Source: Cryobacterium sp. PH31-O1
GTDB lineage: Bacteria; Actinomycetota; Actinomycetes; Actinomycetales; Microbacteriaceae
Direction: 5' to 3'
DNA: 64,000 bases
Assembly (NCBI RefSeq): GCF_030063455.1
Contig: NZ_JASITB010000008.1
Coordinates: 62,001-126,000 of the forward strand
Shown here: in pieces, positions 1 to 64,000 of the stretch
Position numbering within the stretch: the stretch's first letter is position 1
Layout of the letters: every line of letters starts with the position of its first letter
Notes under the pieces: generated by a model
The model's database searches: none
What the model saw: the letters and a program-made list of their open reading frames with translations, nothing else
What the model was told of the DNA's origin: nothing
Translations under genes and position numbers: made by a program

Positions 1-444
1 CTGAGCGAGCAGGCCGACGCGGTCGAGGTGGCCGAGCGCGGCCAGCTTGAGTTCGCGGCGGTAGCCCCAGAGGCCCAGCCGCGGTCCGCGCACCCGAAAC
101 AGGGCTCCGGTCAGCACATTTTCGAGAACGGTCAGTGATCCGACCAGTTCGAATTGCTGAAAGACGAAGCCGACCCGACCGCGCAGGGCGCGGAGCGGTC
201 GACCCTTCAGTCCCGATACCTCTGAACCCAGCACGGTCACCGTGCCGGTATCGGGCCGGTCCAGGCCGTCGAGGTGCCGCAAAAGAGTGGATTTGCCCGA
301 ACCCGACAGCCCGAGCAACACCACGATCTCGCCGCGCGCGACGGTGAGCGACACGTTGTTCAGGGCCGTGGTTTCCCCGAAGGTTTTCGTCACACCGCGC
401 ACGTCGATCACCGGTTCCGCCGCGAGGGCGGAACCGGTCACCAC
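1..444 (-). CDS. phnC: Phosphonate/phosphite ABC transporter ATP-binding protein, partial (C-terminus beyond left edge)
   Basis: This is the ATPase of a phosphonate-type importer; it would power uptake of the ligand bound by the adjacent PhnD protein. The visible N-terminal half reads as an ABC nucleotide-binding domain with a Walker A motif (GLSGSGKST) about 40 residues in, and a Q-loop (FVFQQFELV) further on. It lies just downstream of phnD on the same strand. The start is uncertain: GTG at 444 (or 441) gives an extra leader, while GTG at 411 gives the family-typical beginning (IDVRGVTKTF). A 12-bp inverted repeat lies between these two possible starts. The reading frame stays open to base 1, so Walker B and the signature motif are off the window. 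Confidence 0.85.
   Translation of the reverse strand, partial: MVTGSALAAEPVIDVRGVTKTFGETTALNNVSLTVARGEIVVLLGLSGSGKSTLLRHLDGLDRPDTGTVTVLGSEVSGLKGRPLRALRGRVGFVFQQFELVGSLTVLENVLTGALFRVRGPRLGLWGYRRELKLAALGHLDRVGLLAQ
410..438. repeat. Perfect 12-bp inverted repeat at the phnD-phnC junction
   Basis: ACCGGTTCCGCC (410-421) and its exact reverse complement (427-438) are separated by 5 bases. In the mRNA this would be a strong hairpin directly after the phnD stop. It could protect the phnD message or reduce phnC translation, as is common between binding-protein and ATPase genes. There is no T-run, so a plain terminator is less likely. Confidence 0.6.
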
Positions 445-458
445 GCCTGGAGTCGCTG

Positions 459-1406
459 TCAGCCCTGGCACTGCGAGGCCGACGTCTTCACACAGATGTC
501 GCGAATGGTGTCGTAGTACGCGTCGTCGACCGGCTCGGTGGCGTAGAACGTGTCGCGGAAGGCCTGGGTGTCGGCGCTCGTCACGCCGGAGGTAATGATG
601 TCGTCGATGGTGACCTGGCCAAGCACCTCGGTGAGAGTGGTCTTGAGTTCGTCGGGCAGGGTGTCGGAGACGACGATCGGCGCACCGGGAACCATGGTTT
701 CGGCGATCACCTTGACCTTGTCGCTCTTGGCGACCTCGCTGTCTTCGGCGAAGCCGACCTCGCATTCCTTGCCCTCGCCCACCTTCTGCACACTCACATC
801 GTGCTTCCCCGCAAACACCGGGGTGACGTCGGCGACCGGGTCGACGCCAGCTTCGAGCAGGTTGTAGGAGGGGAACAGGTAGCCGCTGGTCGACGACGGG
901 TCGACGAAGCAGACCTTCTTGCCGGCGAACTCCTCGAGCGTCGTGATGTCGCTGTCGGCCGGAACGATCGCCTGCGAGTAATACCCAGGAACCTCGCCCT
1001 CGGTCGTGACGATCGAGGAGATCGGGGTGATGGCCGCGCCGTTGTTGGTCGCGGTGATGTAGGTGAAGCCGGAGAACGATGCCACGTCGATCTTGCCGGC
1101 AATAGCCGCTTCGATCAGGGCGGCATAGTCCGTCGACTCGTGGTACTCGACGGTCTTGCCGGTCTCCTGCCCGATGTAGTCCATCAGCGGCTGGTAGTTG
1201 GTCTGCGTGTCGACGGAGTCGGGCACCACCCCGAAGACGAGGGTGTTCTCATCGGCGGCATAGCTCACGCCGGTGGTGTCAGTGCCGGTCGCATCGGCCG
1301 GGTCTGCCGAGCAGGAGGCCAGGCTCAGAGTGAGCAGAACGGCGGCGCCGGCCGCGAAGGCCGCTTTCGCTGCGGGAGAAGTGGTGCGTGCGCTGTGGAT
1401 TGCCAC
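459..1406 (-). CDS. phnD: Phosphate/phosphite/phosphonate ABC transporter substrate-binding lipoprotein
   Basis: This is an extracytoplasmic solute-binding lipoprotein that delivers phosphonate or a related P-compound to the PhnC/PhnE importer. The N-terminus has a hydrophobic stretch ending in a lipobox (SLASC, Cys about 32). The body matches the PhnD fold, with the typical NTLVFGVVPDSV-like opening, YQPLMDYIGQETG and the DPSSTSGYLFP loop that contacts the ligand's oxyanion. I chose GTG at 1406 because AGGAAGG sits 6 bases upstream; an in-frame ATG at 1439 has no such site. phnC follows immediately. No phosphonate-cleavage gene is visible, so the true ligand (phosphonate, phosphite or phosphate) is open. 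Confidence 0.88.
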   Translation of the reverse strand: MAIHSARTTSPAAKAAFAAGAAVLLTLSLASCSADPADATGTDTTGVSYAADENTLVFGVVPDSVDTQTNYQPLMDYIGQETGKTVEYHESTDYAALIEAAIAGKIDVASFSGFTYITATNNGAAITPISSIVTTEGEVPGYYSQAIVPADSDITTLEEFAGKKVCFVDPSSTSGYLFPSYNLLEAGVDPVADVTPVFAGKHDVSVQKVGEGKECEVGFAEDSEVAKSDKVKVIAETMVPGAPIVVSDTLPDELKTTLTEVLGQVTIDDIITSGVTSADTQAFRDTFYATEPVDDAYYDTIRDICVKTSASQCQG

Positions 1407-1812
1407 GTGAAACCTTCCTGGTCGGGGCATTACGTTCACTCACGTTAAGCCGGTCGCCCGAACGGCACAGGCGCCCTGGGTAACGGGCAGGTGAACGCGT
1501 CATGGCCACTGTTTCTGCAGAGGAGACCGCGTAAACTGGCTGAACCGGGGTCCCTGATGGAGAACCCGGGCAGACGTCGGGCGAAGAAGAACTCGGCTAC
1601 TGGGTTGTGGGGGGAACGAACGTGGCGGGACCGTTAATTTTTGTAGCTAAAGACAGTGCATTGAGCCTGAGTGCGCGCAGCGACTGCGTTCGGGGCGACC
1701 TGGGCGCGATCATCGACGAGTTGAACCGGGGCTGACTGGCACCCAACGCACAGTTTCACCGAAGCCCGGGGCAGTACCGTGAACGCCTGCACCCGATCAA
1801 AGGAGATCCCCC
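1407..1812. other. 406-bp intergenic region between phnD and the acyl-CoA ligase
   Basis: These two genes diverge, so both promoters should lie here. I see no strong consensus promoter, repeat or terminator. The only structure is a short open frame on the plus strand (separate entry, 1622-1735) with a good ribosome-binding site. The sequence around 1640-1665 is locally AT-rich. Confidence 0.5.
1622..1735 (+). CDS. Possible 37-residue small protein or gene remnant
   Basis: A GTG at 1622 is preceded by GGGGGGAA with 5-base spacing and opens a 37-codon frame ending in TGA at 1733-1735 (key residues GPLIFVAKDS and AIIDELNRG). The same frame is open further upstream, and the translation there (LGYWVVGGTN) also looks protein-like. 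It may therefore be the tail of a decayed gene rather than a true small gene. I do not recognise the product. It ends 77 bases before the ligase start. Confidence 0.25.
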   Translation: MAGPLIFVAKDSALSLSARSDCVRGDLGAIIDELNRG

Positions 1813-3405
1813 GTGTTCACGAGCCCCTACGCTCCCGTCGAGATTCCCGTGCAAAGCATTTTTGACTACCTGTTCGGTGATCTCACTGACGCGGAGCTCG
1901 ATCGCACCGCCGTCATCGACGGCGCCAGCGGCGCGAGCATCAGCTATCGCACCCTGGTCGATCAGATCAACCGGGTGGCCGGCGCCCTCGCAGCCGACGG
2001 CGTTGGCCCTGGCACCGTCATCGGGCTGCTCTGCCCGAACACCCCCGAATTCACCGCCGTCTTCCACGGAATCCTGCGCTCCGGCGCCACGGTCACGACC
2101 ATCAACTCGCTCTACACCCCCGACGATATCCAACGCCAGCTCGACGATTCCGGCGCCACCTGGCTCGTCACCGTTTCACCGTTGCTGGCTGGCGCCCGGG
2201 CCGCCGCTCACGCCGCCGGCATCTCCAACGAGAACATCATCGTGCTCGACGGTGAGGCGGGGCATCCGTCCCTGGCTGATCTGCTGCAAGCGGATGCCGC
2301 CGCCCCCGTCATCAGCATCGACCCCGCCACCCACGTGGCCGTTCTGCCGTACTCGTCGGGCACTACCGCGGCGCCGAAGGGTGTCATGCTCAGCCACCGC
2401 AACCTGGTCGCCAACGTGCAGCAGGCCCGCGACCTGATCGGCGTCGTGCCGGACGACAAGGTGCTCGCTCTGCTGCCGTTTTACCACATCTACGGAATGA
2501 CGGTGCTGCTGAACCTCGCCTTCAAACAACGGGCCGCCCTGGTCACCATGGCGAAGTTCGACTTCGTCGAGTTCCTGCGCATGATCCAGGATCACCGCTG
2601 CAGCTACGTGTTCATCGCGCCGCCGATTGCGGTAGCCGTGGCGAAGCATCCGCTGGTCGAGCAGTACGACCTGTCGAGCGTGCACACCATCCTCTCGGGG
2701 GCGGCGCCGCTTGACGGCGCCCTCGCGGCGGCCGTTGCCACCCGGCTCGACTGCCGCATTCTGCAGGGTTATGGCATGACCGAGGTGAGCCCGGTGAGTC
2801 ACCTGATTCCGATCGACGCTTTGCACCTGTCGCGCGCCTCGGTCGGCGTGACCGTGCCGAACATGGACTGCAAGCTGGTATCGACCGAGACCGGCGAGGA
2901 AATCGTGGTGCCCGAGAGCGGGGTGAGCGAGCCCGGCGAGCTGCTGGTGCGCGGCCCGAATGTGATGCTCGGCTATCTGAACAACGAGCAGGCCACCCGG
3001 GAGACCATCGACGCAGACGGTTTTCTGCACACCGGCGACATCGCCACGGTGAGCGCGCAGGGCGAGGTGACCATCGTCGACCGCAGCAAAGAGCTCATCA
3101 AATATAAGGGCTACCAGATTGCACCGGCCGAGCTTGAGGCGCTGCTGTTGACCCATCCAGAGATTGCGGATGCGGCCGTGATCGGGGTAGCGGATGCCGA
3201 CGGCCAGGAGATTCCGAAGGCCTACGTCGTCGTCGTGCCCGAGTCGGCCGTCACGGCCGAGGAGGTCATGGCGTACGTGACCGAGCGGGTCGCCCCGCAC
3301 AAAAAGGTGCGCGCGGTCGAGTTCATCGACGCGATCCCCAAGTCAGCGTCGGGCAAGATCCTGCGCAAGGACCTGCGCGCCCAGGAGCGTGCCGCCGCCC
3401 AGTAG
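1813..3405 (+). CDS. AMP-forming acyl-CoA synthetase, 4-coumarate-CoA ligase-like
   Basis: This enzyme activates a carboxylic acid as an acyl-adenylate and transfers it to CoA. It is 530 residues, the normal length of the 4CL/long-chain class. Visible motifs are the P-loop YSSGTTAAPKG (about 178-188), the A5-type GYGMTE, the A7 motif HTGDI, the hinge region DRSKELIKYKGYQIAP and the C-terminal catalytic lysine region KSASGKILRKDLR. AAAGGAG lies just upstream of the GTG start. It stands alone on this strand, so context does not give the substrate; an aromatic or medium-chain acid is plausible. Confidence 0.9.
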   Translation: MFTSPYAPVEIPVQSIFDYLFGDLTDAELDRTAVIDGASGASISYRTLVDQINRVAGALAADGVGPGTVIGLLCPNTPEFTAVFHGILRSGATVTTINSLYTPDDIQRQLDDSGATWLVTVSPLLAGARAAAHAAGISNENIIVLDGEAGHPSLADLLQADAAAPVISIDPATHVAVLPYSSGTTAAPKGVMLSHRNLVANVQQARDLIGVVPDDKVLALLPFYHIYGMTVLLNLAFKQRAALVTMAKFDFVEFLRMIQDHRCSYVFIAPPIAVAVAKHPLVEQYDLSSVHTILSGAAPLDGALAAAVATRLDCRILQGYGMTEVSPVSHLIPIDALHLSRASVGVTVPNMDCKLVSTETGEEIVVPESGVSEPGELLVRGPNVMLGYLNNEQATRETIDADGFLHTGDIATVSAQGEVTIVDRSKELIKYKGYQIAPAELEALLLTHPEIADAAVIGVADADGQEIPKAYVVVVPESAVTAEEVMAYVTERVAPHKKVRAVEFIDAIPKSASGKILRKDLRAQERAAAQ

Positions 3406-3473
3406 CGCCGGCCGCACCACGACGCCGCAGAGTTGCTCACTTTGGCCTGACTCATTTTCTCACTGAGAGCTAT

Positions 3474-3512
3474 AGTGAGACTACAGTGAATATATAGTGA
3501 GGGCGCAGTGAA
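3474..3512 (+). promoter_or_regulatory. Four AGTGA(G/A) repeats at exact 11-bp spacing, overlapping a start codon
   Basis: AGTGAG/AGTGAA hexamers begin at 3474, 3485, 3496 and 3507, each exactly 11 bases after the previous one, so they face one side of the helix. The last contains the GTG start (3508) of the next gene. Reverse-oriented CTCACT copies lie at 3436-3441 and 3459-3464, and TATAGT sequences at 3471 and 3493 could serve as -10 elements. The array looks like a cooperative operator, probably for autoregulation by the winged-helix protein encoded next. Confidence 0.65.
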
Positions 3513-5286
3513 GACTAGTCAGGGATCGCTCAGAGAAGTCATCAGCAGCATTCGACGCGCTGGAACGGATCTGAGACAGATCGAGGTGAAAGCTGCCGTC
3601 CGCGAGCTGCCCAAGAGTCTCTGGCCCACAGTCAGCGCCTTCAGCAACCATGGTGGCGGGCTCATCATCCTCGGTCTCTCCGAAGAAAATGGCTTCAACC
3701 CAGCCGAGGGGTTCGACGCAGCCCGCATCCGTGATTCAATCTCCGATGCATTTCGGCCGCGCGGACCTTCCGAACCAGCTGGCCCCATCAGTCCACGCCC
3801 CGTCGGCGCGATCGACATAGTCGACGTCGACGGCGCCCAGGTCGTGATCGTCGACGTCGCCGAGCTCCCCCCAGAAAGCAAGCCGTCATACGTCACGAAT
3901 CAAGGCGTCGAGGCTGGCACCTACGAGCGGGTGGGTGATGGTGATCGGCGCATGAGTACCTACGCAATATTTCTCCTGACCTCGGACCGCGGTCAACCTC
4001 GTGACGACAGCGCACTCGTTGCCGGCTCGACGATCACTGACTTGGACCCAGCCCTCGTCGATAAATTCATTGCGCGGCTGAGAAGAACGCGCGCGCGATC
4101 GATCGCGGATCTGACGGCAACAGCAGATATTCTGCAGCGGCACAATGTCATAGGTACCGGCGGAGTTCTGACGCGCGCTGGGCTCCTGACCCTGGGGCGC
4201 TACCCCCAGCAGTACTTCCCTCAGCTGATGATCACATTTGCGGCCTACCCGGGACGCACTAAAGCCGATATCGTCGGCGACATTCGGATGCTCGACCGCC
4301 AGGTCATTGAGGGTCCGATCCCCGTGATGGTCGACGATGCCGTTCGCGCGGTCCTGAGCAATCTCAAGATGCGGCGCGTTTCCCGTGGTGCCGGAGCTGC
4401 GGATGAACCAGAAATCCCGGTGGACGCCGTGCGCGAGGCCATTGCCAATGCCCTCACCCATCGCGACTACAGCGACTTCGCGCTTGGCGACCAAGTGCGA
4501 GTGGAGATTTACCCGGACCGGCTGGAAGTCTGGAGCCCGGGTGGCATCTGGGGCGGTCGCAGGGTGGTAGATCTTTTCGACGGCAGCTCTCGCTCTCGCA
4601 ATCAAGTGCTCGCGAGTTTGCTCACGGAAGTCCCCTTCCCCGACAGAGACGAAACCGTCTGTGAAAACGCTGGGTCGGGAATCTTGCGGATGGCTGGTGT
4701 GCTGGGTGGAATGGGACTCCCCGCTCCGCGTTTCACCGCTACGTCCACCAGCATGACCGTCACCCTCGACCGGCATGGATTGCTCACACCGGAGATGTCC
4801 TCCTGGCTGTCGGGCATCGGGGCAGCGTCGCTGGATCCCGATGCGCAGCGAACTCTGGCCCTGGTGCATCGGGGCTACGACGTCGAAGATCAACTTTTAC
4901 GGGCCCAATTTGGCATGGATTCCACCGACGCGCGACTGATTTTGCGAGCACTCGTGGCCGACAGCTGGCTTCGATTCCCGTCGCAACCTGGCGGCGCATA
5001 CCGCCCGGGTCCAGGACTCCTCGATGCCGAGTTGAACGAAAACACCCTGTTCTCGGACGTTGCGGTGCCACCGGCCAAACACCCTGGAGGTAGTCTCGAT
5101 CAGAGGATTATCAAGGCCATCGGGCAAAATGATCAACTCAGCATCAACGAGCTGGCGACAATTACACAGAGCAGCACAAACTCCCTGCGCCCTCGCTTGC
5201 GAGTACTCATCGAACAGGGTGCCCTGGTTCCGACTGCTCCACCACAAAGCCGCAACCGACGCTATCGACGGCCCCCTGGCGAGTAA
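3508..5286 (+). CDS. AlbA_2 (Schlafen-like) / GHKL-type ATP-binding protein, putative transcriptional regulator
   Basis: A 592-residue protein of the broad family annotated as ATP-binding or 'divergent AAA-4' regulators. Residues about 15-150 form an AlbA_2-type nucleic-acid-binding domain (IEVKAAVRELPKSLWPTVSAFSNHGGG then ILGLSE). Residues about 305-350 carry a GHKL-like ATP lid region (VREAIANALTHRDYS and RLEVWSPGG). The last ~70 residues resemble a winged helix (INELATITQSSTNSLRPRLRVL). The GTG start has GAGGG four bases upstream and lies inside a phased repeat array. Solitary gene; regulated targets unknown. A role in stress or phage response is possible but not shown. Confidence 0.75.
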   Translation: MKTSQGSLREVISSIRRAGTDLRQIEVKAAVRELPKSLWPTVSAFSNHGGGLIILGLSEENGFNPAEGFDAARIRDSISDAFRPRGPSEPAGPISPRPVGAIDIVDVDGAQVVIVDVAELPPESKPSYVTNQGVEAGTYERVGDGDRRMSTYAIFLLTSDRGQPRDDSALVAGSTITDLDPALVDKFIARLRRTRARSIADLTATADILQRHNVIGTGGVLTRAGLLTLGRYPQQYFPQLMITFAAYPGRTKADIVGDIRMLDRQVIEGPIPVMVDDAVRAVLSNLKMRRVSRGAGAADEPEIPVDAVREAIANALTHRDYSDFALGDQVRVEIYPDRLEVWSPGGIWGGRRVVDLFDGSSRSRNQVLASLLTEVPFPDRDETVCENAGSGILRMAGVLGGMGLPAPRFTATSTSMTVTLDRHGLLTPEMSSWLSGIGAASLDPDAQRTLALVHRGYDVEDQLLRAQFGMDSTDARLILRALVADSWLRFPSQPGGAYRPGPGLLDAELNENTLFSDVAVPPAKHPGGSLDQRIIKAIGQNDQLSINELATITQSSTNSLRPRLRVLIEQGALVPTAPPQSRNRRYRRPPGE

Positions 5287-5336
5287 ATCTCAATCTGCCA
5301 GGTTCGGTGTCTCCCAGAGAACAGGTCAGTGCGAAG

Positions 5337-6182
5337 TCACTTCTCGAGTTTCGAGGGCGGTGCCCCGAAATTCACGACGGTTTGCATCGGGGCGTGGTCC
5401 GAGGGCCAGCCGCCCTCATAGCGATTCACGTTGATGGCGGCTTTCAGCACGGTGACGCCGGGCGTGACGAGGAGCCAGTCGATGCGTTTGAGGTTGCGCT
5501 GCGGCGGGCGGTAGTTCAAAAACGTTCCCCACTCTTCGGTGACGCGTTCTTCTGCTGTGTTCCAGGCATCCAGAAGCAGGCCCTGGCCGGTGAGACGGTC
5601 ATAGGGGGCGGTAGCCGCATCCGTGTTGAAATCGCCGGTCACGATAGTGGGTAGCAATGATGCGGCCACGATTCGTCGGAGTACGTCGGCGGATCGCAGC
5701 CGCGAGGAGCGGGAGCGGTGGTCAAAGTGCGTGTTCACGGCCTGAAACTCGACGCCGGTGGCGATGTCTCGAAAGGACGCGTCAACGACGACCCGCGGAG
5801 TGTGATTGCCCCACGAGGTGGAACCCGGCCGCGACGGTGTGTCGGAGAGTGCCGACTGCTTCCACTCGAGCACGCGCAGTCGACGTGAATCGTAGAAGAT
5901 CGGACAGCCTTCCCCGCCCTTGTTGGCTTCCCGGCCATAGCCGATCGAGCGGTAACCATCGCCGAGCGCGTGACGCACGAAGTTCGCCTGGTCGAACAAT
6001 GCTTCTTGCATGCCGATCAGGGCGGGCTGTTCCGCCGCGAGCAGTCGTTTCAGCAGCGGCCGGCGGTGCACCCACCGATCGGGGCTGCGCGCGTTGAGGT
6101 GCGGCAGGCGTCGACGGATGTTGAAACTCATGACGTGCAGATCCGGCGCGGCAACGGTGCCGATGAGTGCGCTGGCTGTCAT
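5337..6182 (-). CDS. Endonuclease/exonuclease/phosphatase-fold hydrolase
   Basis: A 281-residue metal-dependent phosphoesterase of the EEP superfamily. It shows the family landmarks in order: MSFNIRRRLP near residue 18, the metal-binding glutamate in GMQEALFD (about 58-65), the catalytic GDFNTDAA motif, LKRIDWLLV, and a terminal SDHAPMQTVV with the conserved Asp-His pair. No secretion signal or membrane segment is evident, so it is probably cytoplasmic. ATG at 6182 has no clear ribosome-binding site and may be leaderless. The natural substrate cannot be told from sequence. Confidence 0.8.
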   Translation of the reverse strand: MTASALIGTVAAPDLHVMSFNIRRRLPHLNARSPDRWVHRRPLLKRLLAAEQPALIGMQEALFDQANFVRHALGDGYRSIGYGREANKGGEGCPIFYDSRRLRVLEWKQSALSDTPSRPGSTSWGNHTPRVVVDASFRDIATGVEFQAVNTHFDHRSRSSRLRSADVLRRIVAASLLPTIVTGDFNTDAATAPYDRLTGQGLLLDAWNTAEERVTEEWGTFLNYRPPQRNLKRIDWLLVTPGVTVLKAAINVNRYEGGWPSDHAPMQTVVNFGAPPSKLEK

Positions 6183-6330
6183 GGGAACAGCCTAGGGCGC
6201 GCTGACAGACGCTGATGTGGCTGGCGACCTTCTGCCGGGCACCAGCGGTTCGCGCTGTCTCGTTCCGCTTGAGTCGGCTTTCTCGGACGAGCCCGCCGAC
6301 TGATGCCTTCACCTCGGTGCCCGCTGCCGC

Positions 6331-6858
6331 CTACTGGCGCCGGCTCGGCGCCGCCGGATGCTCCTGGGAAAGCCGGTATCCGCCGGAGAAGAACAGCAAC
6401 GGGTCGCCGTCGAGTTTCTTATAGTTCTCGACCTGGCCGATGAAAATGGTGTGGTCGCCTTCCTGGGTGCGCGACACTGTGCGACACGAGAATCGGGCGA
6501 GGACACCCTCGATTTCCGGTACACCGGCTGCGTCTTCTGCCACGTTGAGTCCCGCAAACTTGTCGGCAGCGGGGGTGGCGAATTGGCGTGACAGCAGGTG
6601 CTGATCCGCCGAAAGCACGTGGATGGCGAAGGCCTCGGCCGCGACGAAGTCGGGCAGGCTTCCGGCCGAATTCGCGAGGCAGAACAGCAGCAAGGGCGGA
6701 TCAAGAGAAACGGAGGTGAACGAGTTTGCGGTCATTCCGACCGGCCGCCCGTCAGCTCCCCGAGCGGTGATCACGGTGACACCCGTCGCAAATTTGCCGA
6801 GGGTGTTTCGCAGATCAACGCTGTCAAACGGCGTCGCTGTGGTTGCTGAAATGGTCAT
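6331..6858 (-). CDS. NAD(P)H:flavin reductase, probable partner of the StyA-like monooxygenase
   Basis: A 175-residue flavin reductase-like domain protein (HpaC/StyB type). It should reduce FMN or FAD with NAD(P)H and release reduced flavin for a separate monooxygenase. Landmarks are LGKFATGVTVITA near residue 21, the flavin-phosphate loop GMTANSFTSVSLDPPLLLFCL (about 41-61), and a GDHTIFIGQV strand near the C-terminus. AGGAAAGGA lies before the ATG. It is the last gene of the minus-strand unit and 33 bases after the SDR. The only flavin monooxygenase nearby that needs such a partner is the StyA-like enzyme at 8888-10288. Confidence 0.88.
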   Translation of the reverse strand: MTISATTATPFDSVDLRNTLGKFATGVTVITARGADGRPVGMTANSFTSVSLDPPLLLFCLANSAGSLPDFVAAEAFAIHVLSADQHLLSRQFATPAADKFAGLNVAEDAAGVPEIEGVLARFSCRTVSRTQEGDHTIFIGQVENYKKLDGDPLLFFSGGYRLSQEHPAAPSRRQ

Positions 6859-6891
6859 TGCTTTGTCCTTTCCTGTGGTGTGGTCACTGCG

Positions 6892-7677
6892 TTAGTTGGT
6901 CAGCTGGGCCATCAGTTGGTCGGCACGTTCAGGACCCATGGCTGAGTACCCGCCGTCAGCCGTGTAGTTGGCGCCGGTCACGATCGACGCAGCATCAGAA
7001 CAAAGGAATGCGACCACGGCCGCGACTTCGGACGGGTTCCCGGTGCGTCCGGTGAGGTGTACCGGCGCGGCGATCGCATCGGTGCGCGCGCGATCACCGC
7101 CGCTGAGCGTATTCATCACGGAGGACCAGGTCCAGCCCGGTGACACCGAATTCACCCGGATCCCGTGGGGCGCGAGATCCATCGCCATGCTCCGCGTGAG
7201 CTGGCTCATCGCGGCCTTGCTCGCCGGGTAGACCCAGCGGCCGGCCTGGGCCACATCCCCCGAAATGGACGTGAAATTGACAACGGATGCGCCGCGCCGA
7301 TTCTGCAGGTGCGGCACCACAAGCTGGGTGACGATGGCGGCACTGACCAGGTTCACGTTGAGCGCTGTGAGCCAGTCGGCCCGGGTGGTCGCGAGCCCGT
7401 TGTCCAGATAGGTGCAGGCGAGGTTGACGAGCACATCAACACCGCCCTGGCGGGCGACGACATCAGCGACCGCTCGGGCGACCGCAGCGTCGTCGGTCAG
7501 GTTGACGTCGTAGAAGCGCGCCGCCGAACCCAGGCGAGCGGCAACCTCCGTTCCGGCCACCACGTCAATGTCGAAGACGGCGACCTGATCACCGTTGTTG
7601 ACGAAATTTTCCGCGACCGCGGCGCCGATCATGGTGGCACCGCCGGTGATGATGACGCTTCTGGCGTGGGGATTCAT
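6892..7677 (-). CDS. Short-chain dehydrogenase/reductase
   Basis: A 261-residue classical SDR with a Rossmann N-terminus (TGGATMIGAAV, a slight variant of TGxxxGIG), the catalytic serine in FTSIS and the catalytic pair in YPASK, followed by HGIRVNSVSPGW. The usual NNAG motif is changed to NLAC. Its ATG overlaps the TGA of the LuxR gene (ATGA), so the two are translationally coupled. In known indole-oxidation (iif) clusters a StyA-type oxygenase, a flavin reductase and an SDR occur together, the SDR acting on the dihydrodiol or epoxide-derived product. That role here is an inference. Confidence 0.85.
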   Translation of the reverse strand: MNPHARSVIITGGATMIGAAVAENFVNNGDQVAVFDIDVVAGTEVAARLGSAARFYDVNLTDDAAVARAVADVVARQGGVDVLVNLACTYLDNGLATTRADWLTALNVNLVSAAIVTQLVVPHLQNRRGASVVNFTSISGDVAQAGRWVYPASKAAMSQLTRSMAMDLAPHGIRVNSVSPGWTWSSVMNTLSGGDRARTDAIAAPVHLTGRTGNPSEVAAVVAFLCSDAASIVTGANYTADGGYSAMGPERADQLMAQLTN

Positions 7678-8822
7678 TTCTGGCTCCGATCAGTGGGTTC
7701 ATCCGGGGAGGGAAAATGGGGCGGCGGGCTCGTTGCGGCTGTGCCCAGCGCCAGTCGGGTCAATTCGACGCGCGAGTGCACGCCGAGCTTGCGGTAGACC
7801 GACTTCACGTGCTGCTTGACCGTGTACGGGCTGAGGGAGAGCGCTTTGGCGATGGCGTCGTCGCTGCGGCCGAAGACCACATGGCCAGCGACCCTACTCT
7901 CCTGCGGTGAGAGATCGCGTGCCAACGCGGCCGGGAGCGCTTTAGCGGACTGGATCGACGCATTCAACTCGATAACGCTCACCAACACGGTGCGATCGTG
8001 GGTGGTAGAGGTGAAGTTCCGCAGCGCAACTCGGCGCTCTTCGCCCTCCACGACAACTTCGCTTGAGAAGACCTGGCAGAGGCTCTCCTTTGACGTGCGG
8101 GCCGCCGCCATCAACTCTTCGAACCACAGCAGAGGGTTGTTCGGCGCCAGCCTGTGCAGAAGGTCAATCGCGGCCGGATTCATGCGGCGCTTGCCTGTCG
8201 TGGTGTCGCTCACCACCATGGCTTGGTCGGAGCGCTGAAATGCCTCGAGCAGCTGGTCTCGCTCGGTGAATACCCCCTGCCGCTCCGTCATGCCGCCGAC
8301 AGCCAGGCCCACGACGTTGCCAAGCGTGCCGGCCATTACCTGCTCTATCGAGGATGACAACGCGTTCTGATCGCGATCGGCGAAGTTCAGCGTTCCCAGC
8401 ACCTGCCCCCGGAAGAGGATGGGAGCCTCGAGCACCATGCGCATGTCGTGCACCGCGAGGACCTCCTGAAAGAAGGAGGAGTCGACCCACGCTGACTCCG
8501 ACATCAGCCCGGAGCTGTGCACCGGCTTCTTGCTGGCAACGGCCTCGCGCAATACTGGATCAACGTGGCGCCCGAAGTGTTCGTACAGGGTGAGAAAGCG
8601 ATCGCTCACCCCGGTCGCGGCGGCCATCGCCGCAGCCTCGCGCGGAACCTCGAACAGGTAGATACCGAACGCCTTGGTCTTGATCATGCCGGGAAGTGTG
8701 GCCATACACACGTCCTGCACCTCGCCACGGCTGCCGGCTTCGGTGAGCGCGCTCGTGAACGCGGCCAGGCTCCCGGCAAAGTCGGCGCCGAACCTGTCGG
8801 CCGTTGAATCCGAAACATTCAT
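7674..8822 (-). CDS. LuxR-family transcriptional regulator with N-terminal GAF-like sensor domain
   Basis: A 382-residue regulator. The first ~170 residues look like a GAF-type small-molecule sensor. Residues about 305-370 are a LuxR/FixJ helix-turn-helix (LSPQESRVAGHVVFGRSDDAIAKA, then LSPYTVKQHVKSVYRKLGV). AAGGAG precedes the ATG. It lies inside the oxygenase unit, between styA-like and SDR, and overlaps the latter by four bases. It probably senses the substrate or an intermediate and controls this unit. There is no receiver domain, so it is not a classical two-component partner. Confidence 0.85.
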   Translation of the reverse strand: MNVSDSTADRFGADFAGSLAAFTSALTEAGSRGEVQDVCMATLPGMIKTKAFGIYLFEVPREAAAMAAATGVSDRFLTLYEHFGRHVDPVLREAVASKKPVHSSGLMSESAWVDSSFFQEVLAVHDMRMVLEAPILFRGQVLGTLNFADRDQNALSSSIEQVMAGTLGNVVGLAVGGMTERQGVFTERDQLLEAFQRSDQAMVVSDTTTGKRRMNPAAIDLLHRLAPNNPLLWFEELMAAARTSKESLCQVFSSEVVVEGEERRVALRNFTSTTHDRTVLVSVIELNASIQSAKALPAALARDLSPQESRVAGHVVFGRSDDAIAKALSLSPYTVKQHVKSVYRKLGVHSRVELTRLALGTAATSPPPHFPSPDEPTDRSQK

Positions 8823-8887
8823 GTGGGGTCGTCTCCTTCAGGTCGCTGTAGAACCGCACCGTGTGCCAGGCGGGCCAGAGGTCTGCG

Positions 8888-10288
8888 CTACGAGTTTCGG
8901 GCGAGAACGCTGGAGGGAATTTCAGTCGCCTCGGCTCGGGGAAAGTTCTCTCCCCTGACCGTGTTCTTGATCATGGCGCCCAATGCTTTGGCGTTTCCAC
9001 GGGCCACGACCGATGCTGCGGAGCGCCCGGTGTGGTGGGTGATCCACTTGTCCGTCTCAGTTTTCTCGGCCAGCCAGGGGAAGGCGCTCGGCGGCCGGTT
9101 GAAGGATTTCAGCAACGGGCCGCGCAAGCGCGAGTCCGCAAACGCAGCCGTCATGACGCGCACCCCCGTTGGAATCAAGGGCTCCAAGAAAGTGTTCGTG
9201 AAACGGTAGGCGCCTTCGATGTGGCTGGCATAGAAGGCCTCGAAGGTGTCATCCATCCAGTCCCGGCTGAAGGCCAGGTCACCGCGCGCCAAGATGGCGT
9301 CGAAATACTGCCCGACCTGGCGGATGCCTGAACCGGCACCTTGGCCGCAAATCGGGTCGTAGCTGACCGAGGTGTCGCCGAGACTCATCACCGGGTAACC
9401 ACCGCTCGTGACACCGGACCCGGTACGCACCGACGGGGCAAAAGACCCAGTGAGCCAACTGAACGGATCGTCCAGGAGTGGTTCCATGTTCTCCATGGCC
9501 GGCCAGTCCCAGGGGACGAATTCTTGAATGAGTGCCTTGGCCGTTGCGAAGGCCTGATGGATATCAGTCACCTGGTCCCACCGGTCAAACGGTCCGCCCG
9601 GGCGGGCTTCAAAGACCAGCGACCAGACTCTTTCGCCACTCTTGTGCAGGAACGGAACCCAGAAAATTTCCCCAGCGCCGCCGAAAAGGTTGAAGCAGAC
9701 CGGGGTCATCCCTGGAAGCCGGTTGCTGAACGCCGTTCCGTCGGAGGCGATGCCGCGCACCAGGATCATGGCGAGTTTGCGCTGGGGCGCGTCGTACACG
9801 CTGCGCGCTGCATTGCGAGGAAAGAGGGCAGACAGCCCGCCCTTGCCGGTCGCCACAACGGTCAGCGCGCTTGCCGCCGCGATCTCGTCCAGCCTGCGCA
9901 GAGAGACCGTTTCGATCTGAATATCTCCGCCGAGCGCCGCTAGCTGCTTCATGCGGTCGTAGGACTTGAGCCGCACGTCCGTGGCGAGCCCGGCCGCTTC
10001 CTCGAGCGGGCTCCCAAAAGCGATGAGCTCCTGCCCCACCTTGGGAGAGAAAAACAGGTGGACCGCGTCCATCGGAGCGCCCTGATCTGAATAGTCCGCA
10101 GCCCCGAGACGAATCTCGGTAGCCACCGAGTCGGCGAAAATTGCCGCAGTGCCCGTTGGGGAGGTCTCGTCGCGGATACCCTCGGCATCCTTGTCGCTGA
10201 ACAATCGCACATCGTAGCCGGCACCGGCCAGCCCGACCGCCAAGAGAGTTCCGGCGTGTCCAGCTCCGATAATCGAGATTTGCTCCAT
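8888..10288 (-). CDS. StyA-like FAD-dependent monooxygenase (styrene/indole monooxygenase family)
   Basis: The oxygenase half of a two-component flavoprotein system: it takes reduced FAD from a partner reductase and epoxidises or hydroxylates an aromatic or indolic substrate. The 466-residue protein starts with a GxGxxG FAD fold (SIIGAGHAGTLLAVGLAG). It has the ATGKGGLSALFPR segment seen at the second flavin contact of StyA-type enzymes, and a late conserved stretch (YDPICGQGAGSGIRQ). I start it at ATG 10288, which has AGGAGGAG ideally placed; the frame upstream is open but not protein-like. Downstream lie the LuxR, SDR and flavin reductase genes. Substrate unknown; indole-like compounds fit the neighbourhood. 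Confidence 0.83.
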   Translation of the reverse strand: MEQISIIGAGHAGTLLAVGLAGAGYDVRLFSDKDAEGIRDETSPTGTAAIFADSVATEIRLGAADYSDQGAPMDAVHLFFSPKVGQELIAFGSPLEEAAGLATDVRLKSYDRMKQLAALGGDIQIETVSLRRLDEIAAASALTVVATGKGGLSALFPRNAARSVYDAPQRKLAMILVRGIASDGTAFSNRLPGMTPVCFNLFGGAGEIFWVPFLHKSGERVWSLVFEARPGGPFDRWDQVTDIHQAFATAKALIQEFVPWDWPAMENMEPLLDDPFSWLTGSFAPSVRTGSGVTSGGYPVMSLGDTSVSYDPICGQGAGSGIRQVGQYFDAILARGDLAFSRDWMDDTFEAFYASHIEGAYRFTNTFLEPLIPTGVRVMTAAFADSRLRGPLLKSFNRPPSAFPWLAEKTETDKWITHHTGRSAASVVARGNAKALGAMIKNTVRGENFPRAEATEIPSSVLARNS

Positions 10289-10382
10289 TGTGATTCTCCT
10301 CCTGGGTCTCGGTGCGCCCCCTGTGCGGCACCCCGTGGCGATTTGGGCAAGTGTACGGCGGAGAGATTCCGCACCGACATCA

Positions 10383-10420
10383 CTCGAATGGGTCGAAAAA
10401 GTCCCTCCCTCGAATGAGGG
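10383..10420. promoter_or_regulatory. Repeated TCGAA elements and small hairpin upstream of the StyA-like gene
   Basis: Within the 220-bp gap between the ABC permease and the styA-like gene, TCGAA occurs at 10384, 10393 and 10410. CTCGAATG is repeated 26 bp apart (10383-10390, 10409-10416). CCCTC-GAAT-GAGGG (10407-10420) forms a short perfect hairpin. On the minus strand the central part reads TTCGACCCATTCGA, loosely like the TTCGACATCGA motif found at the divergent promoters. A separate promoter or regulator site for the oxygenase unit is plausible. Confidence 0.35.
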
Positions 10421-10508
10421 ATGCACGGGCCCAACGCACGAAATCCTCACCGGCGCAGCGAGAATGCCGGCGCAGGAAAGGATGTCGTGTGAACAGGGCA
10501 GGCTGGTT

Positions 10509-11540
10509 TCAGGTACCGGACAGTCTTCTGTCGCGGCGCATCCGGAACCAGTCCAAGAGCACTGCGGCGAGGAGCACAAAGCCCGTGACGACGCTCTGCC
10601 AGAACGACGAGATCTGGCTGATCGTCATGCCGTTGGAGATGATGCCCAGGAAGAGAGCGCCGAGCAGGGTACCGACCATGCTTCCGGCTCCGCCGGCAAA
10701 GCTGGTGCCACCGAGCAGAACAGCAGCGGCCGCGACCAATTCCATGCCGGTGGCCGCCGTCGGCGAAGCAGAGGCCAGGCGGCTGGATTCAAGGACGCCG
10801 GCCAGCCCGCACAGGCCGGCGCAGATCGCGTAGGCGACCGCCCTGACCAACCACACCTTGATCCCCGACAAGCGAGCGGCCTCAGCATTGCCGCCGACCG
10901 CATAAAGCATGCGGCCGAACCCGGTGTACCGGGTGACCAAGATCGCCAACACAAGCACAGAGAGCGCGATGATCACCAGCCAGGGTACGCCCAGGAATCG
11001 CCCGCTGCCGATGAGTCGCGAGGCCTCCACCTGGTAGAGCGAGAGGCCGTGCCCCTCAGTGATCACCTGCCCGGTGCCGCGAAACAACGACATGGTTCCG
11101 AGTGTGACGACGAAGAAGGACAAGCCCAGTTTGCCGATCAGCAGGCCGTTGAACACCCCGCCGAGAATCGCTGCGGCGATGATCACGAGAATGGCAGCGA
11201 CGTAGAAGTTCACACCGCTTTCGAGCAGTTTGGCCACCAGAATTCCGGACAGGGCCAGCATCCCGCCCACAGAAAGGTCAAATCCGCCGGTGAGCAGAAC
11301 GAAGGTGAGCCCGATGGCGACGAGGAGCAGTACGGAGTTGGTTTCCAAAATGGCAATCAGGTTCTGCGGGGTAGCGAAGGTCGGTTGGGTAATCGCGAGG
11401 TAGCCGACCAGAACCACCAGCATCACTCCGATGCCGATATAGACCCGGATGCCCTCGTAGATCCTTCCGGCCAGGCGTCGGCGGGATCCCGGCGGGACGA
11501 TGCTTCGGGCTGGCGCTGACTGACTAGTGTGCGTAGACAT
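10509..11540 (-). CDS. CUT2-family ABC transporter permease (RbsC-like)
   Basis: A 343-residue inner-membrane permease with many hydrophobic segments (for example VLLLVAIGLTFVLLTGGFDLS and FVVTLGTMSLFRGTG). The DLSVGGMLALSG stretch is typical of ribose-type permeases. The ATG at 11540 lies inside the end of the ATPase gene (17-bp overlap). Together with the ATPase and binding protein upstream it forms a complete importer. In this setting the ligand is more likely a catabolic substrate of the cluster than a sugar, but this cannot be proved from sequence. Confidence 0.88.
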   Translation of the reverse strand: MSTHTSQSAPARSIVPPGSRRRLAGRIYEGIRVYIGIGVMLVVLVGYLAITQPTFATPQNLIAILETNSVLLLVAIGLTFVLLTGGFDLSVGGMLALSGILVAKLLESGVNFYVAAILVIIAAAILGGVFNGLLIGKLGLSFFVVTLGTMSLFRGTGQVITEGHGLSLYQVEASRLIGSGRFLGVPWLVIIALSVLVLAILVTRYTGFGRMLYAVGGNAEAARLSGIKVWLVRAVAYAICAGLCGLAGVLESSRLASASPTAATGMELVAAAAVLLGGTSFAGGAGSMVGTLLGALFLGIISNGMTISQISSFWQSVVTGFVLLAAVLLDWFRMRRDRRLSGT

Positions 11541-13017
11541 GAGACTCCAGCTTCCCGCCCGCTGACAGCAGGGCGATGTTGTGTTCAGAAATGAGGTCGC
11601 CACGCAGATCGCCGACGACTTCGCCTTCGTGCATGACCAGGACACGGTCACAGATGCCGAGAATTTCGACGAGATCCGACGATGCCAGCAGCACGGCCAT
11701 GCCGCTTCGGGCCTGCTCTTCGATGATCTGGTAGATGTCATCGCGTGCCCCGATATCCACACCCCGCGTCGGCTCGTCGAGCAAGAGCACGGTGGGGTCC
11801 TTCGACAGCGCTCGGGCTAGCACGACTTTCTGCTGGTTTCCGCCCGAGAGGGAGGTGACCGGTGCCAGCACGTTGGACGTCTTTATCCCGAACCGGGCCA
11901 CCGCTGCGCGGGTTCGCCGACGTCCACGCGCGCGATTGACGAAACCGAGCCAGGGAACGGCGCCGAGCTCGTAGTTTTCGTAGATGCTGTCGGTGACGAT
12001 GAGACCTTGAGTGTGCCGGTCCTCTGGCACCAGAGCTAGGCCGCAGCGGAGGGAGCGCCGCGGATTGTTGAGCGGAACCTGGGTGCCGTCCACTGTGACG
12101 ACGCCGTCAGTCACCTTCCGCACGCCAGCCAGTGCCTCAAGCAGTTCCGTGCGTCCGGCTCCGACGAGGCCAGCCAATCCCACGATTTCTCCGACCTGAA
12201 CGTTCAGGGTGAGGCGTTTGTGCGATCCCGCCAGTTGCAGATCCTGCACCACCAGCCGCGGCGCAGCAGCTGATGTCGCGTAGTCCTTGGTGCGACGCAC
12301 GATGTCTCGGCCGACCATCAGGTTGACCAGCTCGTGCTCGCGCAGATGCTCTTTGGGCAGCTCACCGGCAAAGGCGCCATCGCGAAGCACAAAAGCACGG
12401 TCAGCAGTGGAGGTCATTTCGATAATCCGGTGTGTGATCATGACGGTGGAGAGCCCGCGCGCCTGAAGTCGTTTGATGAGGGCGAGCAGAAATTCGACCT
12501 CCTTCTCGCCGAGCCGACTTGTGGCCTCGTCGAGAATCAGGAGCTTCGGTTCGACGACGAGTGCCTTCGCGATCTCCACAAAAGTTTGTTGCACCGGGCC
12601 TAGGCGGGACACCGGCAGGTAGGGGTCGATCTGAACACCCAGCTCATCGAGAATGCGCGTGGTGCGGGCGACCAGATTTCGGCGGGAGACCAGTCGACGG
12701 GTGCGGTGCCGCAGGAATGGCAGCATCACGTTTTCATAGACCGGCAGGTGGGGAAGCACGGTCAGTTCCTGGGCCACGAGGGCAATGCCCTGGTCCAGGG
12801 CCTCCAACGGGCTGTGGAAGCTGACCGGCCGACCCTCGATTCGGATCGTTCCGCTGTCCGGCACCACGACACCAGACAGGATCTTGACCAGGGTGGATTT
12901 GCCTGAGCCGTTCTCGCCGGCCAGGGCGAGAATTTCGGCGCGATTCACCGTGAGGTCAATGTTGCACAGTGCCGTGACGGCTCCGTACGTCTTCGTGATG
13001 CCGGACAGCGAGATCAT
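11524..13017 (-). CDS. CUT2-family ABC transporter ATP-binding protein (RbsA-like, two ATPase domains)
   Basis: A 497-residue tandem ATPase. Domain 1 has a canonical Walker A (GENGSGKST, about 34-42) and Walker B (LLILDEATS). Domain 2 has the degenerate Walker A GLVGAGRTE typical of RbsA-type proteins, a good signature motif (SLSGGNQQKVVLARAL) and LLLDEPTRG. Its ATG overlaps the stop of the binding-protein gene (TAATG), and it overlaps the permease by 17 bp, so the three are one transcription unit. Confidence 0.92.
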   Translation of the reverse strand: MISLSGITKTYGAVTALCNIDLTVNRAEILALAGENGSGKSTLVKILSGVVVPDSGTIRIEGRPVSFHSPLEALDQGIALVAQELTVLPHLPVYENVMLPFLRHRTRRLVSRRNLVARTTRILDELGVQIDPYLPVSRLGPVQQTFVEIAKALVVEPKLLILDEATSRLGEKEVEFLLALIKRLQARGLSTVMITHRIIEMTSTADRAFVLRDGAFAGELPKEHLREHELVNLMVGRDIVRRTKDYATSAAAPRLVVQDLQLAGSHKRLTLNVQVGEIVGLAGLVGAGRTELLEALAGVRKVTDGVVTVDGTQVPLNNPRRSLRCGLALVPEDRHTQGLIVTDSIYENYELGAVPWLGFVNRARGRRRTRAAVARFGIKTSNVLAPVTSLSGGNQQKVVLARALSKDPTVLLLDEPTRGVDIGARDDIYQIIEEQARSGMAVLLASSDLVEILGICDRVLVMHEGEVVGDLRGDLISEHNIALLSAGGKLESHVYAH

Positions 13018-14036
13018 TACTTGCTCGCAGTTACGTTGAGGGTGGAAACCCCATCCTTTGTGCTGATGTCCACGCTCGTCTTCGAGGCCAGCAGGGCCTT
13101 GATCGGTGTCCAGCTTGACGCGTTGGCGCTCGTGATGAGGGTGGATTCCATGACCACGGTCGCCGGGATGGTTCGCCCCTCGGCGAGCTCGTGGGCGGCC
13201 CAGCCGAGTCCCATGCCGAGTTGCACGGGGTGGAAGTCGAAGGTCGCCGCGAGTCGGCCATCTTTGACCCCGTCGACGCCTTCCTGGGAGCCGTTCATGC
13301 CGATGACGATCGGTGTGAAATCACCCGACTTGGCTGATGCAGCACCCAGAGCACTGTCGTCGTTGTAGGCGAAGATGGCCTGGATTTCCGTGCCGAAGCG
13401 CGATTTCCAGGCGTCCACGATCGGGCGGGCGCCGTCGGCGGTGTCGAGTCCGTTGACCTCGCTGGCCAGGATGTTCAGGCCCGTGGATTTGGCTCCGTCC
13501 TGGAAACCCTTGTTGCGCGCATCGAGAACGCCGACGGTCGGCACGCCCTCGATCTGCACAACGTTGGCCGCGGCGTCGACGTTCTCACCGATGTAGCTCG
13601 CGGCCTGCTCGGCGGAAGCGTAGTTGGTGACCTGGAAATTCGACGTGTACGGGCCGCCCTCTGTCGTGTCCTGCACGATGACGGGAATACCCTGCTCGTT
13701 GGCCTGTTCAATGGCCGGCTGGATGCCCAGCGGGTCGATGGGCCACACGATGAGCACGTCGACCTTGCGATTGAGCAGCGACTGTACGTCGGAGAGTTGC
13801 TTGCTGGTGTCGTACTGGGCGTCGGTGACGATGAGCTCCATGCCCAAAGCGTCGGCCTTGGCGCGGATACCATCCTCGATCGCCTTGTTATTGGGGTTGG
13901 ACTGGATCGCACCGGCGTAACCGATGGTAAATTTCTTGTCGCCGCCGATGGAGGCATCCGTCGGGTTGGCTGCGCAGGAGCTCAAGGACAGTAGCAACAC
14001 TGCAGCGCTGGCGAGGAGAAGCGTCTTCTTCATCAT
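13017..14036 (-). CDS. Sugar-type (Peripla_BP_4) ABC substrate-binding lipoprotein
   Basis: A 339-residue solute-binding lipoprotein with a signal peptide and lipobox (LSLSSC, Cys 21). The mature part follows the ribose-binding-protein pattern: TIGYAGAIQSNPNN, SLLNRKVDVLIVWPIDPLG and GIPVIVQDT. It is the first gene of the importer and starts 108 bases after hyuA. Its position between the hydantoinase genes and the oxygenase genes suggests it captures the compound that this cluster degrades. This family also binds non-sugar ligands, so the RbsB likeness does not fix the substrate. Confidence 0.88.
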   Translation of the reverse strand: MMKKTLLLASAAVLLLSLSSCAANPTDASIGGDKKFTIGYAGAIQSNPNNKAIEDGIRAKADALGMELIVTDAQYDTSKQLSDVQSLLNRKVDVLIVWPIDPLGIQPAIEQANEQGIPVIVQDTTEGGPYTSNFQVTNYASAEQAASYIGENVDAAANVVQIEGVPTVGVLDARNKGFQDGAKSTGLNILASEVNGLDTADGARPIVDAWKSRFGTEIQAIFAYNDDSALGAASAKSGDFTPIVIGMNGSQEGVDGVKDGRLAATFDFHPVQLGMGLGWAAHELAEGRTIPATVVMESTLITSANASSWTPIKALLASKTSVDISTKDGVSTLNVTASK

Positions 14037-14144
14037 TTCAATCGATCCTTACTTTCGGGTAGGCAGGGAGCATCTGGGCGTAGTTGCAGGACGTAACCAC
14101 CAGTCGTGGCTACGGGTTGGGCAGGTTCTGGTTGTGCTGTCTGG

Positions 14145-16244
14145 CTAGGAGAGGTCGAGCCGTGCTTTCAGGGTGAGCATCTGGTCCCTCAGGTACATCA
14201 CGAAGGAACCGTTGATGTCGACGACCGTGTTGTACTCATCGAGCACCACAATCGTGGTGGTGCCCAGTTCGATGATCGCCGGGCCCTCGATCTCGTCGAG
14301 CGGGAGCATGGCAGCGCCCTGATACACCTCGACTTCGACCATCCGACGCTGAAGCGGCGAGTAGATGTTTCGCCGTTTCTGCTGCGGAATGCCCGCCCCT
14401 GGGGTCATAGCCGCGAGGTCGACGCGATCGTTGGGGGTGGAGCCGACGACGGTCAGCCGAATGTTGAGCAGGTCGATCGGCATGTCGACGGTGCTGTAAC
14501 CGAAGAGCGTGTCGTGCAGCTTATGAAAAGTGGCGTAGAACTCGGCGATGTTCGGCGAGACGAGATTTGCGGGATCGAGTTCGACGTTGATTTCGTACCA
14601 CTGGCCCTTGTACCGCAGATCGACGGATGGCACGTAGGAGATGGCATCGTCGGCAACGCCCTCAGCGTGCAGGGTTCGGCGGCCCTCGGCCATCATGCCG
14701 GTCCACGTTTCGATCAGGTACTCGTCGGACAGGCTTTCCAGTCGCTGGTTCGAGCTCTGCACGTAGTCGTGTTTGAAATCGCACACGAGCATGCCGGCCG
14801 CGCAGAAAATCGACGAGTCGCGGGGGGTGAGAAGGATCGGGATTTCCAGCTCTCGGGCGATGGCGGCCGCGTGCACCGGTCCGGCGCCACCGGCAACGAC
14901 GATCGGGAAGTCCCGGGGGTCGAGCCCGCGACGCACGGTGATGTCGCGCACTCCGGTCGCCATGTTCACGTTGACCATCTGGTAGATGCCGAAGGCTGCT
15001 TCTTCCACGCTGATGCCGAGCGGGTCAGCGACGTCGTTCTTGATCGCCTGGATCGACGCTTCCCGGTCGAGTCCGATCTGGCCGTGCAGAAAAGTGTCCG
15101 GGTCGATATAGCCGAGCACGACGTCAGCATCCGTGACGGTGGCGTTCACTCCGCCGCGTCGGTAGCAGGCCGGTCCCGGCGTGGCGCCGGCGCTCTGCGG
15201 GCCGACCCGGAGCAGGCCGCCTTCATCCACCGAGGCGATGCTGCCGCCGCCCGCGCCGATGGTGTTGATGTCAACCATCGGCAGGGCGATCCGCCACCGG
15301 TCGATGATGCCGTCGGTCATGATGAGCGGTTTGTTGTCTTTGACCACGGCGGCGTCGAAGCTCGTGCCGCCCATGTCGACCGTGAGGCAGGAGTCCCAGC
15401 CGTGGGCCGCGGTCACCAGCAGGCCGGCAGTCGGCCCAGACGCCGGCCCGGAGAGCAGCGAGAGCGCGGCGCGCTTCGACAGCTCGCCCGGAGTTGCGAC
15501 GCCGCCATTTGATTGCATGAGGAGCAGGATGCCTTCGAAGTTCGCCTCCTCGAGAAGCTCAGTGAGCGTCGAGAGGTAGGAGCTGATGATCGGTCCGGCG
15601 AAGGAGTTGAGCACGGCGGTGCTCATGCGCGGGTAGTACCGGGCCTGTGCGAGAAGCTCGGACGATTTCGTGATGTAGGCCCCCGGCATGACCTCCGCGA
15701 TGATTTCCGCAGCGCGGTCCTCGTGGCTGGGTTCCGCGTGGGAGTGCATAAACGAGATGGCCACAGATTCCACGGCGTTGGCCTTGAAGATCTCGGCGGC
15801 CGCATACACGTCGTCTTCCTGGAGCGCGGTGAGCACGTCGCCCTTATAGTCGACCCGGCCGCCGACCGGCTGGCGCAGGTAACGCGGAACCAGGGGCACG
15901 GGCTGCTCGAGGCGGTTGTCATAAGCCTCCTCACGGGTGCCGTCGCGCATCGGCAGCACGTCGCGGAATCCTTCGGTGGTCAACAAGCCCGTGGTCGGTC
16001 CGTTGCGGGTGAGGAGGGCGTTCGTGGTGACGGTGGTTCCGTGCACGATGAGTCCGACCTCGGCCATGAAGTCTTCGATGCTCTTGTTCTCGGCGGCGGC
16101 GATTTCAGCCAGGCCGATCTGCACTGCCAGGGGCGGATTGGAGGGCACGGAGCTGGTCTTGTGGATGCGCCGCTTGCCGTCGGGATAGATCACGAGGAAA
16201 TCTGTGAACGTGCCGCCGACGTCGATACCGATTCTGATGTTCAT
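14145..16244 (-). CDS. hyuA: Hydantoinase/oxoprolinase A subunit (ATP-dependent)
   Basis: The 699-residue A subunit of the HyuA/HyuB family, which hydrolyses cyclic amides or carboxylates ketones at the cost of ATP. The start MNIRIGIDVGGTFTDFLVIY holds the actin-like phosphate-binding loop. Further landmarks are VHGTTVTTNALL, the second ATP loop VDMGGTSFDAAVV and the glycine-rich INTIGAGGGSIASVDEGG. GGAAGAAGAG precedes the ATG. It lies 22 bases after hyuB. Known members open hydantoins and 5-oxoproline, and the IaaCE enzyme of anaerobic indoleacetate breakdown opens an oxindole ring. The last fits this neighbourhood best, but only by inference. Confidence 0.88.
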   Translation of the reverse strand: MNIRIGIDVGGTFTDFLVIYPDGKRRIHKTSSVPSNPPLAVQIGLAEIAAAENKSIEDFMAEVGLIVHGTTVTTNALLTRNGPTTGLLTTEGFRDVLPMRDGTREEAYDNRLEQPVPLVPRYLRQPVGGRVDYKGDVLTALQEDDVYAAAEIFKANAVESVAISFMHSHAEPSHEDRAAEIIAEVMPGAYITKSSELLAQARYYPRMSTAVLNSFAGPIISSYLSTLTELLEEANFEGILLLMQSNGGVATPGELSKRAALSLLSGPASGPTAGLLVTAAHGWDSCLTVDMGGTSFDAAVVKDNKPLIMTDGIIDRWRIALPMVDINTIGAGGGSIASVDEGGLLRVGPQSAGATPGPACYRRGGVNATVTDADVVLGYIDPDTFLHGQIGLDREASIQAIKNDVADPLGISVEEAAFGIYQMVNVNMATGVRDITVRRGLDPRDFPIVVAGGAGPVHAAAIARELEIPILLTPRDSSIFCAAGMLVCDFKHDYVQSSNQRLESLSDEYLIETWTGMMAEGRRTLHAEGVADDAISYVPSVDLRYKGQWYEINVELDPANLVSPNIAEFYATFHKLHDTLFGYSTVDMPIDLLNIRLTVVGSTPNDRVDLAAMTPGAGIPQQKRRNIYSPLQRRMVEVEVYQGAAMLPLDEIEGPAIIELGTTTIVVLDEYNTVVDINGSFVMYLRDQMLTLKARLDLS

Positions 16245-16266
16245 GAGCTCTTCTTCCAATTCTTCT

Positions 16267-18054
16267 CTAGGCCCGAAGAGCCGTGGTTCGTACCTGGTCG
16301 ACGGACAGGCCGTCGTCGGCGATGACGACGGCGTAGTCGTCGAGTGCCTTCTGTCGGGACAGCACGCCGTCCCGCACTTCGGCCAGCACCTTGGAGACCG
16401 CCCGCTTTCTCGGATCGCCGTAGCCGGCTCCTCCCCCACTGATGGATTCCATGCGCGTTCCCGACGGCAGCTCGATGATTTCTTTGGAGCCCCACAGGTG
16501 CTCCCGCCCATCGGGATAGGTGACGGTGATTTCGTTGAGGCCGGAGTCTGCGCCCCCGAACAGTCCCTGGGCCGGAACGGCTCCTTCGTGGCGAACGTTG
16601 TCTCCGAGGGTGACGCCGTGCTGGTGCTCGCCGTAGTTGCGCCAGGCGGTTCGGGTGCCCATTCCGCCCCTGAACTCTCCAGCGCCGGCCGAGTCGGGCA
16701 GGTATTCCAGATACTCGAGGAAGTGCGGGGAGGTCAGTTCAAACATCTCCGGGTCGGGAGCACGCATCTGGCCGGCGGTGCCGGTGAACCCGAGCGCGTC
16801 CCAGCCGTCGGTGCCGAGCATTCCTCCGGGTCCGGTGCGCTGAAACACCGTGAGGGTGCCGAACGCCTCGTTGGTGCGCGGGTCCACACCGTGAGTGGAG
16901 GTGCAGAGGTATTTATTCCACCCGGCCGTGACCCGATCTGGAAGAATGCCGGACAGGGCGGTCATGATGCATTCGACGACCTCATCGCACATCTGGTTGC
17001 CGAAGACCGTTGCGGCCGGAAACCGCGGGTTGAGCAGCGACCCTTCCCGAAACACCGTCTTGATCGGTTCGAAGAGCCCCTGGTTGGTTGGAATATTGAT
17101 GCCGCCCGCAGCCATGATCATGAGGAAGGCGATGCGTACGGCCCCCTTGGCCGATGCCGGCGGCATGTTCGTAATACCGGGGGCCTGGTCGTCGCTCGCG
17201 GAGAAGTCGAAGGTAATCTCTTCGCCCTTGATTTCGATTTCGCAGGCGATCTTGTACTTCTTGGTGGTGTCGAACCCGTCGGAGACCATCCAGCTCTCGC
17301 CGTAGTAGTGCCCGTCGGCCCACCGGCCGACCTCGGCCCGCACCTGGCGTGCCGAGCTTTCCAGGATGTAGTTCATGTGGTCTTCGTAGGTTTCCAGCGT
17401 GTAGCGGTGGATGACCTCGACGAGGCGGCGGCCGCCCACCGTGCAGCAGCCGATCATCGACTTAATATCTTCCATGACAAAGTCCATGCGAATGTTCGCG
17501 GCGATGAAATCCCAGACGTCGCGTTGCAGCACACCGCGGTGCACAATCTTGACCGGCGGAATTCGCAAGGCCTCCTGCCAGATGTCCTTCGCGTTCGGGT
17601 CGTAGCCTCCCGCCGTCATTCCGCCGATGTCCGCCATGTGACCCTTGGCGGCCATCCAGCCGACGAGGCCGCCGTCGGCGAAAACCGGCACGTAGATCCC
17701 GGTGTCGGCATTCTGATTGCCGCCGGAATACACGTCGTTGTGAATGATGACATCGCCCTCGTGCACGTCATCGCCGTAGTAGTTGATGATGAATTCGAGT
17801 GAGGGGTGCGCGCCGAACGCGATGATGGCGGCGAATTCCGCCTGGGCGAGGGTATTGCCGTGCTTGTCGAACACGACAGTTACCAGGTCGCCGATCTCGT
17901 TGAAGATGGGCGAACGGGACGACCGCATGAGCATGCCGGCCATTTCTTTCGCGATCGCGTCGACCCGGCGCTGCAGCACCGACGCGGTGATGGGGTCGAT
18001 CTTGGTTTTGGTGGCCGATGAACTTGTAGTCGATGAACTAGTAGTCGATGACAT
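16267..18054 (-). CDS. hyuB: Hydantoinase/oxoprolinase B subunit
   Basis: The 595-residue B subunit of an ATP-dependent lactam hydrolase, partner of HyuA. After a low-complexity Ser/Thr N-terminus come family motifs: IDPITASVLQRRVDAIAKEM, SPIFNEIGDLVTVVFD, HNDVYSGGNQNADTG, and the C-terminal GGGAGYGDPRKR. The Ser/Thr leader is written by a short DNA repeat (TAGTCGATGAACT-type units near 18025-18050). AAAGGAAA precedes the ATG at 18054. The start overlaps the end of the M24-fold gene by 17 bp, so the two are coupled. Confidence 0.88.
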   Translation of the reverse strand: MSSTTSSSTTSSSATKTKIDPITASVLQRRVDAIAKEMAGMLMRSSRSPIFNEIGDLVTVVFDKHGNTLAQAEFAAIIAFGAHPSLEFIINYYGDDVHEGDVIIHNDVYSGGNQNADTGIYVPVFADGGLVGWMAAKGHMADIGGMTAGGYDPNAKDIWQEALRIPPVKIVHRGVLQRDVWDFIAANIRMDFVMEDIKSMIGCCTVGGRRLVEVIHRYTLETYEDHMNYILESSARQVRAEVGRWADGHYYGESWMVSDGFDTTKKYKIACEIEIKGEEITFDFSASDDQAPGITNMPPASAKGAVRIAFLMIMAAGGINIPTNQGLFEPIKTVFREGSLLNPRFPAATVFGNQMCDEVVECIMTALSGILPDRVTAGWNKYLCTSTHGVDPRTNEAFGTLTVFQRTGPGGMLGTDGWDALGFTGTAGQMRAPDPEMFELTSPHFLEYLEYLPDSAGAGEFRGGMGTRTAWRNYGEHQHGVTLGDNVRHEGAVPAQGLFGGADSGLNEITVTYPDGREHLWGSKEIIELPSGTRMESISGGGAGYGDPRKRAVSKVLAEVRDGVLSRQKALDDYAVVIADDGLSVDQVRTTALRA

Positions 18055-19222
18055 TGACGTTTCCTTTCGTCAGGCAGTGCAGGGCGGTGCTGAATTCAGA
18101 GAGTTTGCGGGCTCCGGAGGGCTCGACGACGAAGGTGTCGGACATGTATCCACTTCGTTTCTTGGCGTGATCGACCACCATCGGGTGAATCGTGAACACG
18201 TTACCGACTTCGATCGTGTCGGTGGCCTGGCCGCCATCATCTTCGACAACGTCCAGCCCGATCCACGGTTGCTCCAGCACATCCAGCCCGAGCGAATGGC
18301 CGGACCAATAGGAGGAGACCGCGCCCTCGGATTCGATGGCCTCCAGAACTGCCCGCTGCACCACGTCGGGCGAAGCGCCGGGCTTCAGGCTCGTGGTGGC
18401 GGCGGCCATACCCTTCGACACCGCCCTGGCCATGCGAAGGTCGTCGTCGTGCGGTGTGGCGAAGGTGACCATGCGGGACAGTTCGGTCCAGTAACCGCGC
18501 GGGCCGACGATCTCGAAGGAGAAGGTGTGCAGGTCGTGCGCGGTGAGTTCCCGACCACGCGGCGGCGCGAAACTGGCCGACACCTGGTCGTTGAAAGTCT
18601 CGGTGTACATCGTGAGGAAAAGGGGATCCTCACCGCCGAGCTTGTAGCCCACCTTGTACATCTCCGCGCCGATTTCTCGTTCCGTCACGCCGGGGCGGGC
18701 GATTTCGAGCAGTCGCGTGAAGCACTGGTCGAGAACATAAGCGGACTCTTCCACACCGATGATCTCTTCCGGGCTCTTGACCACGCGAATTTTCTCAAAG
18801 TTCGCGGAGTAGTCCAGAAACTCAATCGCGGGTAGCCCCTGGGTGAGGGCGAGGTATTCGTCGACCTTCATGATCTGGCCGAATCCGATGATGCCCACTC
18901 GCTTGACATTCTTTCGATCCGAGAAGACGTCGACCAGTCCCTGGCCGATCGTGCCAGGGAACCGGTAGTCGTCGACCCAGTCGGTGGTGGGCCGCCGGGC
19001 GCCGGCCAGGTTTCCAGACAGCACCACGATCGGCGCCTCATCCCTGAACATGACTGCATTACCCGAGCGGTGGCACAGGTTGTAGTCGGTGACATAGCGG
19101 AGGGCGCCCTTGTGACCCCGATAGTCGTTTGCCGCGAAGATCAGACAATCCATGTCGTTGTCTCGCATGGAGGCGTTGAGCAATTCCCAGCGGCGATCCC
19201 GCTCTTCCAGATTTGTACTCAC
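18038..19222 (-). CDS. M24 (creatinase/aminopeptidase P-fold) family protein with altered metal ligands
   Basis: A 394-residue pita-bread-fold protein, first gene of the minus-strand catabolic block. The C-terminal domain aligns with aminopeptidase P, but the metal ligands differ. The two Asp positions read as Glu (SFEIV and TELSRM), His is kept (WSGHSLGLDV), the TVEPG Glu is His (FTIHPM) and the last Glu is not conserved (GYMSDTF). This suggests a metal-independent, creatinase-like hydrolase or a non-peptidase. I chose GTG 19222, with GAGGAAG 11 bases upstream; GTG 19234 would place that site on the start itself. It may cleave an amide or C-N bond in the pathway. Confidence 0.75.
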   Translation of the reverse strand: MSTNLEERDRRWELLNASMRDNDMDCLIFAANDYRGHKGALRYVTDYNLCHRSGNAVMFRDEAPIVVLSGNLAGARRPTTDWVDDYRFPGTIGQGLVDVFSDRKNVKRVGIIGFGQIMKVDEYLALTQGLPAIEFLDYSANFEKIRVVKSPEEIIGVEESAYVLDQCFTRLLEIARPGVTEREIGAEMYKVGYKLGGEDPLFLTMYTETFNDQVSASFAPPRGRELTAHDLHTFSFEIVGPRGYWTELSRMVTFATPHDDDLRMARAVSKGMAAATTSLKPGASPDVVQRAVLEAIESEGAVSSYWSGHSLGLDVLEQPWIGLDVVEDDGGQATDTIEVGNVFTIHPMVVDHAKKRSGYMSDTFVVEPSGARKLSEFSTALHCLTKGNVNVIDY

Positions 19223-19247
19223 GGTACCGTCCACTTCCTCGGTTGAC

Positions 19248-19258
19248 TCGATGTCGAA
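19248..19258 (-). promoter_or_regulatory. TTCGACATCGA motif in the leader of the M24-hyuBA operon
   Basis: On the minus strand TTCGACATCGA, followed by GTCA and CC, lies 26 bases before the GTG start of the M24-fold gene. The same 11-mer followed by AGTCACC lies 29 bases before the Rieske alpha start on the other strand (20245-20255). Equal placement in the two operons flanking the IclR gene suggests a shared operator. Confidence 0.5.
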
Positions 19259-19336
19259 CTTGGTCTTTTCGTGCGCCTCTCGCCGGGCGATAGCCGGACT
19301 CTACAAAATAAGTTTTCCCTAGCGCAATAAGTCGTG

Positions 19337-19358
19337 TATAGATTCTCTTATGCGAAAT
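19337..19358 (+). promoter_or_regulatory. Leaderless promoter/operator at the IclR gene (TATAGATTCT-N6-CGAAAT)
   Basis: TATAGAT (19337-19343) is a good -10 element and ends 6 bases before the ATG at 19350, so the iclR mRNA may be leaderless. TTTTCC about 18 bases upstream could act as -35. The bipartite motif TATAGATTCT-N6-CGAAAT recurs exactly at 20163-20184 before the oxygenase operon. AATAAGT direct repeats (19307-19313, 19326-19332) lie just upstream. Confidence 0.5.
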
Positions 19359-20123
19359 CCAGAGCAGCAACCGCCCCTCGATTCGGTCGATCGGGCGCTG
19401 AAATTGATTGTGGCGTTGAGAAACGGCGAGGTCTTGAGCGTCAAATCCGCCGCTGAACGTCTCAATGTTGTGCCGTCAACGGCCCATCGACTGCTGGCCG
19501 CACTCTGCCATGGCGGCTTTGCCATGCAAAACCGGGAACGCCTCTACCGGGCCGGGCCGGAACTCGCCGCGTGGAGCGAAGCCTCCCGGTCAATCTCCAA
19601 CGTGCGGCAGATCGTGCGCCCCGAACTGGAAACACTGGTCGGCGTGCTTGACGAGACCGTTCAGGTCTGGGTTCTCGAGGGGCCCCAGGTGCGCTACGTC
19701 GACGGCGTGGAGAGCGACCAGACCCTGCGGATTCGGGTCGGAATGTGGGATCAGGTACCGGCCTACTGTTCGGCCGGGGGCAAAGCGCTCCTGGCAGCTC
19801 TGAGCAATTCCGAGATCGAGCAGCTGCACAGCGGCGGGCTTCCGCCGTGGCGCTCGACGCGCATCACGAGCGTCATTGCCTTGAAACGCCACCTGGCCAC
19901 GGTGCGCCAACAGGGGTACGCGACGAACATCGAGGAGGCCGCCCAGGGCGTCAACGGAATCGGCGTGGCCGTGCTCGACCGGCAAGGGCGACCCGTCGTG
20001 GCGATCAGCGCGGCAATTCCGAGCATCCGCTTCAGCAAGGAAAAGGTGGCCGCCTGCTCATCGGCTTTACTCAGCGCTGCGCACGCTGTCGAGAAGCGAC
20101 TGCTCACCACGGCCGGCGGCTAG
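19350..20123 (+). CDS. IclR-family transcriptional regulator of the catabolic island
   Basis: A 257-residue IclR-type regulator. Residues about 10-70 form the winged helix (LDSVDRALKLIVAL, then SVKSAAERLNVVPSTAHRLLAAL). The rest is the IclR effector domain (VGMWDQVPAYCSAGGKALLA, and GIGVAVLDRQGRPVVAIS). It is transcribed divergently from the M24-hyuBA operon and in the same direction as the oxygenase operon 160 bp downstream. IclR proteins often control aromatic degradation genes (PcaR, CatR-like in actinobacteria). Shared motifs on both sides make it the likely regulator of both operons, with an aromatic acid or amine as effector. Confidence 0.88.
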   Translation: MRNPEQQPPLDSVDRALKLIVALRNGEVLSVKSAAERLNVVPSTAHRLLAALCHGGFAMQNRERLYRAGPELAAWSEASRSISNVRQIVRPELETLVGVLDETVQVWVLEGPQVRYVDGVESDQTLRIRVGMWDQVPAYCSAGGKALLAALSNSEIEQLHSGGLPPWRSTRITSVIALKRHLATVRQQGYATNIEEAAQGVNGIGVAVLDRQGRPVVAISAAIPSIRFSKEKVAACSSALLSAAHAVEKRLLTTAGG

Positions 20124-20162
20124 AGAATCAGGTCGCATATTCTTCGCAGAGAAATTGAGTGA

Positions 20163-20184
20163 TATAGATTCTTCCTGACGAAAT
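20163..20184 (+). promoter_or_regulatory. Candidate promoter/operator of the oxygenase operon
   Basis: TATAGATTCT (20163-20172), six bases, then CGAAAT (20179-20184) repeats exactly the motif at the iclR start. TATAGAT could be the -10 element, placing transcription start near 20176. CGAAATTTCG (20179-20188) is a perfect 10-bp palindrome that could hold a repressor. Confidence 0.45.
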
Positions 20185-20239
20185 TTCGGACAACTCTATT
20201 TACCGCTCGAACTACCATCCTTAGGCTCGGCTCAATTCA

Positions 20240-20261
20240 GTGGCTTCGACATCGAAGTCAC
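20240..20261 (+). promoter_or_regulatory. Inverted repeat in the 5' leader of the oxygenase operon
   Basis: GTGGCTTCGA (20240-20249), two bases, then TCGAAGTCAC (20252-20261): the arms match at nine of ten positions and the mismatch is a G/T pair, so RNA could form a full stem. The core TTCGACATCGA is shared with the leader of the divergent M24-hyuBA operon. GAGGAG follows before the start at 20284. A protein operator is favoured because the core recurs in a second leader without the full stem. Confidence 0.5.
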
Positions 20262-20283
20262 CTTGTTCTGAGGAGCCGAACAG

Positions 20284-21606
20284 ATGGTCGACGTACTTTC
20301 AGTAGTGACGGATCCCCTGGATCCGGTGTCCGAAGGCTGGACCGCCCTCGTACAGGAGGACCGGGTTCACCGGTCGCTGTACACCGAGGATCGAGTCTTC
20401 GCCGAGGAAATGGTGAAGGTTTTCGGGCAGACCTGGGTGTATCTCGCCCACGAGTCCCAGCTTCCCGAGCCGAATTCGTTCGTGACCGGAAAACTCGGCC
20501 TGCGCCCCATCATCATCACGCGGGACCGCAAGGGGACCCTGCACGCTGTGTTCAATCGGTGTGCGCACCGCGCCGCAACCGTCTGCCGGGAAGAGACCGG
20601 TGTCGCGAAAAGTTTCCAGTGCCCCTACCACGGGTGGACTTTTCGCAACACCGGTGAGCTGGTCGGGGCTCCCTGGCCCGGCGGCTACGGCGACACTTTC
20701 AACAAAGACGAATTGGGACTTGGAAAGGTATCCCGCGTCGCAAGCTACCGCGGATTCATTTTCGGAACGCTCAACGAATCCGCGCCACAGCTCGAGGACT
20801 TTCTCGGCGAAGCGAAGCCCTGGCTGGACTACTGGATCGATCGCGCTCCGGAGGGAGAGGTCATCGTGCGCGCCGGCGCGCACCGTATGGTCTACCGCGG
20901 AAACTGGAAGCTCGCCTACGACAACGGCGGCGACGGGTACCACCCCTCGTTCTCACACCGGTCACTGCTGGAAATGGCATCGCGCCTCGGAGACAGCAAG
21001 GACATGTCGTACTTCGGCAAGACCCCCGACGACGGAGCAATGAAGATCTACTCGCTCGGCAACGGCCACAGCGTGATCGACCAGCGCCCGAATTTCGACG
21101 GACCGGGAAGTATCTGGGCCAACCAGCGGCCGCAACCGGGCCGGGAACACTTTGAGGAACTGATTCGAGCCCGCTATCCCGAGGACGCCGAACGGCTCCT
21201 TGACGTGAGCGCCGGAGCCCAGATCAACCTGAGTATCTTTCCGAACCTGCTGATCATCGGCAACCAAATCCAGGTTATCGAACCGCTGAGCGTGGACAAG
21301 ACACAGCTCGTCTGGAATGCCACGAGCATCGGCGGGGTGCCAGACGAAGTGAACACCATGCGCATGCGCACCCAGGAGGACTTTCCGGCGTTCGGCGAAC
21401 CGGACGACCAGGCGAACTTCGAAGAGGTGCAACGCGGGTTGGCCGTCACCGAGGTGGAGTGGATCCTCATGAACCGTGGCCTCAACGTGGACGGCTGGCA
21501 GACCCTGGACGCCAACGGTGTGGTGGTCTCGGCCGTGACCGACGAGATTCATATGCGCAGCTACTTCGAGGAATGGCTGCGCCTGATGGACGGGACGAAC
21601 CCATGA
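20284..21606 (+). CDS. Rieske ring-hydroxylating dioxygenase alpha subunit (aniline/benzoate dioxygenase-like)
   Basis: The catalytic subunit of a ring-hydroxylating dioxygenase, 440 residues. The Rieske [2Fe-2S] ligands are Cys93, His95, Cys113 and His116 (NRCAH and CPYHGW). The mononuclear iron site follows the D-x2-H-x4-H pattern at Asp216, His219 and His224 (GGDGYHPSFSH). The opening LVQEDRVHRSLYT resembles what I recall of aniline and related arylamine dioxygenases. With the beta subunit, ferredoxin and reductase downstream it would add O2 to the ring. A gamma-glutamyl ligase in the same operon points to an arylamine substrate, giving catechol after loss of ammonia. Confidence 0.88.
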   Translation: MVDVLSVVTDPLDPVSEGWTALVQEDRVHRSLYTEDRVFAEEMVKVFGQTWVYLAHESQLPEPNSFVTGKLGLRPIIITRDRKGTLHAVFNRCAHRAATVCREETGVAKSFQCPYHGWTFRNTGELVGAPWPGGYGDTFNKDELGLGKVSRVASYRGFIFGTLNESAPQLEDFLGEAKPWLDYWIDRAPEGEVIVRAGAHRMVYRGNWKLAYDNGGDGYHPSFSHRSLLEMASRLGDSKDMSYFGKTPDDGAMKIYSLGNGHSVIDQRPNFDGPGSIWANQRPQPGREHFEELIRARYPEDAERLLDVSAGAQINLSIFPNLLIIGNQIQVIEPLSVDKTQLVWNATSIGGVPDEVNTMRMRTQEDFPAFGEPDDQANFEEVQRGLAVTEVEWILMNRGLNVDGWQTLDANGVVVSAVTDEIHMRSYFEEWLRLMDGTNP

Positions 21607-22199
21607 CGATGCCGGGGATCGACTACTCCGACACATCACGCTGGTCCCACCACGTTGATGCCGATTTCTATGCAGATCTGGAGCATTTCGCGGAGCTGTT
21701 CACCGCGGATTGGGCTGTCGCCGACGTTGACGCGGCCCGGAGTGCCGAAGGATTCCTGGCCGCCGAGGCACGCCTGATTGACGAGGCACGGTTCAACGAC
21801 TGGGTCGAGCTATTCACGGACGATTGCTTGTATTGGGTGCCGATCAGTCCCGGCGGTGGCGACCCGCGGCGGGAGGTCTCCCACGCCTTCGACGACCGTC
21901 GGCGCCTGACCGACCGGGTCTTCTGGCTGCGCACCGGGCTGGCCTTCAGCCAGATTCCGCAGTCACGAACCCGCCGGGTGATCAGCAACGTCGAGGTACT
22001 CGACGACCCCGGAACCGGACTCCGCCTGGTGCGGTCGAACTTCATCGTGCACGAGTTTCGAGCCGGTGTCGGCAAGACCTACCCAGGCTGGTATGCGCAC
22101 GTCCTCGCACCCCACGGCGACGGCTGGAAGATCCGCCTGAAACAGGCGAACCTGCTCGACTCCGAGCACGGCCACGAAAATCTCACCCTGGTCTTCTGA
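21603..22199 (+). CDS. Ring-hydroxylating dioxygenase beta subunit
   Basis: A 198-residue small subunit of the alpha/beta dioxygenase, with the NTF2-like fold of this family. Recognisable parts are FLAAEARLIDEARFNDWVELFTDD followed by YWVPIS, DDRRRLTDRVFWLRTG, and SNFIVHEFRAG near the end. The ATG overlaps the stop of the alpha gene (ATGA), which fits the equal stoichiometry of the hexameric complex. It has no cofactor; it stabilises the alpha trimer. Confidence 0.88.
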   Translation: MTMPGIDYSDTSRWSHHVDADFYADLEHFAELFTADWAVADVDAARSAEGFLAAEARLIDEARFNDWVELFTDDCLYWVPISPGGGDPRREVSHAFDDRRRLTDRVFWLRTGLAFSQIPQSRTRRVISNVEVLDDPGTGLRLVRSNFIVHEFRAGVGKTYPGWYAHVLAPHGDGWKIRLKQANLLDSEHGHENLTLVF

Positions 22200-22209
22200 A
22201 AGGCAGCGC

Positions 22210-22491
22210 ATGAACGAGAACACTCGTGAGGCCACGCTCCTGCTTCGCCGGGAGAATGCGCTGCTCACGGAGAAGATCAAGCGTCTCGAGGGTGAAATCG
22301 CCACGATGCGCCCGGTGATCGCACAGGTCAAGCGGCTGAAGATCTGGGACTTTACGCCCTATAGCGTCGAGCTCGACGATTCCTGGCTCGCGCTCGACCG
22401 GGTCAACGCCGTTCAGCTGATGCAGGCCCTCGCCGGCACCGACCATTGGAGCCCATGGCATTCCCGCATCGAACCGAGGCCCCAGCCATGA
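22210..22491 (+). CDS. Small protein of unknown function with N-terminal coiled coil
   Basis: A 93-residue protein inside the dioxygenase operon. Residues about 5-45 are a clear heptad-type helix (LLLRRENALLTEKIKRLEGE). The C-terminal half is rich in aromatic residues (KIWDFTPYSVELDDSWLALD, DHWSPWH). It starts 10 bases after the beta subunit gene, behind AAAGGCAGC, and its stop overlaps the start of the amidotransferase (ATGA), so it is made with the pathway. I do not recognise the family. A dimeric assembly factor or accessory subunit for the oxygenase or ligase is possible. Confidence 0.7.
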   Translation: MNENTREATLLLRRENALLTEKIKRLEGEIATMRPVIAQVKRLKIWDFTPYSVELDDSWLALDRVNAVQLMQALAGTDHWSPWHSRIEPRPQP

Positions 22492-23198
22492 CCGGGACCG
22501 TGCTCATCGTCACCCACTTTGAGGGCACAGATCTCGAGTGGATTCACAACCTGGTGCAGGCGCGCGGCCTGCAGTCACAGGTCGTCCATCCGTTCGCCGG
22601 GGACGATCTTCCGGAGCTCGGCTCACTTGCAGCGGTGATCTCTCTGGGAGGCCCGCAGAGCGCCTATGACGGGGCGCGGCATCCGTTTCTCGTCGATGAA
22701 CGGACCTTCCTTGCTCGCGCGGTCGAGCAGCAGGTTCCCGTTCTGGGCATCTGCCTCGGGTCACAGATTCTGGCTCTCGCCCTCGGCGGCACTGTCGTTC
22801 CTGGCTCCCAGGGTCTGGAATGCGGACTCATCGACGTGCGGCTGGCTCCCGGCAACCACACCCTGCCGGAGGTGACGGGTCGATTCTTCTCCTTCCACAG
22901 CGACAGCTTTATTCCGCCGGTCGGAGCCGAGCTGCTGGCCGTCTCAGACCGCTATCCGCAAGCCTGGCGGTTCGGTTCCGCTCTCGCCATTCAGTTTCAC
23001 CCGGAAATTTCCCCGACCGGGATCCAGACGCTCCTGACCGTTGAAGCGGCCAAACTCACCGCCAACGGCGTCGACCTGGCCGAGCTGCTGAGCGCGGCGA
23101 TCCGAGACGAGGGGCGCGCGTGGACGAGCGCGCGACGAGTCATCGGCGGCTGGATCGACACCGCCGTGCTGGCAGGCGAGCGCCAGACGATTCCCTGA
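22488..23198 (+). CDS. Class I glutamine amidotransferase-like protein (TdnT/AtdA2-like)
   Basis: A 236-residue class I amidotransferase with an intact triad: Cys89 (GICLGSQ), His171 and Glu173 (FHPE). In aniline-degrading bacteria a protein of this type (TdnT/AtdA2) is encoded beside the gamma-glutamylanilide synthase and is thought to act on the glutamyl adduct. Here too it lies next to such a ligase gene. The ATG is four-base coupled to the small coiled-coil gene. A protective role, removing excess gamma-glutamyl-arylamine, is likely. A generic GMP-synthase-like function is less likely given the operon. Confidence 0.82.
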   Translation: MTGTVLIVTHFEGTDLEWIHNLVQARGLQSQVVHPFAGDDLPELGSLAAVISLGGPQSAYDGARHPFLVDERTFLARAVEQQVPVLGICLGSQILALALGGTVVPGSQGLECGLIDVRLAPGNHTLPEVTGRFFSFHSDSFIPPVGAELLAVSDRYPQAWRFGSALAIQFHPEISPTGIQTLLTVEAAKLTANGVDLAELLSAAIRDEGRAWTSARRVIGGWIDTAVLAGERQTIP

Positions 23199-23269
23199 CG
23201 GACTGATCCGTACCTGTTCCATCACCCGAACGCGGCCCCACCGGAGCCGCACAATCAAGGAGCACTCAC

Positions 23270-24778
23270 ATGCTGGACGAAGTCACGTTGACCCGAATGA
23301 AGTTCATTGCAAAGCACGACCTTTACACGGACAAGCAGTTGGAAGCCGCTGAGCGTTCCCGGATCGCGATGGACGCGGCGGGAATCGAAATCGTGCGGCT
23401 GGCCTGGCCGGACCAGCACGGTCTGCTGCGCGGCAAATCGCTGACCAAGGAGGCCTACCTGTCGGCTCTGGAAAGCGGCATGGACATAACGATGGCGCCG
23501 TTCTTCTTCGACTCGGCCAACGCTGTGGTGCTAAATCCGTTCACCGCAGATGGCGGGTTCGGGGTTGAAGGACTCGGGGGCAGCCCGAACGTGAAAATGG
23601 TCCCCGATCCGGGCACCTTCACCATCCTGCCGTGGGTTCCGGATACCGCGTTTGTGTTGTGCGACCTGTACATGTCGAACGGGCAGCTCTTCCCCTTCGC
23701 CCCCCGGTCCATCCTCAAACAAGCCTTGCAGAAAATGGCCGACCTCGGCTTCAAACTCATCGCCGGTATCGAGATGGAGTGGTATCTGACCCGGGTGGTC
23801 GACGACCTGCTCAGCACTGGCTCGATGGGAGCGCCCGGCTCGCCGGCCGACCCGCCCAAGGTCGCCCCGGTCGCTCGCGGTTACAGCTACCTCCTCGGAG
23901 ACCACCTCGATGAGATCGACGACATCCTCCGCCCGATCCGCAAAGCCATCATCGACATGGGATTGCCGCTGCGTTCGATCGACGACGAGTGGGCACCCAG
24001 CCAGGTTGAAACCACCTTCGACGTGCTGGAGGCCCTCGCCGCCGCTGACGCGGCGGTGATCTTCCGCATGGCCACCAAGCAGATCGCCAAGCGAAACGGA
24101 TTCCTCGCTTCGTTCATGTGCACCCCGGCTATTCAGGGCTTCTACGCCAACGGATGGCACCTGCACACCTCGGTGGTTGACCTCGAATCGGGCCAGAACC
24201 TGATGGTCACGGACACGAGCGAGCCCCTGTCTGAACTGGGCCAGCACTACGTCGGCGGAACCCTCGCCCACGGTGTAGCCGCATCGGTCTTCACGACTCC
24301 GACCGTGAACGGATACCGCCGCCGCCGGCCGTACTCGCTGGCCCCCGACCGGCTGACCTGGGCCCAGGACAATCGGGCCGCCATGATGCGCGTCATCAGC
24401 GCACCCGGAGACGTGTCGTCCCACGTCGAAAACCGCGTCGGCGACTCCGCTGCCAACCCGTATCTGTACATCGCCGCCCAGGCAGCCGCTGGTCTGGACG
24501 GCATCCTGAAAAAGACGAGCCCCGGTCCGCTCTCCGAGGACCCGTACTCCCAGGATGTCGTGCAGCTTCCGACAACGCTCGCCGACGCCATCGACGAGCT
24601 GGAAGCCGACACGTTCTACCGCGAAGCCTTCGGCGACCACTTCATCGACTACCTGGTGTTGATCAAGCGGAGCGAAGTCACCCGGTACGACGCCTGGGTT
24701 GCCGCGAACCCTGACCCGGAGACCTACGTCAACGGTGTGACCGATTGGGAGCACCGCGAATATTTCGAGCTCTACTAA
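23270..24778 (+). CDS. Glutamine-synthetase-family ligase, gamma-glutamylanilide synthase-like (TdnQ/AtdA1-like)
   Basis: A 502-residue GS-fold enzyme that would join glutamate to an amine with ATP. The beta-grasp N-terminus contains GIEIVRLAWPDQHGLLRGKSL. The catalytic domain shows IEMEWYL (metal-binding Glu), GWHLHTSV, the ATP/ammonia-region RRRRPYSLAPDR and SHVENRVGDSAANPYLYIAA. It differs from housekeeping GlnA in length and motif spacing and sits inside the Rieske operon. By analogy with aniline degraders it makes the gamma-glutamylated substrate that the oxygenase uses. A general amine-detoxifying ligase is the alternative. Confidence 0.83.
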   Translation: MLDEVTLTRMKFIAKHDLYTDKQLEAAERSRIAMDAAGIEIVRLAWPDQHGLLRGKSLTKEAYLSALESGMDITMAPFFFDSANAVVLNPFTADGGFGVEGLGGSPNVKMVPDPGTFTILPWVPDTAFVLCDLYMSNGQLFPFAPRSILKQALQKMADLGFKLIAGIEMEWYLTRVVDDLLSTGSMGAPGSPADPPKVAPVARGYSYLLGDHLDEIDDILRPIRKAIIDMGLPLRSIDDEWAPSQVETTFDVLEALAAADAAVIFRMATKQIAKRNGFLASFMCTPAIQGFYANGWHLHTSVVDLESGQNLMVTDTSEPLSELGQHYVGGTLAHGVAASVFTTPTVNGYRRRRPYSLAPDRLTWAQDNRAAMMRVISAPGDVSSHVENRVGDSAANPYLYIAAQAAAGLDGILKKTSPGPLSEDPYSQDVVQLPTTLADAIDELEADTFYREAFGDHFIDYLVLIKRSEVTRYDAWVAANPDPETYVNGVTDWEHREYFELY

Positions 24779-24792
24779 CCCGTTCCTCCATC

Positions 24793-24838
24793 CGCCGTTG
24801 TTGTGGTCCGCGCCGTCTGGCGGACCACAACAACGGCG
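24793..24838 (+). terminator. Strong intra-operon stem-loop (19-bp stem, 8-base loop)
   Basis: The left arm 24793-24811 pairs perfectly with 24820-24838 (core GTTGTTGTGGTCCGC); the loop is 8 bases. It begins 15 bases after the ligase stop and ends 25 bases before the ferredoxin start. There is no T-run. It could terminate part of the transcripts, or protect the upstream mRNA end so that oxygenase and ligase genes are expressed more than the electron-transfer genes. Confidence 0.7.
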
Positions 24839-24862
24839 CATCACCAAACCAGGTAGGTTCTC

Positions 24863-25183
24863 ATGCCCAAGATCATCCTTCACGCCCCGAACGGCGCACT
24901 GTTCACCGTCGACGCCCAGATCGGGGCATCCGTCATGGAGACCGCGGTCAAGCATGGAGTTCCCGGAATCGTCGCTGAATGCGGCGGCGCGCTCTCCTGT
25001 GCCACGTGTCACGTCTACATTTCGGATGCGTTCATCGGTCTCACCGGCCGAGCTGATGACTTCGAGGACGAGATGCTCGATGACACGGCCGCTGACCGCA
25101 AGCCCAATAGCCGCCTGTCCTGCCAGATTCGCATGACCGCTGCACTCGACGGTCTCGAAGCCCACATCGCCCCGGAGCAGTGA
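24863..25183 (+). CDS. [2Fe-2S] ferredoxin, adrenodoxin/putidaredoxin type
   Basis: A 106-residue electron carrier with ligands Cys40, Cys46, Cys49 and Cys87 (CGGALSCATC and SCQI), the C-x5-C-x2-C...C spacing of adrenodoxin-type ferredoxins. It should carry electrons from the reductase encoded next to the Rieske oxygenase. Proteobacterial aniline dioxygenases use a single fused reductase (TdnB/AtdA5), so a separate ferredoxin of this type is a notable difference. Its stop overlaps the reductase start (GTGA). Confidence 0.9.
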   Translation: MPKIILHAPNGALFTVDAQIGASVMETAVKHGVPGIVAECGGALSCATCHVYISDAFIGLTGRADDFEDEMLDDTAADRKPNSRLSCQIRMTAALDGLEAHIAPEQ

Positions 25184-26487
25184 CGATCATGCACGGCTCG
25201 CGCGCCGCATCCGCTGGCACTCTCATCGTTGGTGCCGGCCAATCCGGTCTGCAACTGGCCGTTTCGCTGCGCGAGGGCGGATACACCGCGCCGATCACGC
25301 TGGCGGGCGCGGAGGCGGGCGGCCCCTACCAGCGGCCTCCGCTCTCCAAGGCTTTTCTGGCCGGCACCGTCGACGAAGACAATCTGGCCCTTCGTGCCGC
25401 CGGTTTCTACACCGACCATGACATCGACATCGTCCCGGCGAGCCGCATCGTCACGGTGAGCCCGGATCGGGGCGACGGCGGCAGCGCACTCATCGATGGG
25501 GGTCGGGTCCTACGGTTCGAGCGACTGGCGCTGACCACCGGATCGCGGCCGCGCCGACTCACCGTACCGGGGGCCGACTTGTTCGGCGTCTGCTACCTCC
25601 GCAGCGTCGACGACGCCGGCCGACTGCGCCGGCTGCTCGAGGCAGCGCGCGATGTCGTCGTCATCGGCGGCGGATTCATTGGCTTGGAAGTGGCCGCCGC
25701 GGCTCGTCGCCGAGGGTTGCAGGTGACGGTCGTCGAATCGTCCGGTCGCCTGCTGAAACGAGTGGTCGCACCGCCGATCTCCGAGTTCTACCGGCAGGCC
25801 CACGAGAAACGGGGAGTGCACTTTCGGATGGGCTGTGGCGTCACCGCCGTGCACGGTGACGGGAACAATAGAGTGACGACGGTTGAGCTCTCCGACGGCA
25901 CCCAGGTCGCGGCCGATATCGTGATCGTCGGGATCGGCGTCGAGCCGCGCATCGAGCTGGCGCGGCAATTGGGGCTGGACTGCGCTCGCGGCATCATCGT
26001 CGACGACCGGGCGCAGACGAGCATCCCGTCTGTGGTCGCGGCCGGCGACTGCACCGTGCAGCCGCATCCTCAATATCCGGAAACTCTCGTCGGCCTGGAA
26101 TCCGTGCAGAACGCGGTTGACCAGGCTAAAGTTGCCGCCGCCACAATCCTCGGGCTGTCGCGCCCACCCGCCGTCGTGCCGTGGTTCTGGTCTGACCAGG
26201 CCGACCTCAAACTGCAGATCGCAGGGCTGTCGACCGGATACGACGAGTTCGTCGTGCGCGGCGATCCCGCGACGGAGTCCTTCTCCGTGCTGTACTACCG
26301 CCAGTTGCGCCTCATCGCGGTCGATGCGGTCAACCAGCCGCACGATTTCATGGCCGTCAAGCGCGCACTGGCCCTCGGAGTATCGATACCGGCCGCCGTG
26401 GCCGGAGACACGCGCTCGTCGCTGAAGTCCCGAATGGGCGCGTCCGACCAGGCCGACGAGCGCCTCACGGTGGGAGTGCGGCCGTGA
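25180..26487 (+). CDS. FAD-dependent ferredoxin-NAD(P)+ reductase
   Basis: A 435-residue pyridine nucleotide-disulphide-fold reductase of the putidaredoxin reductase type. The FAD motif is VGAGQSGLQLA and the NAD(P) motif VVVIGGGFIGLEVAA; a second FAD contact lies at VVAAGDCTVQPHP. It passes electrons from NAD(P)H to the ferredoxin encoded just upstream, completing a three-component oxygenase. GTG 25180 overlaps the ferredoxin stop; ATG 25189 is the alternative start. Its TGA overlaps the GTG of catB. Confidence 0.88.
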   Translation: MTIMHGSRAASAGTLIVGAGQSGLQLAVSLREGGYTAPITLAGAEAGGPYQRPPLSKAFLAGTVDEDNLALRAAGFYTDHDIDIVPASRIVTVSPDRGDGGSALIDGGRVLRFERLALTTGSRPRRLTVPGADLFGVCYLRSVDDAGRLRRLLEAARDVVVIGGGFIGLEVAAAARRRGLQVTVVESSGRLLKRVVAPPISEFYRQAHEKRGVHFRMGCGVTAVHGDGNNRVTTVELSDGTQVAADIVIVGIGVEPRIELARQLGLDCARGIIVDDRAQTSIPSVVAAGDCTVQPHPQYPETLVGLESVQNAVDQAKVAAATILGLSRPPAVVPWFWSDQADLKLQIAGLSTGYDEFVVRGDPATESFSVLYYRQLRLIAVDAVNQPHDFMAVKRALALGVSIPAAVAGDTRSSLKSRMGASDQADERLTVGVRP

Positions 26488-27593
26488 GAATCACCCGAAT
26501 TGAGACGATTCCGTTTGCCATCGACTACACAAAACCGCTGCGATTCGCGAGTGGGGAGGTGCGAACGGCAGCGCACGTTCTGGTGCGCGTGCACAGCGAA
26601 GACGGCATAGTCGGCACCGCAGAAGCCCCGCCGCGTCCGTTCACCTACGGTGAAACGCAGCAGTCGATCGCCGCGGTGATCGACACGGTCTTCGCGCCGG
26701 AGATCGTCGGTCTGTCCTGCCTCGACCGCGAGGCCATCCATGCCGTAATGAACCGCACAATCGGAAACCCGACGGCGAAATCCGCCATTGATATGGCGGT
26801 GTGGGACGTGATTGGGCAGTCACTCAAGGTGCCGGTCACTCGGCTCCTGGGCGGGTATGCGGATCGGATGCGGGTGTCACACATGTTGGGGTTCGCCGAC
26901 CCGGCGCAAGCGGTTGCCGAAGCGGAGCGGATGCGTGACCTGCACGGCATTACGACATTCAAGGTCAAAGTCGGCCGCAACCCGATCCACCTCGATGTCG
27001 CCGTCTGCCGGGCCCTGCGTAACCAACTGGGCGATGCGGTAGAGCTCTATATCGACGGGAACCGCGGATGGACGGCATCCGAATCGCTGCGGGCTTTGCG
27101 GGCGATGGACGACCTGGACCTCACCTTCGCAGAAGAGTTGTGCCCCGCAGACGATGTGCTCGGTCGTCGATGGCTCGCCGAACGCAGCCCGATACCGCTC
27201 GTCGCGGACGAAAGCGTGACCCGACCGGGCGAGGTGACCCGCGAGCTTCTGGGCGGTGCCGCCCATGCCATCAGCATCAAGACGGCACGCACCGGATTCA
27301 CCGCCTCGCAGCGCGTTCTCTTCGCATGCGAAGGACTGGGGGTTGAGGTGATCATGGGAAACCAAATTGACGGCCAGGTCGGCACCGTGTGCAGCGCCGC
27401 GTTCGGCTCGGCCTTTCAGTCCACCAGCCGTCGGGCCGGTGAGCTGTCAAATTTTCTGGACATGGCCGACGATCTGTTGGCCGAGCCACTCACGATCCGC
27501 GACGGGATGCTCCCCATCCGCCAGTCCCACGGCCTGGGCATCCATATCGATCCCGAGAAACTCACCAGATATCGGCAGGACCAGTCGGACTAG
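26484..27593 (+). CDS. catB: Muconate cycloisomerase
   Basis: A 369-residue enolase-superfamily enzyme converting cis,cis-muconate to muconolactone. The muconate-lactonizing subgroup residues are visible: the KxK motif (TFKVKVGRN), metal ligands in YIDGNRGW, FAEELC and VADESV, and the last catalytic lysine in SIKTARTG. The GTG start overlaps the reductase stop by four bases, tying ring cleavage to the oxygenase operon. Substrate discrimination (muconate versus chloromuconate or a dipeptide) rests on the catA and catC neighbours, which favour muconate. Confidence 0.9.
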   Translation: MRITRIETIPFAIDYTKPLRFASGEVRTAAHVLVRVHSEDGIVGTAEAPPRPFTYGETQQSIAAVIDTVFAPEIVGLSCLDREAIHAVMNRTIGNPTAKSAIDMAVWDVIGQSLKVPVTRLLGGYADRMRVSHMLGFADPAQAVAEAERMRDLHGITTFKVKVGRNPIHLDVAVCRALRNQLGDAVELYIDGNRGWTASESLRALRAMDDLDLTFAEELCPADDVLGRRWLAERSPIPLVADESVTRPGEVTRELLGGAAHAISIKTARTGFTASQRVLFACEGLGVEVIMGNQIDGQVGTVCSAAFGSAFQSTSRRAGELSNFLDMADDLLAEPLTIRDGMLPIRQSHGLGIHIDPEKLTRYRQDQSD

Positions 27594-27666
27594 CCGACTG
27601 CCCTCTGTCGCAACAGACTACGGCCCCATCGCTGTGATGCGGACGGACAATGAAATGGAGAAAAAG

Positions 27667-28524
27667 ATGTCATCTGAAATTATCGAAGTGGAAGCCTCCG
27701 CTGCAGCTTCGGGAAATGCCGCAACGGCGCGGTTCCGGGAGAGCGGCAAGACCACCGCTGTTGAGACCTCCACCGAACGAGTCTCCCTCCTCGCCAACGA
27801 GGTACTGTCTGCCGTCTACGACACCGTGCGACGGAACCAGGTCACCTACGCAGAATTCAACGCGCTCAAGGCGTGGTTGATCCAGGTCGGTGAAGACGGC
27901 GAATGGCCGCTTTTTCTGGACGTCTGGGTAGAGCATGTCATCGAAGAGGTCGCCACCGGCGATCGCGAAGGCTCAAAGGGCACCATCGAGGGCCCCTACT
28001 ACGTTCCCGACGCGCCGACACTGCCCACCCCAGGTACCTTGCCCATGCGCGACAACGAACCTGGCACGCCTCTGCTTCTGCGCGGCACGGTGGCGGGAAC
28101 CGATGGAGCGCCCTTGGCCGGCGCCCACGTGGAGATCTGGCACGCCGATGACGACGGTTTCTATTCCCAGTTTGCCCCCGGCCTGCCCGAGTGGAACCTG
28201 CGCGGAATCATCGTGGCCGACGAGTTCGGAAACTATGAGATCAACACCATCCAGCCGGCTCCCTATCAAATTCCGACGGGCGGTTCGTGCGGCAACCTGA
28301 TCACCGCCGCCGGTTGGCACGCCTGGCGTCCGGCGCACCTGCACCTGAAGATCTCCGCCCCTGGCCGCCAGCTACTCACCGCCCAGCTCTATTTCGAGGG
28401 AGACTCCTACCTCTCCAATGACGTCGCATCAGCTGTGAAGCCGGAGCTGGTTCTCAAGCCGCTCCCCACGGCCGACGGTAACGGCCGACACGTCACCTAC
28501 AACTTTGTGCTCGACCCGGCCTGA
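27667..28524 (+). CDS. catA: Catechol 1,2-dioxygenase (intradiol)
   Basis: A 285-residue non-haem Fe(III) dioxygenase that cleaves catechol to cis,cis-muconate. Iron ligands are Tyr166 (DGFYSQF), Tyr200 (APYQIP), His224 and His226 (RPAHLHL). The N-terminal helical dimerisation domain precedes GPYYVPDAP. Its sequence style (SQFAPGLPEWNLRG, ATKPEL-like end) resembles rhodococcal CatA. ATG 27667 has GGAGA upstream. It starts 73 bases after catB. This enzyme shows that the upper pathway ends in catechol. Confidence 0.93.
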   Translation: MSSEIIEVEASAAASGNAATARFRESGKTTAVETSTERVSLLANEVLSAVYDTVRRNQVTYAEFNALKAWLIQVGEDGEWPLFLDVWVEHVIEEVATGDREGSKGTIEGPYYVPDAPTLPTPGTLPMRDNEPGTPLLLRGTVAGTDGAPLAGAHVEIWHADDDGFYSQFAPGLPEWNLRGIIVADEFGNYEINTIQPAPYQIPTGGSCGNLITAAGWHAWRPAHLHLKISAPGRQLLTAQLYFEGDSYLSNDVASAVKPELVLKPLPTADGNGRHVTYNFVLDPA

Positions 28525-28556
28525 CCGGTGACGACCCAACGAAATAGAGAAAGCTG

Positions 28557-28841
28557 ATGTTGTTCGCCGTGCGGATGAGCGTCGCCCTGCCCCCCGACAT
28601 GGACGAGGACGTCCAGGCCGACATCCTGACCCGAGAGAAGACCTATTCCCAGGACCTTCAAAATCGCGGAGAATGGCAGCAAATCTGGCGGTGCGTTGGG
28701 CAGTACTCCAATCTGAGTATTTTCGACGTTGCCGATAACGAGCGGCTGCACAGCATCCTCTGGAATCTGCCACTGTTCCCCTATCTGGACATCGAAGTGA
28801 CGCCGCTGGCCAGGCATCCGTCCCGGGTGAGTGCGTCCTAG
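28557..28841 (+). CDS. catC: Muconolactone delta-isomerase
   Basis: A 94-residue protein that converts muconolactone to 3-oxoadipate enol-lactone in the ortho pathway. The usual length and motifs are present: MLFAVRMSVALPPDMD at the start, then WQQIWRCVGQYSNLSIFDV and LHSILWNLPLFPYLDIEVT. It is the last gene of the operon and is followed by a stem-loop. No enol-lactone hydrolase or pca genes follow, so the pathway must continue elsewhere in the genome. Confidence 0.92.
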   Translation: MLFAVRMSVALPPDMDEDVQADILTREKTYSQDLQNRGEWQQIWRCVGQYSNLSIFDVADNERLHSILWNLPLFPYLDIEVTPLARHPSRVSAS

Positions 28842-28872
28842 CAAGGGCGTCTGGCCCGTTTAGCGACGATTC

Positions 28873-28910
28873 GCTCGGTGGCCGCCGAATCATTTCAGCG
28901 GCCACCGAGC
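28873..28910 (+). terminator. Stem-loop terminator candidate after catC
   Basis: GCTCGGTGGCCGC (28873-28885) and its exact complement (28898-28910) form a 13-bp GC-rich stem with a 12-base loop, 32 bases after the catC stop. There is no T-run, which is common for actinobacterial terminators. It separates the catabolic operon from purL. Confidence 0.6.
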
Positions 28911-28988
28911 ATCGACCAATCGGGCGGGGCGAGGCGACCGGTAGACTTGCCGGGTCAAGCATCCGCTATCTCGGGGAGAATTCCACAC

Positions 28989-31295
28989 GTGACCGCTGTT
29001 TCCAACACCTCTTCCCGCGGCGTCGCCGACACCGTTTCCAACGCCATTGCGACGCCAGAGAAGGAGCAGCCCTACGGCGCGCTCGGGCTCAAGGCGGATG
29101 AGTACGCGAAGATTCGCGAGATTCTGGGCCGCCGCCCCACGAGTGGCGAACTCGCCATGTACTCGGTGATGTGGAGCGAGCACTGCTCCTACAAGAGCTC
29201 GAAGATGTACCTGCGCCAGTTCGGCGACAAGGTCACCCCCGCCATGAAGAAGAACCTCATGGTCGGCATGGGCGAGAACGCCGGCGTTCTCGACGTCGGT
29301 GAGGGCTGGGCGGTCACGTTCAAGATCGAATCGCACAACCACCCCTCCTACATCGAGCCGTTCCAGGGCGCCGCGACCGGCGTCGGCGGCATCGTGCGCG
29401 ACATCATCTCGATGGGCGCCCGCCCGGTCGCCGTGATGGATGCCCTGCGCTTCGGCGACATCACCGACCCTGACACCGCCCGAGTCGTGCACGGAGTGGT
29501 CAGCGGCATCAGCTTCTACGGCAACTGCCTCGGCCTGCCCAACATCGGCGGCGAAACCGTGTTCGACCGGGTCTACCAGGGCAACCCGCTGGTCAACGCG
29601 CTCTCGGTCGGCGTGCTGCGCCACGAAGACCTGCACCTCGCCAACGCCCGCGGTGTCGGCAACCAGGTTGTTTTGTTCGGTGCCCGCACCGGCGGCGACG
29701 GCATCGGCGGGGCATCCATTCTCGCCTCCGACACCTTCAGCGCCGGCGGACCGACCAAGCGGCCGGCCGTGCAGGTCGGCGACCCGTTCGCTGAAAAGGT
29801 CCTCATCGAGTGCTGCCTCGAACTGTTTGCCGGCAAACTCGTCGAGGGAATCCAGGACCTCGGGGCCGCCGGCATCAGCTGCGCGACCAGCGAGCTCGCC
29901 TCGAACGGCGACGGCGGCATGTTCATCGAACTCGAGAAGGTGCTGCTGCGTGATCCCACGCTCACCGCCGAAGAGATTCTCATGAGCGAGAGCCAGGAAC
30001 GCATGATGGCGATCGTCACCCCCGACAAGCTCGAGGGTTTTCTCGCCGTCACCACCAAGTGGGACGTCGAGACCAGCGTGCTCGGCGAGGTCACCGATAC
30101 CGGCCGGTTGATCATCAACTGGCACGGCGAAGAAATCGTCAACGTGCTGCCGCGCACCGTGGCCGTCGACGGCCCGGTCTACGAGCGTCCGCTGGCCTAC
30201 CCGACCTGGATCGACGCCCTGCAGGCCGATACCGCTTCCGTGCTGCCGCGCGCCCTCGACGGAGCAACCCTGCACGAGCAGTTCCTCGACCTGCTCGGTT
30301 CGCCGAACCTGGCCGACCCGAGCTGGATCACCGACCAGTACGACCACTACGTGCAGGGCAACACAGCGCTGTCCTTTCCCGACGACGGCGGCATGATCCG
30401 TGTCGACGAGGAGAGCGGCCTCGGCTTTGCAATCGCCACCGACGCGAACGGCCGCTACTGCCAGCTCGACCCGTACCGCGGCGCCCAGCTCGCTTTGGCC
30501 GAGGCGTACCGCAACGTCGCCGCGACCGGCGCCGTGCCGGCCGGCGTCAGCGACTGCCTCAACTTCGGCTCGCCAGAGAACCCCGAGGTCATGTGGCAGT
30601 TCCGTGAGGCCGTCACCGCTCTCGCCGACGGCTGCCTCGAGCTGGAGATCCCCGTCACCGGCGGCAACGTGTCGTTCTACAACCAGACCGGCGACCAGCC
30701 GATTCACCCGACCCCGGTCGTGGCTGTGCTCGGCGTGATCGACGACGTCGCCCGACGCATCCCGAGCGGATGGCAGGACGACGGGCACAACATCTACCTG
30801 CTCGGTACGACCCGTCTCGAGCTCGACGGTTCAGCCTGGGCCGGTGTGGTGCACGATCACCTCGGCGGAAGGCCGCCGGTCGTTGACCTCGGCCAGGAGA
30901 AGGCCCTCGCCGGTCTGCTGCACGCCGCGTCGAAGGAAGCCCTCATCGACAGTGCGCACGACCTCAGCGAGGGCGGGCTCGCCCAGGCCCTCGCCGAAGC
31001 AGTGATGCGCTTCGGGGTGGGCGCGCGGGTCTGGCTGGGTGACATTCTGGGTCGCGACGGCGTGGACGCATCCACTGCCCTGTTCTCGGAATCGGCCGGT
31101 CGCGTCATCGTTTCAGTGCCCCGCGAAGACGACGTGAAGTTCCTCGGCCTGTGTGCCGGCCGCTACATTCCGGTGCTGCGCATCGGCGTGACGGACGCCA
31201 CCCTGCACGCCCTCGAAGTGCAAGACGTCTTCGCCGCCACCCTCTCGGAGATGCGCAACCGTCACCAATCCCCCCTCCCCGCAGCCTTCGCCTAG
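28989..31295 (+). CDS. purL: Phosphoribosylformylglycinamidine synthase, large subunit type (PurL)
   Basis: A 768-residue ATP-dependent ligase of purine synthesis (FGAR + Gln to FGAM), the small PurL form that works with separate PurQ and PurS. Landmarks: [16 protein letters not shown], the [14 protein letters not shown] loop, [18 protein letters not shown] and [14 protein letters not shown] start it at GTG 28989; GGGGAGAA lies about 10 bases upstream. It is a core gene that marks the right edge of the catabolic island. Confidence 0.95.
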
Positions 31296-31338
31296 TCCCG
31301 AAGGCACTCGCCGCACCGGTCCAGCGACGACCACTCTG

Positions 31339-31432
31339 CGCATAACTCCTGCAATTTCTGCGAAGGCAGAATCTCGGTCGCGAAATAACGCGGGACTCTC
31401 AGCTTCGGCGCACGAATTGCAGGAGTTATGCG
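31339..31432. repeat. Long-range 18-bp perfect inverted repeat, possible palindromic intergenic element
   Basis: CGCATAACTCCTGCAATT (31339-31356) and its exact complement (31415-31432) enclose 58 bases. The element fills most of the space between convergent purL and SDR genes. The ends are AT-richer than the surroundings. It could be a bidirectional terminator with a large loop or a member of a dispersed REP/MITE-like family. Confidence 0.55.
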
Positions 31433-31462
31433 TAGGGAACCGCCGGGTGCGCTGTAGAAGGG

Positions 31463-32386
31463 CTACAGAAAGGGGTCGCCGATCAGGGTCTCGGCGCGCT
31501 CCCACAGGCGCGCGGCCACGGCTCGGTCGCGGGAGGTGCGAGTGGCCGGCTGCTCTACCGGGCGGCCGCGCACCAGAAGTCGCGGGCCGAAGTAGTCGCC
31601 GCCGTGGGCATCCGGGTCGATCGCAGCGCGCACGGTCGACCAGGCTCCCTGCTGCTTACTCTGGGCCCCCACGAGCAGCTGCAGGCCGTCGATCACGCGC
31701 TTGCCGCGCGACACCTCATTGACCGAACGGATGCCCGGGGTCAACCCCGAAATGGAATACCCCGGATGCGCGACCAGCGACTGCACCGTGCCGGCACCGT
31801 TGGCCCGCAGGCGCCGGTCGAGTTCGAAGCCGAACACCTGCATGGCGATCTTGGACTGCGCGTACGCCGTCCACCCGCTGTAGGTGGTCGCCAGCTGCAG
31901 GTCGTCGAGCGAGGAGTCCATCAGCCGGGAGATCAACGACCCGAGCGAGACCACCCGGCTGCCGGGCGTGCGGCGCAGCGCCATGAGCGCCCCAGCAGTC
32001 AAAGCAAAGTGCCCCAGAAAGTTCGTCGCGAAGACGAGCTCGTTGCCGTCGAGGCTCACCTGGCGATCCCGCGGCGGGTGCACGATTCCGGCGTTCAGAA
32101 TCAGACCGTCGAGGCGCGGCAAAGCGCGCAGCGTCTCGCTGACCCCGCGCACCGATTGCAGATCCGAGACATCGATTTGAAGCACCGACACGGATGCCCC
32201 GGGCACGCGGGCGCGAATGGCCGCCGCCGCGGCATCCGCTTTCAGCAGATTGCGGCAGGCGAGCACGACGTGCGCGCCCGCACCGGCGAGTTGTTCGCTC
32301 GTGAAGTAGCCGAGGCCGGCGTTGGCGCCGGTGACGACGAAGGTTTTACCGGACTGGTCGGGTAGCTCGCGCGGGTTCCAGGTCAC
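31463..32386 (-). CDS. SDR-family oxidoreductase (retinol dehydrogenase/protochlorophyllide reductase-like)
   Basis: A 307-residue short-chain dehydrogenase. It has the Rossmann motif TGANAGLGYFTSEQLA, LNAGIVHPP (NAG), a serine in VVSLGSLIS and the YAQSKIAMQVF active site (YxxxK), followed by the long C-terminal extension usual in the RDH/POR-like group. I chose GTG 32386, which gives the start TWNPRELPDQSGKTFVVTG; upstream codons look non-coding. The gene is convergent with purL and 10 bases from the chorismate mutase gene. Substrate unknown. Confidence 0.8.
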   Translation of the reverse strand: MTWNPRELPDQSGKTFVVTGANAGLGYFTSEQLAGAGAHVVLACRNLLKADAAAAAIRARVPGASVSVLQIDVSDLQSVRGVSETLRALPRLDGLILNAGIVHPPRDRQVSLDGNELVFATNFLGHFALTAGALMALRRTPGSRVVSLGSLISRLMDSSLDDLQLATTYSGWTAYAQSKIAMQVFGFELDRRLRANGAGTVQSLVAHPGYSISGLTPGIRSVNEVSRGKRVIDGLQLLVGAQSKQQGAWSTVRAAIDPDAHGGDYFGPRLLVRGRPVEQPATRTSRDRAVAARLWERAETLIGDPFL

Positions 32387-32396
32387 TGCAGGAAAC

Positions 32397-32834
32397 CTAC
32401 GACGTGACGCTGGGCGCGTGCACGGTCGGCGGGTGCGGCACCGGGTGCGCCGCGGCGGCCGCCGCTGCACCGGTCGGAGCAGCCCCGGCAGCGCGCTCCG
32501 GCAGCGCTACAGCCTCACCGCCGGCGATCTTCACGTGGTGGTGAATGACCTCGGCGATGATGAAATTCAGAAACTTCTCGGCGAAAGCCGGGTCGAGGTG
32601 CGCCTCACCGGCCAGTCCGCGCAGGCGGTCGATCTGCATGAGCTCGCGCGCCGGATCGGCGGCCGGCAGCCCGTGCGCGGCCTTGAGCCGGCCAACCGAC
32701 TGGGTGAATTTGAATCGTTCGGCCAGCAGATGAATGAGCGCGGCGTCGATATTGTCGATGCTCTCGCGAATGCTGTGCAGCTGCTCGATCGCATCAGCGT
32801 CGGCATCAGCGGGTAGTTCCTCGTGTGCGGCCAT
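32397..32834 (-). CDS. Chorismate mutase, AroQ type
   Basis: A 145-residue protein whose first ~90 residues match the all-helical AroQ chorismate mutase: LHSIRESIDNIDAALIHLLAERFKFTQSVGRLKAA, then DPARE and FAEKFLNFIIAEVIHHH. It converts chorismate to prephenate for Phe/Tyr synthesis. The C-terminal ~45 residues are Ala/Pro-rich and probably unstructured. ATG 32834 is chosen; ATG 32852 would add six residues. There is no clear ribosome-binding site for either. Confidence 0.82.
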   Translation of the reverse strand: MAAHEELPADADADAIEQLHSIRESIDNIDAALIHLLAERFKFTQSVGRLKAAHGLPAADPARELMQIDRLRGLAGEAHLDPAFAEKFLNFIIAEVIHHHVKIAGGEAVALPERAAGAAPTGAAAAAAAHPVPHPPTVHAPSVTS

Positions 32835-32855
32835 ACTTTTACGATAATGCATGCC

Positions 32856-33812
32856 CTAAGCGGATGCCGCCGCCCGGCCGCGCACCCCGAATGGCCGGAG
32901 CCGCAAGCGTTTCTGCGTCAGAAGGATGCCCAGCAGCACGAGGAGCGCCCCGGTCGGTTCGTGCCAGGAGAATGTTTCAGCGAGCACGAGCACTCCGAGC
33001 CCCACCCCGACGACGGGAGTCACGTAGGTCACCGTGGACGCATTGGTCGGCCCCCAGGCGCGCAACACGTTGATATTCCAGATGTAGGCCAGGCCGGTGC
33101 CGAGCGCCCCCAGGGCCAGCAGACACAGCACGATCGGCCAGGTCAGCACCACCGGGCTCCAGGCCAGCACCGGTGTGAGCAGCAGCATGATGAACCCGGC
33201 AATGCCGATGTTGAGAAAGGCGAAGGTCGACGCGTGTATCGGCCGCCCGCTCAGAAATCGGCGGGTGTAGCCGAAGGTGAAGCCGTAGCAGACGGCCGAT
33301 CCGAGGCAGGCGAGCTGGCCCCACAGGTCTCCGGTGAGTGAGGAATACTGCCACGGCCCGATGATCACGACCACGCCGATGATGCCGAGCACGATACCGG
33401 CGACCTGCGCGCGCACGAGTTTCTCCACTCGAAAGGCCAGCGTCGCCATCAACGCGGTCATGATCGGGGTGACCGCGTTGTAGATGCTGGCCAGGCTCGA
33501 CGAGACGTATTGTTCGGCCCAGGCGAAAAGTAGGTGGGGAATCACGCATCCGCTGAACGCGATCACCAAAAAGTGTAACCAGACGGCGCCCTCCCGCGGC
33601 AGCACCGGCCCTTTGTTGATGCGTGGACGGGTCACCAGCACGATCAGCCCGAGGGTCGACCCGCCGAGAACGAGCCTTGACCAGGCGATCTGGCCGAAGC
33701 TGACGCCGTCGAGGGCGATCTTCATGAACAGAAAGCTCGCGCCCCAGATCAGGCCCATTCCGAGGAATTGCGCCGCGACGAGGGTCTTGCTGGCGGCAGG
33801 CGTTTGAGTCAC
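32856..33812 (-). CDS. EamA/DMT-superfamily transporter
   Basis: A 318-residue membrane protein with about ten hydrophobic segments in two EamA repeats (LGMGLIWGASFLFMKIALDG near the start, YVTPVVGVGLGVLVLAETF near the end). Such proteins export amino acids or other small metabolites. The GTG start at 33812 has TATAGG a short way upstream, so the transcript may have a very short leader. The gene lies just before the chorismate mutase gene on the same strand; a link to aromatic amino acids is possible but unsupported. Confidence 0.85.
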   Translation of the reverse strand: MTQTPAASKTLVAAQFLGMGLIWGASFLFMKIALDGVSFGQIAWSRLVLGGSTLGLIVLVTRPRINKGPVLPREGAVWLHFLVIAFSGCVIPHLLFAWAEQYVSSSLASIYNAVTPIMTALMATLAFRVEKLVRAQVAGIVLGIIGVVVIIGPWQYSSLTGDLWGQLACLGSAVCYGFTFGYTRRFLSGRPIHASTFAFLNIGIAGFIMLLLTPVLAWSPVVLTWPIVLCLLALGALGTGLAYIWNINVLRAWGPTNASTVTYVTPVVGVGLGVLVLAETFSWHEPTGALLVLLGILLTQKRLRLRPFGVRGRAAASA

Positions 33813-34049
33813 CCTGCGAGCCTATAGCGCATGGATCCCGCCGCGAATCGGCACGAACTCAGCGTCTTGAAAGCGCCGAACATTGGCAGTGCCTGCCGCA
33901 TTGGGTTCGGCTCGCCTGCTCCCGTGGCGAATTCAGAAAATCCGCTCAGCCTGTCGCCGGCAACGGTGGGTCCGGGGGTTCAGACACCGGCTCGTGCGGT
34001 TTTTCCTGATAGAGCCCCCCGAATCACCCGGCATGGGCGGATGCCTCCC
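33813..34049. other. 237-bp intergenic region
   Basis: Space between the EamA transporter start and the end of the GNAT gene. I see no convincing gene, RNA or strong hairpin here. The TATAGG close to 33825 on the minus strand is the likely -10 of the transporter promoter. Confidence 0.4.
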
Positions 34050-34790
34050 CTACGGCGAGGCCTCGGCCCCGGCACTGCGTTCGGTGTCGGTTCCGGCCGG
34101 GCTGCCGCCACGAATGCCGCCCTGCGGTCCGCCGCCCACGATGGTGCCGCCGGTCGCAGCTGGGCGCAGGCTGCGGTAGGTCACGAACCGGCCAGGGATC
34201 GCGTCGAGGCGTGCAACAAGCCCGGCGCGCACGGCCGGCCATTCCTCGGCGAGGATCGAGTAGACGGCGCTGTCCCGCCAGGTTCCGTCGGCGCGGGGCC
34301 GATCGCGGCGCTGGATGCCTTCGAACGAGGCTCCGATGCCGAGGATGGCGGCACGGGAACGGGCGTTGAGGGCGTCCGCTTGAATCTTGACCCGGCCGAA
34401 ACCGTTGTCGAAGGCCGTTCCGAGCACGAGCAATTTGGTCTCAGCGTTGACGGCGGTGCCCCAAACACGCGGGTCATAGGCGGTCCAGCCGAGATGGATC
34501 GCCTCGTTGACGACGTCGATGTCACCGAGGGTCGTGGTGCCGACGACGTCGCCGTCGTTCGGACCGCCGAGCAGGCGCACCACGTAGGGCAGGCCTTCCC
34601 ACTGAAAGTAGTCGTGCGCCCACTGGATGAATCCCTCGACGCCCTGGTGCAGGGCGGCAGGCCCGCCTCCGTAGCCGGCGGCGAACACCTCAGGGTGCGC
34701 GATGGCGCGCGCAAGTTCGGGGAGCACCGCACTTCCGAGCGGTTGCAGCTGTACAAAGCGACCGGTCAGGGTCAGGGAATGGGGTCTCAC
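34050..34790 (-). CDS. GNAT-family N-acetyltransferase
   Basis: A 246-residue protein resembling RimJ/RimL-like acetyltransferases: LTLTGRFVQLQPL at the start, IHLGWTAYDPRVWGTAVNAETK (the acetyl-CoA-binding segment) and FGRVKIQADALNARSRAAILGIGASFEG (the typical 'cannot miss N-x-S' strand-helix). The ~35-residue C-terminus is Gly/Pro-rich. Start uncertain: GTG 34790 or GTG 34799. Substrate unknown. Confidence 0.78.
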   Translation of the reverse strand: MRPHSLTLTGRFVQLQPLGSAVLPELARAIAHPEVFAAGYGGGPAALHQGVEGFIQWAHDYFQWEGLPYVVRLLGGPNDGDVVGTTTLGDIDVVNEAIHLGWTAYDPRVWGTAVNAETKLLVLGTAFDNGFGRVKIQADALNARSRAAILGIGASFEGIQRRDRPRADGTWRDSAVYSILAEEWPAVRAGLVARLDAIPGRFVTYRSLRPAATGGTIVGGGPQGGIRGGSPAGTDTERSAGAEASP

Positions 34791-34862
34791 GGCGTTCACT
34801 CGCTCAGTTTGACAGGTCAAAGTGAGGAATCGTACGTGGTTCGCGGCAACCCGCCGAGAAAT

Positions 34863-36149
34863 CTAGTCGATCAGGTCGTGACGTACCACAATGGCTTCAC
34901 GGTCCGGCCCGACGCCGATCGCCGAAATGCGCGATCCGCTCATCGATTCAAGGGCCAGCACGTAGTCCTGAGCTGCCTGCGGCAGTTCATCGAAGGTGCG
35001 CACGCCGGTGATGTCCTCGGTCCAGCCGGGGAAGTTCTCGTAGATCGGCACGGCGTGGTGAAAGTCGCTCTGAGAGACAGGCACTTCATCGACGCGCACG
35101 CCGTCGACCGAGTAGGCCACGCAGACCGGGATTTCGGCCAGGCCGGTGAGCACGTCGAGTTTGGTCAGTACGAAGTCAGTGACACCGTTGATTCGCGCCG
35201 TGTAGCGGGCGATCGGGGCGTCGTACCAGCCGCAGCGACGCGGGCGACCGGTGGTGGTGCCGAACTCGAAGCCGTTGGCGCGCAGGTATTCGCCCGACTC
35301 GTCGAACAGTTCGGTGGGGAACGGGCCGCTGCCGACCCTGGTCGTGTAGGCCTTGACCACGGCGATGACCCGGTCGATGCGGTTCGGGGCGATGCCGGAA
35401 CCGGTCACCGCGCCGCCCGAGGTAGCGTTCGACGACGTGACGAAGGGATATGTGCCGTGGTCGACGTCGAGCATGGTGGCCTGGCCGCCCTCGAACAGCA
35501 CTGTCTTGCCGTCGTTCAGCGCCTGGTGCAGCAGCAGAGCGGTGTCGGTGACCATGGGGCGCAGTCGTTCGGCATAGCTGAGCAGTTCGGTGACGATCTC
35601 CTCGGCCTCGATGGCGCGGCGGTTGTACACCTTGACCAGCATGTGGTTCTTTTGGTCGAGGGCTCCCTCGACCTTCTGGCGCAGGATGTTCTCGTCGAAC
35701 AGGTCCTGTACGCGAATGCCGACCCGGTTGATTTTGTCGGCGTAGGCCGGGCCGATGCCGCGTCCGGTGGTGCCGATCTGGCGCTTGCCGAGAAAACGCT
35801 CGGTGACCTTGTCGAGAGTTCGGTGATACGCGGTGATGACGTGGGCGTTAAGGCTGACCTTGAGCCGGGAGACGTCGACGCCGCGCTCGGAGAGGGCGTC
35901 GAGCTCTTCGAACAAGACCTCGACGTCGACGACGACGCCGTTGGCGATGACCGGGGTGACGCCGGGGCTCAGGATGCCGGACGGCAGCAGGTGCAGCGCA
36001 TACTTTTCATCGCCAACCACGACGGTGTGCCCGGCGTTGTTGCCGCCGTTGAACTTGACGACATAGTCGACGCGGCTACCGAGAAGGTCGGTAGCTTTAC
36101 CCTTGCCCTCGTCGCCCCACTGGGCTCCGATGAGTACGATCGCGGGCAT
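34863..36149 (-). CDS. purA: Adenylosuccinate synthetase
   Basis: A 428-residue GTP-dependent ligase making adenylosuccinate from IMP and aspartate. It begins [20 protein letters not shown] with the GDEGKGK phosphate loop, then [24 protein letters not shown] and [13 protein letters not shown], all diagnostic. It directly abuts the DUF3151 gene (no gap), so the two are co-transcribed, as is common in actinobacteria. Confidence 0.96.
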
Positions 36150-36635
36150 TTAGTCTTCTCCTCGAATAACAAAAGCTTCGGTGGGCGGCGCCGGGTCGAA
36201 CCCCGGGCTGCCAGTGTGCAGGGTCGAAATGATGTCAATGGCGCTGGCGTCGGCATCCGTCAGAAAAGCGGTGAGCCGGGAGACTTCGTCGGCCTCGCCG
36301 ATCTCTTCCGCGCCGCGACGCAGCGCGAACAGGGCGCGGAGCACCCCTCGGTTGGGTTCGTGGCGCCACGGAATGGGGCCGTGGCCCCGCCAGCCGGCCT
36401 TGCGGAGGGAGTCGAGTCCGCGGTGGTAGCCGACCCGCGCGTAGGCGTATGCCTCCAACAGGCGACCCTCAGAGTGGGTGGCGTCGGCCAGTTCGGCCCA
36501 GGCCAGCGGGGACGTCGGGTGCACCTGCACCACGGCGGCGAGCTGGCTCCTCGCGGTTCGGCGCAGGGCCTCGAGCACCTCCGGTTCCGCGGGAAGAAGG
36601 GTCTCGGGCTCTGAAATCAAATTGTCGCCGGTCAC
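36150..36635 (-). CDS. DUF3151 family protein
   Basis: A 161-residue actinobacterial protein I recognise as the DUF3151 type: EVLEALRRTARSQLAAVVQ, SPLAWAELADATHSEGRLLEAYAYARVGYHRGLD and GPIPWRHEPNRG are typical. It is alpha-helical with a TPR-like look. Function unknown. I chose GTG 36635 (GGTAGGGTT upstream). It ends at the base next to the purA start. Confidence 0.8.
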   Translation of the reverse strand: MTGDNLISEPETLLPAEPEVLEALRRTARSQLAAVVQVHPTSPLAWAELADATHSEGRLLEAYAYARVGYHRGLDSLRKAGWRGHGPIPWRHEPNRGVLRALFALRRGAEEIGEADEVSRLTAFLTDADASAIDIISTLHTGSPGFDPAPPTEAFVIRGED

Positions 36636-36697
36636 ACTGAACCCTACCAAGGCCGCGGTGCCGTCACCCCGGCGACGGGCCCGATCGGCCTAAAACA

Positions 36698-37066
36698 CTA
36701 GGCCTGACTTTGCTGTCGGGCCGCGACTCGCCAGCCACCGTTGACGAACAGGTAGGTCGTCGACATGTTCAGTTCAGCGACGACCTCGCCGCGGCGGGCG
36801 ATGGCCTTGTAGACAACGACTCCGGCGTGCTCGCCGAGGCGGATGATGGCTGGTTCGTGAATACCGTAGCTTTCCCACGGCGCCGCCTGGTCGAAGTAGG
36901 CGGTGACCTCGTCACGGGTAATGACGGCGCCTGGCACGATCATCAGGCCATCGTCGGTCATTTCACGCTGATAGTACGCGCCGCCCTGGCCGCCCAGGAT
37001 GGCCTGCCAGCCGGCGTTTTCTTCGTGGAGGAGCCGGGCCGGAAGATCATCAGTGATCGCAGTCAT
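36698..37066 (-). CDS. SnoaL/DUF4440-like NTF2-fold protein
   Basis: A 122-residue protein with the cone-shaped NTF2-like pattern: LLHEENAGWQAILGGQGGAYYQREMTDD, ITRDEVTAYFDQ, and a final strand pair ending TYLFVNGGWRVAARQQS. These small folds serve as enzymes or binding domains; no active site can be assigned here. It is a single gene between DUF3151 and the SpoU methyltransferase, on the same strand as both. Confidence 0.72.
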   Translation of the reverse strand: MTAITDDLPARLLHEENAGWQAILGGQGGAYYQREMTDDGLMIVPGAVITRDEVTAYFDQAAPWESYGIHEPAIIRLGEHAGVVVYKAIARRGEVVAELNMSTTYLFVNGGWRVAARQQSQA

Positions 37067-37108
37067 AACGCCACGCTAGCCCTTGCCGAGCCGGTTTGGC
37101 CAGAAAAA

Positions 37109-37774
37109 TCAGAACCGGTGCTGAACCACCCACGCGTGCATGGTTACGGCGGCGGCGGCCGAGGCGTTGATCGACCTGGTCGATCCGAACTGGCTGATTT
37201 CGACAACGGCATCGGCGGCGGCGATGGCCTCTTCCGACAGCCCCGGTCCCTCCTGGCCGAATAGCAGCACGCAGCGTTCGGGAAAGCTGAACGTCTCAAT
37301 GATGACGCTGCCTGGCACGTTGTCGATCGCGATGATCGGCAGCGCCCCGGTCGCACACCATTCAACGAACGCCGCGACATCCGGGTGGTGCAGCACGTGC
37401 TGGTACCGGTCGGTGACCATGGCGCCACGCTTGTTCCAGCGCTTGCGGCCGATGATGTGCACGGTGTCGGCGCCGAACGCGTTGGCGCTGCGCACGATCG
37501 ATCCGATATTCATGTCGTGCTGCCAGTTCTCGATGGCCACGTGAAACGGATTCCGGTGCTCGTCCAGGTCAGCCACTATCGCCGCCATGGTCCAGTACCG
37601 GTAACGGTCGATCACGTTGCGGGTGTCGCCGTGCTGCAGCAGGTCGGCGTCGTAACGATCTTCGCTCGGCCACTCCCCCGGCCAGGGACCGACGCCGTAG
37701 GTCGAGCGTTCCGGTGTGAAGCTGCCATTGGCCGGCACGTCGGCGGCGAACGATGGGCCTGCTGGTTCTGTCAC
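37109..37774 (-). CDS. SpoU/TrmH-family RNA 2'-O-methyltransferase
   Basis: A 221-residue SAM-dependent methyltransferase of the knotted SPOUT class. Motif 1 is NWQHDMNIGSIVRSANAFG, motif 2 LLFGQEGPGLSEEAI, motif 3 ISQFGSTRSINASAAAAV, which builds the trefoil knot and SAM site. It should methylate a ribose in tRNA or rRNA. I chose GTG 37774 over a TTG further upstream. It is divergent from mntH with only 74 bases between. Confidence 0.85.
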   Translation of the reverse strand: MTEPAGPSFAADVPANGSFTPERSTYGVGPWPGEWPSEDRYDADLLQHGDTRNVIDRYRYWTMAAIVADLDEHRNPFHVAIENWQHDMNIGSIVRSANAFGADTVHIIGRKRWNKRGAMVTDRYQHVLHHPDVAAFVEWCATGALPIIAIDNVPGSVIIETFSFPERCVLLFGQEGPGLSEEAIAAADAVVEISQFGSTRSINASAAAAVTMHAWVVQHRF

Positions 37775-37811
37775 TACCCAACCGTATCCTGCCGACAACG
37801 CACTTATTCGG

Positions 37812-37848
37812 GGTTTCGGTCTGCCTAACTTCTGGCTATGGTTTCGGT
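37812..37848 (+). promoter_or_regulatory. GGTTTCGGT direct repeats upstream of mntH
   Basis: GGTTTCGGT occurs at 37812-37820 and 37840-37848, the second copy touching the mntH ATG. Between them lie GCCTAAC, similar to half of a DtxR/MntR-type site, and a TATGGT that could be a -10. With mntR next door, metal-dependent control of mntH here is likely; the exact site is not proved. Confidence 0.4.
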
Positions 37849-39120
37849 ATGACTAAAACGGATGCCCCGGCCACCGACCGTGTGCTCTCGCAGGCTCCCA
37901 CCACGGTCGCCTCCAGCCGCTTGCTCTGGCTGCTCGGTCCGGCTCTCGTGGCGGGAGTCGCCTACCTCGACCCCGGCAATGTCGCCAGCAATATGACCGC
38001 GGGCGCCCGCTACGGTTACCTCCTGGTCTGGGTGGTCGTGGCCGGCAACGTTATGGCCTGGCTCATCCAATACCTTTCCGCCAAGCTCGGCATCGTCACC
38101 GGCGCGAGCCTGCCCGAGATTCTCGGGGTGCGCATGAAACGGCCGATGGCTCGGCGGCTGTACTGGGTGCAGGCCGAGCTGGTCGCGATGGCCACCGACC
38201 TCGCCGAGATCATCGGCGGTGCCGTCGCCCTCAACCTGCTGTTCAACCTGCCGCTGATCTGGGGCGGCGTGATCACCGGCACCATCTCGATGATTGTGCT
38301 CATGGTGCACTCTCGGCGGGGGCCGCGCATCTTCGAGCGAGTCATCATCATGCTCATGCTCATTATCGCCGTCGGTTTCACGGCGGGTGTCTTCGTCTCG
38401 CCGCCCGATGGCGGCGGTGTGCTCGACGGCCTGGTGCCGCGGTTCGAAGGCTCCAATTCGGTGCTTCTCGCCGCCTCCATCCTCGGCGCCACGATCATGC
38501 CGCACGCCATCTACGCTCACTCCTCACTCACCCGCGACCGGTTCCCGGAGTGGCAGGGCGTGGTCGCCACCCGCCGTCTTCTCTGGGCCACGAAGTGGGA
38601 CGTCACCATCGCCATGGCGATCGCCGGAACGGTGAACCTGGCGATTCTGCTGCTCGCGGCATCCGCTTTGCAGGGGGTGGACGGAACCGACACCCTCGAA
38701 GGGGCCTACGCAGCATTGAAAGACACGCTCGGGCCGATCGTCGCGACCCTGTTCGCGGTGGGACTGCTCGCGTCGGGGCTGGCCTCGACCTCGGTGGGCG
38801 CCTATGCCGGAGCCGAGATCATGCACGGCCTGCTGCACGTGCGCATTCCCTTGTTGCTGCGCCGACTGGTCACCCTGATTCCGGCGCTGCTCATTCTCGG
38901 AGCGGGGTTCGACCCCACCCAGGCGCTTGTACTCAGCCAGGTGGTGCTGTCGTTCGGCATTCCGTTCGCGTTGATTCCGCTGGTCTGGCTCACCGCCCAG
39001 CGCGGTCTGCTCGGCTCCTTCACTAACCGGTGGTTCACGACCGTGGCCGGCGCGATCTGCGCGGTGGCCCTCGTTGCGCTGAACGTCGTGCTGCTCGTGC
39101 TCGTCTTCGGCTCACTCTAA
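37849..39120 (+). CDS. mntH: NRAMP-family divalent metal (Mn2+) transporter
   Basis: A 423-residue membrane protein of about 11 helices importing Mn2+ (or Fe2+) with protons. The metal-binding signature is intact: DPGNVASNMTAGARYGY in helix 1 and MPHAIYAHSSL in helix 6. I start it at ATG 37849 (MTKTDAPATD). The DtxR-type regulator gene lies 37 bases downstream on the same strand. Confidence 0.92.
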   Translation: MTKTDAPATDRVLSQAPTTVASSRLLWLLGPALVAGVAYLDPGNVASNMTAGARYGYLLVWVVVAGNVMAWLIQYLSAKLGIVTGASLPEILGVRMKRPMARRLYWVQAELVAMATDLAEIIGGAVALNLLFNLPLIWGGVITGTISMIVLMVHSRRGPRIFERVIIMLMLIIAVGFTAGVFVSPPDGGGVLDGLVPRFEGSNSVLLAASILGATIMPHAIYAHSSLTRDRFPEWQGVVATRRLLWATKWDVTIAMAIAGTVNLAILLLAASALQGVDGTDTLEGAYAALKDTLGPIVATLFAVGLLASGLASTSVGAYAGAEIMHGLLHVRIPLLLRRLVTLIPALLILGAGFDPTQALVLSQVVLSFGIPFALIPLVWLTAQRGLLGSFTNRWFTTVAGAICAVALVALNVVLLVLVFGSL

Positions 39121-39157
39121 GGGAACCGTCGCGTGACCGGGCTACCCTGAACCAGAT

Positions 39158-39802
39158 ATGACGTACACGACCGGCGCGGCCGAGGACTACCTCAAGACCA
39201 TCTACGCCCACACCGAGTGGCAATCCGACCTGATCACGCCGTCGGTGCTGGCTACGCGATTGGGGGTGGCGCCGTCATCCGTTACCGAGATGGTGAAGAA
39301 GCTCGCCGCGAGCGGGCTCATCACCCACGTTCCATACGGTCCGCTCGCTTTGACAGATGCCGGCCGCCTGCGTGCAACCGCCGTCGTGCGGCGGCATCGC
39401 CTGATCGAGACCTGGTTGGTCGGCGAGATGGGCTACGACTGGGACCAGGTACACGACGAAGCCGAGATTCTCGAGCATTCCCTCTCGGATCGGCTGCTCG
39501 AGGCCATTAACGCGAGGCTCGGATTTCCGGCGCACGATCCGCACGGCGATCCCATTCCAGCCGCCGACGGTACCGTGTTGCGGTCGCCGGCGCTACTGCT
39601 GGCCGAGGCTGCGGTCGGGCATTTTGGCACGGTGCTGCGCATCAGCGACCGGGACCCGGCGGTGCTCCGCGAACTCGCCGCCGACCTGATCGGGCCCGGC
39701 ACCGAATTCACCCTGACGGCACCGCTCACCATCGAATTAGCGGATGGCCAGAGCCGGCTGGTTACGTCGGCTGCGGCCGGGGCGGTCTGGGTGACCGCCT
39801 GA
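39158..39802 (+). CDS. mntR: DtxR/MntR-family metal-dependent repressor
   Basis: A 214-residue regulator with an N-terminal winged helix (AAEDYLKTIYAHTEW, LGVAPSSVTEMVKKLAASGLI), the metal-binding dimerisation domain (VRRHRLIETWLV, HDEAEILEHSLSDRL, DPHGDPIP) and an SH3-like C-terminal domain. It probably represses mntH when Mn2+ is plentiful. The start has no ribosome-binding site; TACCCT a few bases upstream suggests a leaderless or short-leader transcript in addition to read-through from mntH. Confidence 0.88.
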   Translation: MTYTTGAAEDYLKTIYAHTEWQSDLITPSVLATRLGVAPSSVTEMVKKLAASGLITHVPYGPLALTDAGRLRATAVVRRHRLIETWLVGEMGYDWDQVHDEAEILEHSLSDRLLEAINARLGFPAHDPHGDPIPAADGTVLRSPALLLAEAAVGHFGTVLRISDRDPAVLRELAADLIGPGTEFTLTAPLTIELADGQSRLVTSAAAGAVWVTA

Positions 39803-39894
39803 CGCGTGGCGGGTATGCGCTTATTTGATCGATACCGGTAACCGTGGGGAAACTTCGCGCGGCTAGGCTGGGAGTCGACGAAAAGGAGCGCCTG

Positions 39895-40695
39895 ATGGCA
39901 CGACGCGACGAGATCGAATGCTGGCTCACCGACATGGACGGTGTGCTGGTGCACGAGAACCAGGCCCTGCCAGGGGCGGCCGAACTGCTGCAGCAGTGGA
40001 CGGATACCGGGACGCCGTTCCTGGTGCTGACCAATAATTCCATCTTCACGCCGCGCGATCTGAGCGCCCGGCTGCGCTCAAGCGGGCTAAACGTGCCGGA
40101 GGACCGCATCTGGACCTCGGCACTCGCCACGGCTGACTTTCTGAAGTCGCAGGTTTCCGGCGGCACGGCATTCGTGATCGGCGAGGTCGGAATCACGACC
40201 GCGCTGCACGAGGCCGGGTTCATCATGACCGAAACCGACCCCGACTATGTGGTCGTCGGCGAGACGCGCAATTACTCGTTCGAGGCGATCACCAAGGCGA
40301 TTCGGCTCATTCTGGGCGGGGCGCGCTTCATTGCAACGAACCCGGATGCGACCGGCCCCAGCAAGGATGGCCCGATGCCGGCGACCGGCGCCATTTCGGC
40401 GCTGATCTCCAAGGCCACCGGCATGGAGCCCTACGTTGTCGGCAAGCCCAATCCCATGATGTTTCGCTCGGCCATGAACAAGATCGGTGCGCACTCGGAG
40501 AATACCGGCATGATCGGTGACCGCATGGACACCGATATCGTCGCCGGCATCGAGGCGGGGCTGCACACCATTTTGGTGCTCACCGGCATCGCCGACGAGG
40601 CCGAGATCAACCGGTACCCGTTTCGGCCCGACGAGATCGTGGTCGGAGTGCACGAGCTGTTGTCGGCCGAGCCCGTCGAGAGCGACGAGATCTAA
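39895..40695 (+). CDS. HAD-superfamily hydrolase, subclass IIA (NagD-like phosphatase)
   Basis: A 266-residue phosphatase. The catalytic DxD motif is Asp13/Asp15 (WLTDMDGVLV); then come VLTNNS (motif II), a C2-type cap, VGKPNPMMF (motif III lysine) and IGDRMDTDIVAG (motif IV acidic residues). AAAAGGAG lies 6 bases before the ATG. Likely acts on nucleotide or sugar phosphates; substrate not deducible. Confidence 0.88.
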   Translation: MARRDEIECWLTDMDGVLVHENQALPGAAELLQQWTDTGTPFLVLTNNSIFTPRDLSARLRSSGLNVPEDRIWTSALATADFLKSQVSGGTAFVIGEVGITTALHEAGFIMTETDPDYVVVGETRNYSFEAITKAIRLILGGARFIATNPDATGPSKDGPMPATGAISALISKATGMEPYVVGKPNPMMFRSAMNKIGAHSENTGMIGDRMDTDIVAGIEAGLHTILVLTGIADEAEINRYPFRPDEIVVGVHELLSAEPVESDEI

Positions 40696-40722
40696 CCGTC
40701 CGCTGGCGTTTTCCGTCGAGCG

Positions 40723-41361
40723 CTAGGCAATCAGGACGGGCGCTGGATCGTCGATGGTCGGTGGATTGAGTACGACTTCCAGGGCGTCTTCGCGGCTGAG
40801 GAAACCCGGAAAGTTGTAGCGAGCGAAGCGCCCCGTCGGGTCATCGGAAGAGAGCGGCACTGCTATCGATGAGCACCGCATAATCTGCGCGAGAACTTCG
40901 GTGACCGCGGCAGCGGGAGTCTGGCCGGAACGACCACGCAGGCGAACGGATGCCCTTGGGCCGCCCTCCGCGCCGAATCGTAGCCTGAGCATGCGGTTAT
41001 GCCGGCGCCGGTGGTCGAACATATCGAGGCGGGCCCAGGTTATGCCGGCGATGAACACGACCCGCCGGCCCGCACGCAGCTGCCCGGTATCGAAATTCAC
41101 CCACGGCTGGGGATAGCGCAGTCGCTGCACTAAATAGAGCACGAGAAGTACCGGCAGCACCACGCCCAAGCCGATCAGCAGGCCCCACCAGAACGAGATA
41201 TCGAGCCCCTGAGCAATATAGGAGCCCACTTGAAGGGGCACGATGCCCAGAAGTACTCCGTTAGCGGGCGTCGACGCAAAGGTTCCCCACCAGCCCGCGC
41301 GGTCCAGCCGCAGCCAGCCGGAAGGGAGCTCTGCTGTGTTTGGCGCGTCGGTATCGCTCAT
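40723..41361 (-). CDS. Membrane protein of unknown function (two predicted helices)
   Basis: A 212-residue protein with two hydrophobic segments at about 35-85 (VLLGIVPLQVGSYIAQG, then GLLIGLGVVLPVLLVLYLV) and a C-terminal cytoplasmic half rich in Arg and beta-strand patterns (WVNFDTGQLRAGRRVVFIAG). I do not recognise a family. ATG 41361 is preferred to GTG 41367; no ribosome-binding site is obvious. It is convergent with the HAD gene. Confidence 0.7.
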   Translation of the reverse strand: MSDTDAPNTAELPSGWLRLDRAGWWGTFASTPANGVLLGIVPLQVGSYIAQGLDISFWWGLLIGLGVVLPVLLVLYLVQRLRYPQPWVNFDTGQLRAGRRVVFIAGITWARLDMFDHRRRHNRMLRLRFGAEGGPRASVRLRGRSGQTPAAAVTEVLAQIMRCSSIAVPLSSDDPTGRFARYNFPGFLSREDALEVVLNPPTIDDPAPVLIA

Positions 41362-41510
41362 TGGCACACGCTAGCACCGGCGCCTGCCGGTGTGGAATTG
41401 CGCCGGAAGCTGCATGCGACACCACATTTCAGGTGTCAGCAGCATCCGCTCAGCCGTGCAACACGTGGCCGCGCTGAGCTGCAGCCCGGCTAGTCCGCCG
41501 CGAGATTCTG

Positions 41511-42566
41511 TTAGGCGGTTGGGCCAGTTCCCGAGATGCTCGCCGTGAGGGGTTCGGCGCTGGCTCGGGTGACGAAACAGTAATAGTTGCGCGGCTCGGC
41601 GGTCCACTGCTCGGCGGTGATGGGGTAGCTGCCCTGCATTTGCAGGTTCGGGTAGGCGCCCGCCGCAGTCAGGTCGAGAATTCCGGGTGCCGTGCAGAGC
41701 AGGTTGATCTGGGCGGCCAGTGCGGCCTCGCCCGGAAATGCGGTTGAGGCGTCCCCACCGAAGCTGCCCCGATAAACAAGCTGGGAAGTGTGCGCGGCCG
41801 CGCAATCGACGACCGTGAACTCTTCCTCCCACGGCGACACATACGGCTCCAAGCACTCGCCGCCGAAGAGGGCGTTCCACTGGTGCACTCCGGCCGGCTG
41901 CATCGCCGTAATCTCCGGTGCCGGGATCGGCGTGGGGGTAGGGGTGGCCGAAGCGGATGTCGTCGGCGCCGCTACCGGTGCCGGGCGAGCTACCAGGCGC
42001 TGGCCGAGATAGAACAGCCCAACGAGCACGATGATGGCCAGCAGGCCAACGGCGGTCCAGACCAGGGCGGCCTGGCTTACTCCGGAAGCCCCGCGCCGGG
42101 AACGGTGGCGGTTCGGTGGTGCGGCCAGAGCCCGTGTGGCAAAGGTCAGTGTGGCAGCAGTCGGTGCGGCAGAGGTCGGTGCGGCAGCAGGCAGGACGAC
42201 CAAGCTCGGCTCCGGCTCAATGACGGCGGGCGAGAGGTTCTCTGGCATGGGGTCGGCTGCTTGATCGCGGTCGATTGCAACGTCAACGTCAACGTCAACG
42301 TCACGGTCGGCTGCCAGAGAGTCGGGCTCACCAGTGGCCGGAACAATTGGGTCGGCCAGCTCGGTCGCGGGGGCACTCGGTGCTGGTTGCGGCAGCGGGG
42401 TGGTCCACCAGGGATCGGACGCGGCGGCATCCGCTGTTTCGGTGCCTGCTGTTTCGGTACCTGCTGTTTCGGTACCTGCTGTTTCCGCTAGCGGCGCTTC
42501 AGAGGCAGGGTCGTCCAGCTGCGACGCGAGCCAGTCGATGCCGCGCTCGTCGTCGTCTGGTGCCAC
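41511..42566 (-). CDS. Single-span membrane protein with septum-formation-like extracellular domain
   Basis: A 351-residue protein. Residues 1-155 are acidic, repetitive and probably cytoplasmic (AGTET pentapeptides, DVDVDVDV). A basic stretch (RHRSRRGASG) precedes one transmembrane helix (ALVWTAVGLLAIIVLVGLFYL, about 180). An Ala/Pro/Thr linker follows, then an exported domain with cysteines at ECLEPY, VDCAAAH, LLCTAP and YYCFV, like the Septum_form domain of actinobacteria. The GTG start overlaps the pyrE stop by one base, so it is made from the pyrE transcript. Role unknown, perhaps cell envelope. Confidence 0.7.
   Translation of the reverse strand: MAPDDDERGIDWLASQLDDPASEAPLAETAGTETAGTETAGTETADAAASDPWWTTPLPQPAPSAPATELADPIVPATGEPDSLAADRDVDVDVDVAIDRDQAADPMPENLSPAVIEPEPSLVVLPAAAPTSAAPTAATLTFATRALAAPPNRHRSRRGASGVSQAALVWTAVGLLAIIVLVGLFYLGQRLVARPAPVAAPTTSASATPTPTPIPAPEITAMQPAGVHQWNALFGGECLEPYVSPWEEEFTVVDCAAAHTSQLVYRGSFGGDASTAFPGEAALAAQINLLCTAPGILDLTAAGAYPNLQMQGSYPITAEQWTAEPRNYYCFVTRASAEPLTASISGTGPTA
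42279..42302. repeat. Hexanucleotide tandem repeat (AACGTC)4 in coding sequence
   Basis: Four copies of AACGTC encode the alternating Asp-Val tract of the membrane protein at 41511-42566. Six-base units keep the frame when copy number changes. Confidence 0.7.
42436..42480. repeat. 15-bp tandem repeat, three copies, in coding sequence
   Basis: GTTTCGGTGCCTGCT (42436-42450) is followed by two copies of GTTTCGGTACCTGCT (42451-42465, 42466-42480). They encode AGTET pentapeptides in the acidic N-terminal tail of the membrane protein at 41511-42566. The third copy differs by one base. Confidence 0.8.
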
Positions 42567-43114
42567 TAGTTCAGCCCCAGATCCTCAAGGGAGATCGCGG
42601 CGAAGTAGGGGTAGCCAGCGGCCTCGATCACTTCTCGGGCACCGGTGTTGCGATCGACGACGACGGCGACGCCGGCAATCTCAGCGCCCACCTTGAGCAG
42701 GGCTTCAATGGCAGCCAGCGGCGATCCGCCCGTGGTCGAGGTGTCTTCAAGCACGATAACGCGCTTGCCGGCGAGGTCAGGACCCTCAACCTGGCGCCCA
42801 CGGCCGTGGTCTTTCGGCTCCTTGCGCACGACGAACGCGTCGTAGGTCGCACCGAGAGCCGCGCCCTGGTGCATGACGGCCGCCGCAATCGGGTCGGCTC
42901 CCATGGTCAGCCCGCCGACGGCAACGACGTCGGGCACGTCCTTAATAAGCTCGAGCATGACCTGCCCGATCAGCGGGGCCACCCGGTGGTCGAGGCTCAC
43001 CCGGCGCAGGTCCACGTAGTAGGTGGCCTTCTTACCGCTGGTGAGAACGAAGTCTCCGTGAAAAACGGCCTCGGCCGAGATGAAGTCGATGAGTTTCTGC
43101 CGTGTATCAGTCAC
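42566..43114 (-). CDS. pyrE: Orotate phosphoribosyltransferase
   Basis: A 182-residue enzyme making OMP from orotate and PRPP. Diagnostic parts: FVLTSGKKATYYVDLRR, GGLTMGADPIAAAV, FVVRKEPKDHGRGRQVEG (catalytic loop) and the PRPP motif VIVLEDTSTTGGSPL. I start it at GTG 43114 (TDTRQKLIDF). Its stop overlaps the start of the membrane protein gene by one base. Confidence 0.93.
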   Translation of the reverse strand: MTDTRQKLIDFISAEAVFHGDFVLTSGKKATYYVDLRRVSLDHRVAPLIGQVMLELIKDVPDVVAVGGLTMGADPIAAAVMHQGAALGATYDAFVVRKEPKDHGRGRQVEGPDLAGKRVIVLEDTSTTGGSPLAAIEALLKVGAEIAGVAVVVDRNTGAREVIEAAGYPYFAAISLEDLGLN

Positions 43115-43145
43115 GCCTGCCAGTTTAGGGCATGCCTTACAGACC

Positions 43146-43334
43146 CTAGAAGATGCGCACCAGGTTACGACGATCAGTCTGACGGTACCCATCGCGGTGC
43201 ACCTCGACGACGAGGGCTGAAATGGAGATAACGGCTACGAGCAAGATAGCGATGAGAACGAACACGAGATGCCTTTCGAAGGAGATGGAGTGGCCCGGCA
43301 CGGAGGCGACATTGCTCGTGTATGACCCTCTCAT
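43146..43334 (-). CDS. Small single-helix membrane protein
   Basis: A 62-residue protein starting at ATG 43334, preceded by AGGGGTGATCAA. It has one hydrophobic helix (LVFVLIAILLVAVISISALVV, about 28-48, one residue of overlap allowed) and a basic C-terminus (HRDGYRQTDRRNLVRIF). It lies between pyrE and the divergent LysR gene, ending 31 bases before pyrE starts. Unknown function; probably inserted in the cytoplasmic membrane with the basic tail inside. Confidence 0.6.
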   Translation of the reverse strand: MRGSYTSNVASVPGHSISFERHLVFVLIAILLVAVISISALVVEVHRDGYRQTDRRNLVRIF

Positions 43335-43397
43335 TTGATCACCCCTGACCGTGCAGCACAATCGCTTAATTGTGCATGAACTCTTTAGACTTGCTAC

Positions 43398-44330
43398 ATG
43401 GACGTGCAACGACTCGAACTGCTCCGCGAACTCGCCGACCGCGGCAGCGTCACGGCCGTCGCCCTCGCCACCCACCGCACCCCCTCGGCGGTCTCCCAGC
43501 AGCTCAAAGTGCTCGAACGTGAGGCGGGCTTGCCGCTCACCCAGCGAAAGGGGCGCGGCCTCGTTCTCACCGACGCCGGCCGGGCGCTCGCGCGCAGCGC
43601 AACGGATGTCGCGGTGTCGCTGGCGAAGGCCACCGCGCTCTGGGACGAATTTCGAAACCAGGCCTCGGGCGAAGTGAGCCTCGTCACCTTTCCCACCGCC
43701 GGCCAGATGCTGCTCCCCGGCGTCATCAAGGCACTCGGGCCAGACCTCGTGCTCAATTGTGCCGACGAAGACCCCGAGCTGAGCGACTTTCCCGCGTTCA
43801 CCGCCGAGTACGACATTGTGCTGGCGCACTCCATGAGCGGCCAACTGTCCTGGGCCGGCCGCGGCCTGAAAGTCGTGCCGCTGATGACCGAGCCGCTGGA
43901 TGTGGGGCTGCCGGTGGGGCATCCGCTCGCCGAACGCGCCTGGGTCGGCCCGAGCGATCTGATTGGCGAAACGTGGATCGGGGTGACCGACGGCTACCCG
44001 TTCGAGCGCATCCTGCATGCCATCGAACAGGAAGCTGGCGCCCGGCTGGAGATGTCGCAGCGCTTCGCCGACCTCGCCCTGATCGAGTCGTTCGTGATCG
44101 CCGGGCTCGGCATCGCTCTCGTGCCGCGCTACACCTCCGGCGGCGGCCAGCCCGGCCGCCTGGTGCTGAAGCCACTGCGCGGCATCGAATCGGAGCGCCA
44201 GATCGTGGCCCTGATGCGGCCCGATCGCGCCGAACGACTGGCCGTGCGCACCGTCGTTGACGCCCTGCAGGCCGAAGCGGCCCGCGTGCAGCAATCCCAC
44301 GCGGCCCCGCACCACGGCACAGCCAAATAG
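43398..44330 (+). CDS. LysR-family transcriptional regulator
   Basis: A 310-residue regulator. The N-terminal helix-turn-helix is MDVQRLELLRELADRGSVTA then LATHRTPSAVSQQLKVLERE. The remainder is a periplasmic-binding-like effector domain (FPTAGQMLLPGVIKAL, VGLPVGHPLAERAWV, VIAGLGIALVPRY). It is divergent from the small membrane protein gene (63 bases between) and convergent with the semialdehyde dehydrogenase gene. Target genes unknown. Confidence 0.87.
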   Translation: MDVQRLELLRELADRGSVTAVALATHRTPSAVSQQLKVLEREAGLPLTQRKGRGLVLTDAGRALARSATDVAVSLAKATALWDEFRNQASGEVSLVTFPTAGQMLLPGVIKALGPDLVLNCADEDPELSDFPAFTAEYDIVLAHSMSGQLSWAGRGLKVVPLMTEPLDVGLPVGHPLAERAWVGPSDLIGETWIGVTDGYPFERILHAIEQEAGARLEMSQRFADLALIESFVIAGLGIALVPRYTSGGGQPGRLVLKPLRGIESERQIVALMRPDRAERLAVRTVVDALQAEAARVQQSHAAPHHGTAK

Positions 44331-44365
44331 AAATGCCCGTACCAAAATTCGTACGGGCATTTCTA
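44328..44365. terminator. Bidirectional terminator between convergent genes
   Basis: TAGAAATGCCCGTAC (44328-44342) and its exact complement (44351-44365) form a 15-bp stem with an 8-base loop. It starts at the LysR stop codon and ends 13 bases before the dehydrogenase stop on the other strand. The outer AT-rich arm gives T-rich ends in both directions, so it should stop both transcripts. Confidence 0.8.
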
Positions 44366-44378
44366 TTGCTAAACGGTG

Positions 44379-45878
44379 CTACTCGTTCTGCGGGAACCCC
44401 AGGTTGATGCCGCCGTGGCTCGGGTCGAGCCAGCGACTGGTCACTGCTTTCTCCCGGGTGAAGAAGTTCACGCCGGCGGGGCCGTAGGCCTTGGCGTCAC
44501 CGAACAGGGAGTTCTTCCAACCACCGAAGGAGTGGTAGGCCACCGGCACCGGAATGGGTACGTTGATGCCGACCATGCCCACCTGCACCTCGTTCTGGAA
44601 TCGGCGAGCGGCTCCGCCGTCGTTGGTGAAGATCGCGGTGCCGTTGCCGTACTGGCTCGCGTTGATCAGGTCGAGGCCCTCCTGGTAGGTAGCCACCCGC
44701 ACGATCGACAGCACCGGGCCGAAGATCTCGTCGAGGTACACGGCCGAGTCAACACTGACCTTGTCGAACAGGGTCGGGCCGAGCCAGAAGCCGTTCGGGT
44801 CACCGTCAACCTTGATGCCGCGACCGTCGATGACGATGTCGGCTCCGTCGGCTTTGGCGATGTCGATGTAGCCGGCGACCTTGTCGCGGTGCACCTTGGT
44901 GATCAGCGGTCCCATGTCGCAGCCTCGCGTTCCGTCACCGACCGTGAGACCCTTCACCCGTTCGGCGATCTTCGCAATGAGCTCGTCGGCGACCGGCTCG
45001 ACGGCGACGATGACGCTGATCGCCATACAGCGCTCTCCGGCGGAGCCGAAACCGGCGTTGACGGCAGCATCCGCCGTCAGTTCGAGGTCGGCATCTGGCA
45101 ATACCAGCATGTGGTTCTTGGCACCACCGAGCGACTGCACGCGCTTGCCGTGCTTGGACGCCGTCTCGTAGATGTAGCGGGCGATCGGGGTGGAGCCGAC
45201 GAAAGAGATGGCCTGCACGTCGGGGTGCACGAGCAGCGCATCAACGGCCTCCTTGTCACCGTGCACGACGTTGAGGACACCGGCGGGTAGCCCCGCTTCG
45301 GTGAAGAGCTCGGCGAGCCAGTTTGAAGCACTGGGGTCTTTCTCGCTTGGCTTGAGCACGACGGTGTTGCCGGCCGCGATGGCGATAGGGAAGTACCAGA
45401 GCGGCACCATGGCGGGAAAGTTGAACGGGCTGATGATGCCGACCACGCCGAGCGACTGGCGCAGCGTGTAGACGTCAACGCCGGTGGAGACGTTCTCGGA
45501 GAACTCACCCTTGGACAGGTGCGGCATGCCGAGCGCGAATTCGACGACCTCAAGCCCGCGCACAATTTCGCCGAGCGCATCGGAGAGAACCTTGCCGTGT
45601 TCGGCGGTGAGGATCTCGGCTAGCTCGCCCTTGCGGGCGTTGAGCAGTTCGCGAAAGTTGTACATGATGGTCTGGCGGCGGGCCTGGCTCATGTCACGCC
45701 AGGCAGGATAGGCCGCCTGGGCGACCGCGACGGCCGCGTCGAGGTCGGCCGTGCTGGCCAGAAGCACATTCTTGGCAACCTGGCCGGTGGCCGGGTTGTA
45801 GACGGGCGCCGTGCGGGTGGAGGTGCCGGCGGAGGCAGCTCCGTCGACGTAGTGCGAGACGGTGGGGATGTTGGTCAT
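44379..45878 (-). CDS. mmsA: CoA-acylating (methyl)malonate-semialdehyde dehydrogenase
   Basis: A 499-residue aldehyde dehydrogenase of the MmsA/IolA group, which converts malonate or methylmalonate semialdehyde plus CoA to acetyl- or propionyl-CoA. Visible motifs: GIISPFNFPAMVPLWYFP, VGSTPIARYIYE (NAD loop), LGGAKNHMLVLPDAD and the catalytic cysteine in GSAGERCMAISV. It lies 27 bases after the aminotransferase gene, fitting the last step of beta-alanine or beta-aminoisobutyrate breakdown. Confidence 0.9.
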   Translation of the reverse strand: MTNIPTVSHYVDGAASAGTSTRTAPVYNPATGQVAKNVLLASTADLDAAVAVAQAAYPAWRDMSQARRQTIMYNFRELLNARKGELAEILTAEHGKVLSDALGEIVRGLEVVEFALGMPHLSKGEFSENVSTGVDVYTLRQSLGVVGIISPFNFPAMVPLWYFPIAIAAGNTVVLKPSEKDPSASNWLAELFTEAGLPAGVLNVVHGDKEAVDALLVHPDVQAISFVGSTPIARYIYETASKHGKRVQSLGGAKNHMLVLPDADLELTADAAVNAGFGSAGERCMAISVIVAVEPVADELIAKIAERVKGLTVGDGTRGCDMGPLITKVHRDKVAGYIDIAKADGADIVIDGRGIKVDGDPNGFWLGPTLFDKVSVDSAVYLDEIFGPVLSIVRVATYQEGLDLINASQYGNGTAIFTNDGGAARRFQNEVQVGMVGINVPIPVPVAYHSFGGWKNSLFGDAKAYGPAGVNFFTREKAVTSRWLDPSHGGINLGFPQNE

Positions 45879-45905
45879 TGTGAAGCGTCCTTAGAGTTGA
45901 GGCGG

Positions 45906-47228
45906 TTAGGAAAGTAGGTCGAGGCTGAGCACCTCGTCGTAGATGGCCAGGGCTTCGGCGACCTCGGCGTCGGTCACGACGCACGGCGGCACCACGTGGA
46001 TGCGGTTCTCCACAAGGAAGGGCAGCAGGCCACGGCCGAGCAGTTCGGCCTTCAACCTTGCCATGACGGCGGCGCTCACCGGTAGGCGGGTTTCGGGGTC
46101 GACGACGAGTTCCATGGCCCAGAACACTCCAACACCGCGCACCTCGCCAATGATCGGGTGCTTGTCTTTGAGCGCCTTCAGCCCCGGCTCGAGCACGTCG
46201 CGGCCGATGCGGGCGGCGTTCTCGACGATGCCCTCGGTCTCCATCGCGTCGAGGGCGCCGACGATCGACGCCATCGCGAGCGGATGCCCGCTGTAGGTGA
46301 GTCCACCCGGAAACACCGTCTCGTCGAAGTCGGCAGCGATGGCGTCGGAGATGATCACGCCGCCGGTGGGCACGTAACCGGAGTTGACGCCCTTGGCGAA
46401 GGTGATCAGATCGGGAACGACGTCGTAGGCCTGGAAGGCGAACCAGTGACCGGTGCGCCCGAAGCCACACATGACCTCGTCGAGGATGAGCATGATGCCG
46501 TACTTGTCGCAGAGTGCGCGCACGCCGGGCAGGTAGCCGGCCGGCGGTATCATGATTCCCGCGGTACCGGGAATCGATTCGAGCAGAATCGCGGCGACCG
46601 ACGCCACACCCTCGCCCTGGATGACGCGCTCGAGGTGGTGCAGCGCGCGGGCGCATTCCTCGGCCTCGCTGGTCGCCCAGAATTCACTGCGGTAGAGGAA
46701 TGGGCCGAAGAAGTGCACGTGGCCGCGCGAATACTCGTTGGGAATGCGACGCCAGTCCCCGGTCGCAACGATGGCCGCGCCGGTGTTGCCGTGGTAGGAC
46801 TTGTAGAGCGAGAGCACCTTGTCGCGCCCGGTGTGCAGGCGGGCCATGCGGATGGCGTTCTCGTTCGCATCCGCTCCCCCATTGGTGAAGAACACCTTGT
46901 TGAACCCGGCCGGCGCACGATCGGTGATGCGCTTGGCCGCCTCGCCGCGGGTCAGGTTGGCCGTGGACGGCGCGATGGTGCTCAGCAGCGCGGCCTGCTC
47001 GGTGATGGCTTTCACGACGGCCGGATGCTGGTGGCCGATATTCACGTTCACTAACTGACTCGAGAAATCCAGATATTTGCGCCCATCATGATCCCAGACG
47101 CGGCAGCCCAAACCGCCGGCGATGACGAGCGGCTTCAGTGCCGCCTGGGCCGACCAGGAGTGGAAGACGTGCGCCCGGTCGAGTTCGCTGGTGTGCGCGT
47201 TGAGGCTTATGGTGCTGGTGTCAGTCAC
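45906..47228 (-). CDS. Class III omega-amino-acid aminotransferase (beta-alanine/beta-aminoisobutyrate type)
   Basis: A 440-residue PLP-dependent transaminase. Motifs include FTNGGADANENAIRMARLHTG, SYHGNTGAAI, LILDEVMCGFGRTG and the PLP lysine in LITFAKGVNSGYVPTGG. With dihydropyrimidinase and beta-ureidopropionase in the locus, the expected substrates are beta-alanine (from uracil) and 3-aminoisobutyrate (from thymine). The products feed the MmsA enzyme encoded downstream. 4-Aminobutyrate or other omega amines remain possible. Confidence 0.87.
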   Translation of the reverse strand: MTDTSTISLNAHTSELDRAHVFHSWSAQAALKPLVIAGGLGCRVWDHDGRKYLDFSSQLVNVNIGHQHPAVVKAITEQAALLSTIAPSTANLTRGEAAKRITDRAPAGFNKVFFTNGGADANENAIRMARLHTGRDKVLSLYKSYHGNTGAAIVATGDWRRIPNEYSRGHVHFFGPFLYRSEFWATSEAEECARALHHLERVIQGEGVASVAAILLESIPGTAGIMIPPAGYLPGVRALCDKYGIMLILDEVMCGFGRTGHWFAFQAYDVVPDLITFAKGVNSGYVPTGGVIISDAIAADFDETVFPGGLTYSGHPLAMASIVGALDAMETEGIVENAARIGRDVLEPGLKALKDKHPIIGEVRGVGVFWAMELVVDPETRLPVSAAVMARLKAELLGRGLLPFLVENRIHVVPPCVVTDAEVAEALAIYDEVLSLDLLS

Positions 47229-47279
47229 GTATATCGCTGGCTTTCTGTGTTGGTGTTGGTGGAACGGTGAAAGGTGTGG

Positions 47280-47308
47280 GGCCGGGCGGCCCGCCAGGCC
47301 GCCCGGCC
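47280..47308 (-). terminator. GC-rich stem-loop between binding-protein and aminotransferase genes
   Basis: GGCCGGGCGGC (47280-47290) pairs perfectly with 47298-47308; the loop is 7 bases. It lies 22 bases after the binding-protein stop in the direction of transcription. TGGTGTTGGT repeats flank it (47251-47260, 47311-47320). It may end part of the transcripts or stabilise the binding-protein mRNA. Confidence 0.55.
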
Positions 47309-47330
47309 GGTGGTGTTGGTCGTGCTGGTG

Positions 47331-48476
47331 TTAGTTGCCGCCCTCGTTGAGGGCGACCTCGGTGGGGGTCCAGTCGGCGCCATTCACGTCGACGCCATCG
47401 TTCGTCAGCTCGTCGAGCGCCTGCTGCACGTACTCGTTGGAGTAAGCGGTGGCGGGCGGTTCGGTGGTGATGATGGTCGCGCCGGTCTCGTTCTTGGTGT
47501 TGAGGGCGATGTCGACCGTGTTGGCCCAGGCCGCGTCATCGATGAGTCCGACGCCGTTGGTCGAGGGGAAGATGAGCTTGCTGACCTCGTTGGTCATCCA
47601 CAGTTGGTGGCTTTGGCCGAGCGATGAGCCCGCGGCGGTCACGATGGCCGCTGCTTCTTCGGGGTTGGTGCCGGCGTAGATCCAGCCCTTGATGGAGGCC
47701 TTGATGAACTTCACCGTGTTGGCGGCGTAGTCCTCATCGCTCTCGAGCTGGTCGGCATTGGCCCAGATGGCATCCTGGAGCATGGCCGTGCCCTCGTCGT
47801 TCCAGTCGATGACGTTGAGTTCATCGGGCTGGAAGAGCTCGCCGGTGTCGGGATTCACGGTCTCCAGCACCTGGGCGTATTCGTTGTAGGTCATCGCCTG
47901 GGCCGCGTCGATGTCGCCGGAGAGAAAGGCATTCATGTCGAAGGCCTGCTGAATCAGCGAGATGTCATCGAGCGCGACGTCGGCCTGCTGCATGCCGGCG
48001 AAGAGTTCCCACTCGTTGCCGAAGCCCCAGCTGCCGACGTTCTGGCCGGCCAGGTCGGCAGCGGTTTCGATGCCCTTGTCCTTGAAGGAGATTTGCGTGG
48101 TGGCGCTGCGCTCGAAGATCTGCGCGACGTTGGTGATGTTCGCGCCCTGTTCGATCGAGCCGAGCACCTTGGGAACCCAGGAAATGGCGTAGTCCACGTC
48201 GCCGGCCGCGAGCACATCCTGCGGAACAATGTCGGGACCGCCCTCGACGATGGTCACGTCGAGTCCCTCATCTTCGTAGAAGCCCTGATCGACTGCTGCG
48301 TAGTAGCCGGCGAATTGGGCCTGGGCGACCCACTGCAGTTGCAGCGTGATGGGCGTGAGCTCGCCGGCGGCATCCGTTGAGGGGGTGTCGCTGGCGGTGC
48401 TGCAGCCAGAAAGTACGAGCACGCCGACAGCCGTGATCGCTCCGACGGTGCCGAGCCATGTCATGCGGTGTTTCAT
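47331..48476 (-). CDS. NMT1/THI5-type ABC substrate-binding lipoprotein (pyrimidine-related uptake)
   Basis: A 381-residue binding lipoprotein with lipobox VLSGC (Cys 25). The mature N-terminus follows the NMT1/THI5 pattern for pyrimidine-like ligands: TLQLQWVAQAQFAGYYAAVDQGFYEDEGLDV, then GGPDIVPQDVLAAGDVDYAISW (split here by one unshown residue class only in families, not in this protein). Two permeases and an ATPase precede it in the operon. In this locus the ligand is probably uracil, thymine, a dihydropyrimidine or a ureido acid. Confidence 0.85.
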   Translation of the reverse strand: MKHRMTWLGTVGAITAVGVLVLSGCSTASDTPSTDAAGELTPITLQLQWVAQAQFAGYYAAVDQGFYEDEGLDVTIVEGGPDIVPQDVLAAGDVDYAISWVPKVLGSIEQGANITNVAQIFERSATTQISFKDKGIETAADLAGQNVGSWGFGNEWELFAGMQQADVALDDISLIQQAFDMNAFLSGDIDAAQAMTYNEYAQVLETVNPDTGELFQPDELNVIDWNDEGTAMLQDAIWANADQLESDEDYAANTVKFIKASIKGWIYAGTNPEEAAAIVTAAGSSLGQSHQLWMTNEVSKLIFPSTNGVGLIDDAAWANTVDIALNTKNETGATIITTEPPATAYSNEYVQQALDELTNDGVDVNGADWTPTEVALNEGGN

Positions 48477-48521
48477 GGTGCCTCCTTGGTTGCTGGTGCC
48501 GTGTGTGTGCGGGTGGATCGG

Positions 48522-49292
48522 TTAGCCGCCGGAACGCCGGGTGACAAGTTTCTCCACGACGAGGGCTACACAGTAAAAAGCGAGTCCGAGAATGATGGAG
48601 CCGAGCACGTAAGCCCAGGCGAGCCCATAGTTGCTGCTCGACGCGGCCGAGGTGATCGATTTACCGAGGCCGCCGACCGGTCCGCCGAAGTATTCGGCGA
48701 TGAGGGCGCTGATCACGGCGAGCGACGACGCGATGCGCAGGCCGGTGAAGACAAATGGCAGCGCGGTGGGCAGGGTCACCGCCTTGGTGGCCTGCCAGTT
48801 GGTCACAGCGTAGGCGCGCATCAGGTCGCGGTGCACCGGGCGTACCTGACGCAGCCCGCGGAGGGTGTTGAAATAGACCGGCACGAACACGGCGAGCGCC
48901 GCGACGAGCTGCCGGGCGGTCTCGGCGCCGGCCCCAAACATCGTGTAGAGCACCGGAGCAAGTGCCACGATCGGCACAACAGAAAGTGCGGCGACAACCG
49001 GAGCGGCCATCTCGTCGAACAGGCGGGCGAGCGCTGACACGATCGCGAGGGCGATGCCGAGCAGTGCGCCGATGATGAGGCCGATCAGGGCATTGCGGCC
49101 GGTCACAGCCATTCCGTTGGTGACATTCTGCAGGTTGGCGGTGAATTCGGCACCGATCGCAAAGGGCGCTGGCAGGATGAAGGCTTTGATGGCGAGGCCG
49201 GTGACGAGGCCCTGCCAGAGCAGGATGACCGCCACCCCGAAGACGATCGGCGCGAGCACGGTCTGGAGCAGACCTGGCTGGCTGGCTCTCAT
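48522..49292 (-). CDS. ABC transporter permease (ThiX/SsuC-like), second copy
   Basis: A 256-residue permease with about six membrane helices (ILLWQGLVTGLAIKAFILPA near the start). The cytoplasmic EAA-type loop reads MRAYAVTNWQATKAVTLPTALPFVFTG, where it docks on the ATPase. Its ATG overlaps the ATPase stop (ATGA). Together with the permease at 50107-51057 it likely forms a heterodimer. Confidence 0.88.
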   Translation of the reverse strand: MRASQPGLLQTVLAPIVFGVAVILLWQGLVTGLAIKAFILPAPFAIGAEFTANLQNVTNGMAVTGRNALIGLIIGALLGIALAIVSALARLFDEMAAPVVAALSVVPIVALAPVLYTMFGAGAETARQLVAALAVFVPVYFNTLRGLRQVRPVHRDLMRAYAVTNWQATKAVTLPTALPFVFTGLRIASSLAVISALIAEYFGGPVGGLGKSITSAASSSNYGLAWAYVLGSIILGLAFYCVALVVEKLVTRRSGG

Positions 49293-50110
49293 CGCCTCTC
49301 CACCCCGCGGGCGCCGGTCGGGGCAGCCTCGTCACCGTGCAGCAGCTCACGAACCTGGCTGAGCGCGCGGAAGAATCCTTCGTCCTCACGCAGGTCCTCG
49401 CTCCGGCCACTCATCTCACCCAAGCCAACACTCACGATAGAACGGATGCGTCCGGGCCTGGGCGACATGACCACCACCCGGGTCGACAGGAACACCGCCT
49501 CGGGAATGGAGTGGGTCACAAAGACTACGGCCGCCTGCGTTTCGGCGCAGATGCGCACGAGTTCGTTCTGCATGCGCTCACGGGTCATTTCATCGAGGGC
49601 GCCGAACGGTTCGTCCATGAGGAGCAGGCTCGGGCTTTCGGCGAGCGAACGGGCGATTGCGACGCGCTGCTGCATGCCGCCGGAGAGCTGGTCAGGGTAG
49701 TGCCCGGCGAAATCGGAGAGCCCGACCAGGGCGATGAGTTCGGCCGCGCGGCGACGCCTCGCCGCCTTGCCGGCCCCGTGCAGTTCGAGCGGCAGTTCGA
49801 TGTTGCCGGCGACGGTGCGCCAGGGCAGCAGGCCGGCCTGCTGAAAGGCGATGCCATAGTCCTGATCGATGCGGGCCTGCCTGGCCGGCTTGCCGAACAC
49901 CTCGATGCTGCCGCTCGTTGGCACGTCGAGGTCGGCCACGAGTCGCAGCAGGGTGCTCTTGCCGCATCCGCTCGGCCCGATCAGACTGACGAACTCGCCG
50001 GGCGCAACCGTGAGGCTCACGTCGTCGAGGGCGGTGACGCCTGGCCCCTTGCGGGCAGCGAAACGGCGCGTCACACCCTGCACTTCAACAGCGGGCACGA
50101 TACCGGTCAT
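49289..50110 (-). CDS. ABC transporter ATP-binding protein (SsuB/TauB/ThiZ-like)
   Basis: A 273-residue ATPase: Walker A GPSGCGKST, Q-loop FQQAGLLPWRT, signature LSGGMQQRVAIARSL, Walker B LLLMDEPFGALDE and the switch His in VTHSIPEA. The ATG at 50110 overlaps the upstream permease stop, and its own stop overlaps the second permease start, so all three are tightly coupled. It energises the NMT1-type importer of the pyrimidine locus. Confidence 0.9.
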   Translation of the reverse strand: MTGIVPAVEVQGVTRRFAARKGPGVTALDDVSLTVAPGEFVSLIGPSGCGKSTLLRLVADLDVPTSGSIEVFGKPARQARIDQDYGIAFQQAGLLPWRTVAGNIELPLELHGAGKAARRRRAAELIALVGLSDFAGHYPDQLSGGMQQRVAIARSLAESPSLLLMDEPFGALDEMTRERMQNELVRICAETQAAVVFVTHSIPEAVFLSTRVVVMSPRPGRIRSIVSVGLGEMSGRSEDLREDEGFFRALSQVRELLHGDEAAPTGARGVERR

Positions 50111-51057
50111 GCTGCTTCTCCCCTGCGAAATCGACGAAGGAACAGGCTGATCAGGCCCACAAAGCCGGCGGCGACGAGGCCGACCAGGATCGATCCGAAG
50201 ATGGGTGCCCAGGGCTTGCCCGGGTCGCCGCCGGCGGCGCCAGCGTATTCCACGATGAGCCGGCCGATGCCGCCGCGCAGTCCGATCGACACCTCGGCGA
50301 CGACGCTGCCGACGACGGCGCTGACCGCGGCCAGGCGCAGGGCCGGCAGCAGGTAGCTGACGCTCGCCGGCAGGCGCAGCCGCCACAGCGTTTTCCACCA
50401 ACCCACCGCGTAGCAGTGCATGAGGTCGACGTGGTTGGCATCGGGCGAGCCCAGGCCGCGCAGGGCGCCGATCGACACCGGGAAGAACGCGAGGTAGGAG
50501 GCGATCAGGGCCACCGACATCCAGCTCTCCCAGGTGAATTCGCCAAACTGGATCTGCGCGCCCCAGCGCCGCACGAGCGGCGCGATGGCGATGAGGGGCA
50601 CGGTCTGGCTCAGAATGATCCACGGCAGAATTGCCGACTCGGCGAGCCGAAACCGCTGCATGAGCAGGGCCAGCGCGAGCCCGACGGTCACGCCGACCAG
50701 CCAGCCGACCGCGGCGATGCCGAGGGTGAACAGGGAGCCTTGCAGCACCGCCAGCCACAACGGCGAAGCGGATGCCGCGCCCGTCACCGGCTCGAACAGC
50801 CGCTCGGCCATAACGAAGAGGTGTGGCATTGCGAGGTCGGTCGTGCGCGGCAGCACCGTCACGCCGCCCAGGATGACCCCATCGGCCGGGCCGAAGGATT
50901 TATAGAGCTCCCAGACCAGGGCGAGCACAGCGAGGCCGGCCAGGCCGAACAGGCCACCGCTCAGGCGCTGGGGCATGCCGGCGCGCCGCACGCGCAGTTC
51001 AGCTGCCCCGCGCACGCTGCGTCGAGGCCGGGCGATCTGCTCGGTCTGGGTGGGCAT
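50107..51057 (-). CDS. ABC transporter permease (ThiX/SsuC-like), first copy
   Basis: A 316-residue permease with a basic ~30-residue N-terminal tail, then about six helices (LFGLAGLAVLALVWELYKSF at the start of the membrane part). The EAA-type loop is MHCYAVGWWKTLWRLRLPASVSYLLPA. It starts 4 bases after the LLM oxidoreductase stop and overlaps the ATPase start. Part of the same importer. Confidence 0.88.
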   Translation of the reverse strand: MPTQTEQIARPRRSVRGAAELRVRRAGMPQRLSGGLFGLAGLAVLALVWELYKSFGPADGVILGGVTVLPRTTDLAMPHLFVMAERLFEPVTGAASASPLWLAVLQGSLFTLGIAAVGWLVGVTVGLALALLMQRFRLAESAILPWIILSQTVPLIAIAPLVRRWGAQIQFGEFTWESWMSVALIASYLAFFPVSIGALRGLGSPDANHVDLMHCYAVGWWKTLWRLRLPASVSYLLPALRLAAVSAVVGSVVAEVSIGLRGGIGRLIVEYAGAAGGDPGKPWAPIFGSILVGLVAAGFVGLISLFLRRFRRGEAA

Positions 51058-51061
51058 CCGC

Positions 51062-52078
51062 TTATTTCTTGGCCGTGATGGAGTCGGTCATGGCCGGAAT
51101 CACGGTTTCGCCGTAAACCCGCATGGTTTCTTCTTTGTTGTCGTGCTGCAGGTACCCGGCGAACTGGTCGACGCCGAGCTCTTTGAGTGCTTCGAGTTTC
51201 TCGATGTGTTCTTTGGCAGTGCCGAGCAGGCAGAACCGGTCGACGATCTCGTCGGGCACGAAGGCGGCGTGCTCGTTGCCGGCCTTGCCGTGCTGGTTGT
51301 AGTCGTAGCCCTCGCGGTCCTTGATGTAGTCGGTGAGCGCTTTCGGCACGGCGGAGTCGGCGCCGTACTTGGCCACGATGTCGGCTACGTGGTTGCCGAC
51401 CATGCCGCCGAACCAGCGGCATTGGTTGCGCATATGTTCCCAGTCCTCGCCGATGTAGGCAGGGGCAGCGACGCAGAACTTGATTGCCATCGGGTCGCGG
51501 CCGGCGTTGGAGGCTGCGGTGCGTACGCTTTCGATCATCCACTTGGCCACGTCGAGGTCGGCCATCTGCAAAATGAAGCCATCACCCACCTCACCGGCGA
51601 GCTTGAGCGCGAGCGGACCGTAGGCGGCGACCCAGACGTCGAGGCTCGACCCTCGACTCCACGGAAACTGCACGGTGGCACCGTTGTACTCGACCGCACG
51701 CGAGTTGGCGAGCTCCCGAATGACGTGGATCGACTCGCGCAGGGTCTTCAGGGTGGTCGGGGCGCCGTTGGTGGTGCGCACCGCTGAGTCGCCACGGCCG
51801 ATGCCGCAGATGGTGCGATTACCGTACATCTCATTGAGGGTCGCGTAAGTGGATGCCGTCACGGTCCAGTCACGGGTGGCCGGGTTGGTGACCATGGGGC
51901 CGACGATGATCTTGCTGGTCTCGGCCAGGATGCGGCTGTAGATGACATAGGGTTCCTGCCAGAGCAGGTGCGAGTCAAAGGTCCAGACGTGGCTGAAGCC
52001 GTGTGCCTCGGCCAGTTTGGCCAGTTGCACGGTGCGCGCCGACGGCGGGTTGGTCTGTAGTACTACTCCGAAATCCAT
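51062..52078 (-). CDS. Luciferase-like (LLM) flavin/F420-dependent oxidoreductase of the pyrimidine locus
   Basis: A 338-residue TIM-barrel oxidoreductase of the luciferase-like class: MDFGVVLQTNPPSA, ETSKIIVGPMVTNPATRDWTV and GNRTICGIGRGDSA are typical of the subfamily that is often found beside dihydropyrimidinase genes. It starts 10 bases after the dihydropyrimidinase stop. This organism makes F420 (cof genes in the window), so F420 use is likely. Its reaction in pyrimidine breakdown is not established; it may take the place of, or act beside, a dihydropyrimidine dehydrogenase. Confidence 0.82.
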   Translation of the reverse strand: MDFGVVLQTNPPSARTVQLAKLAEAHGFSHVWTFDSHLLWQEPYVIYSRILAETSKIIVGPMVTNPATRDWTVTASTYATLNEMYGNRTICGIGRGDSAVRTTNGAPTTLKTLRESIHVIRELANSRAVEYNGATVQFPWSRGSSLDVWVAAYGPLALKLAGEVGDGFILQMADLDVAKWMIESVRTAASNAGRDPMAIKFCVAAPAYIGEDWEHMRNQCRWFGGMVGNHVADIVAKYGADSAVPKALTDYIKDREGYDYNQHGKAGNEHAAFVPDEIVDRFCLLGTAKEHIEKLEALKELGVDQFAGYLQHDNKEETMRVYGETVIPAMTDSITAKK

Positions 52079-52088
52079 GTCGTCCGCC

Positions 52089-53522
52089 TTAGATCAGGTA
52101 CTGGCTCAGGCCGCGCTTGATGTAGCGGCCGTCGCCCTTGGTGCCGAGATAGGCGTTTGCGTCGACGACGACCTTGCCGCGGGAAATGACGGTGTCGACG
52201 TGGCCGTCGATCTCGTAACCTTCCCAGGCCGAGTAGTCCATGTTCATGTGGTGTGACTTTCCCACCCCAATGGACGTGTGTCCGTTCGGGTCGTAGATCA
52301 CCACGTCGCCGTCGGCGCCCGGGGCGATCACGCCCTTCTGGCCGTACATGCCGAACATGCGGGCCGGAGTGGTTGAGCACACCTCGACCCAGCGTTCCAG
52401 CGAGATCTTACCGTCGACGACGCCCTGGTACAGCAGGTCCATGCGGTGTTCGACCGAGCCGATGCCGTTGGGAATCTTGGAAAAGTCGGTCAGGCCCATG
52501 TCTTTTTGGCCCTTCATGCAGAACGGGCAGTGGTCGGTGGAGACCATCTGGATGTCGTTCGTGGCGAGGCTCTGCCACATGTGGTGCTGGTGACCCTCGG
52601 CCTTGGCGCGCAGCGGCGTGGAGCAGACCCACTTGGCACCCTCGAAACTGCCCCACTCCTCGCTCTCTGCCCCCAGGTTGTCTTCGAGCGAGAGGTAGAG
52701 ATACTGCGGGCAGGTCTCCCCAAACACGTTCTGGCCGTTGTCCCGAGCTTGCGCGATCTGGTCCACGGCCTGCTTCGCCGACACGTGCACTATATAAAGA
52801 GGAGCGCCGGTGAGGTTGGCGAGCATGATCGCCCGGTGCGTGGCCTCTTCTTCGGCCTGCCAGGGCCGGGTCAGGCCGTGATAGAGCGGGCCCGTGTTGC
52901 CGGCGGCGACCGCCTGCTGCACGAGCAGATCGATGACGCTGCCGTTCTCGGCGTGCATCATGATCATGCTGCCGTTGGTGGCGGCGCGCTGCATGGCCTT
53001 GACGATCTGCCCGTCGTCGCTGAGAAAGACGCCCTTGTAGGCCATGAACAGTTTGAAGCTTGAGACGCCCTCGTTCACGAGTTCGTCCATGGCGGTCAGC
53101 GAGCTGTCCTGCACGTCACTGAGGATCTGGTGAAAACCGTAGTCGATGGCGCATTGGCCGGCGGCCTTCTGCTGCCAGGCAGCGTAGCGCTCGAGTACGT
53201 CTTCGCCGGCGTACTGCACGACGAAGTCGACGATGCTCGTGGTGCCGCCCCAGGCAGCAGCTCGGGTGCCGGTTTCGAAGGTGTCGCTGGCCTGGGTACC
53301 GCCGAACGGCATCTCCATGTGGGTGTGAGCGTCGATGCCGCCGGGGATGACGTACTTGCCGCCCGCATCGATGACGCGGTCGACATTGCCAGCCACATCG
53401 AAGCCGAGCAGGTTCGAGCCTGGCGCAAGCACCGCGACGATCTTCTCGCCGTCGATGAGCACGTCGGCGAGTCCTCGGCCCGTGGCGTTGACCACGGTGC
53501 CGTTCTTGATCAAAGTCTTCAT
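52089..53522 (-). CDS. hydA: Dihydropyrimidinase (hydantoinase type, cyclic amidohydrolase)
   Basis: A 477-residue metal-dependent amidohydrolase that opens dihydrouracil/dihydrothymine to N-carbamoyl-beta-amino acids. Metal-binding HxH is at GGIDAHTHMEMPFGG; the carboxylated lysine region is SSFKLFMAYKG; later metal residues are MHAENGS, YIVHVSAK and STDHCPF. It needs no ATP, unlike the HyuAB enzyme elsewhere in the window. Its product is the substrate of the next gene's enzyme. Confidence 0.92.
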   Translation of the reverse strand: MKTLIKNGTVVNATGRGLADVLIDGEKIVAVLAPGSNLLGFDVAGNVDRVIDAGGKYVIPGGIDAHTHMEMPFGGTQASDTFETGTRAAAWGGTTSIVDFVVQYAGEDVLERYAAWQQKAAGQCAIDYGFHQILSDVQDSSLTAMDELVNEGVSSFKLFMAYKGVFLSDDGQIVKAMQRAATNGSMIMMHAENGSVIDLLVQQAVAAGNTGPLYHGLTRPWQAEEEATHRAIMLANLTGAPLYIVHVSAKQAVDQIAQARDNGQNVFGETCPQYLYLSLEDNLGAESEEWGSFEGAKWVCSTPLRAKAEGHQHHMWQSLATNDIQMVSTDHCPFCMKGQKDMGLTDFSKIPNGIGSVEHRMDLLYQGVVDGKISLERWVEVCSTTPARMFGMYGQKGVIAPGADGDVVIYDPNGHTSIGVGKSHHMNMDYSAWEGYEIDGHVDTVISRGKVVVDANAYLGTKGDGRYIKRGLSQYLI

Positions 53523-53548
53523 GGCATCCTCCGGTGGGTCAGCTCAAA

Positions 53549-54424
53549 CTACGGGGCGACGAGGGGCTCATAGGAGTCGGGGCGACGGTCGCGGTAGAAC
53601 TGCCAGGAGTTGCGCACCTCGCGGATCAAGCCGAGGTCGAGGTCGCGCACGAGAATCTCCTCGGTATCGGTCGAGGCGCGTTCTCCCACGTAATTGCCTT
53701 TGGGGTCGACGAAATAGGAACTGCCGTAGAAGGTCACGGCCTCATCGCCGAACTCAGACTCCTCGTTGCCGATGCGGTTGTTCGCGCCGACGTAGTACTG
53801 GTTGGCGACCGCGGCGGCCGGCTGCTCGAGCTCCCACAGGCGGTTCGACAGCCCGGGCTTGGTGGCCGAGGGGTTGAAGACGATCTCGGCGCCGTTCAGG
53901 CCGAGCGCACGCCAGCCCTCGGGAAAGTGGCGGTCGTAGCAGATGTAGACGCCGATCTTGCCGTACTGCGTATCGAAGACGGGGTAGTCGGTGTTGCCGG
54001 GGCGAAAGTAGAACTTTTCCCAGAACTGCGGCAGGTGCGGAATGTGATGTTTGCGGTACTTGCCGAGGTAGGTTCCGTCGGCGTCAATGACCGCCGCGGT
54101 GTTGTAGAGCATGCCGGGCTGTTCTTCTTCGTACATCGGCACGACGATGACCATTTTGAACTCGGCGGCGAGCTTCTGGAAGCGTTCGACGATCGGGCCG
54201 GGCACGGCCTGCGCGTAGTCGTAGTACTTGGCGTCCTGCACGATGCCGAAGTACGGGCCGTGAAAGAGTTCCTGGAAGCAGATCACCTGCACGCCCTGGG
54301 CGGCAGCGGTGCGCACGAACCCTTCGTGCTTCTGGATCATGGATTCTTCGTCGCCGGTCCAGGTGGCCTGGGTGATGGCGGTTCTAACAATCTGGCTGGT
54401 GTCGGAGGTGGTGCCCTTGCTCAT
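53549..54424 (-). CDS. Beta-ureidopropionase (nitrilase-superfamily amidohydrolase)
   Basis: A 291-residue carbon-nitrogen hydrolase releasing CO2 and ammonia from N-carbamoyl-beta-alanine or N-carbamoyl-3-aminoisobutyrate. The catalytic triad is Glu52 (FQELFHGP), Lys125 (KYRKHHIPH) and Cys162 (YICYDRHFPEG). It is the first gene of the minus-strand operon, 26 bases before the dihydropyrimidinase gene, and divergent from the MocR regulator. Confidence 0.9.
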   Translation of the reverse strand: MSKGTTSDTSQIVRTAITQATWTGDEESMIQKHEGFVRTAAAQGVQVICFQELFHGPYFGIVQDAKYYDYAQAVPGPIVERFQKLAAEFKMVIVVPMYEEEQPGMLYNTAAVIDADGTYLGKYRKHHIPHLPQFWEKFYFRPGNTDYPVFDTQYGKIGVYICYDRHFPEGWRALGLNGAEIVFNPSATKPGLSNRLWELEQPAAAVANQYYVGANNRIGNEESEFGDEAVTFYGSSYFVDPKGNYVGERASTDTEEILVRDLDLGLIREVRNSWQFYRDRRPDSYEPLVAP

Positions 54425-54463
54425 GCTGTGCCTTCCACTTGCTTCAGTTAGTCAATGACCGTT

Positions 54464-54514
54464 ACGAACTGCGCTGTTCGTATTGTTATTATTTGACGTA
54501 AACATTTCAAATGT
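54464..54514. promoter_or_regulatory. Inverted repeats in the divergent pyrimidine-operon/MocR promoter region
   Basis: Two palindromes lie in the AT-rich 152-bp region: ACGAAC-N6-GTTCGT (54464-54481) and ACATTT-C-AAATGT (54502-54514). Either could bind the MocR regulator encoded on one side and control both directions. TTGACG (54493-54498) may be a -35 element. Confidence 0.45.
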
Positions 54515-54576
54515 GTTTCTCTGTGTATCGCACGCATTAATCATCCTGTCGCCCGACGCAGCCAGAGGCAAGAGCA

Positions 54577-55974
54577 ATGCAGAACTTTATCGACGAAATC
54601 GAGCAGCGCACGCCCGCGGGGATCGCCGCGGCCATCGGTCGCCTGATTGCTTCCGGGCGCCTCGCCCCTGGCGACCGCCTGCCCACCGTTCGGGTGCTCG
54701 CCGGCGAGCTCGGCGTGAGTCCCGCCACGGTCAGCCACGCCTGGCAGGCCCTGTCGGCGGTCGGCCTGATCGTGTCGCGTGGTCGAGGCGGCACGTTCGT
54801 GCAGGATGCCGCGCCCAAGTGGCTGCCGGCGCGCAGCCAGTCCATGATCGGCACCGTCGGTCCGGCCCGCCTCGACCTCTCCCGCGGCACGCCCGACCCG
54901 CTGCTGCTGCCGGCGCTCGGGCCGGCCCTCTCCCGGGTCTCGCAGCGGGCGGTGACACCGAGCTACCAGGACCTGCCGATCCTTCCGGAGCTGCTCGAGG
55001 TGCTGCGCGGGTCGTGGCCGTACCGGGTCGAGACGATCACCATCGTCGACGGGGCCCTCGACGCCATCTCGCGCTGCCTCGACGCGGTCACCCGGTTCGG
55101 CGACCGGGTGATCGTGGAGAACCCCTCGTTTCCGCCGTTCTTCGACCTGCTCGACCAGCTGGGCCTGGAACGCCTACCGGTGGCCGTCGACGAGCACGGC
55201 ATCATTCCGGCCGATTTCGCCGCAGCTCTCAAGCTCGGCCCGGCCGTCGTGCTGCTGCAGCCGCGCGCGCAGAACCCCACCGGAGCGTCGATGACCGCGC
55301 AGCGGGCCGAGGAACTGGCCAGCCTGATGCGGAACACCCCGGCGAGTGCCGACACCATCGTGATCGAAGACGACCACTCTGCCGAAATCAGCATCGCGCC
55401 CGACGTGAGCCTCGGACTGTGGCTGCCCGCTCGCACCCTGCACGTGCGCAGTTTCTCGAAGTCGCACGGCCCCGACCTTCGCATGGCGGCGCTCGGCGGC
55501 CCGGCCGCGCTGATCGACCCGATCGTGTCGCGGCGCATGCTCGGCCCGGGCTGGACCAGCCGCATGCTGCAGACGATTTTGCACGACCTGCTGACCAACG
55601 GGGAGAGCATGGCGCAGGTCAGCGAAGCGCGCCGCATCTATTTCGCCCGCCAGCGTGCCCTCGCCGACGCCCTGACCGGGTTCGGGCTCGACGTGCTGCA
55701 GGCCGACGGCATCAACACCTGGCTGCCCGTACAGAACGAGCGTGACGCCCTGGTGCGCCTCGCAGCGTCTGGCATTCGAGTGGCCGGCGGCTCCCCGTTC
55801 CTGGCGAACCCGATCCTGTCAAACCCGTACCTGACCAACAACGGCGGCCCCGCGTTCGTTCGGGTGACCGCCGGCGCCCTGCCCGACGACGTTATTCCGG
55901 TCGCGGAGGCGCTGGCTGCGGCGGCGCATCCGCTCGATTCGGCCGTGCACCCGGTCGGGGCACGCTGGTCGTAG
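54577..55974 (+). CDS. MocR-type (GntR/aminotransferase fusion) regulator of pyrimidine catabolism
   Basis: A 465-residue PLP-dependent regulator. Residues 1-75 are a GntR winged helix (AAAIGRLIASGRLAPGDRLP, LGVSPATVSHAWQAL). Residues about 95-450 are a class I aminotransferase-like domain with the PLP lysine Lys295 (RSFSKSHGPD) and QNPTGASM. MocR proteins sense amines or PLP adducts; beta-alanine or 3-aminoisobutyrate would suit this locus. AGAGG lies 8 bases before the ATG. It is divergent from the beta-ureidopropionase gene. Confidence 0.88.
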   Translation: MQNFIDEIEQRTPAGIAAAIGRLIASGRLAPGDRLPTVRVLAGELGVSPATVSHAWQALSAVGLIVSRGRGGTFVQDAAPKWLPARSQSMIGTVGPARLDLSRGTPDPLLLPALGPALSRVSQRAVTPSYQDLPILPELLEVLRGSWPYRVETITIVDGALDAISRCLDAVTRFGDRVIVENPSFPPFFDLLDQLGLERLPVAVDEHGIIPADFAAALKLGPAVVLLQPRAQNPTGASMTAQRAEELASLMRNTPASADTIVIEDDHSAEISIAPDVSLGLWLPARTLHVRSFSKSHGPDLRMAALGGPAALIDPIVSRRMLGPGWTSRMLQTILHDLLTNGESMAQVSEARRIYFARQRALADALTGFGLDVLQADGINTWLPVQNERDALVRLAASGIRVAGGSPFLANPILSNPYLTNNGGPAFVRVTAGALPDDVIPVAEALAAAAHPLDSAVHPVGARWS

Positions 55975-56154
55975 TGCTGCCGGGGGCCTAGGGTTGAGGC
56001 AGACCACCGGTTTGCTTTGACCGGCTGAGCTGGCCTGGATTTGGGCTGAGGTCCACCACCGCAGTGCCACCAACACCGCTGTGTCACCAACACCGTGCCA
56101 GTCTGCGCCCGCGCTGCCATCTGCTGCGCGCCGCGCCGCGTCGAAAGAGACCTC

Positions 56155-57156
56155 ATGATTCGAATCACCGTGCGCAGGACCGGGCGCATGACCGCGTTGG
56201 TCGCCGCGACCCTGCTGCTCAGCGGATGCGCCGCGACGGCGACGCCCGCGGCCCCACCCGACAAGACCTCGGCCGCCGGCGCAGATTACCCGCTCACGGT
56301 CCTGAACTGCGAATCGACCGTCACGGTCACGTCGGCCCCGGAACGCATCGTGTCGATCAAGTCATCGGCGACCGAGCTGCTGCTGGCGCTGGGGCTCGGT
56401 GACCGCATCGTGGGCGCGGCCTTCCTCGACGGCCCGCTGCCAGAGTCGCTCGCCACGAAAGGCGTCGATCTCAACGTGATCAGCGAGTTCCTTCCCGGCC
56501 AGGAGGCCGTGCTCGGACTGAACCCCGACTTCATCTACGGCGGCTGGGAATCCAACTTCAGCGCCGACGGGGTGGGCGAACGCTCTGCCCTCGAAACGCT
56601 CGGAGTGGGCAGCTACGTTTCTCCGGCCGCGTGCAAGGGCGAGCGGATGCCCGACCCGCTGACCTTCGGGGCGGTGTTCTCCGAAATTGAGGAAGCCGGC
56701 AAGATCTTCGATGCGCAACCCGCCGCTGAGGAGCTCGTGCGCAGCCTGCAGTACGATCTCGCCGGTCTGGTACCAGCCACCGACGTCGCCAGCGCGCTCT
56801 GGTATTCCAGCGGCACGACCACCCCCTACGTCGGCGCCGGCATCGGTTCGCCGGCCATGATCATGAAAGCCGCCGGGCTCAGCAATATCTTCGCCGATGT
56901 CAGCGACACCTGGACGTCGGTGGGCTGGGAATCAATCATTGAGGCCAACCCGAACGTCATCGTGCTCGTGGACGCCAGCTGGAACACCGCCGCCGCGAAG
57001 ATCGCCCACCTCGAATCGGACCCGGCCACGCAGGTGCTCGACGCCGTGAAGAACCAGCGTTACATCATCCTGCCGTTCGCCTCCACCGAGGCAGGCCTGC
57101 GCAACGTCGAGGCTGCCGCGTCCGCCATCGCCCAGCTAGCCGCTCTGAACGAGTGA
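56155..57156 (+). CDS. Putative F420-0 ABC transporter substrate-binding lipoprotein
   Basis: A 333-residue lipoprotein (lipobox LLLSGC, Cys 25) with the two-lobed fold of siderophore/cobalamin binding proteins: SAPERIVSIKSSATELLLALGLGDRIVG, then NPDFIYGGWESNF and WESIIEANPNVIVLVD. A binding protein, FecCD permease and ATPase set directly upstream of cofD is the arrangement named the F420-0 transporter set; the ligand has not, to my knowledge, been shown. ATG 56155 follows GAAAGAGA. It may instead carry a cofactor precursor or a corrinoid. Confidence 0.8.
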   Translation: MIRITVRRTGRMTALVAATLLLSGCAATATPAAPPDKTSAAGADYPLTVLNCESTVTVTSAPERIVSIKSSATELLLALGLGDRIVGAAFLDGPLPESLATKGVDLNVISEFLPGQEAVLGLNPDFIYGGWESNFSADGVGERSALETLGVGSYVSPAACKGERMPDPLTFGAVFSEIEEAGKIFDAQPAAEELVRSLQYDLAGLVPATDVASALWYSSGTTTPYVGAGIGSPAMIMKAAGLSNIFADVSDTWTSVGWESIIEANPNVIVLVDASWNTAAAKIAHLESDPATQVLDAVKNQRYIILPFASTEAGLRNVEAAASAIAQLAALNE

Positions 57157-58169
57157 CTCGCGCGCGATACCTCGGGTGGCTCGTCGCGGCCACGACTGCA
57201 CTCATTCTCGTGTGCTTGATTGCAGTGACCATCGGGCCGGCAGCCGTAAGCCTCGCGCAGGTGGCCGGCAGCATCGGCGCGCACCTTGGCCTCGTGACCG
57301 AGCCGGTACCGCTGCTCATCGACTCGATCGTCTGGCAGTTGCGCCTGCCCCGGGTGCTCACCGCCGCGCTGGTCGGCGCCGGGCTCGCGCTCAGTGGCGC
57401 GGTCATGCAGAGCGTGACGCGCAACCCGCTCGCCGACCCATACCTGCTCGGGCTGTCGAGCGGGGCATCCGTCGGCGCGGTCTGCGTGGTCATTCTCGGC
57501 ATCGGCTTCGCCTTGCCGGCCGCCGCCTTTCTTGGCGCGTTGCTGGCCCTCGTCGCGACGCTGAGCATTGCCAGGGTCGGCGGTACGATCACTCCGGTGC
57601 GGGCGGTGCTCGCCGGACTCGCCATCGCGCAGCTCGCCGGAGCCCTGACCTCGTTCATTATTTTCTGGGCCGCCAAGGGCGACTCCTATCGGGAGATCCT
57701 CAACTGGCTGCTCGGCTCGGTGGCCGGAGCGACCTGGAGCAGCGTCGCGATCGCGGCGACGGCCGTTGCCGTCGTGGGCACCGGCATCCTCTGGTCGGCG
57801 ACCCGGCTCGACGCGTTCGCGTTCGGTGACACCTCAGCGGCGAGCCTCGGCATCAACGTGAACCGCACCCGCTGGGCGCTGCTCGGCTCGGTCGCCCTGC
57901 TGACCGGCGCGATGGTGGCCGTCAGCGGCTCGATCGGGTTCGTCGGGCTCATTCTGCCGCACCTCGTGCGCGGCGTCAGCGGGCCGGGCCATCGCCGGCT
58001 GTTGCCGCTCGTCGCTGTCTGCGGCGCCCTGTTTTTGGTCATCGCCGACACGCTCGCCCGCACGGTGTTCGACCCGCGCGAACTGCCGGTGGGTATCATT
58101 ACCGCGTTCATCGGCGTGCCGGTGTTCATTGTGCTGATTAAGAGAAAGAAGTCCCACCTGTGGGCGTAG
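57153..58169 (+). CDS. Putative F420-0 ABC transporter permease (FecCD family)
   Basis: A 338-residue permease of about ten helices. Typical FecCD motifs: LPRVLTAALVGAGLALSGAVMQ, NPLADPYLLGLSSGAS, GSIGFVGLILPHLVRG (ATPase-coupling loop) and ELPVGIITAFIGVPVFIVLI. GTG 57153 overlaps the binding-protein stop, and its end overlaps the ATPase start by 10 bases. Confidence 0.87.
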   Translation: MTRARYLGWLVAATTALILVCLIAVTIGPAAVSLAQVAGSIGAHLGLVTEPVPLLIDSIVWQLRLPRVLTAALVGAGLALSGAVMQSVTRNPLADPYLLGLSSGASVGAVCVVILGIGFALPAAAFLGALLALVATLSIARVGGTITPVRAVLAGLAIAQLAGALTSFIIFWAAKGDSYREILNWLLGSVAGATWSSVAIAATAVAVVGTGILWSATRLDAFAFGDTSAASLGINVNRTRWALLGSVALLTGAMVAVSGSIGFVGLILPHLVRGVSGPGHRRLLPLVAVCGALFLVIADTLARTVFDPRELPVGIITAFIGVPVFIVLIKRKKSHLWA

Positions 58170-58936
58170 ACCTCGACCGGCTGTCGTTCGCCATCGACGG
58201 CGCCATGATTTTGCGCGACGTCTCGGCGTCGCTACCGACCGGCACGGTCACCGGCCTGCTCGGGCCGAACGGCGCCGGTAAATCCACCCTGCTGCGACTC
58301 GTCGCCGGCATCGACAAAGCGGATGCCGGCACCGTCACCCTCGACGGCGTCACGATCGGGTCGCTGTCGCGGCGCGACGCAGCCCGGCGCATCGCTCTGC
58401 TCGAACAGAATGCGGCGCCCAGCGTGGAGCTGACCGCGCTCGAGGTCGTGCTGCTCGGGCGCATTCCGCACCGCACGAAACTCATGGGATCGTTCAGCGG
58501 CGATGAGGATCGCGCCGTCGCGTTCGACGCCCTCGCAGCCGTCGGTGCCGGCGCGCTGGCCGATCGCTCCTGGCACACACTGAGCGGCGGGCAACAGCAG
58601 CGGGTACAGATCGCCAGGGCGATGGCGCAACAGCCGAGCCTGCTGTTGCTTGACGAACCGACCAATCACCTCGACGTGAGCGCCCAGCTGTCGCTGCTCG
58701 GGCAGGTGCGCGAGCTCGGGGTGACGGCGATCATGGCCCTGCACGACCTCAACCTCGCGGCGGCCTACTGCGACCAGATCGTGCTGCTCGACGGCGGCGT
58801 GGTCGTAGCTTCGGGCACGCCAGCCGAAGTGCTCACCCCCGCGATCATCGGGACCGTCTACGGGGTGAATTGCTTCATCCTGGAGCATCCGCGCGGCGGG
58901 CATCCGGTCATCGTGTATTCGGCGGTGTCAGCATGA
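58160..58936 (+). CDS. Putative F420-0 ABC transporter ATP-binding protein
   Basis: A 258-residue FecE-like ATPase: Walker A GPNGAGKST, signature LSGGQQQRVQIARAM, Walker B LLLLDEPTNHLD and switch His in ALHDLNLA. GTG 58160 lies inside the permease end. Its stop overlaps the cofD start (ATGA), linking the transporter to F420 synthesis. Confidence 0.87.
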   Translation: MGVDLDRLSFAIDGAMILRDVSASLPTGTVTGLLGPNGAGKSTLLRLVAGIDKADAGTVTLDGVTIGSLSRRDAARRIALLEQNAAPSVELTALEVVLLGRIPHRTKLMGSFSGDEDRAVAFDALAAVGAGALADRSWHTLSGGQQQRVQIARAMAQQPSLLLLDEPTNHLDVSAQLSLLGQVRELGVTAIMALHDLNLAAAYCDQIVLLDGGVVVASGTPAEVLTPAIIGTVYGVNCFILEHPRGGHPVIVYSAVSA

Positions 58937-59925
58937 CGAGTATTAACTTGAAGCGCGTGACCGTGCTGGCGGGCGGCGTCGGCGGCGCCCGGTTCACCCG
59001 CGGCCTGCTGGCCCACCTCGCCGTCGCCGCGCCCAAGGCGGCCGTGACGGTGATCGTCAACACCGGTGACGATATGTGGCTGGATGGGTTGCGCATCTGC
59101 CCCGACCTCGACACCGTGATGTATACCCTCGGCGGCGGGATCAACGAGGAGCAGGGCTGGGGCCGTCCCGACGAGTCCCGGCGGGTCTCGGCCGAGATCG
59201 CCGCCTACGGTCGCGGCTGGTCCTGGTTCACCCTCGGCGATCTCGACCTCGCGACCCACATTGTGCGCACCGACCTGCTGCGCGGCGGGTCAACGCTGAG
59301 CGAGGCGACCGAATTTCTCTGTCGCCGCTGGCGGCCAGGGGCGCGCCTGCTCCCGATGAGCGACCAGCCGGTGGAGACCCACGTATGTCTCGCCGAGAAT
59401 ATCGACGAGCATGCCGCAGGCGACTATATTCACTTTGAGGAATGGTGGGTTCGTTACCGGGCCCGGGTCTCGATCACGAGGTTCAAGCAGCGCGGGCTGG
59501 CTGAAGCCGTAGCCGCGCCCGGTGTGCTTGAGGCCATCACAGCGGCCGACCTCGTGGTGCTGCCACCGTCGAACCCGGTCGTATCGGTCGGAACGATCCT
59601 TGCGGTGCCTGGGGTGCGCGGGGCGCTGCATGCCACGGCCGCCCGGGTTGTGGGCGTGTCACCGATCATCGGTGGCGCGGCGGTGCGTGGCATGGCCGAT
59701 GCCTGCCTGCACACGATCGGCGTCGAGACCAGTGCCCTCGCCGTCGGCCGGCACTATGGCGCCCGCAGCGCCGGCGGGCTCCTCGATGCCTGGCTGATCG
59801 ACGAAACGGATGCCGCGGCGCTGCCCGCGCTGGCGGCCGCCGGCATCCGTTCGGCTGCCGTACCGCTGTGGATGACCGACCTGCCCGCCACGACCGCACT
59901 GGCCGCTGCCGTGTTGGCGGTGTGA
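58933..59925 (+). CDS. cofD: 2-phospho-L-lactate (phosphoenolpyruvyl) transferase CofD/FbiA
   Basis: A 330-residue enzyme that transfers the (dehydro)phospholactyl group from the GDP-activated donor to Fo, giving F420-0 or its dehydro form. Family motifs: VTVLAGGVGGARFTRGL, VIVNTGDDMWLDGLRICPDLDTV, LGDLDLATHIVRT, and LVVLPPSNPVVSVGTIL. The ATG overlaps the ATPase stop by four bases. Confidence 0.92.
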   Translation: MTSINLKRVTVLAGGVGGARFTRGLLAHLAVAAPKAAVTVIVNTGDDMWLDGLRICPDLDTVMYTLGGGINEEQGWGRPDESRRVSAEIAAYGRGWSWFTLGDLDLATHIVRTDLLRGGSTLSEATEFLCRRWRPGARLLPMSDQPVETHVCLAENIDEHAAGDYIHFEEWWVRYRARVSITRFKQRGLAEAVAAPGVLEAITAADLVVLPPSNPVVSVGTILAVPGVRGALHATAARVVGVSPIIGGAAVRGMADACLHTIGVETSALAVGRHYGARSAGGLLDAWLIDETDAAALPALAAAGIRSAAVPLWMTDLPATTALAAAVLAV

Positions 59926-59956
59926 TTGTGTGCCGGTGTAATTGTGTGCCGGTGTA
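59925..59956. repeat. Two tandem copies of a 16-bp sequence between cofD and cofC
   Basis: ATTGTGTGCCGGTGTA occurs at 59925-59940 and again at 59941-59956, filling the gap between the convergent cofD and cofC stop codons. It looks like a recent tandem duplication with no evident function. Confidence 0.7.
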
Positions 59957-59958
59957 AT

Positions 59959-60651
59959 TCAGAGCAGCGCGCTCGTGCACGGCCCGAGCCCGAGTGCGCG
60001 AGCAACAGCAAGATCGGCCTCGGTGTCGACGTCTAGGCGCAGCGACGAGGTGGACGGCAAGTCGAGAACGGCGTGACCGTCGGCCTCGTGCGCGGCGCGG
60101 GAGCCGAAACCGAACCGTGGCGTGAAGGCCACGCCGCCGCGGGCGAAGAGGGTCGTTGTTCCCACGCCTTCGGCGTCGGCCACCATCGAGCGCGGGTGCC
60201 CGGCGGCGAGCACGAACCCGGTCTCGAGGTCGGTCGGGCGCAGGGCGGGCAGATCCCCGGTCATCACGGCCAGATTCGCCTGAGGATAGGCGTGCCGAGC
60301 GGCAGCAATGCCCTGCTCAATCGCCGCGTTCAACCGGGCATGGCCGGTTTGCACTCCCGGCTGCTCGAGCACGATGACGGCGCCGAGTTCGGCGAGCAGC
60401 TTGCCAAGCCGAGCACTCGCGGTCACCACGAACACCCGCTCCACAGCGGATGCCGCCACGATCGCAGCCACCGTGTCGAGCGCGAAGGCTTCGGCGAGCG
60501 CTGCACGCCCAGCCCCAGACTCAGGGCCAGACCCTGGCCCAGGCCCAGGCCCAGGCCCGAGTCGACTCTTCGCCCCGGGACTTCCCTTCACCGGAACCAC
60601 GACGACCCAGCTATCGGCCAACAATTTCAACCCGAACGCCGACGGCGTCAT
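59959..60651 (-). CDS. cofC: 2-phospho-L-lactate (phosphoenolpyruvate) guanylyltransferase CofC/FbiD
   Basis: A 230-residue nucleotidyltransferase that activates phospholactate or PEP with GTP for CofD. Motifs: [47 protein letters not shown] and [18 protein letters not shown] Gly-Pro repeat is inserted after AKSRL, where homologues have a short loop. ATG 60651 is chosen because it gives the family-typical start; it overlaps the end of vapC by 41 bases. The C-terminus faces cofD. Confidence 0.88.
60536..60558. repeat. Hexanucleotide GGCCCA tandem repeat inside cofC
   Basis: Four GGCCC units spaced six bases apart (60536, 60542, 60548, 60554) encode the GPGPGPGP stretch of CofC. Flanking bases (CAGGGCCAGACCCTGG) are partly degenerate copies. 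Copy-number change would keep the frame but alter the loop length. Confidence 0.75.
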
Positions 60652-61024
60652 ATGTTGCCTTGGCACGGGAATCCCGGGTGGCGAGAACACAGTCGTTTTC
60701 TTGTGCCGCGAGAGCAACCAGGGCGTCGTAGACAGCTCCACCGGCAATTCCTAAATCCCCGAGAATGGTTGGCAACCGACCTGCCGTTGCAGCGGTCATC
60801 AGCACCGGCGCCACAAACCGCGAGGCCAGAAGCCGGGCCGCCGATCCAGGGTCAAGCCGGGCGTCACCGGGCAATCTTGTGAGCACCGAATAGGTCTCGG
60901 CCAGAGCGTGTCCGGCCAGAGCCACCTCACGACCCTGCCACCAGTCGACGACGGCTCGGTGCGCTTGATGGCTCGCAACCAACAGCGGCACCGCAACGCT
61001 GGTATCGAGGGCGAGGATCGTCAA
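60611..61024 (-). CDS. vapC: VapC-type PIN-domain ribonuclease toxin
   Basis: A 137-residue PIN-domain protein. The acidic metal-binding residues are present: Asp7 (ALDTSV), Glu43 (LAETYSVL), Asp100 (VYDALVA) and Asp118 (ATRDSRA). As a toxin it would cut RNA unless bound by the antitoxin encoded just upstream. Its ATG overlaps the antitoxin stop (ATGA). Its 3' end overlaps the start of cofC by 41 bases, so the toxin mRNA probably reads into cofC. Confidence 0.88.
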
Positions 61025-61257
61025 CGACGTCCCGCATCGATCAGGCCGAACATTGTGTCATCGTCAATGGGCGTCGAGGACGTCGCAACGAGCACCCCGC
61101 CCTCTTCGATGAGCCGGGCGGTCCGGCCCGCTGGCAGCACCTGCAGCCCGCTACCGTACTGAGAAATATCCACGGTGGAGCCGGGCTGGAGCCCCAACGC
61201 GTCGCGAAGGGCTTTAGGAACCAGGAGACGTCCGACGGCGTCGAGAGTAACTTCCAT
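61021..61257 (-). CDS. vapB: VapB antitoxin, AbrB/MazE-type DNA-binding protein
   Basis: A 78-residue antitoxin. Residues 1-45 form a swapped-hairpin AbrB domain ([29 protein letters not shown]); the C-terminal ~30 residues would bind the VapC active site. It normally represses its own operon. There is no clear ribosome-binding site before ATG 61257; TAACGT upstream may be a -10 of a leaderless transcript. Confidence 0.85.
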
Positions 61258-61391
61258 AGGGAATACGTTACCAGCGTTCTCCCTGATCAGCCAGGGCGAT
61301 CCCGTGCTCCACCGCTGCGCGGTAGCCTCAAGGGTCGACTGCAAACATCCGTCGACCCGAACTCGTTCACTTGAACGGCCCAGGAGGCTCC

Positions 61392-61742
61392 ATGTCACTC
61401 ACCACCCAGTCGCGTACGCTCCCCATGGCGATTGTCACCTACCTCGAACGCAGCGCGAGCGCCAGGCCCGCCTCGGCCAGCGCGACCTTCACCGAGAACG
61501 CTGTCGTCGTCGATGATGGCGAGACCCACGCCGGTGAGGCGGCCATCGCCGCCTGGCTGGCCGGCTCCGCGGCGGAGCTTGCGTACACGACCACCCAGCT
61601 GCGCGTCGAGAAGGACGAAACGGCCACGACCGTCGTCAACCGCGTTGCGGGAAACTTTCCGGGCCGCAGCGTCGACCTCAACTACCGGTTCGAACTCGAC
61701 GCCGAGAGCGGCCTGATTCAGGCCCTCACCATCTCGATCTAA
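61392..61742 (+). CDS. SnoaL-like NTF2-fold protein
   Basis: A 116-residue protein with the NTF2-like pattern ([31 protein letters not shown], and strands ending [19 protein letters not shown]). AGGAGG lies 5 bases before ATG 61392. It is encoded alone on the plus strand and its stop overlaps the cofE stop by 4 bases (convergent). Function unknown; members bind or isomerise small molecules. Confidence 0.78.
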
Positions 61743-62587
61743 CCCTCGTCGGCTGCGGCAGCGAGCCCCGCGGCGTATCCAACCGCATACCCCTCGCTAT
61801 ACCCTTCGGCGCGGGATTCCGCCGTGCCCAGTCGAAACATGTCGGTGTCGCCTGGCCGTTGCAGCGCCCGGGCGCCGACGGCGGCCAGGTCGCCGACCAG
61901 CCGGCCAAGTCCGCGCACGACCGCGACCGGGTGGCCGCTGGTCTTGCCCTTAACCAGATCGGCGGCAGCGGCGATCTCGTCGGCGACGGCCGCGACGGTG
62001 ACGTCAAGGCGGCGACCGGAGGCATCCGCTGTGCCGCGCAGGTCGTCGAGCACAGCGAGCCCGGCTGCGCCGATGGCGATGTCGGTCTGGCCCTCGCGCC
62101 AGGGGCGCCCGGCCGTATCGGTCACCAGCACGCCGAGGCGCAGCCCGGTGCGCTCGCGCAGGGCCGAGCAGATGGCGCGCGCCGACCTGTCCGGATCGAC
62201 CGGCAGCAGCAGAACCACGCCGGAGGGTGCGTTGCTCGTGTCGACGCCGGCCGCGGCCATCACCAGCCCCTGCCGGTTTTCGACGATGCGGGTAACCCCG
62301 CCCGGGTGCTTTCGCGACGCCACGACGCGCACGGTCTCATCGGTGATCGCCTGTTCCCGGTGAGCGGCCAGCACGGTACGCCCCTCAGCCTTGGAGACGA
62401 TCTTGCTGGTCACCGCCACAATGTCGCCATCGAGCAGGCGCGACTGCGCGGCCTCAGCGATGAGGGCGGCCAGGTCGTCGCCAGCCCTGATCTCTCCGAA
62501 ACCACTCAGCGTGAACACCTTCAGCCCGAACAGTTCCATGGCGCCGACTTCTGCGGCTGCGGCGTCGGGCAGCGAGTCGTGCGGCAT
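61739..62587 (-). CDS. cofE: Coenzyme F420-0:L-glutamate ligase CofE (FbiB N-terminal type)
   Basis: A 282-residue GTP-dependent ligase adding gamma-linked glutamates to F420-0. Motifs: [67 protein letters not shown]. It lacks the C-terminal nitroreductase domain of mycobacterial FbiB, so reduction of a dehydro-F420 would need another protein. It directly abuts the LLM oxidoreductase gene (no gap), a probable co-transcript. Confidence 0.9.
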
Positions 62588-63589
62588 CTACCGAACGAGT
62601 TTCGGCAGAACGGATGCGCCGAACACGTCGATCCACTGCTTCTGATTGCGGCCCACGTTGTGCAGGTAGATGCGATCGAAACCGAGGTCGACGAACTTCT
62701 GAATGTACTTGCGGTGCTCATCGGGATCGGCCGAGATGATCATGCGGCCCTCGAAGTCCTCCGGTCGCACGAGCTTCGCCATCTGCTCGAACTCGAACGG
62801 CGAACGGATGTCGCCCTTCGGAAATTTCATCCCGCCGTTCGGCCACTCGTGCAGCGCGTTGATCATGGCCTCTTCGTCGGTCTCGGCCCAGCTCATGTGT
62901 AGCTGCAGCACCTTGGGCATCACCGAAGGATCCTTGCCAGCCTCGCGGGCGCCGTCGTCGAACTTACCGAACAGCATCGAGATCTTCTCGAGCGGCGCAC
63001 CGACCGTGATGAGGCCGTCGGCGAGTCGACCGGCACGCTTAGCGGTGACCGGCCCGGCGGTGGCGACCAGAATCTCGGGGGCAACCTCTGGCATCGTCCA
63101 GAGCCGGGTTGATTCGAGCTTGAAGAACTGGCCGGAATGCTTGACGTCCTTGCCGGCGATCGAGCCGGCGAACAGCTTCGAGATGATCTCGATGGCCTCG
63201 AACATGCGGTTGATGCGCTCGGGGGCTTCGGGCCAGTAGCCGCCGACGATGTGTTCGTTCAGAGCCTCACCTGAACCGAGGCCGAGCCAGTGCCGGCCGG
63301 GATACATTGATGCGAGCGTCGCTGAGGCCTGGGCGACCATGGCCGGGTGCCAGCGAAAAGTCGGGGCGGTCACGCCTGGCCCGAAGTCGCCCTTGGTGCG
63401 CTCGGCAATCGAGGCGAGCACGCTCCAGACGAAGCTCGACTGACCCTGCGCCGGAACCCACGGTTGAAAGTGGTCGGCCGCCATGACGCCGGTGAAGCCG
63501 TGCTCCTCGGCGTAGGCAGAGAGCGCGACCGCTTCGGCCGGTGCGAACTGCTCCAACATGGCCGCATAGCCAATTTGCAACTTCGTCAT
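62588..63589 (-). CDS. F420-dependent luciferase-like oxidoreductase (glucose-6-phosphate dehydrogenase/FGD-like group)
   Basis: A 333-residue LLM oxidoreductase resembling the FGD group: QIGYAAMLEQFAP, VMAADHFQPWVPAQGQSSFVW, VTAPTFRWHPAMVAQASATLASMYPG (split at 20 here: the HPAMVAQA core is typical) and GLGSGEALNEHIVG. FGD-type enzymes reduce F420 with a sugar phosphate and so would supply F420H2. AGGAAGG precedes ATG 63589. It sits in one unit with cofE, which supports F420 as cofactor. The exact substrate is not certain. Confidence 0.82.
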   Translation of the reverse strand: MTKLQIGYAAMLEQFAPAEAVALSAYAEEHGFTGVMAADHFQPWVPAQGQSSFVWSVLASIAERTKGDFGPGVTAPTFRWHPAMVAQASATLASMYPGRHWLGLGSGEALNEHIVGGYWPEAPERINRMFEAIEIISKLFAGSIAGKDVKHSGQFFKLESTRLWTMPEVAPEILVATAGPVTAKRAGRLADGLITVGAPLEKISMLFGKFDDGAREAGKDPSVMPKVLQLHMSWAETDEEAMINALHEWPNGGMKFPKGDIRSPFEFEQMAKLVRPEDFEGRMIISADPDEHRKYIQKFVDLGFDRIYLHNVGRNQKQWIDVFGASVLPKLVR

Positions 63590-63697
63590 GGTGACCTTCC
63601 TGCGCATTGATGGGTGGTACCTATTCAATCGCAACACGACCGGGACCGCATTCGATACCGCGGAGGCGGCATCCGTTGGCGCTTATAGGCTGGAGGT

Positions 63698-64000
63698 ATG
63701 CGCATTGCCACCTGGAACGTCAACTCCGTTCGTGCCCGCTCCGGGCGAATCGTCGACTGGATGGAACGCGAGGACATCGATGTTCTCGCCATGCAGGAGA
63801 TCAAGTGCAAGCCCGAACAGTTTCCGGCGCAGGTGTTCGAAGATGCCGGCTACGACCTCGCCATTCACGGCCTCAGCCAGTGGAACGGTGTGGCGTTCGC
63901 CAGTCGCGAACCGATGACAGATGTCGTCACGGCCTTTCCGAATATGCCCGGTTTTTTGAAGGGTGCGGTCGGGCCGGATCAGCCGCTCGAGGCGCGCGCC
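63698..64000 (+). CDS. xthA: Exodeoxyribonuclease III, partial (C-terminus beyond right edge)
   Basis: The first 101 codons of an EEP-fold DNA repair enzyme (AP endonuclease/3' exonuclease). MRIATWNVNSVRARSGRI and VLAMQEIKCKPEQFP are diagnostic, with the metal-binding Asn and Glu. Then comes HGLSQWNGVAFASRE. TATAGG lies 8 bases before a GGAGGT that touches the ATG, so the transcript may have almost no leader. The frame is open to the window end. Confidence 0.9.
   Translation, partial: MRIATWNVNSVRARSGRIVDWMEREDIDVLAMQEIKCKPEQFPAQVFEDAGYDLAIHGLSQWNGVAFASREPMTDVVTAFPNMPGFLKGAVGPDQPLEARA

What the first reader, a model, noticed from the sequence alone, without database searches (positions are those of the whole stretch)
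6331..28841. A two-sided catabolic island that may degrade an N-heteroaromatic through a lactam and an arylamine to catechol
The sequence shows, side by side: an importer, a StyA-like oxygenase with flavin reductase and SDR, an ATP-dependent HyuAB hydrolase, a creatinase-fold protein, an aniline-type Rieske operon and catBAC. Known parallels: iif indole-oxidation genes combine StyA-like, SDR and flavin reductase; IaaCE (HyuAB-like) opens an oxindole lactam; TdnQT-type enzymes glutamylate arylamines. Joining them gives a plausible route from indole or another benzo-fused N-heterocycle (or an anilide) to catechol. I know of no described pathway with this combination. Substrate and step order are inference.
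Basis: partly seen in the sequence, partly recalled or inferred. Interest (0 to 1): 0.85.

Follow-up and report, generated by a model that had tools for sequence, protein, structure and literature searches.

The report
Skatole/indole-to-catechol gene island (ska cluster)
An actinomycete carries a 22-kb set of genes that matches a recently described bacterial cluster for breaking down skatole and indole, rearranged and extended in a way that suggests the route runs through a ring-opened amine to catechol.

Summary
In detail: window 6331-28841 holds a flavin reductase, SDR, LuxR-GAF regulator, StyA-like oxygenase, ABC importer, HyuAB, an M24-fold protein, IclR, an aniline-type Rieske operon and catBAC. 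[quoted passage not shown] I tied the DSM 44752 cluster to published skaA by primer sites and gene length; the window's StyA is 63% identical to it. The two halves belong together: 4 of 4 genomes found with a StyA at least 63% identical carry both, in two layouts, and one further genome, found by HyuB, has HyuAB, M24, GS-like and Rieske genes in a row without any StyA. Two relatives of the host lack the island at the same site. New here: the divergent layout with its own importer and catBAC, a HyuB subfamily with Gln for a metal-binding His (7 of 7 members; 1 of 22 other HyuB), and a testable next step: ATP-dependent opening of (hydroxy)methyloxindole, then glutamylation of the arylamine and dioxygenation to catechol. 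Substrate, side-chain loss and M24's role remain inferred.

The parts
6331..6858 (-). flavin reductase (SkaB-like), would supply reduced FAD to the StyA-type oxygenase
   Evidence: PF01613 1.4e-41; 58% to the reductase of the R. aetherivorans cluster
6892..7677 (-). SDR dehydrogenase (SkaL-like by order)
   Evidence: PF13561 1.6e-52; 64% in R. aetherivorans
7674..8822 (-). LuxR-type regulator with GAF domain (SkaR-like)
   Evidence: PF00196 8.3e-14, PF01590 6.2e-5; 45% in R. aetherivorans
8888..10288 (-). StyA-type flavoprotein monooxygenase (SkaA-like); likely start at 10288, not the long ORF start at 10579
   Evidence: PF17885 6.7e-24; 63% to the R. aetherivorans gene matched to published skaA by primer sites and 1,368-bp length; clade of five with SH-aLRT 95
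10509..11540 (-). ABC importer permease
   Evidence: PF02653 5.4e-34; start trimmed
11524..13017 (-). ABC importer ATPase, two ABC stretches
   Evidence: PF00005 4.1e-53, two stretches
13017..14036 (-). ABC importer substrate-binding protein
   Evidence: PF13407 1.3e-41
14145..16244 (-). HyuA / ATP-dependent lactamase-type alpha subunit (SkaK-like by order)
   Evidence: PF01968 3.3e-87; caprolactamase alpha model 682 bits, below its cut-off of 1000; 6yra_A 497 bits
16267..18054 (-). HyuB / lactamase-type beta subunit (SkaJ-like by order), Gln114 where CapB has a metal-ligand His
   Evidence: PF02538 1.2e-133; 6yra_B alignment; residue table
18038..19234 (-). M24/creatinase-fold protein in which most of the usual metal ligands are replaced (SkaI-like by order)
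   Evidence: PF00557 7.4e-22; alignments; model pLDDT 83.2 and Foldseek
19350..20123 (+). IclR-type regulator between the two halves
   Evidence: PF01614 8.7e-32
20284..21606 (+). Rieske dioxygenase alpha subunit, aniline type (SkaC-like)
   Evidence: PF00355 3.4e-18; 82% Corynebacterium occultum plasmid, 71% R. aetherivorans, 50% Delftia pNB8c, 47% JS3066
21603..22199 (+). Rieske dioxygenase beta subunit (SkaD-like)
   Evidence: PF00866 2.1e-29
22210..22491 (+). 93-aa conserved small protein of unknown role (SkaZ by gene order)
   Evidence: no Pfam family; homologues in the four relatives and on 3 plasmids
22488..23198 (+). GATase-type protein, as in aniline operons (SkaE by order)
   Evidence: PF00117 3.5e-15
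23270..24778 (+). GS-like arylamine glutamyl synthetase (SkaH by order)
   Evidence: PF00120 6.2e-77; NpaA1 structure 8wwu 584.6 bits, next chain 172.5
24863..25183 (+). [2Fe-2S] ferredoxin
   Evidence: PF00111 1.1e-8; a 4Fe-4S-type ferredoxin stands in R. aetherivorans
25180..26487 (+). ferredoxin reductase
   Evidence: PF07992 3.8e-63, PF14759 1.6e-30
26484..27593 (+). muconate cycloisomerase-like CatB
   Evidence: PF13378 2.9e-48
27667..28524 (+). catechol 1,2-dioxygenase CatA, the only match at E 1e-10 in this genome
   Evidence: PF00775 9.7e-64; own-genome search
28557..28841 (+). muconolactone isomerase CatC
   Evidence: PF02426 3.4e-38

Best explanation
The island is a ska-type (skatole/indole) catabolic cluster. 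[quoted passage not shown] the epoxide itself is proposed), with the SDR helping at the epoxide/alcohol stage (inferred). HyuAB opens the lactam with ATP to a free ortho-substituted aniline acid (inferred). The GS-like enzyme glutamylates the arylamine, the GATase-like protein keeps that adduct in check, and the Rieske system with ferredoxin and reductase converts it to catechol (inferred from aniline and 1-naphthylamine systems). CatA, CatB and CatC start ortho cleavage. How the side chain is lost, and what the M24 protein does, is open; M24 is a candidate for a C-N or C-C cleavage after ring opening. Confidence: ska-type cluster 0.93; both halves one pathway 0.9; HyuAB opens an oxindole lactam 0.55; whole route to catechol 0.5.
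For: Gene-for-gene match to the skaCDZEFGHAIJKRLB order in R. aetherivorans DSM 44752; that locus tied to published skaA: four primer sites found, gene exactly 1,368 bp. SkaA products, induction of skaA by skatole and indole, and reported up-regulation of the cluster: PMC13101512. Both halves in 4 of 4 genomes found with StyA at least 63%, although both are rare: StyA at 1e-20 in 18 of 396 and GS-like at 1e-140 in 4 of 396 genomes of the phylum sample, own genome included. G684 has Rieske alpha/beta, GS-like, M24, HyuB, HyuA and LuxR in a row without StyA, tying HyuAB and M24 to the arylamine genes. GS-like is nearest to NpaA1, which glutamylates arylamines. HyuAB is nearer to caprolactamase than to carboxylases (682 v 330 bits; 336 v 125 bits). 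IaaCE, a homologue of CapAB, is proposed to open oxindole-acetate (PMC8453981). One CatA in the genome.
Against: The HyuB metal tetrad, essential in CapB, has Gln for one His, so lactam hydrolysis cannot simply be carried over; the 2026 paper proposes ring cleavage by the Rieske system SkaCDFG instead. The aniline half also stands without HyuB on three actinobacterial plasmids and its tree does not keep the ska copies together. An ABC importer of polar-solute type is odd for hydrophobic skatole, and other transporters stand in relatives. G684 shows the StyA step is not obligatory, and no GATase, ferredoxin, reductase or small-protein homologue was detected there. No expression or enzyme data exist for this organism.
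Confidence: 0.6

Rival explanations
1. Two unrelated pathways that happen to be neighbours: an aniline operon and a separate StyA/HyuAB pathway for another compound.
For: The aniline half stands without the left half on plasmids of R. gordoniae, Corynebacterium occultum and Dietzia kunjamensis (no HyuB at 1e-100 there); in the window the halves are divergent with separate regulators.
Against: Both halves adjacent in 4 of 4 close relatives in two different layouts, single co-directional clusters in R. aetherivorans and G684, and the Rhodococcus cluster is reported as skatole-induced as a whole (PMC13101512).
Confidence: 0.06
2. HyuAB is not a lactamase here but a carboxylase or other ATP-dependent enzyme (for example acting on 2-aminoacetophenone-type ketones, as acetophenone carboxylase does); the N-ring is opened by the Rieske system or spontaneously.
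For: Conserved His-to-Gln change in the metal site of all 7 ska-type HyuB examined; the 2026 authors assign ring cleavage to SkaCDFG.
Against: Sequence is far closer to caprolactamase/oxoprolinase than to acetophenone carboxylase; the Rieske and GS-like pair is an arylamine system by nearest relatives.
Confidence: 0.22
3. The pathway chemistry is right but the natural substrate here is not skatole: indole, oxindole, isatin, an indole acid, or an anilide imported by the ABC system.
For: A substrate-binding protein and ABC importer sit inside the operon, where the Rhodococcus cluster has none; SkaA also converts indole, and skaA is more strongly induced by it (162.5-fold v 53.4-fold); StyA-less cluster in G684.
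Against: StyA groups with SkaA, 63% identical, and transporters differ among relatives while the enzymes stay.
Confidence: 0.3

Closest known systems
ska cluster of Rhodococcus aetherivorans DMU1/BCP1 and R. ruber R1 (Meng et al. 2026, PMC13101512)
   Same: StyA-type SkaA, flavin reductase, Rieske alpha/beta, small Z protein, GATase, ferredoxin and reductase, GS-like, M24, HyuB, HyuA, LuxR, SDR all present (compared with strain DSM 44752).
   Different: Window: two divergent operons with IclR between, own ABC importer, catBAC attached, [2Fe-2S] instead of 4Fe-4S-type ferredoxin, placed between an endo/exonuclease-phosphatase gene and purL.
Aniline / arylamine dioxygenase systems (atdA1-A5, npaA1-A5; Delftia pNB8c)
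   Same: GS-like, GATase-like, Rieske alpha/beta, reductase; GS-like 58% to pNB8c and 53% to the JS3066 gene.
   Different: Separate ferredoxin and reductase, extra small protein, joined to an indole/lactam front end.
iif/ind indole-oxidation clusters
   Same: StyA-like oxygenase, SDR and flavin reductase (content of iif recalled).
   Different: By identity StyA here is nearest to SkaA; no characterised indole monooxygenase was put in my tree. HyuAB and arylamine module are extra.
ATP-dependent lactamases CapAB and IaaCE
   Same: Both subunits homologous to CapAB; DVGGTFTD motif present in HyuA (its role recalled).
   Different: Below NCBIfam cut-offs for caprolactamase; one metal-ligand His is Gln.
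Creatinase / ectoine hydrolase (DoeA) branch of the M24 fold
   Same: Two-domain fold (TM 0.72-0.79) and, as in that branch (recalled), no standard metal site.
   Different: About 18-20% identity, far below family cut-offs; substrate unknown.

Membership tests
ska gene cluster | SkaA-type group E flavoprotein monooxygenase | tested here: met
   63% identity to the skaA locus tied to the paper by primer sites; clade of five with SH-aLRT 95
ska gene cluster | all 14 ska genes represented | tested here: met
   12 with tblastn homologues at 44-71% identity; ferredoxin and reductase present in function, but the ferredoxin is of another type and the reductase matches only in part. Names of E, F, G, H, I, J, K, L, Z assigned by gene order; the paper's Table S6 was not readable
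ska gene cluster | single co-directional order skaCDZEFGHAIJKRLB | tested here: not met
   divergent halves in the window; so a rearranged variant
ska gene cluster | induction by and growth on skatole/indole | not testable with these tools
   -
SkaMO (third branch of group E) | lacks the SMO (N46-V48-H50) and IMO (S46-Q48-M50) fingerprints | tested here: inconclusive
   window has G46/A48/I50 in its own numbering, but the numbering was not aligned to the reference enzymes
arylamine (aniline-type) dioxygenase system | GS-like arylamine synthetase, GATase, Rieske alpha/beta side by side | tested here: met
arylamine (aniline-type) dioxygenase system | activity on aniline | not testable with these tools
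CapAB-type ATP-dependent lactamase | Asp-His-Asp-His metal tetrad in the beta subunit | tested here: not met
   D56, Q114, D117, H139
CapAB-type ATP-dependent lactamase | curated caprolactamase model score over cut-off | tested here: not met
   682 v 1000 and 336 v 1000 bits: family kin, not caprolactamase itself
M24 metallopeptidase / creatinase / ectoine hydrolase | metal ligands D-D-H-E-E (peptidase; set recalled) or curated score (DoeA) | tested here: not met
   S239, E251, H313, H350, non-acidic residue at the last ligand; DoeA_2 model 54 v 575 bits

The most novel reading that the evidence does not exclude
HyuAB, M24, GS-like and Rieske genes form a portable aerobic 'lactam-to-catechol' cassette: a distinct HyuB subfamily with Gln in the metal site opens (hydroxy)oxindoles with ATP, and the opened ortho-substituted aniline is then glutamylated and dioxygenated with loss of side chain and nitrogen. 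Different front ends plug in (StyA module; none in G684), and the cassette and its arylamine half have been joined or separated more than once.
Probability: 0.4. Interest if true: 0.65.

Novelty: new variant of a known kind. Interest (0 to 1): 0.5.

Why it matters
The 2026 skatole paper shows the first oxidation and says that the steps downstream of 3-hydroxy-3-methyloxindole need further research. Comparative evidence here puts an ATP-dependent lactam opener and a glutamylation-dependent arylamine dioxygenase next in line, names the residues and genes to test, shows the whole gene set in Cryobacterium and Arthrobacter (genera that the paper names only as bearing SkaA homologues) and shows one lineage that has the later genes without the monooxygenase. 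If true it would be an aerobic counterpart to the proposed anaerobic oxindole-acetate route and would fill the gap between skatole or indole and catechol.

Tried and rejected
Chance neighbourhood: rejected, see co-occurrence. IAA (iad/iac) pathway: the Rieske alpha matches 9o71 and 7yls best in the PDB (that 7yls/8h2t is the Variovorax IadDE is recalled and was not found in PMC10374108), but the arylamine GS-like/GATase pair and Rieske alpha homologues at 74-82% in plasmid operons of aniline type make aniline type more likely. Creatinine/hydantoin pathway for HyuAB plus M24: judged unlikely because M24 lacks creatinase-level similarity and travels with StyA or arylamine genes. The first StyA alignment held a wrong-frame row (L008) and was replaced by A2 before the genome scan. 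StyA relatives at 51% or less (76 of the 80 loci): no HyuA or HyuB except in L077 and no aniline-type Rieske gene in the stretches held (weak Rieske hits of 23-27% in L057 and L085). Likewise the fetched surroundings of 9 of the 17 other genomes with a StyA match gave no HyuA, HyuB or Rieske hit. So these do not inform on this pathway. Longer exact words shared by the two island edges: none of 8 bases or more. The reading that the aniline half was recruited independently in two lineages is weakened by G684: gain and loss cannot be told apart, only that inheritance of the whole block as one clade is rejected, and the groups were named after the first trees had been seen. The VIA-align library was not available. 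The preprint on aniline dioxygenase in R. ruber R1 (10.1101/2024.12.29.630347) is known to me only from the reference list of PMC13101512; not held. The skatole review PMC11957808 and Ebenau-Jehle 2012 were also not held.
Full report
What is there. Corrected starts and gaps; neighbours overlap by 1-17 bases at eight junctions. The window lies at G000:C16:62001-126000 of a 3.64-Mb genome. No tool names the organism; the closest StyA is that of Cryobacterium glaciale (94%), so a Cryobacterium-like Microbacteriaceae is inferred.

It is an island. The flanking endo/exonuclease-phosphatase gene (5337-6182) and purL (28878 on) were searched in 41 genomes of the genus, the own one included: the first rings in 19, the second in 41. 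Of the 18 others with both, the two lie within 11 kb on one contig in four: G017 (matches about 60 bases apart), G035 (about 380), G013 (2.3 kb) and G014 (10.5 kb, not fetched). Alignment of three of these four shows G017 and G035 as empty sites; G013 keeps the last 94 residues of the flavin reductase (90% identical) at the same spot, then unrelated sequence with a beta-lactamase-family ORF, so it looks like a deletion remnant. C. glaciale has the island at the same site; in Cryobacterium sp. PH29-G1 neither flank gene was found beside it in the stretches held, and catB and catC were not detected there or in Arthrobacter. None of the 36 same-genus genomes has a real StyA match (three show 18-20-bit fragments). 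G+C is 63.1% inside, 65.7% in the rest of the window.

It is the ska cluster. A scan of genome contigs with a four-row StyA alignment gave 243 pattern matches, 190 relatives, of which the best 80 were kept. Four are 63-94% identical: C. glaciale, Cryobacterium sp. PH29-G1, Arthrobacter hankyongi, Rhodococcus aetherivorans DSM 44752; the other 76 are at 51% or less. In R. aetherivorans one co-directional cluster reads Rieske alpha (71%), beta (61%), small protein (49%), GATase (44%), reductase (partial 31% match), 4Fe-4S-type ferredoxin, GS-like (67%), StyA (63%), M24 (54%), HyuB (70%), HyuA (68%), LuxR (45%), SDR (64%), flavin reductase (58%). The paper PMC13101512 (parts 1-4 of 6 of the text read, i.e. 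title to most of Methods, and passages; no supplements, no figures) describes skaCDZEFGHAIJKRLB in R. aetherivorans DMU1, with skaA of 1,368 bp, skaB of 531 bp lying 7,058 bp downstream, ring-hydroxylating system skaCDFG and LuxR skaR. All four published primer parts hit the DSM 44752 StyA gene, which is exactly 1,368 bp; taking the reductase as the last 531 bases of the ORF ending at L052:18956 puts it about 7,057 bases downstream (my arithmetic; the script printed 7,244 for a later ATG). SkaA expressed in E. [quoted passage not shown] The paper lists Cryobacterium and Arthrobacter among genera with SkaA homologues of at least 40%. Word searches of its main text found no 'hydantoinase' and no 'oxoprolinase', 'hydrolase' or 'glutamine'.

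The two halves belong together. All 4 of 4 genomes with StyA at least 63% carry HyuAB, M24, LuxR, SDR and reductase together with Rieske, small protein, GATase and GS-like; GS-like and HyuB lie 2.6-5.4 kb apart on one contig. Three have the window's divergent layout, Rhodococcus the co-directional one. Of the other 76 StyA loci only L077 (Solirubrobacterales MAG) has HyuB and HyuA (with M24); its genome's GS-like homologue (43%) is on another contig. A search with HyuB in 296 genomes of the class gave 20 genomes at 1e-60, own included; the only other one above 36% identity is G684 (69%). It has Rieske alpha (60%), beta (56%), GS-like (61%), M24 (51%), HyuB, HyuA (64%) and LuxR (38%) in a row on one strand, with amidohydrolase, isochorismatase-fold and ADH genes near by, no GATase, ferredoxin, reductase or small-protein match in the 38 kb fetched, and no StyA match at E 0.01 in the genome (95% complete; the same query rings in the own genome with the same tool). 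So HyuAB and M24 are tied to the arylamine genes even where StyA is absent.

The arylamine half by itself. It is found without HyuB (at 1e-100) on plasmids of R. gordoniae, C. occultum and Dietzia kunjamensis (GS-like 72-77%). In the concatenated Rieske alpha plus GS-like tree the window's half is nearer to these than to R. aetherivorans or G684; holding the ska copies together is rejected (p-AU 0.001; 6e-6 for five rows and 6e-8 for six; groups named after the first trees). The five StyA copies form one clade (SH-aLRT 95, quick tree of 34 of 87 collected rows), and the 7 ska-type HyuB stand together against two other HyuB. The halves were thus joined, swapped or lost more than once; which, is not decided.

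Enzyme roles. GS-like: NpaA1 (8wwu) 584.6 bits against 172.5 for the next chain; NpaA1 glutamylates arylamines before dioxygenation (PMC11335346, abstract and passages). HyuAB: nearest curated models are the caprolactamase subunits, 682 and 336 bits against cut-offs of 1000, well ahead of acetophenone carboxylase; IaaCE, a relative of CapAB, is proposed to open oxindole-acetate (PMC8453981, passages). The CapB metal tetrad D41/H99/D102/H124, whose alanine mutants are reported as inactive (abstract passage), reads D/Gln/D/H here. Gln is present in all 7 ska-type HyuB (window, L049, L050, L051, L148, L077, L166) and in 1 of 22 distinct others (L171); 21 of 22 have His (L185 left out as a duplicate of L161). 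M24: the fold is clear (pLDDT 83.2; Foldseek probability 1.00 to prolidases, creatinase, DoeA and also the DMSP lyase DddP) but the metal ligands are mostly replaced, and S239, E241, E251, H313 and H350 are invariant in the 7 rows aligned. Related M24 proteins (28-29%) also sit with StyA, SDR and LuxR genes in G174, and with StyA and SDR genes in an Acidobacteria MAG, without HyuAB in the stretches held.

Transport. The window has an ABC importer between HyuA and StyA; A. hankyongi has a cytosine/purine/allantoin-type permease in that place; R. aetherivorans has an MFS gene beyond the end of its cluster on the other strand. The variable transporter may mean that hosts meet the substrate in different forms.

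Literature limits. Searches for a described lactam or arylamine step in aerobic skatole breakdown. For most papers I saw listings only, and two lists were cut (20 of 34, 12 of 58); no listing pointed to HyuAB in this role. The R. ruber R1 preprint and the DMU1 transcriptome paper could not be read, so roles may already be assigned there.

Noticed in passing
window 22210-22491 (+); L052:6134-6409; L151:6259-6537; L152:6930-7235: A 93-aa protein with a conserved WDF..Y....D.SW.A.DR core and no Pfam family lies between Rieske beta and GATase in the window, the four relatives and three plasmids; it was not detected in the StyA-less G684.
   Followed up: partly
L143 (G013) 5972-6253: Remnant of the flavin reductase at the same chromosomal site in a relative that otherwise lacks the island, suggesting the island was once there and deleted.
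   Followed up: partly
G014:C57 about 230149-240675: About 10.5 kb separate the same two flank genes in another relative; content not examined, so the site may take up different islands.
   Followed up: no
L027-L029 (G174) and L055 (Acidobacteria MAG): StyA-SDR clusters with a related M24 protein, FAA-hydrolase and ketopantoate-reductase-like genes (LuxR regulators in G174), without HyuAB: perhaps another indole-type pathway. G174 has two StyA genes about 22 kb apart.
   Followed up: partly
L077 5100-11100 (Solirubrobacterales MAG): M24, HyuB (Gln type), HyuA and a 38% StyA together, with the GS-like homologue (43%) on another contig.
   Followed up: partly
L186 (G684) 6180-7574 and 17625-19993: Amidohydrolase, isochorismatase-fold and zinc ADH genes flank the StyA-less gene row and may be its alternative front end.
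   Followed up: partly
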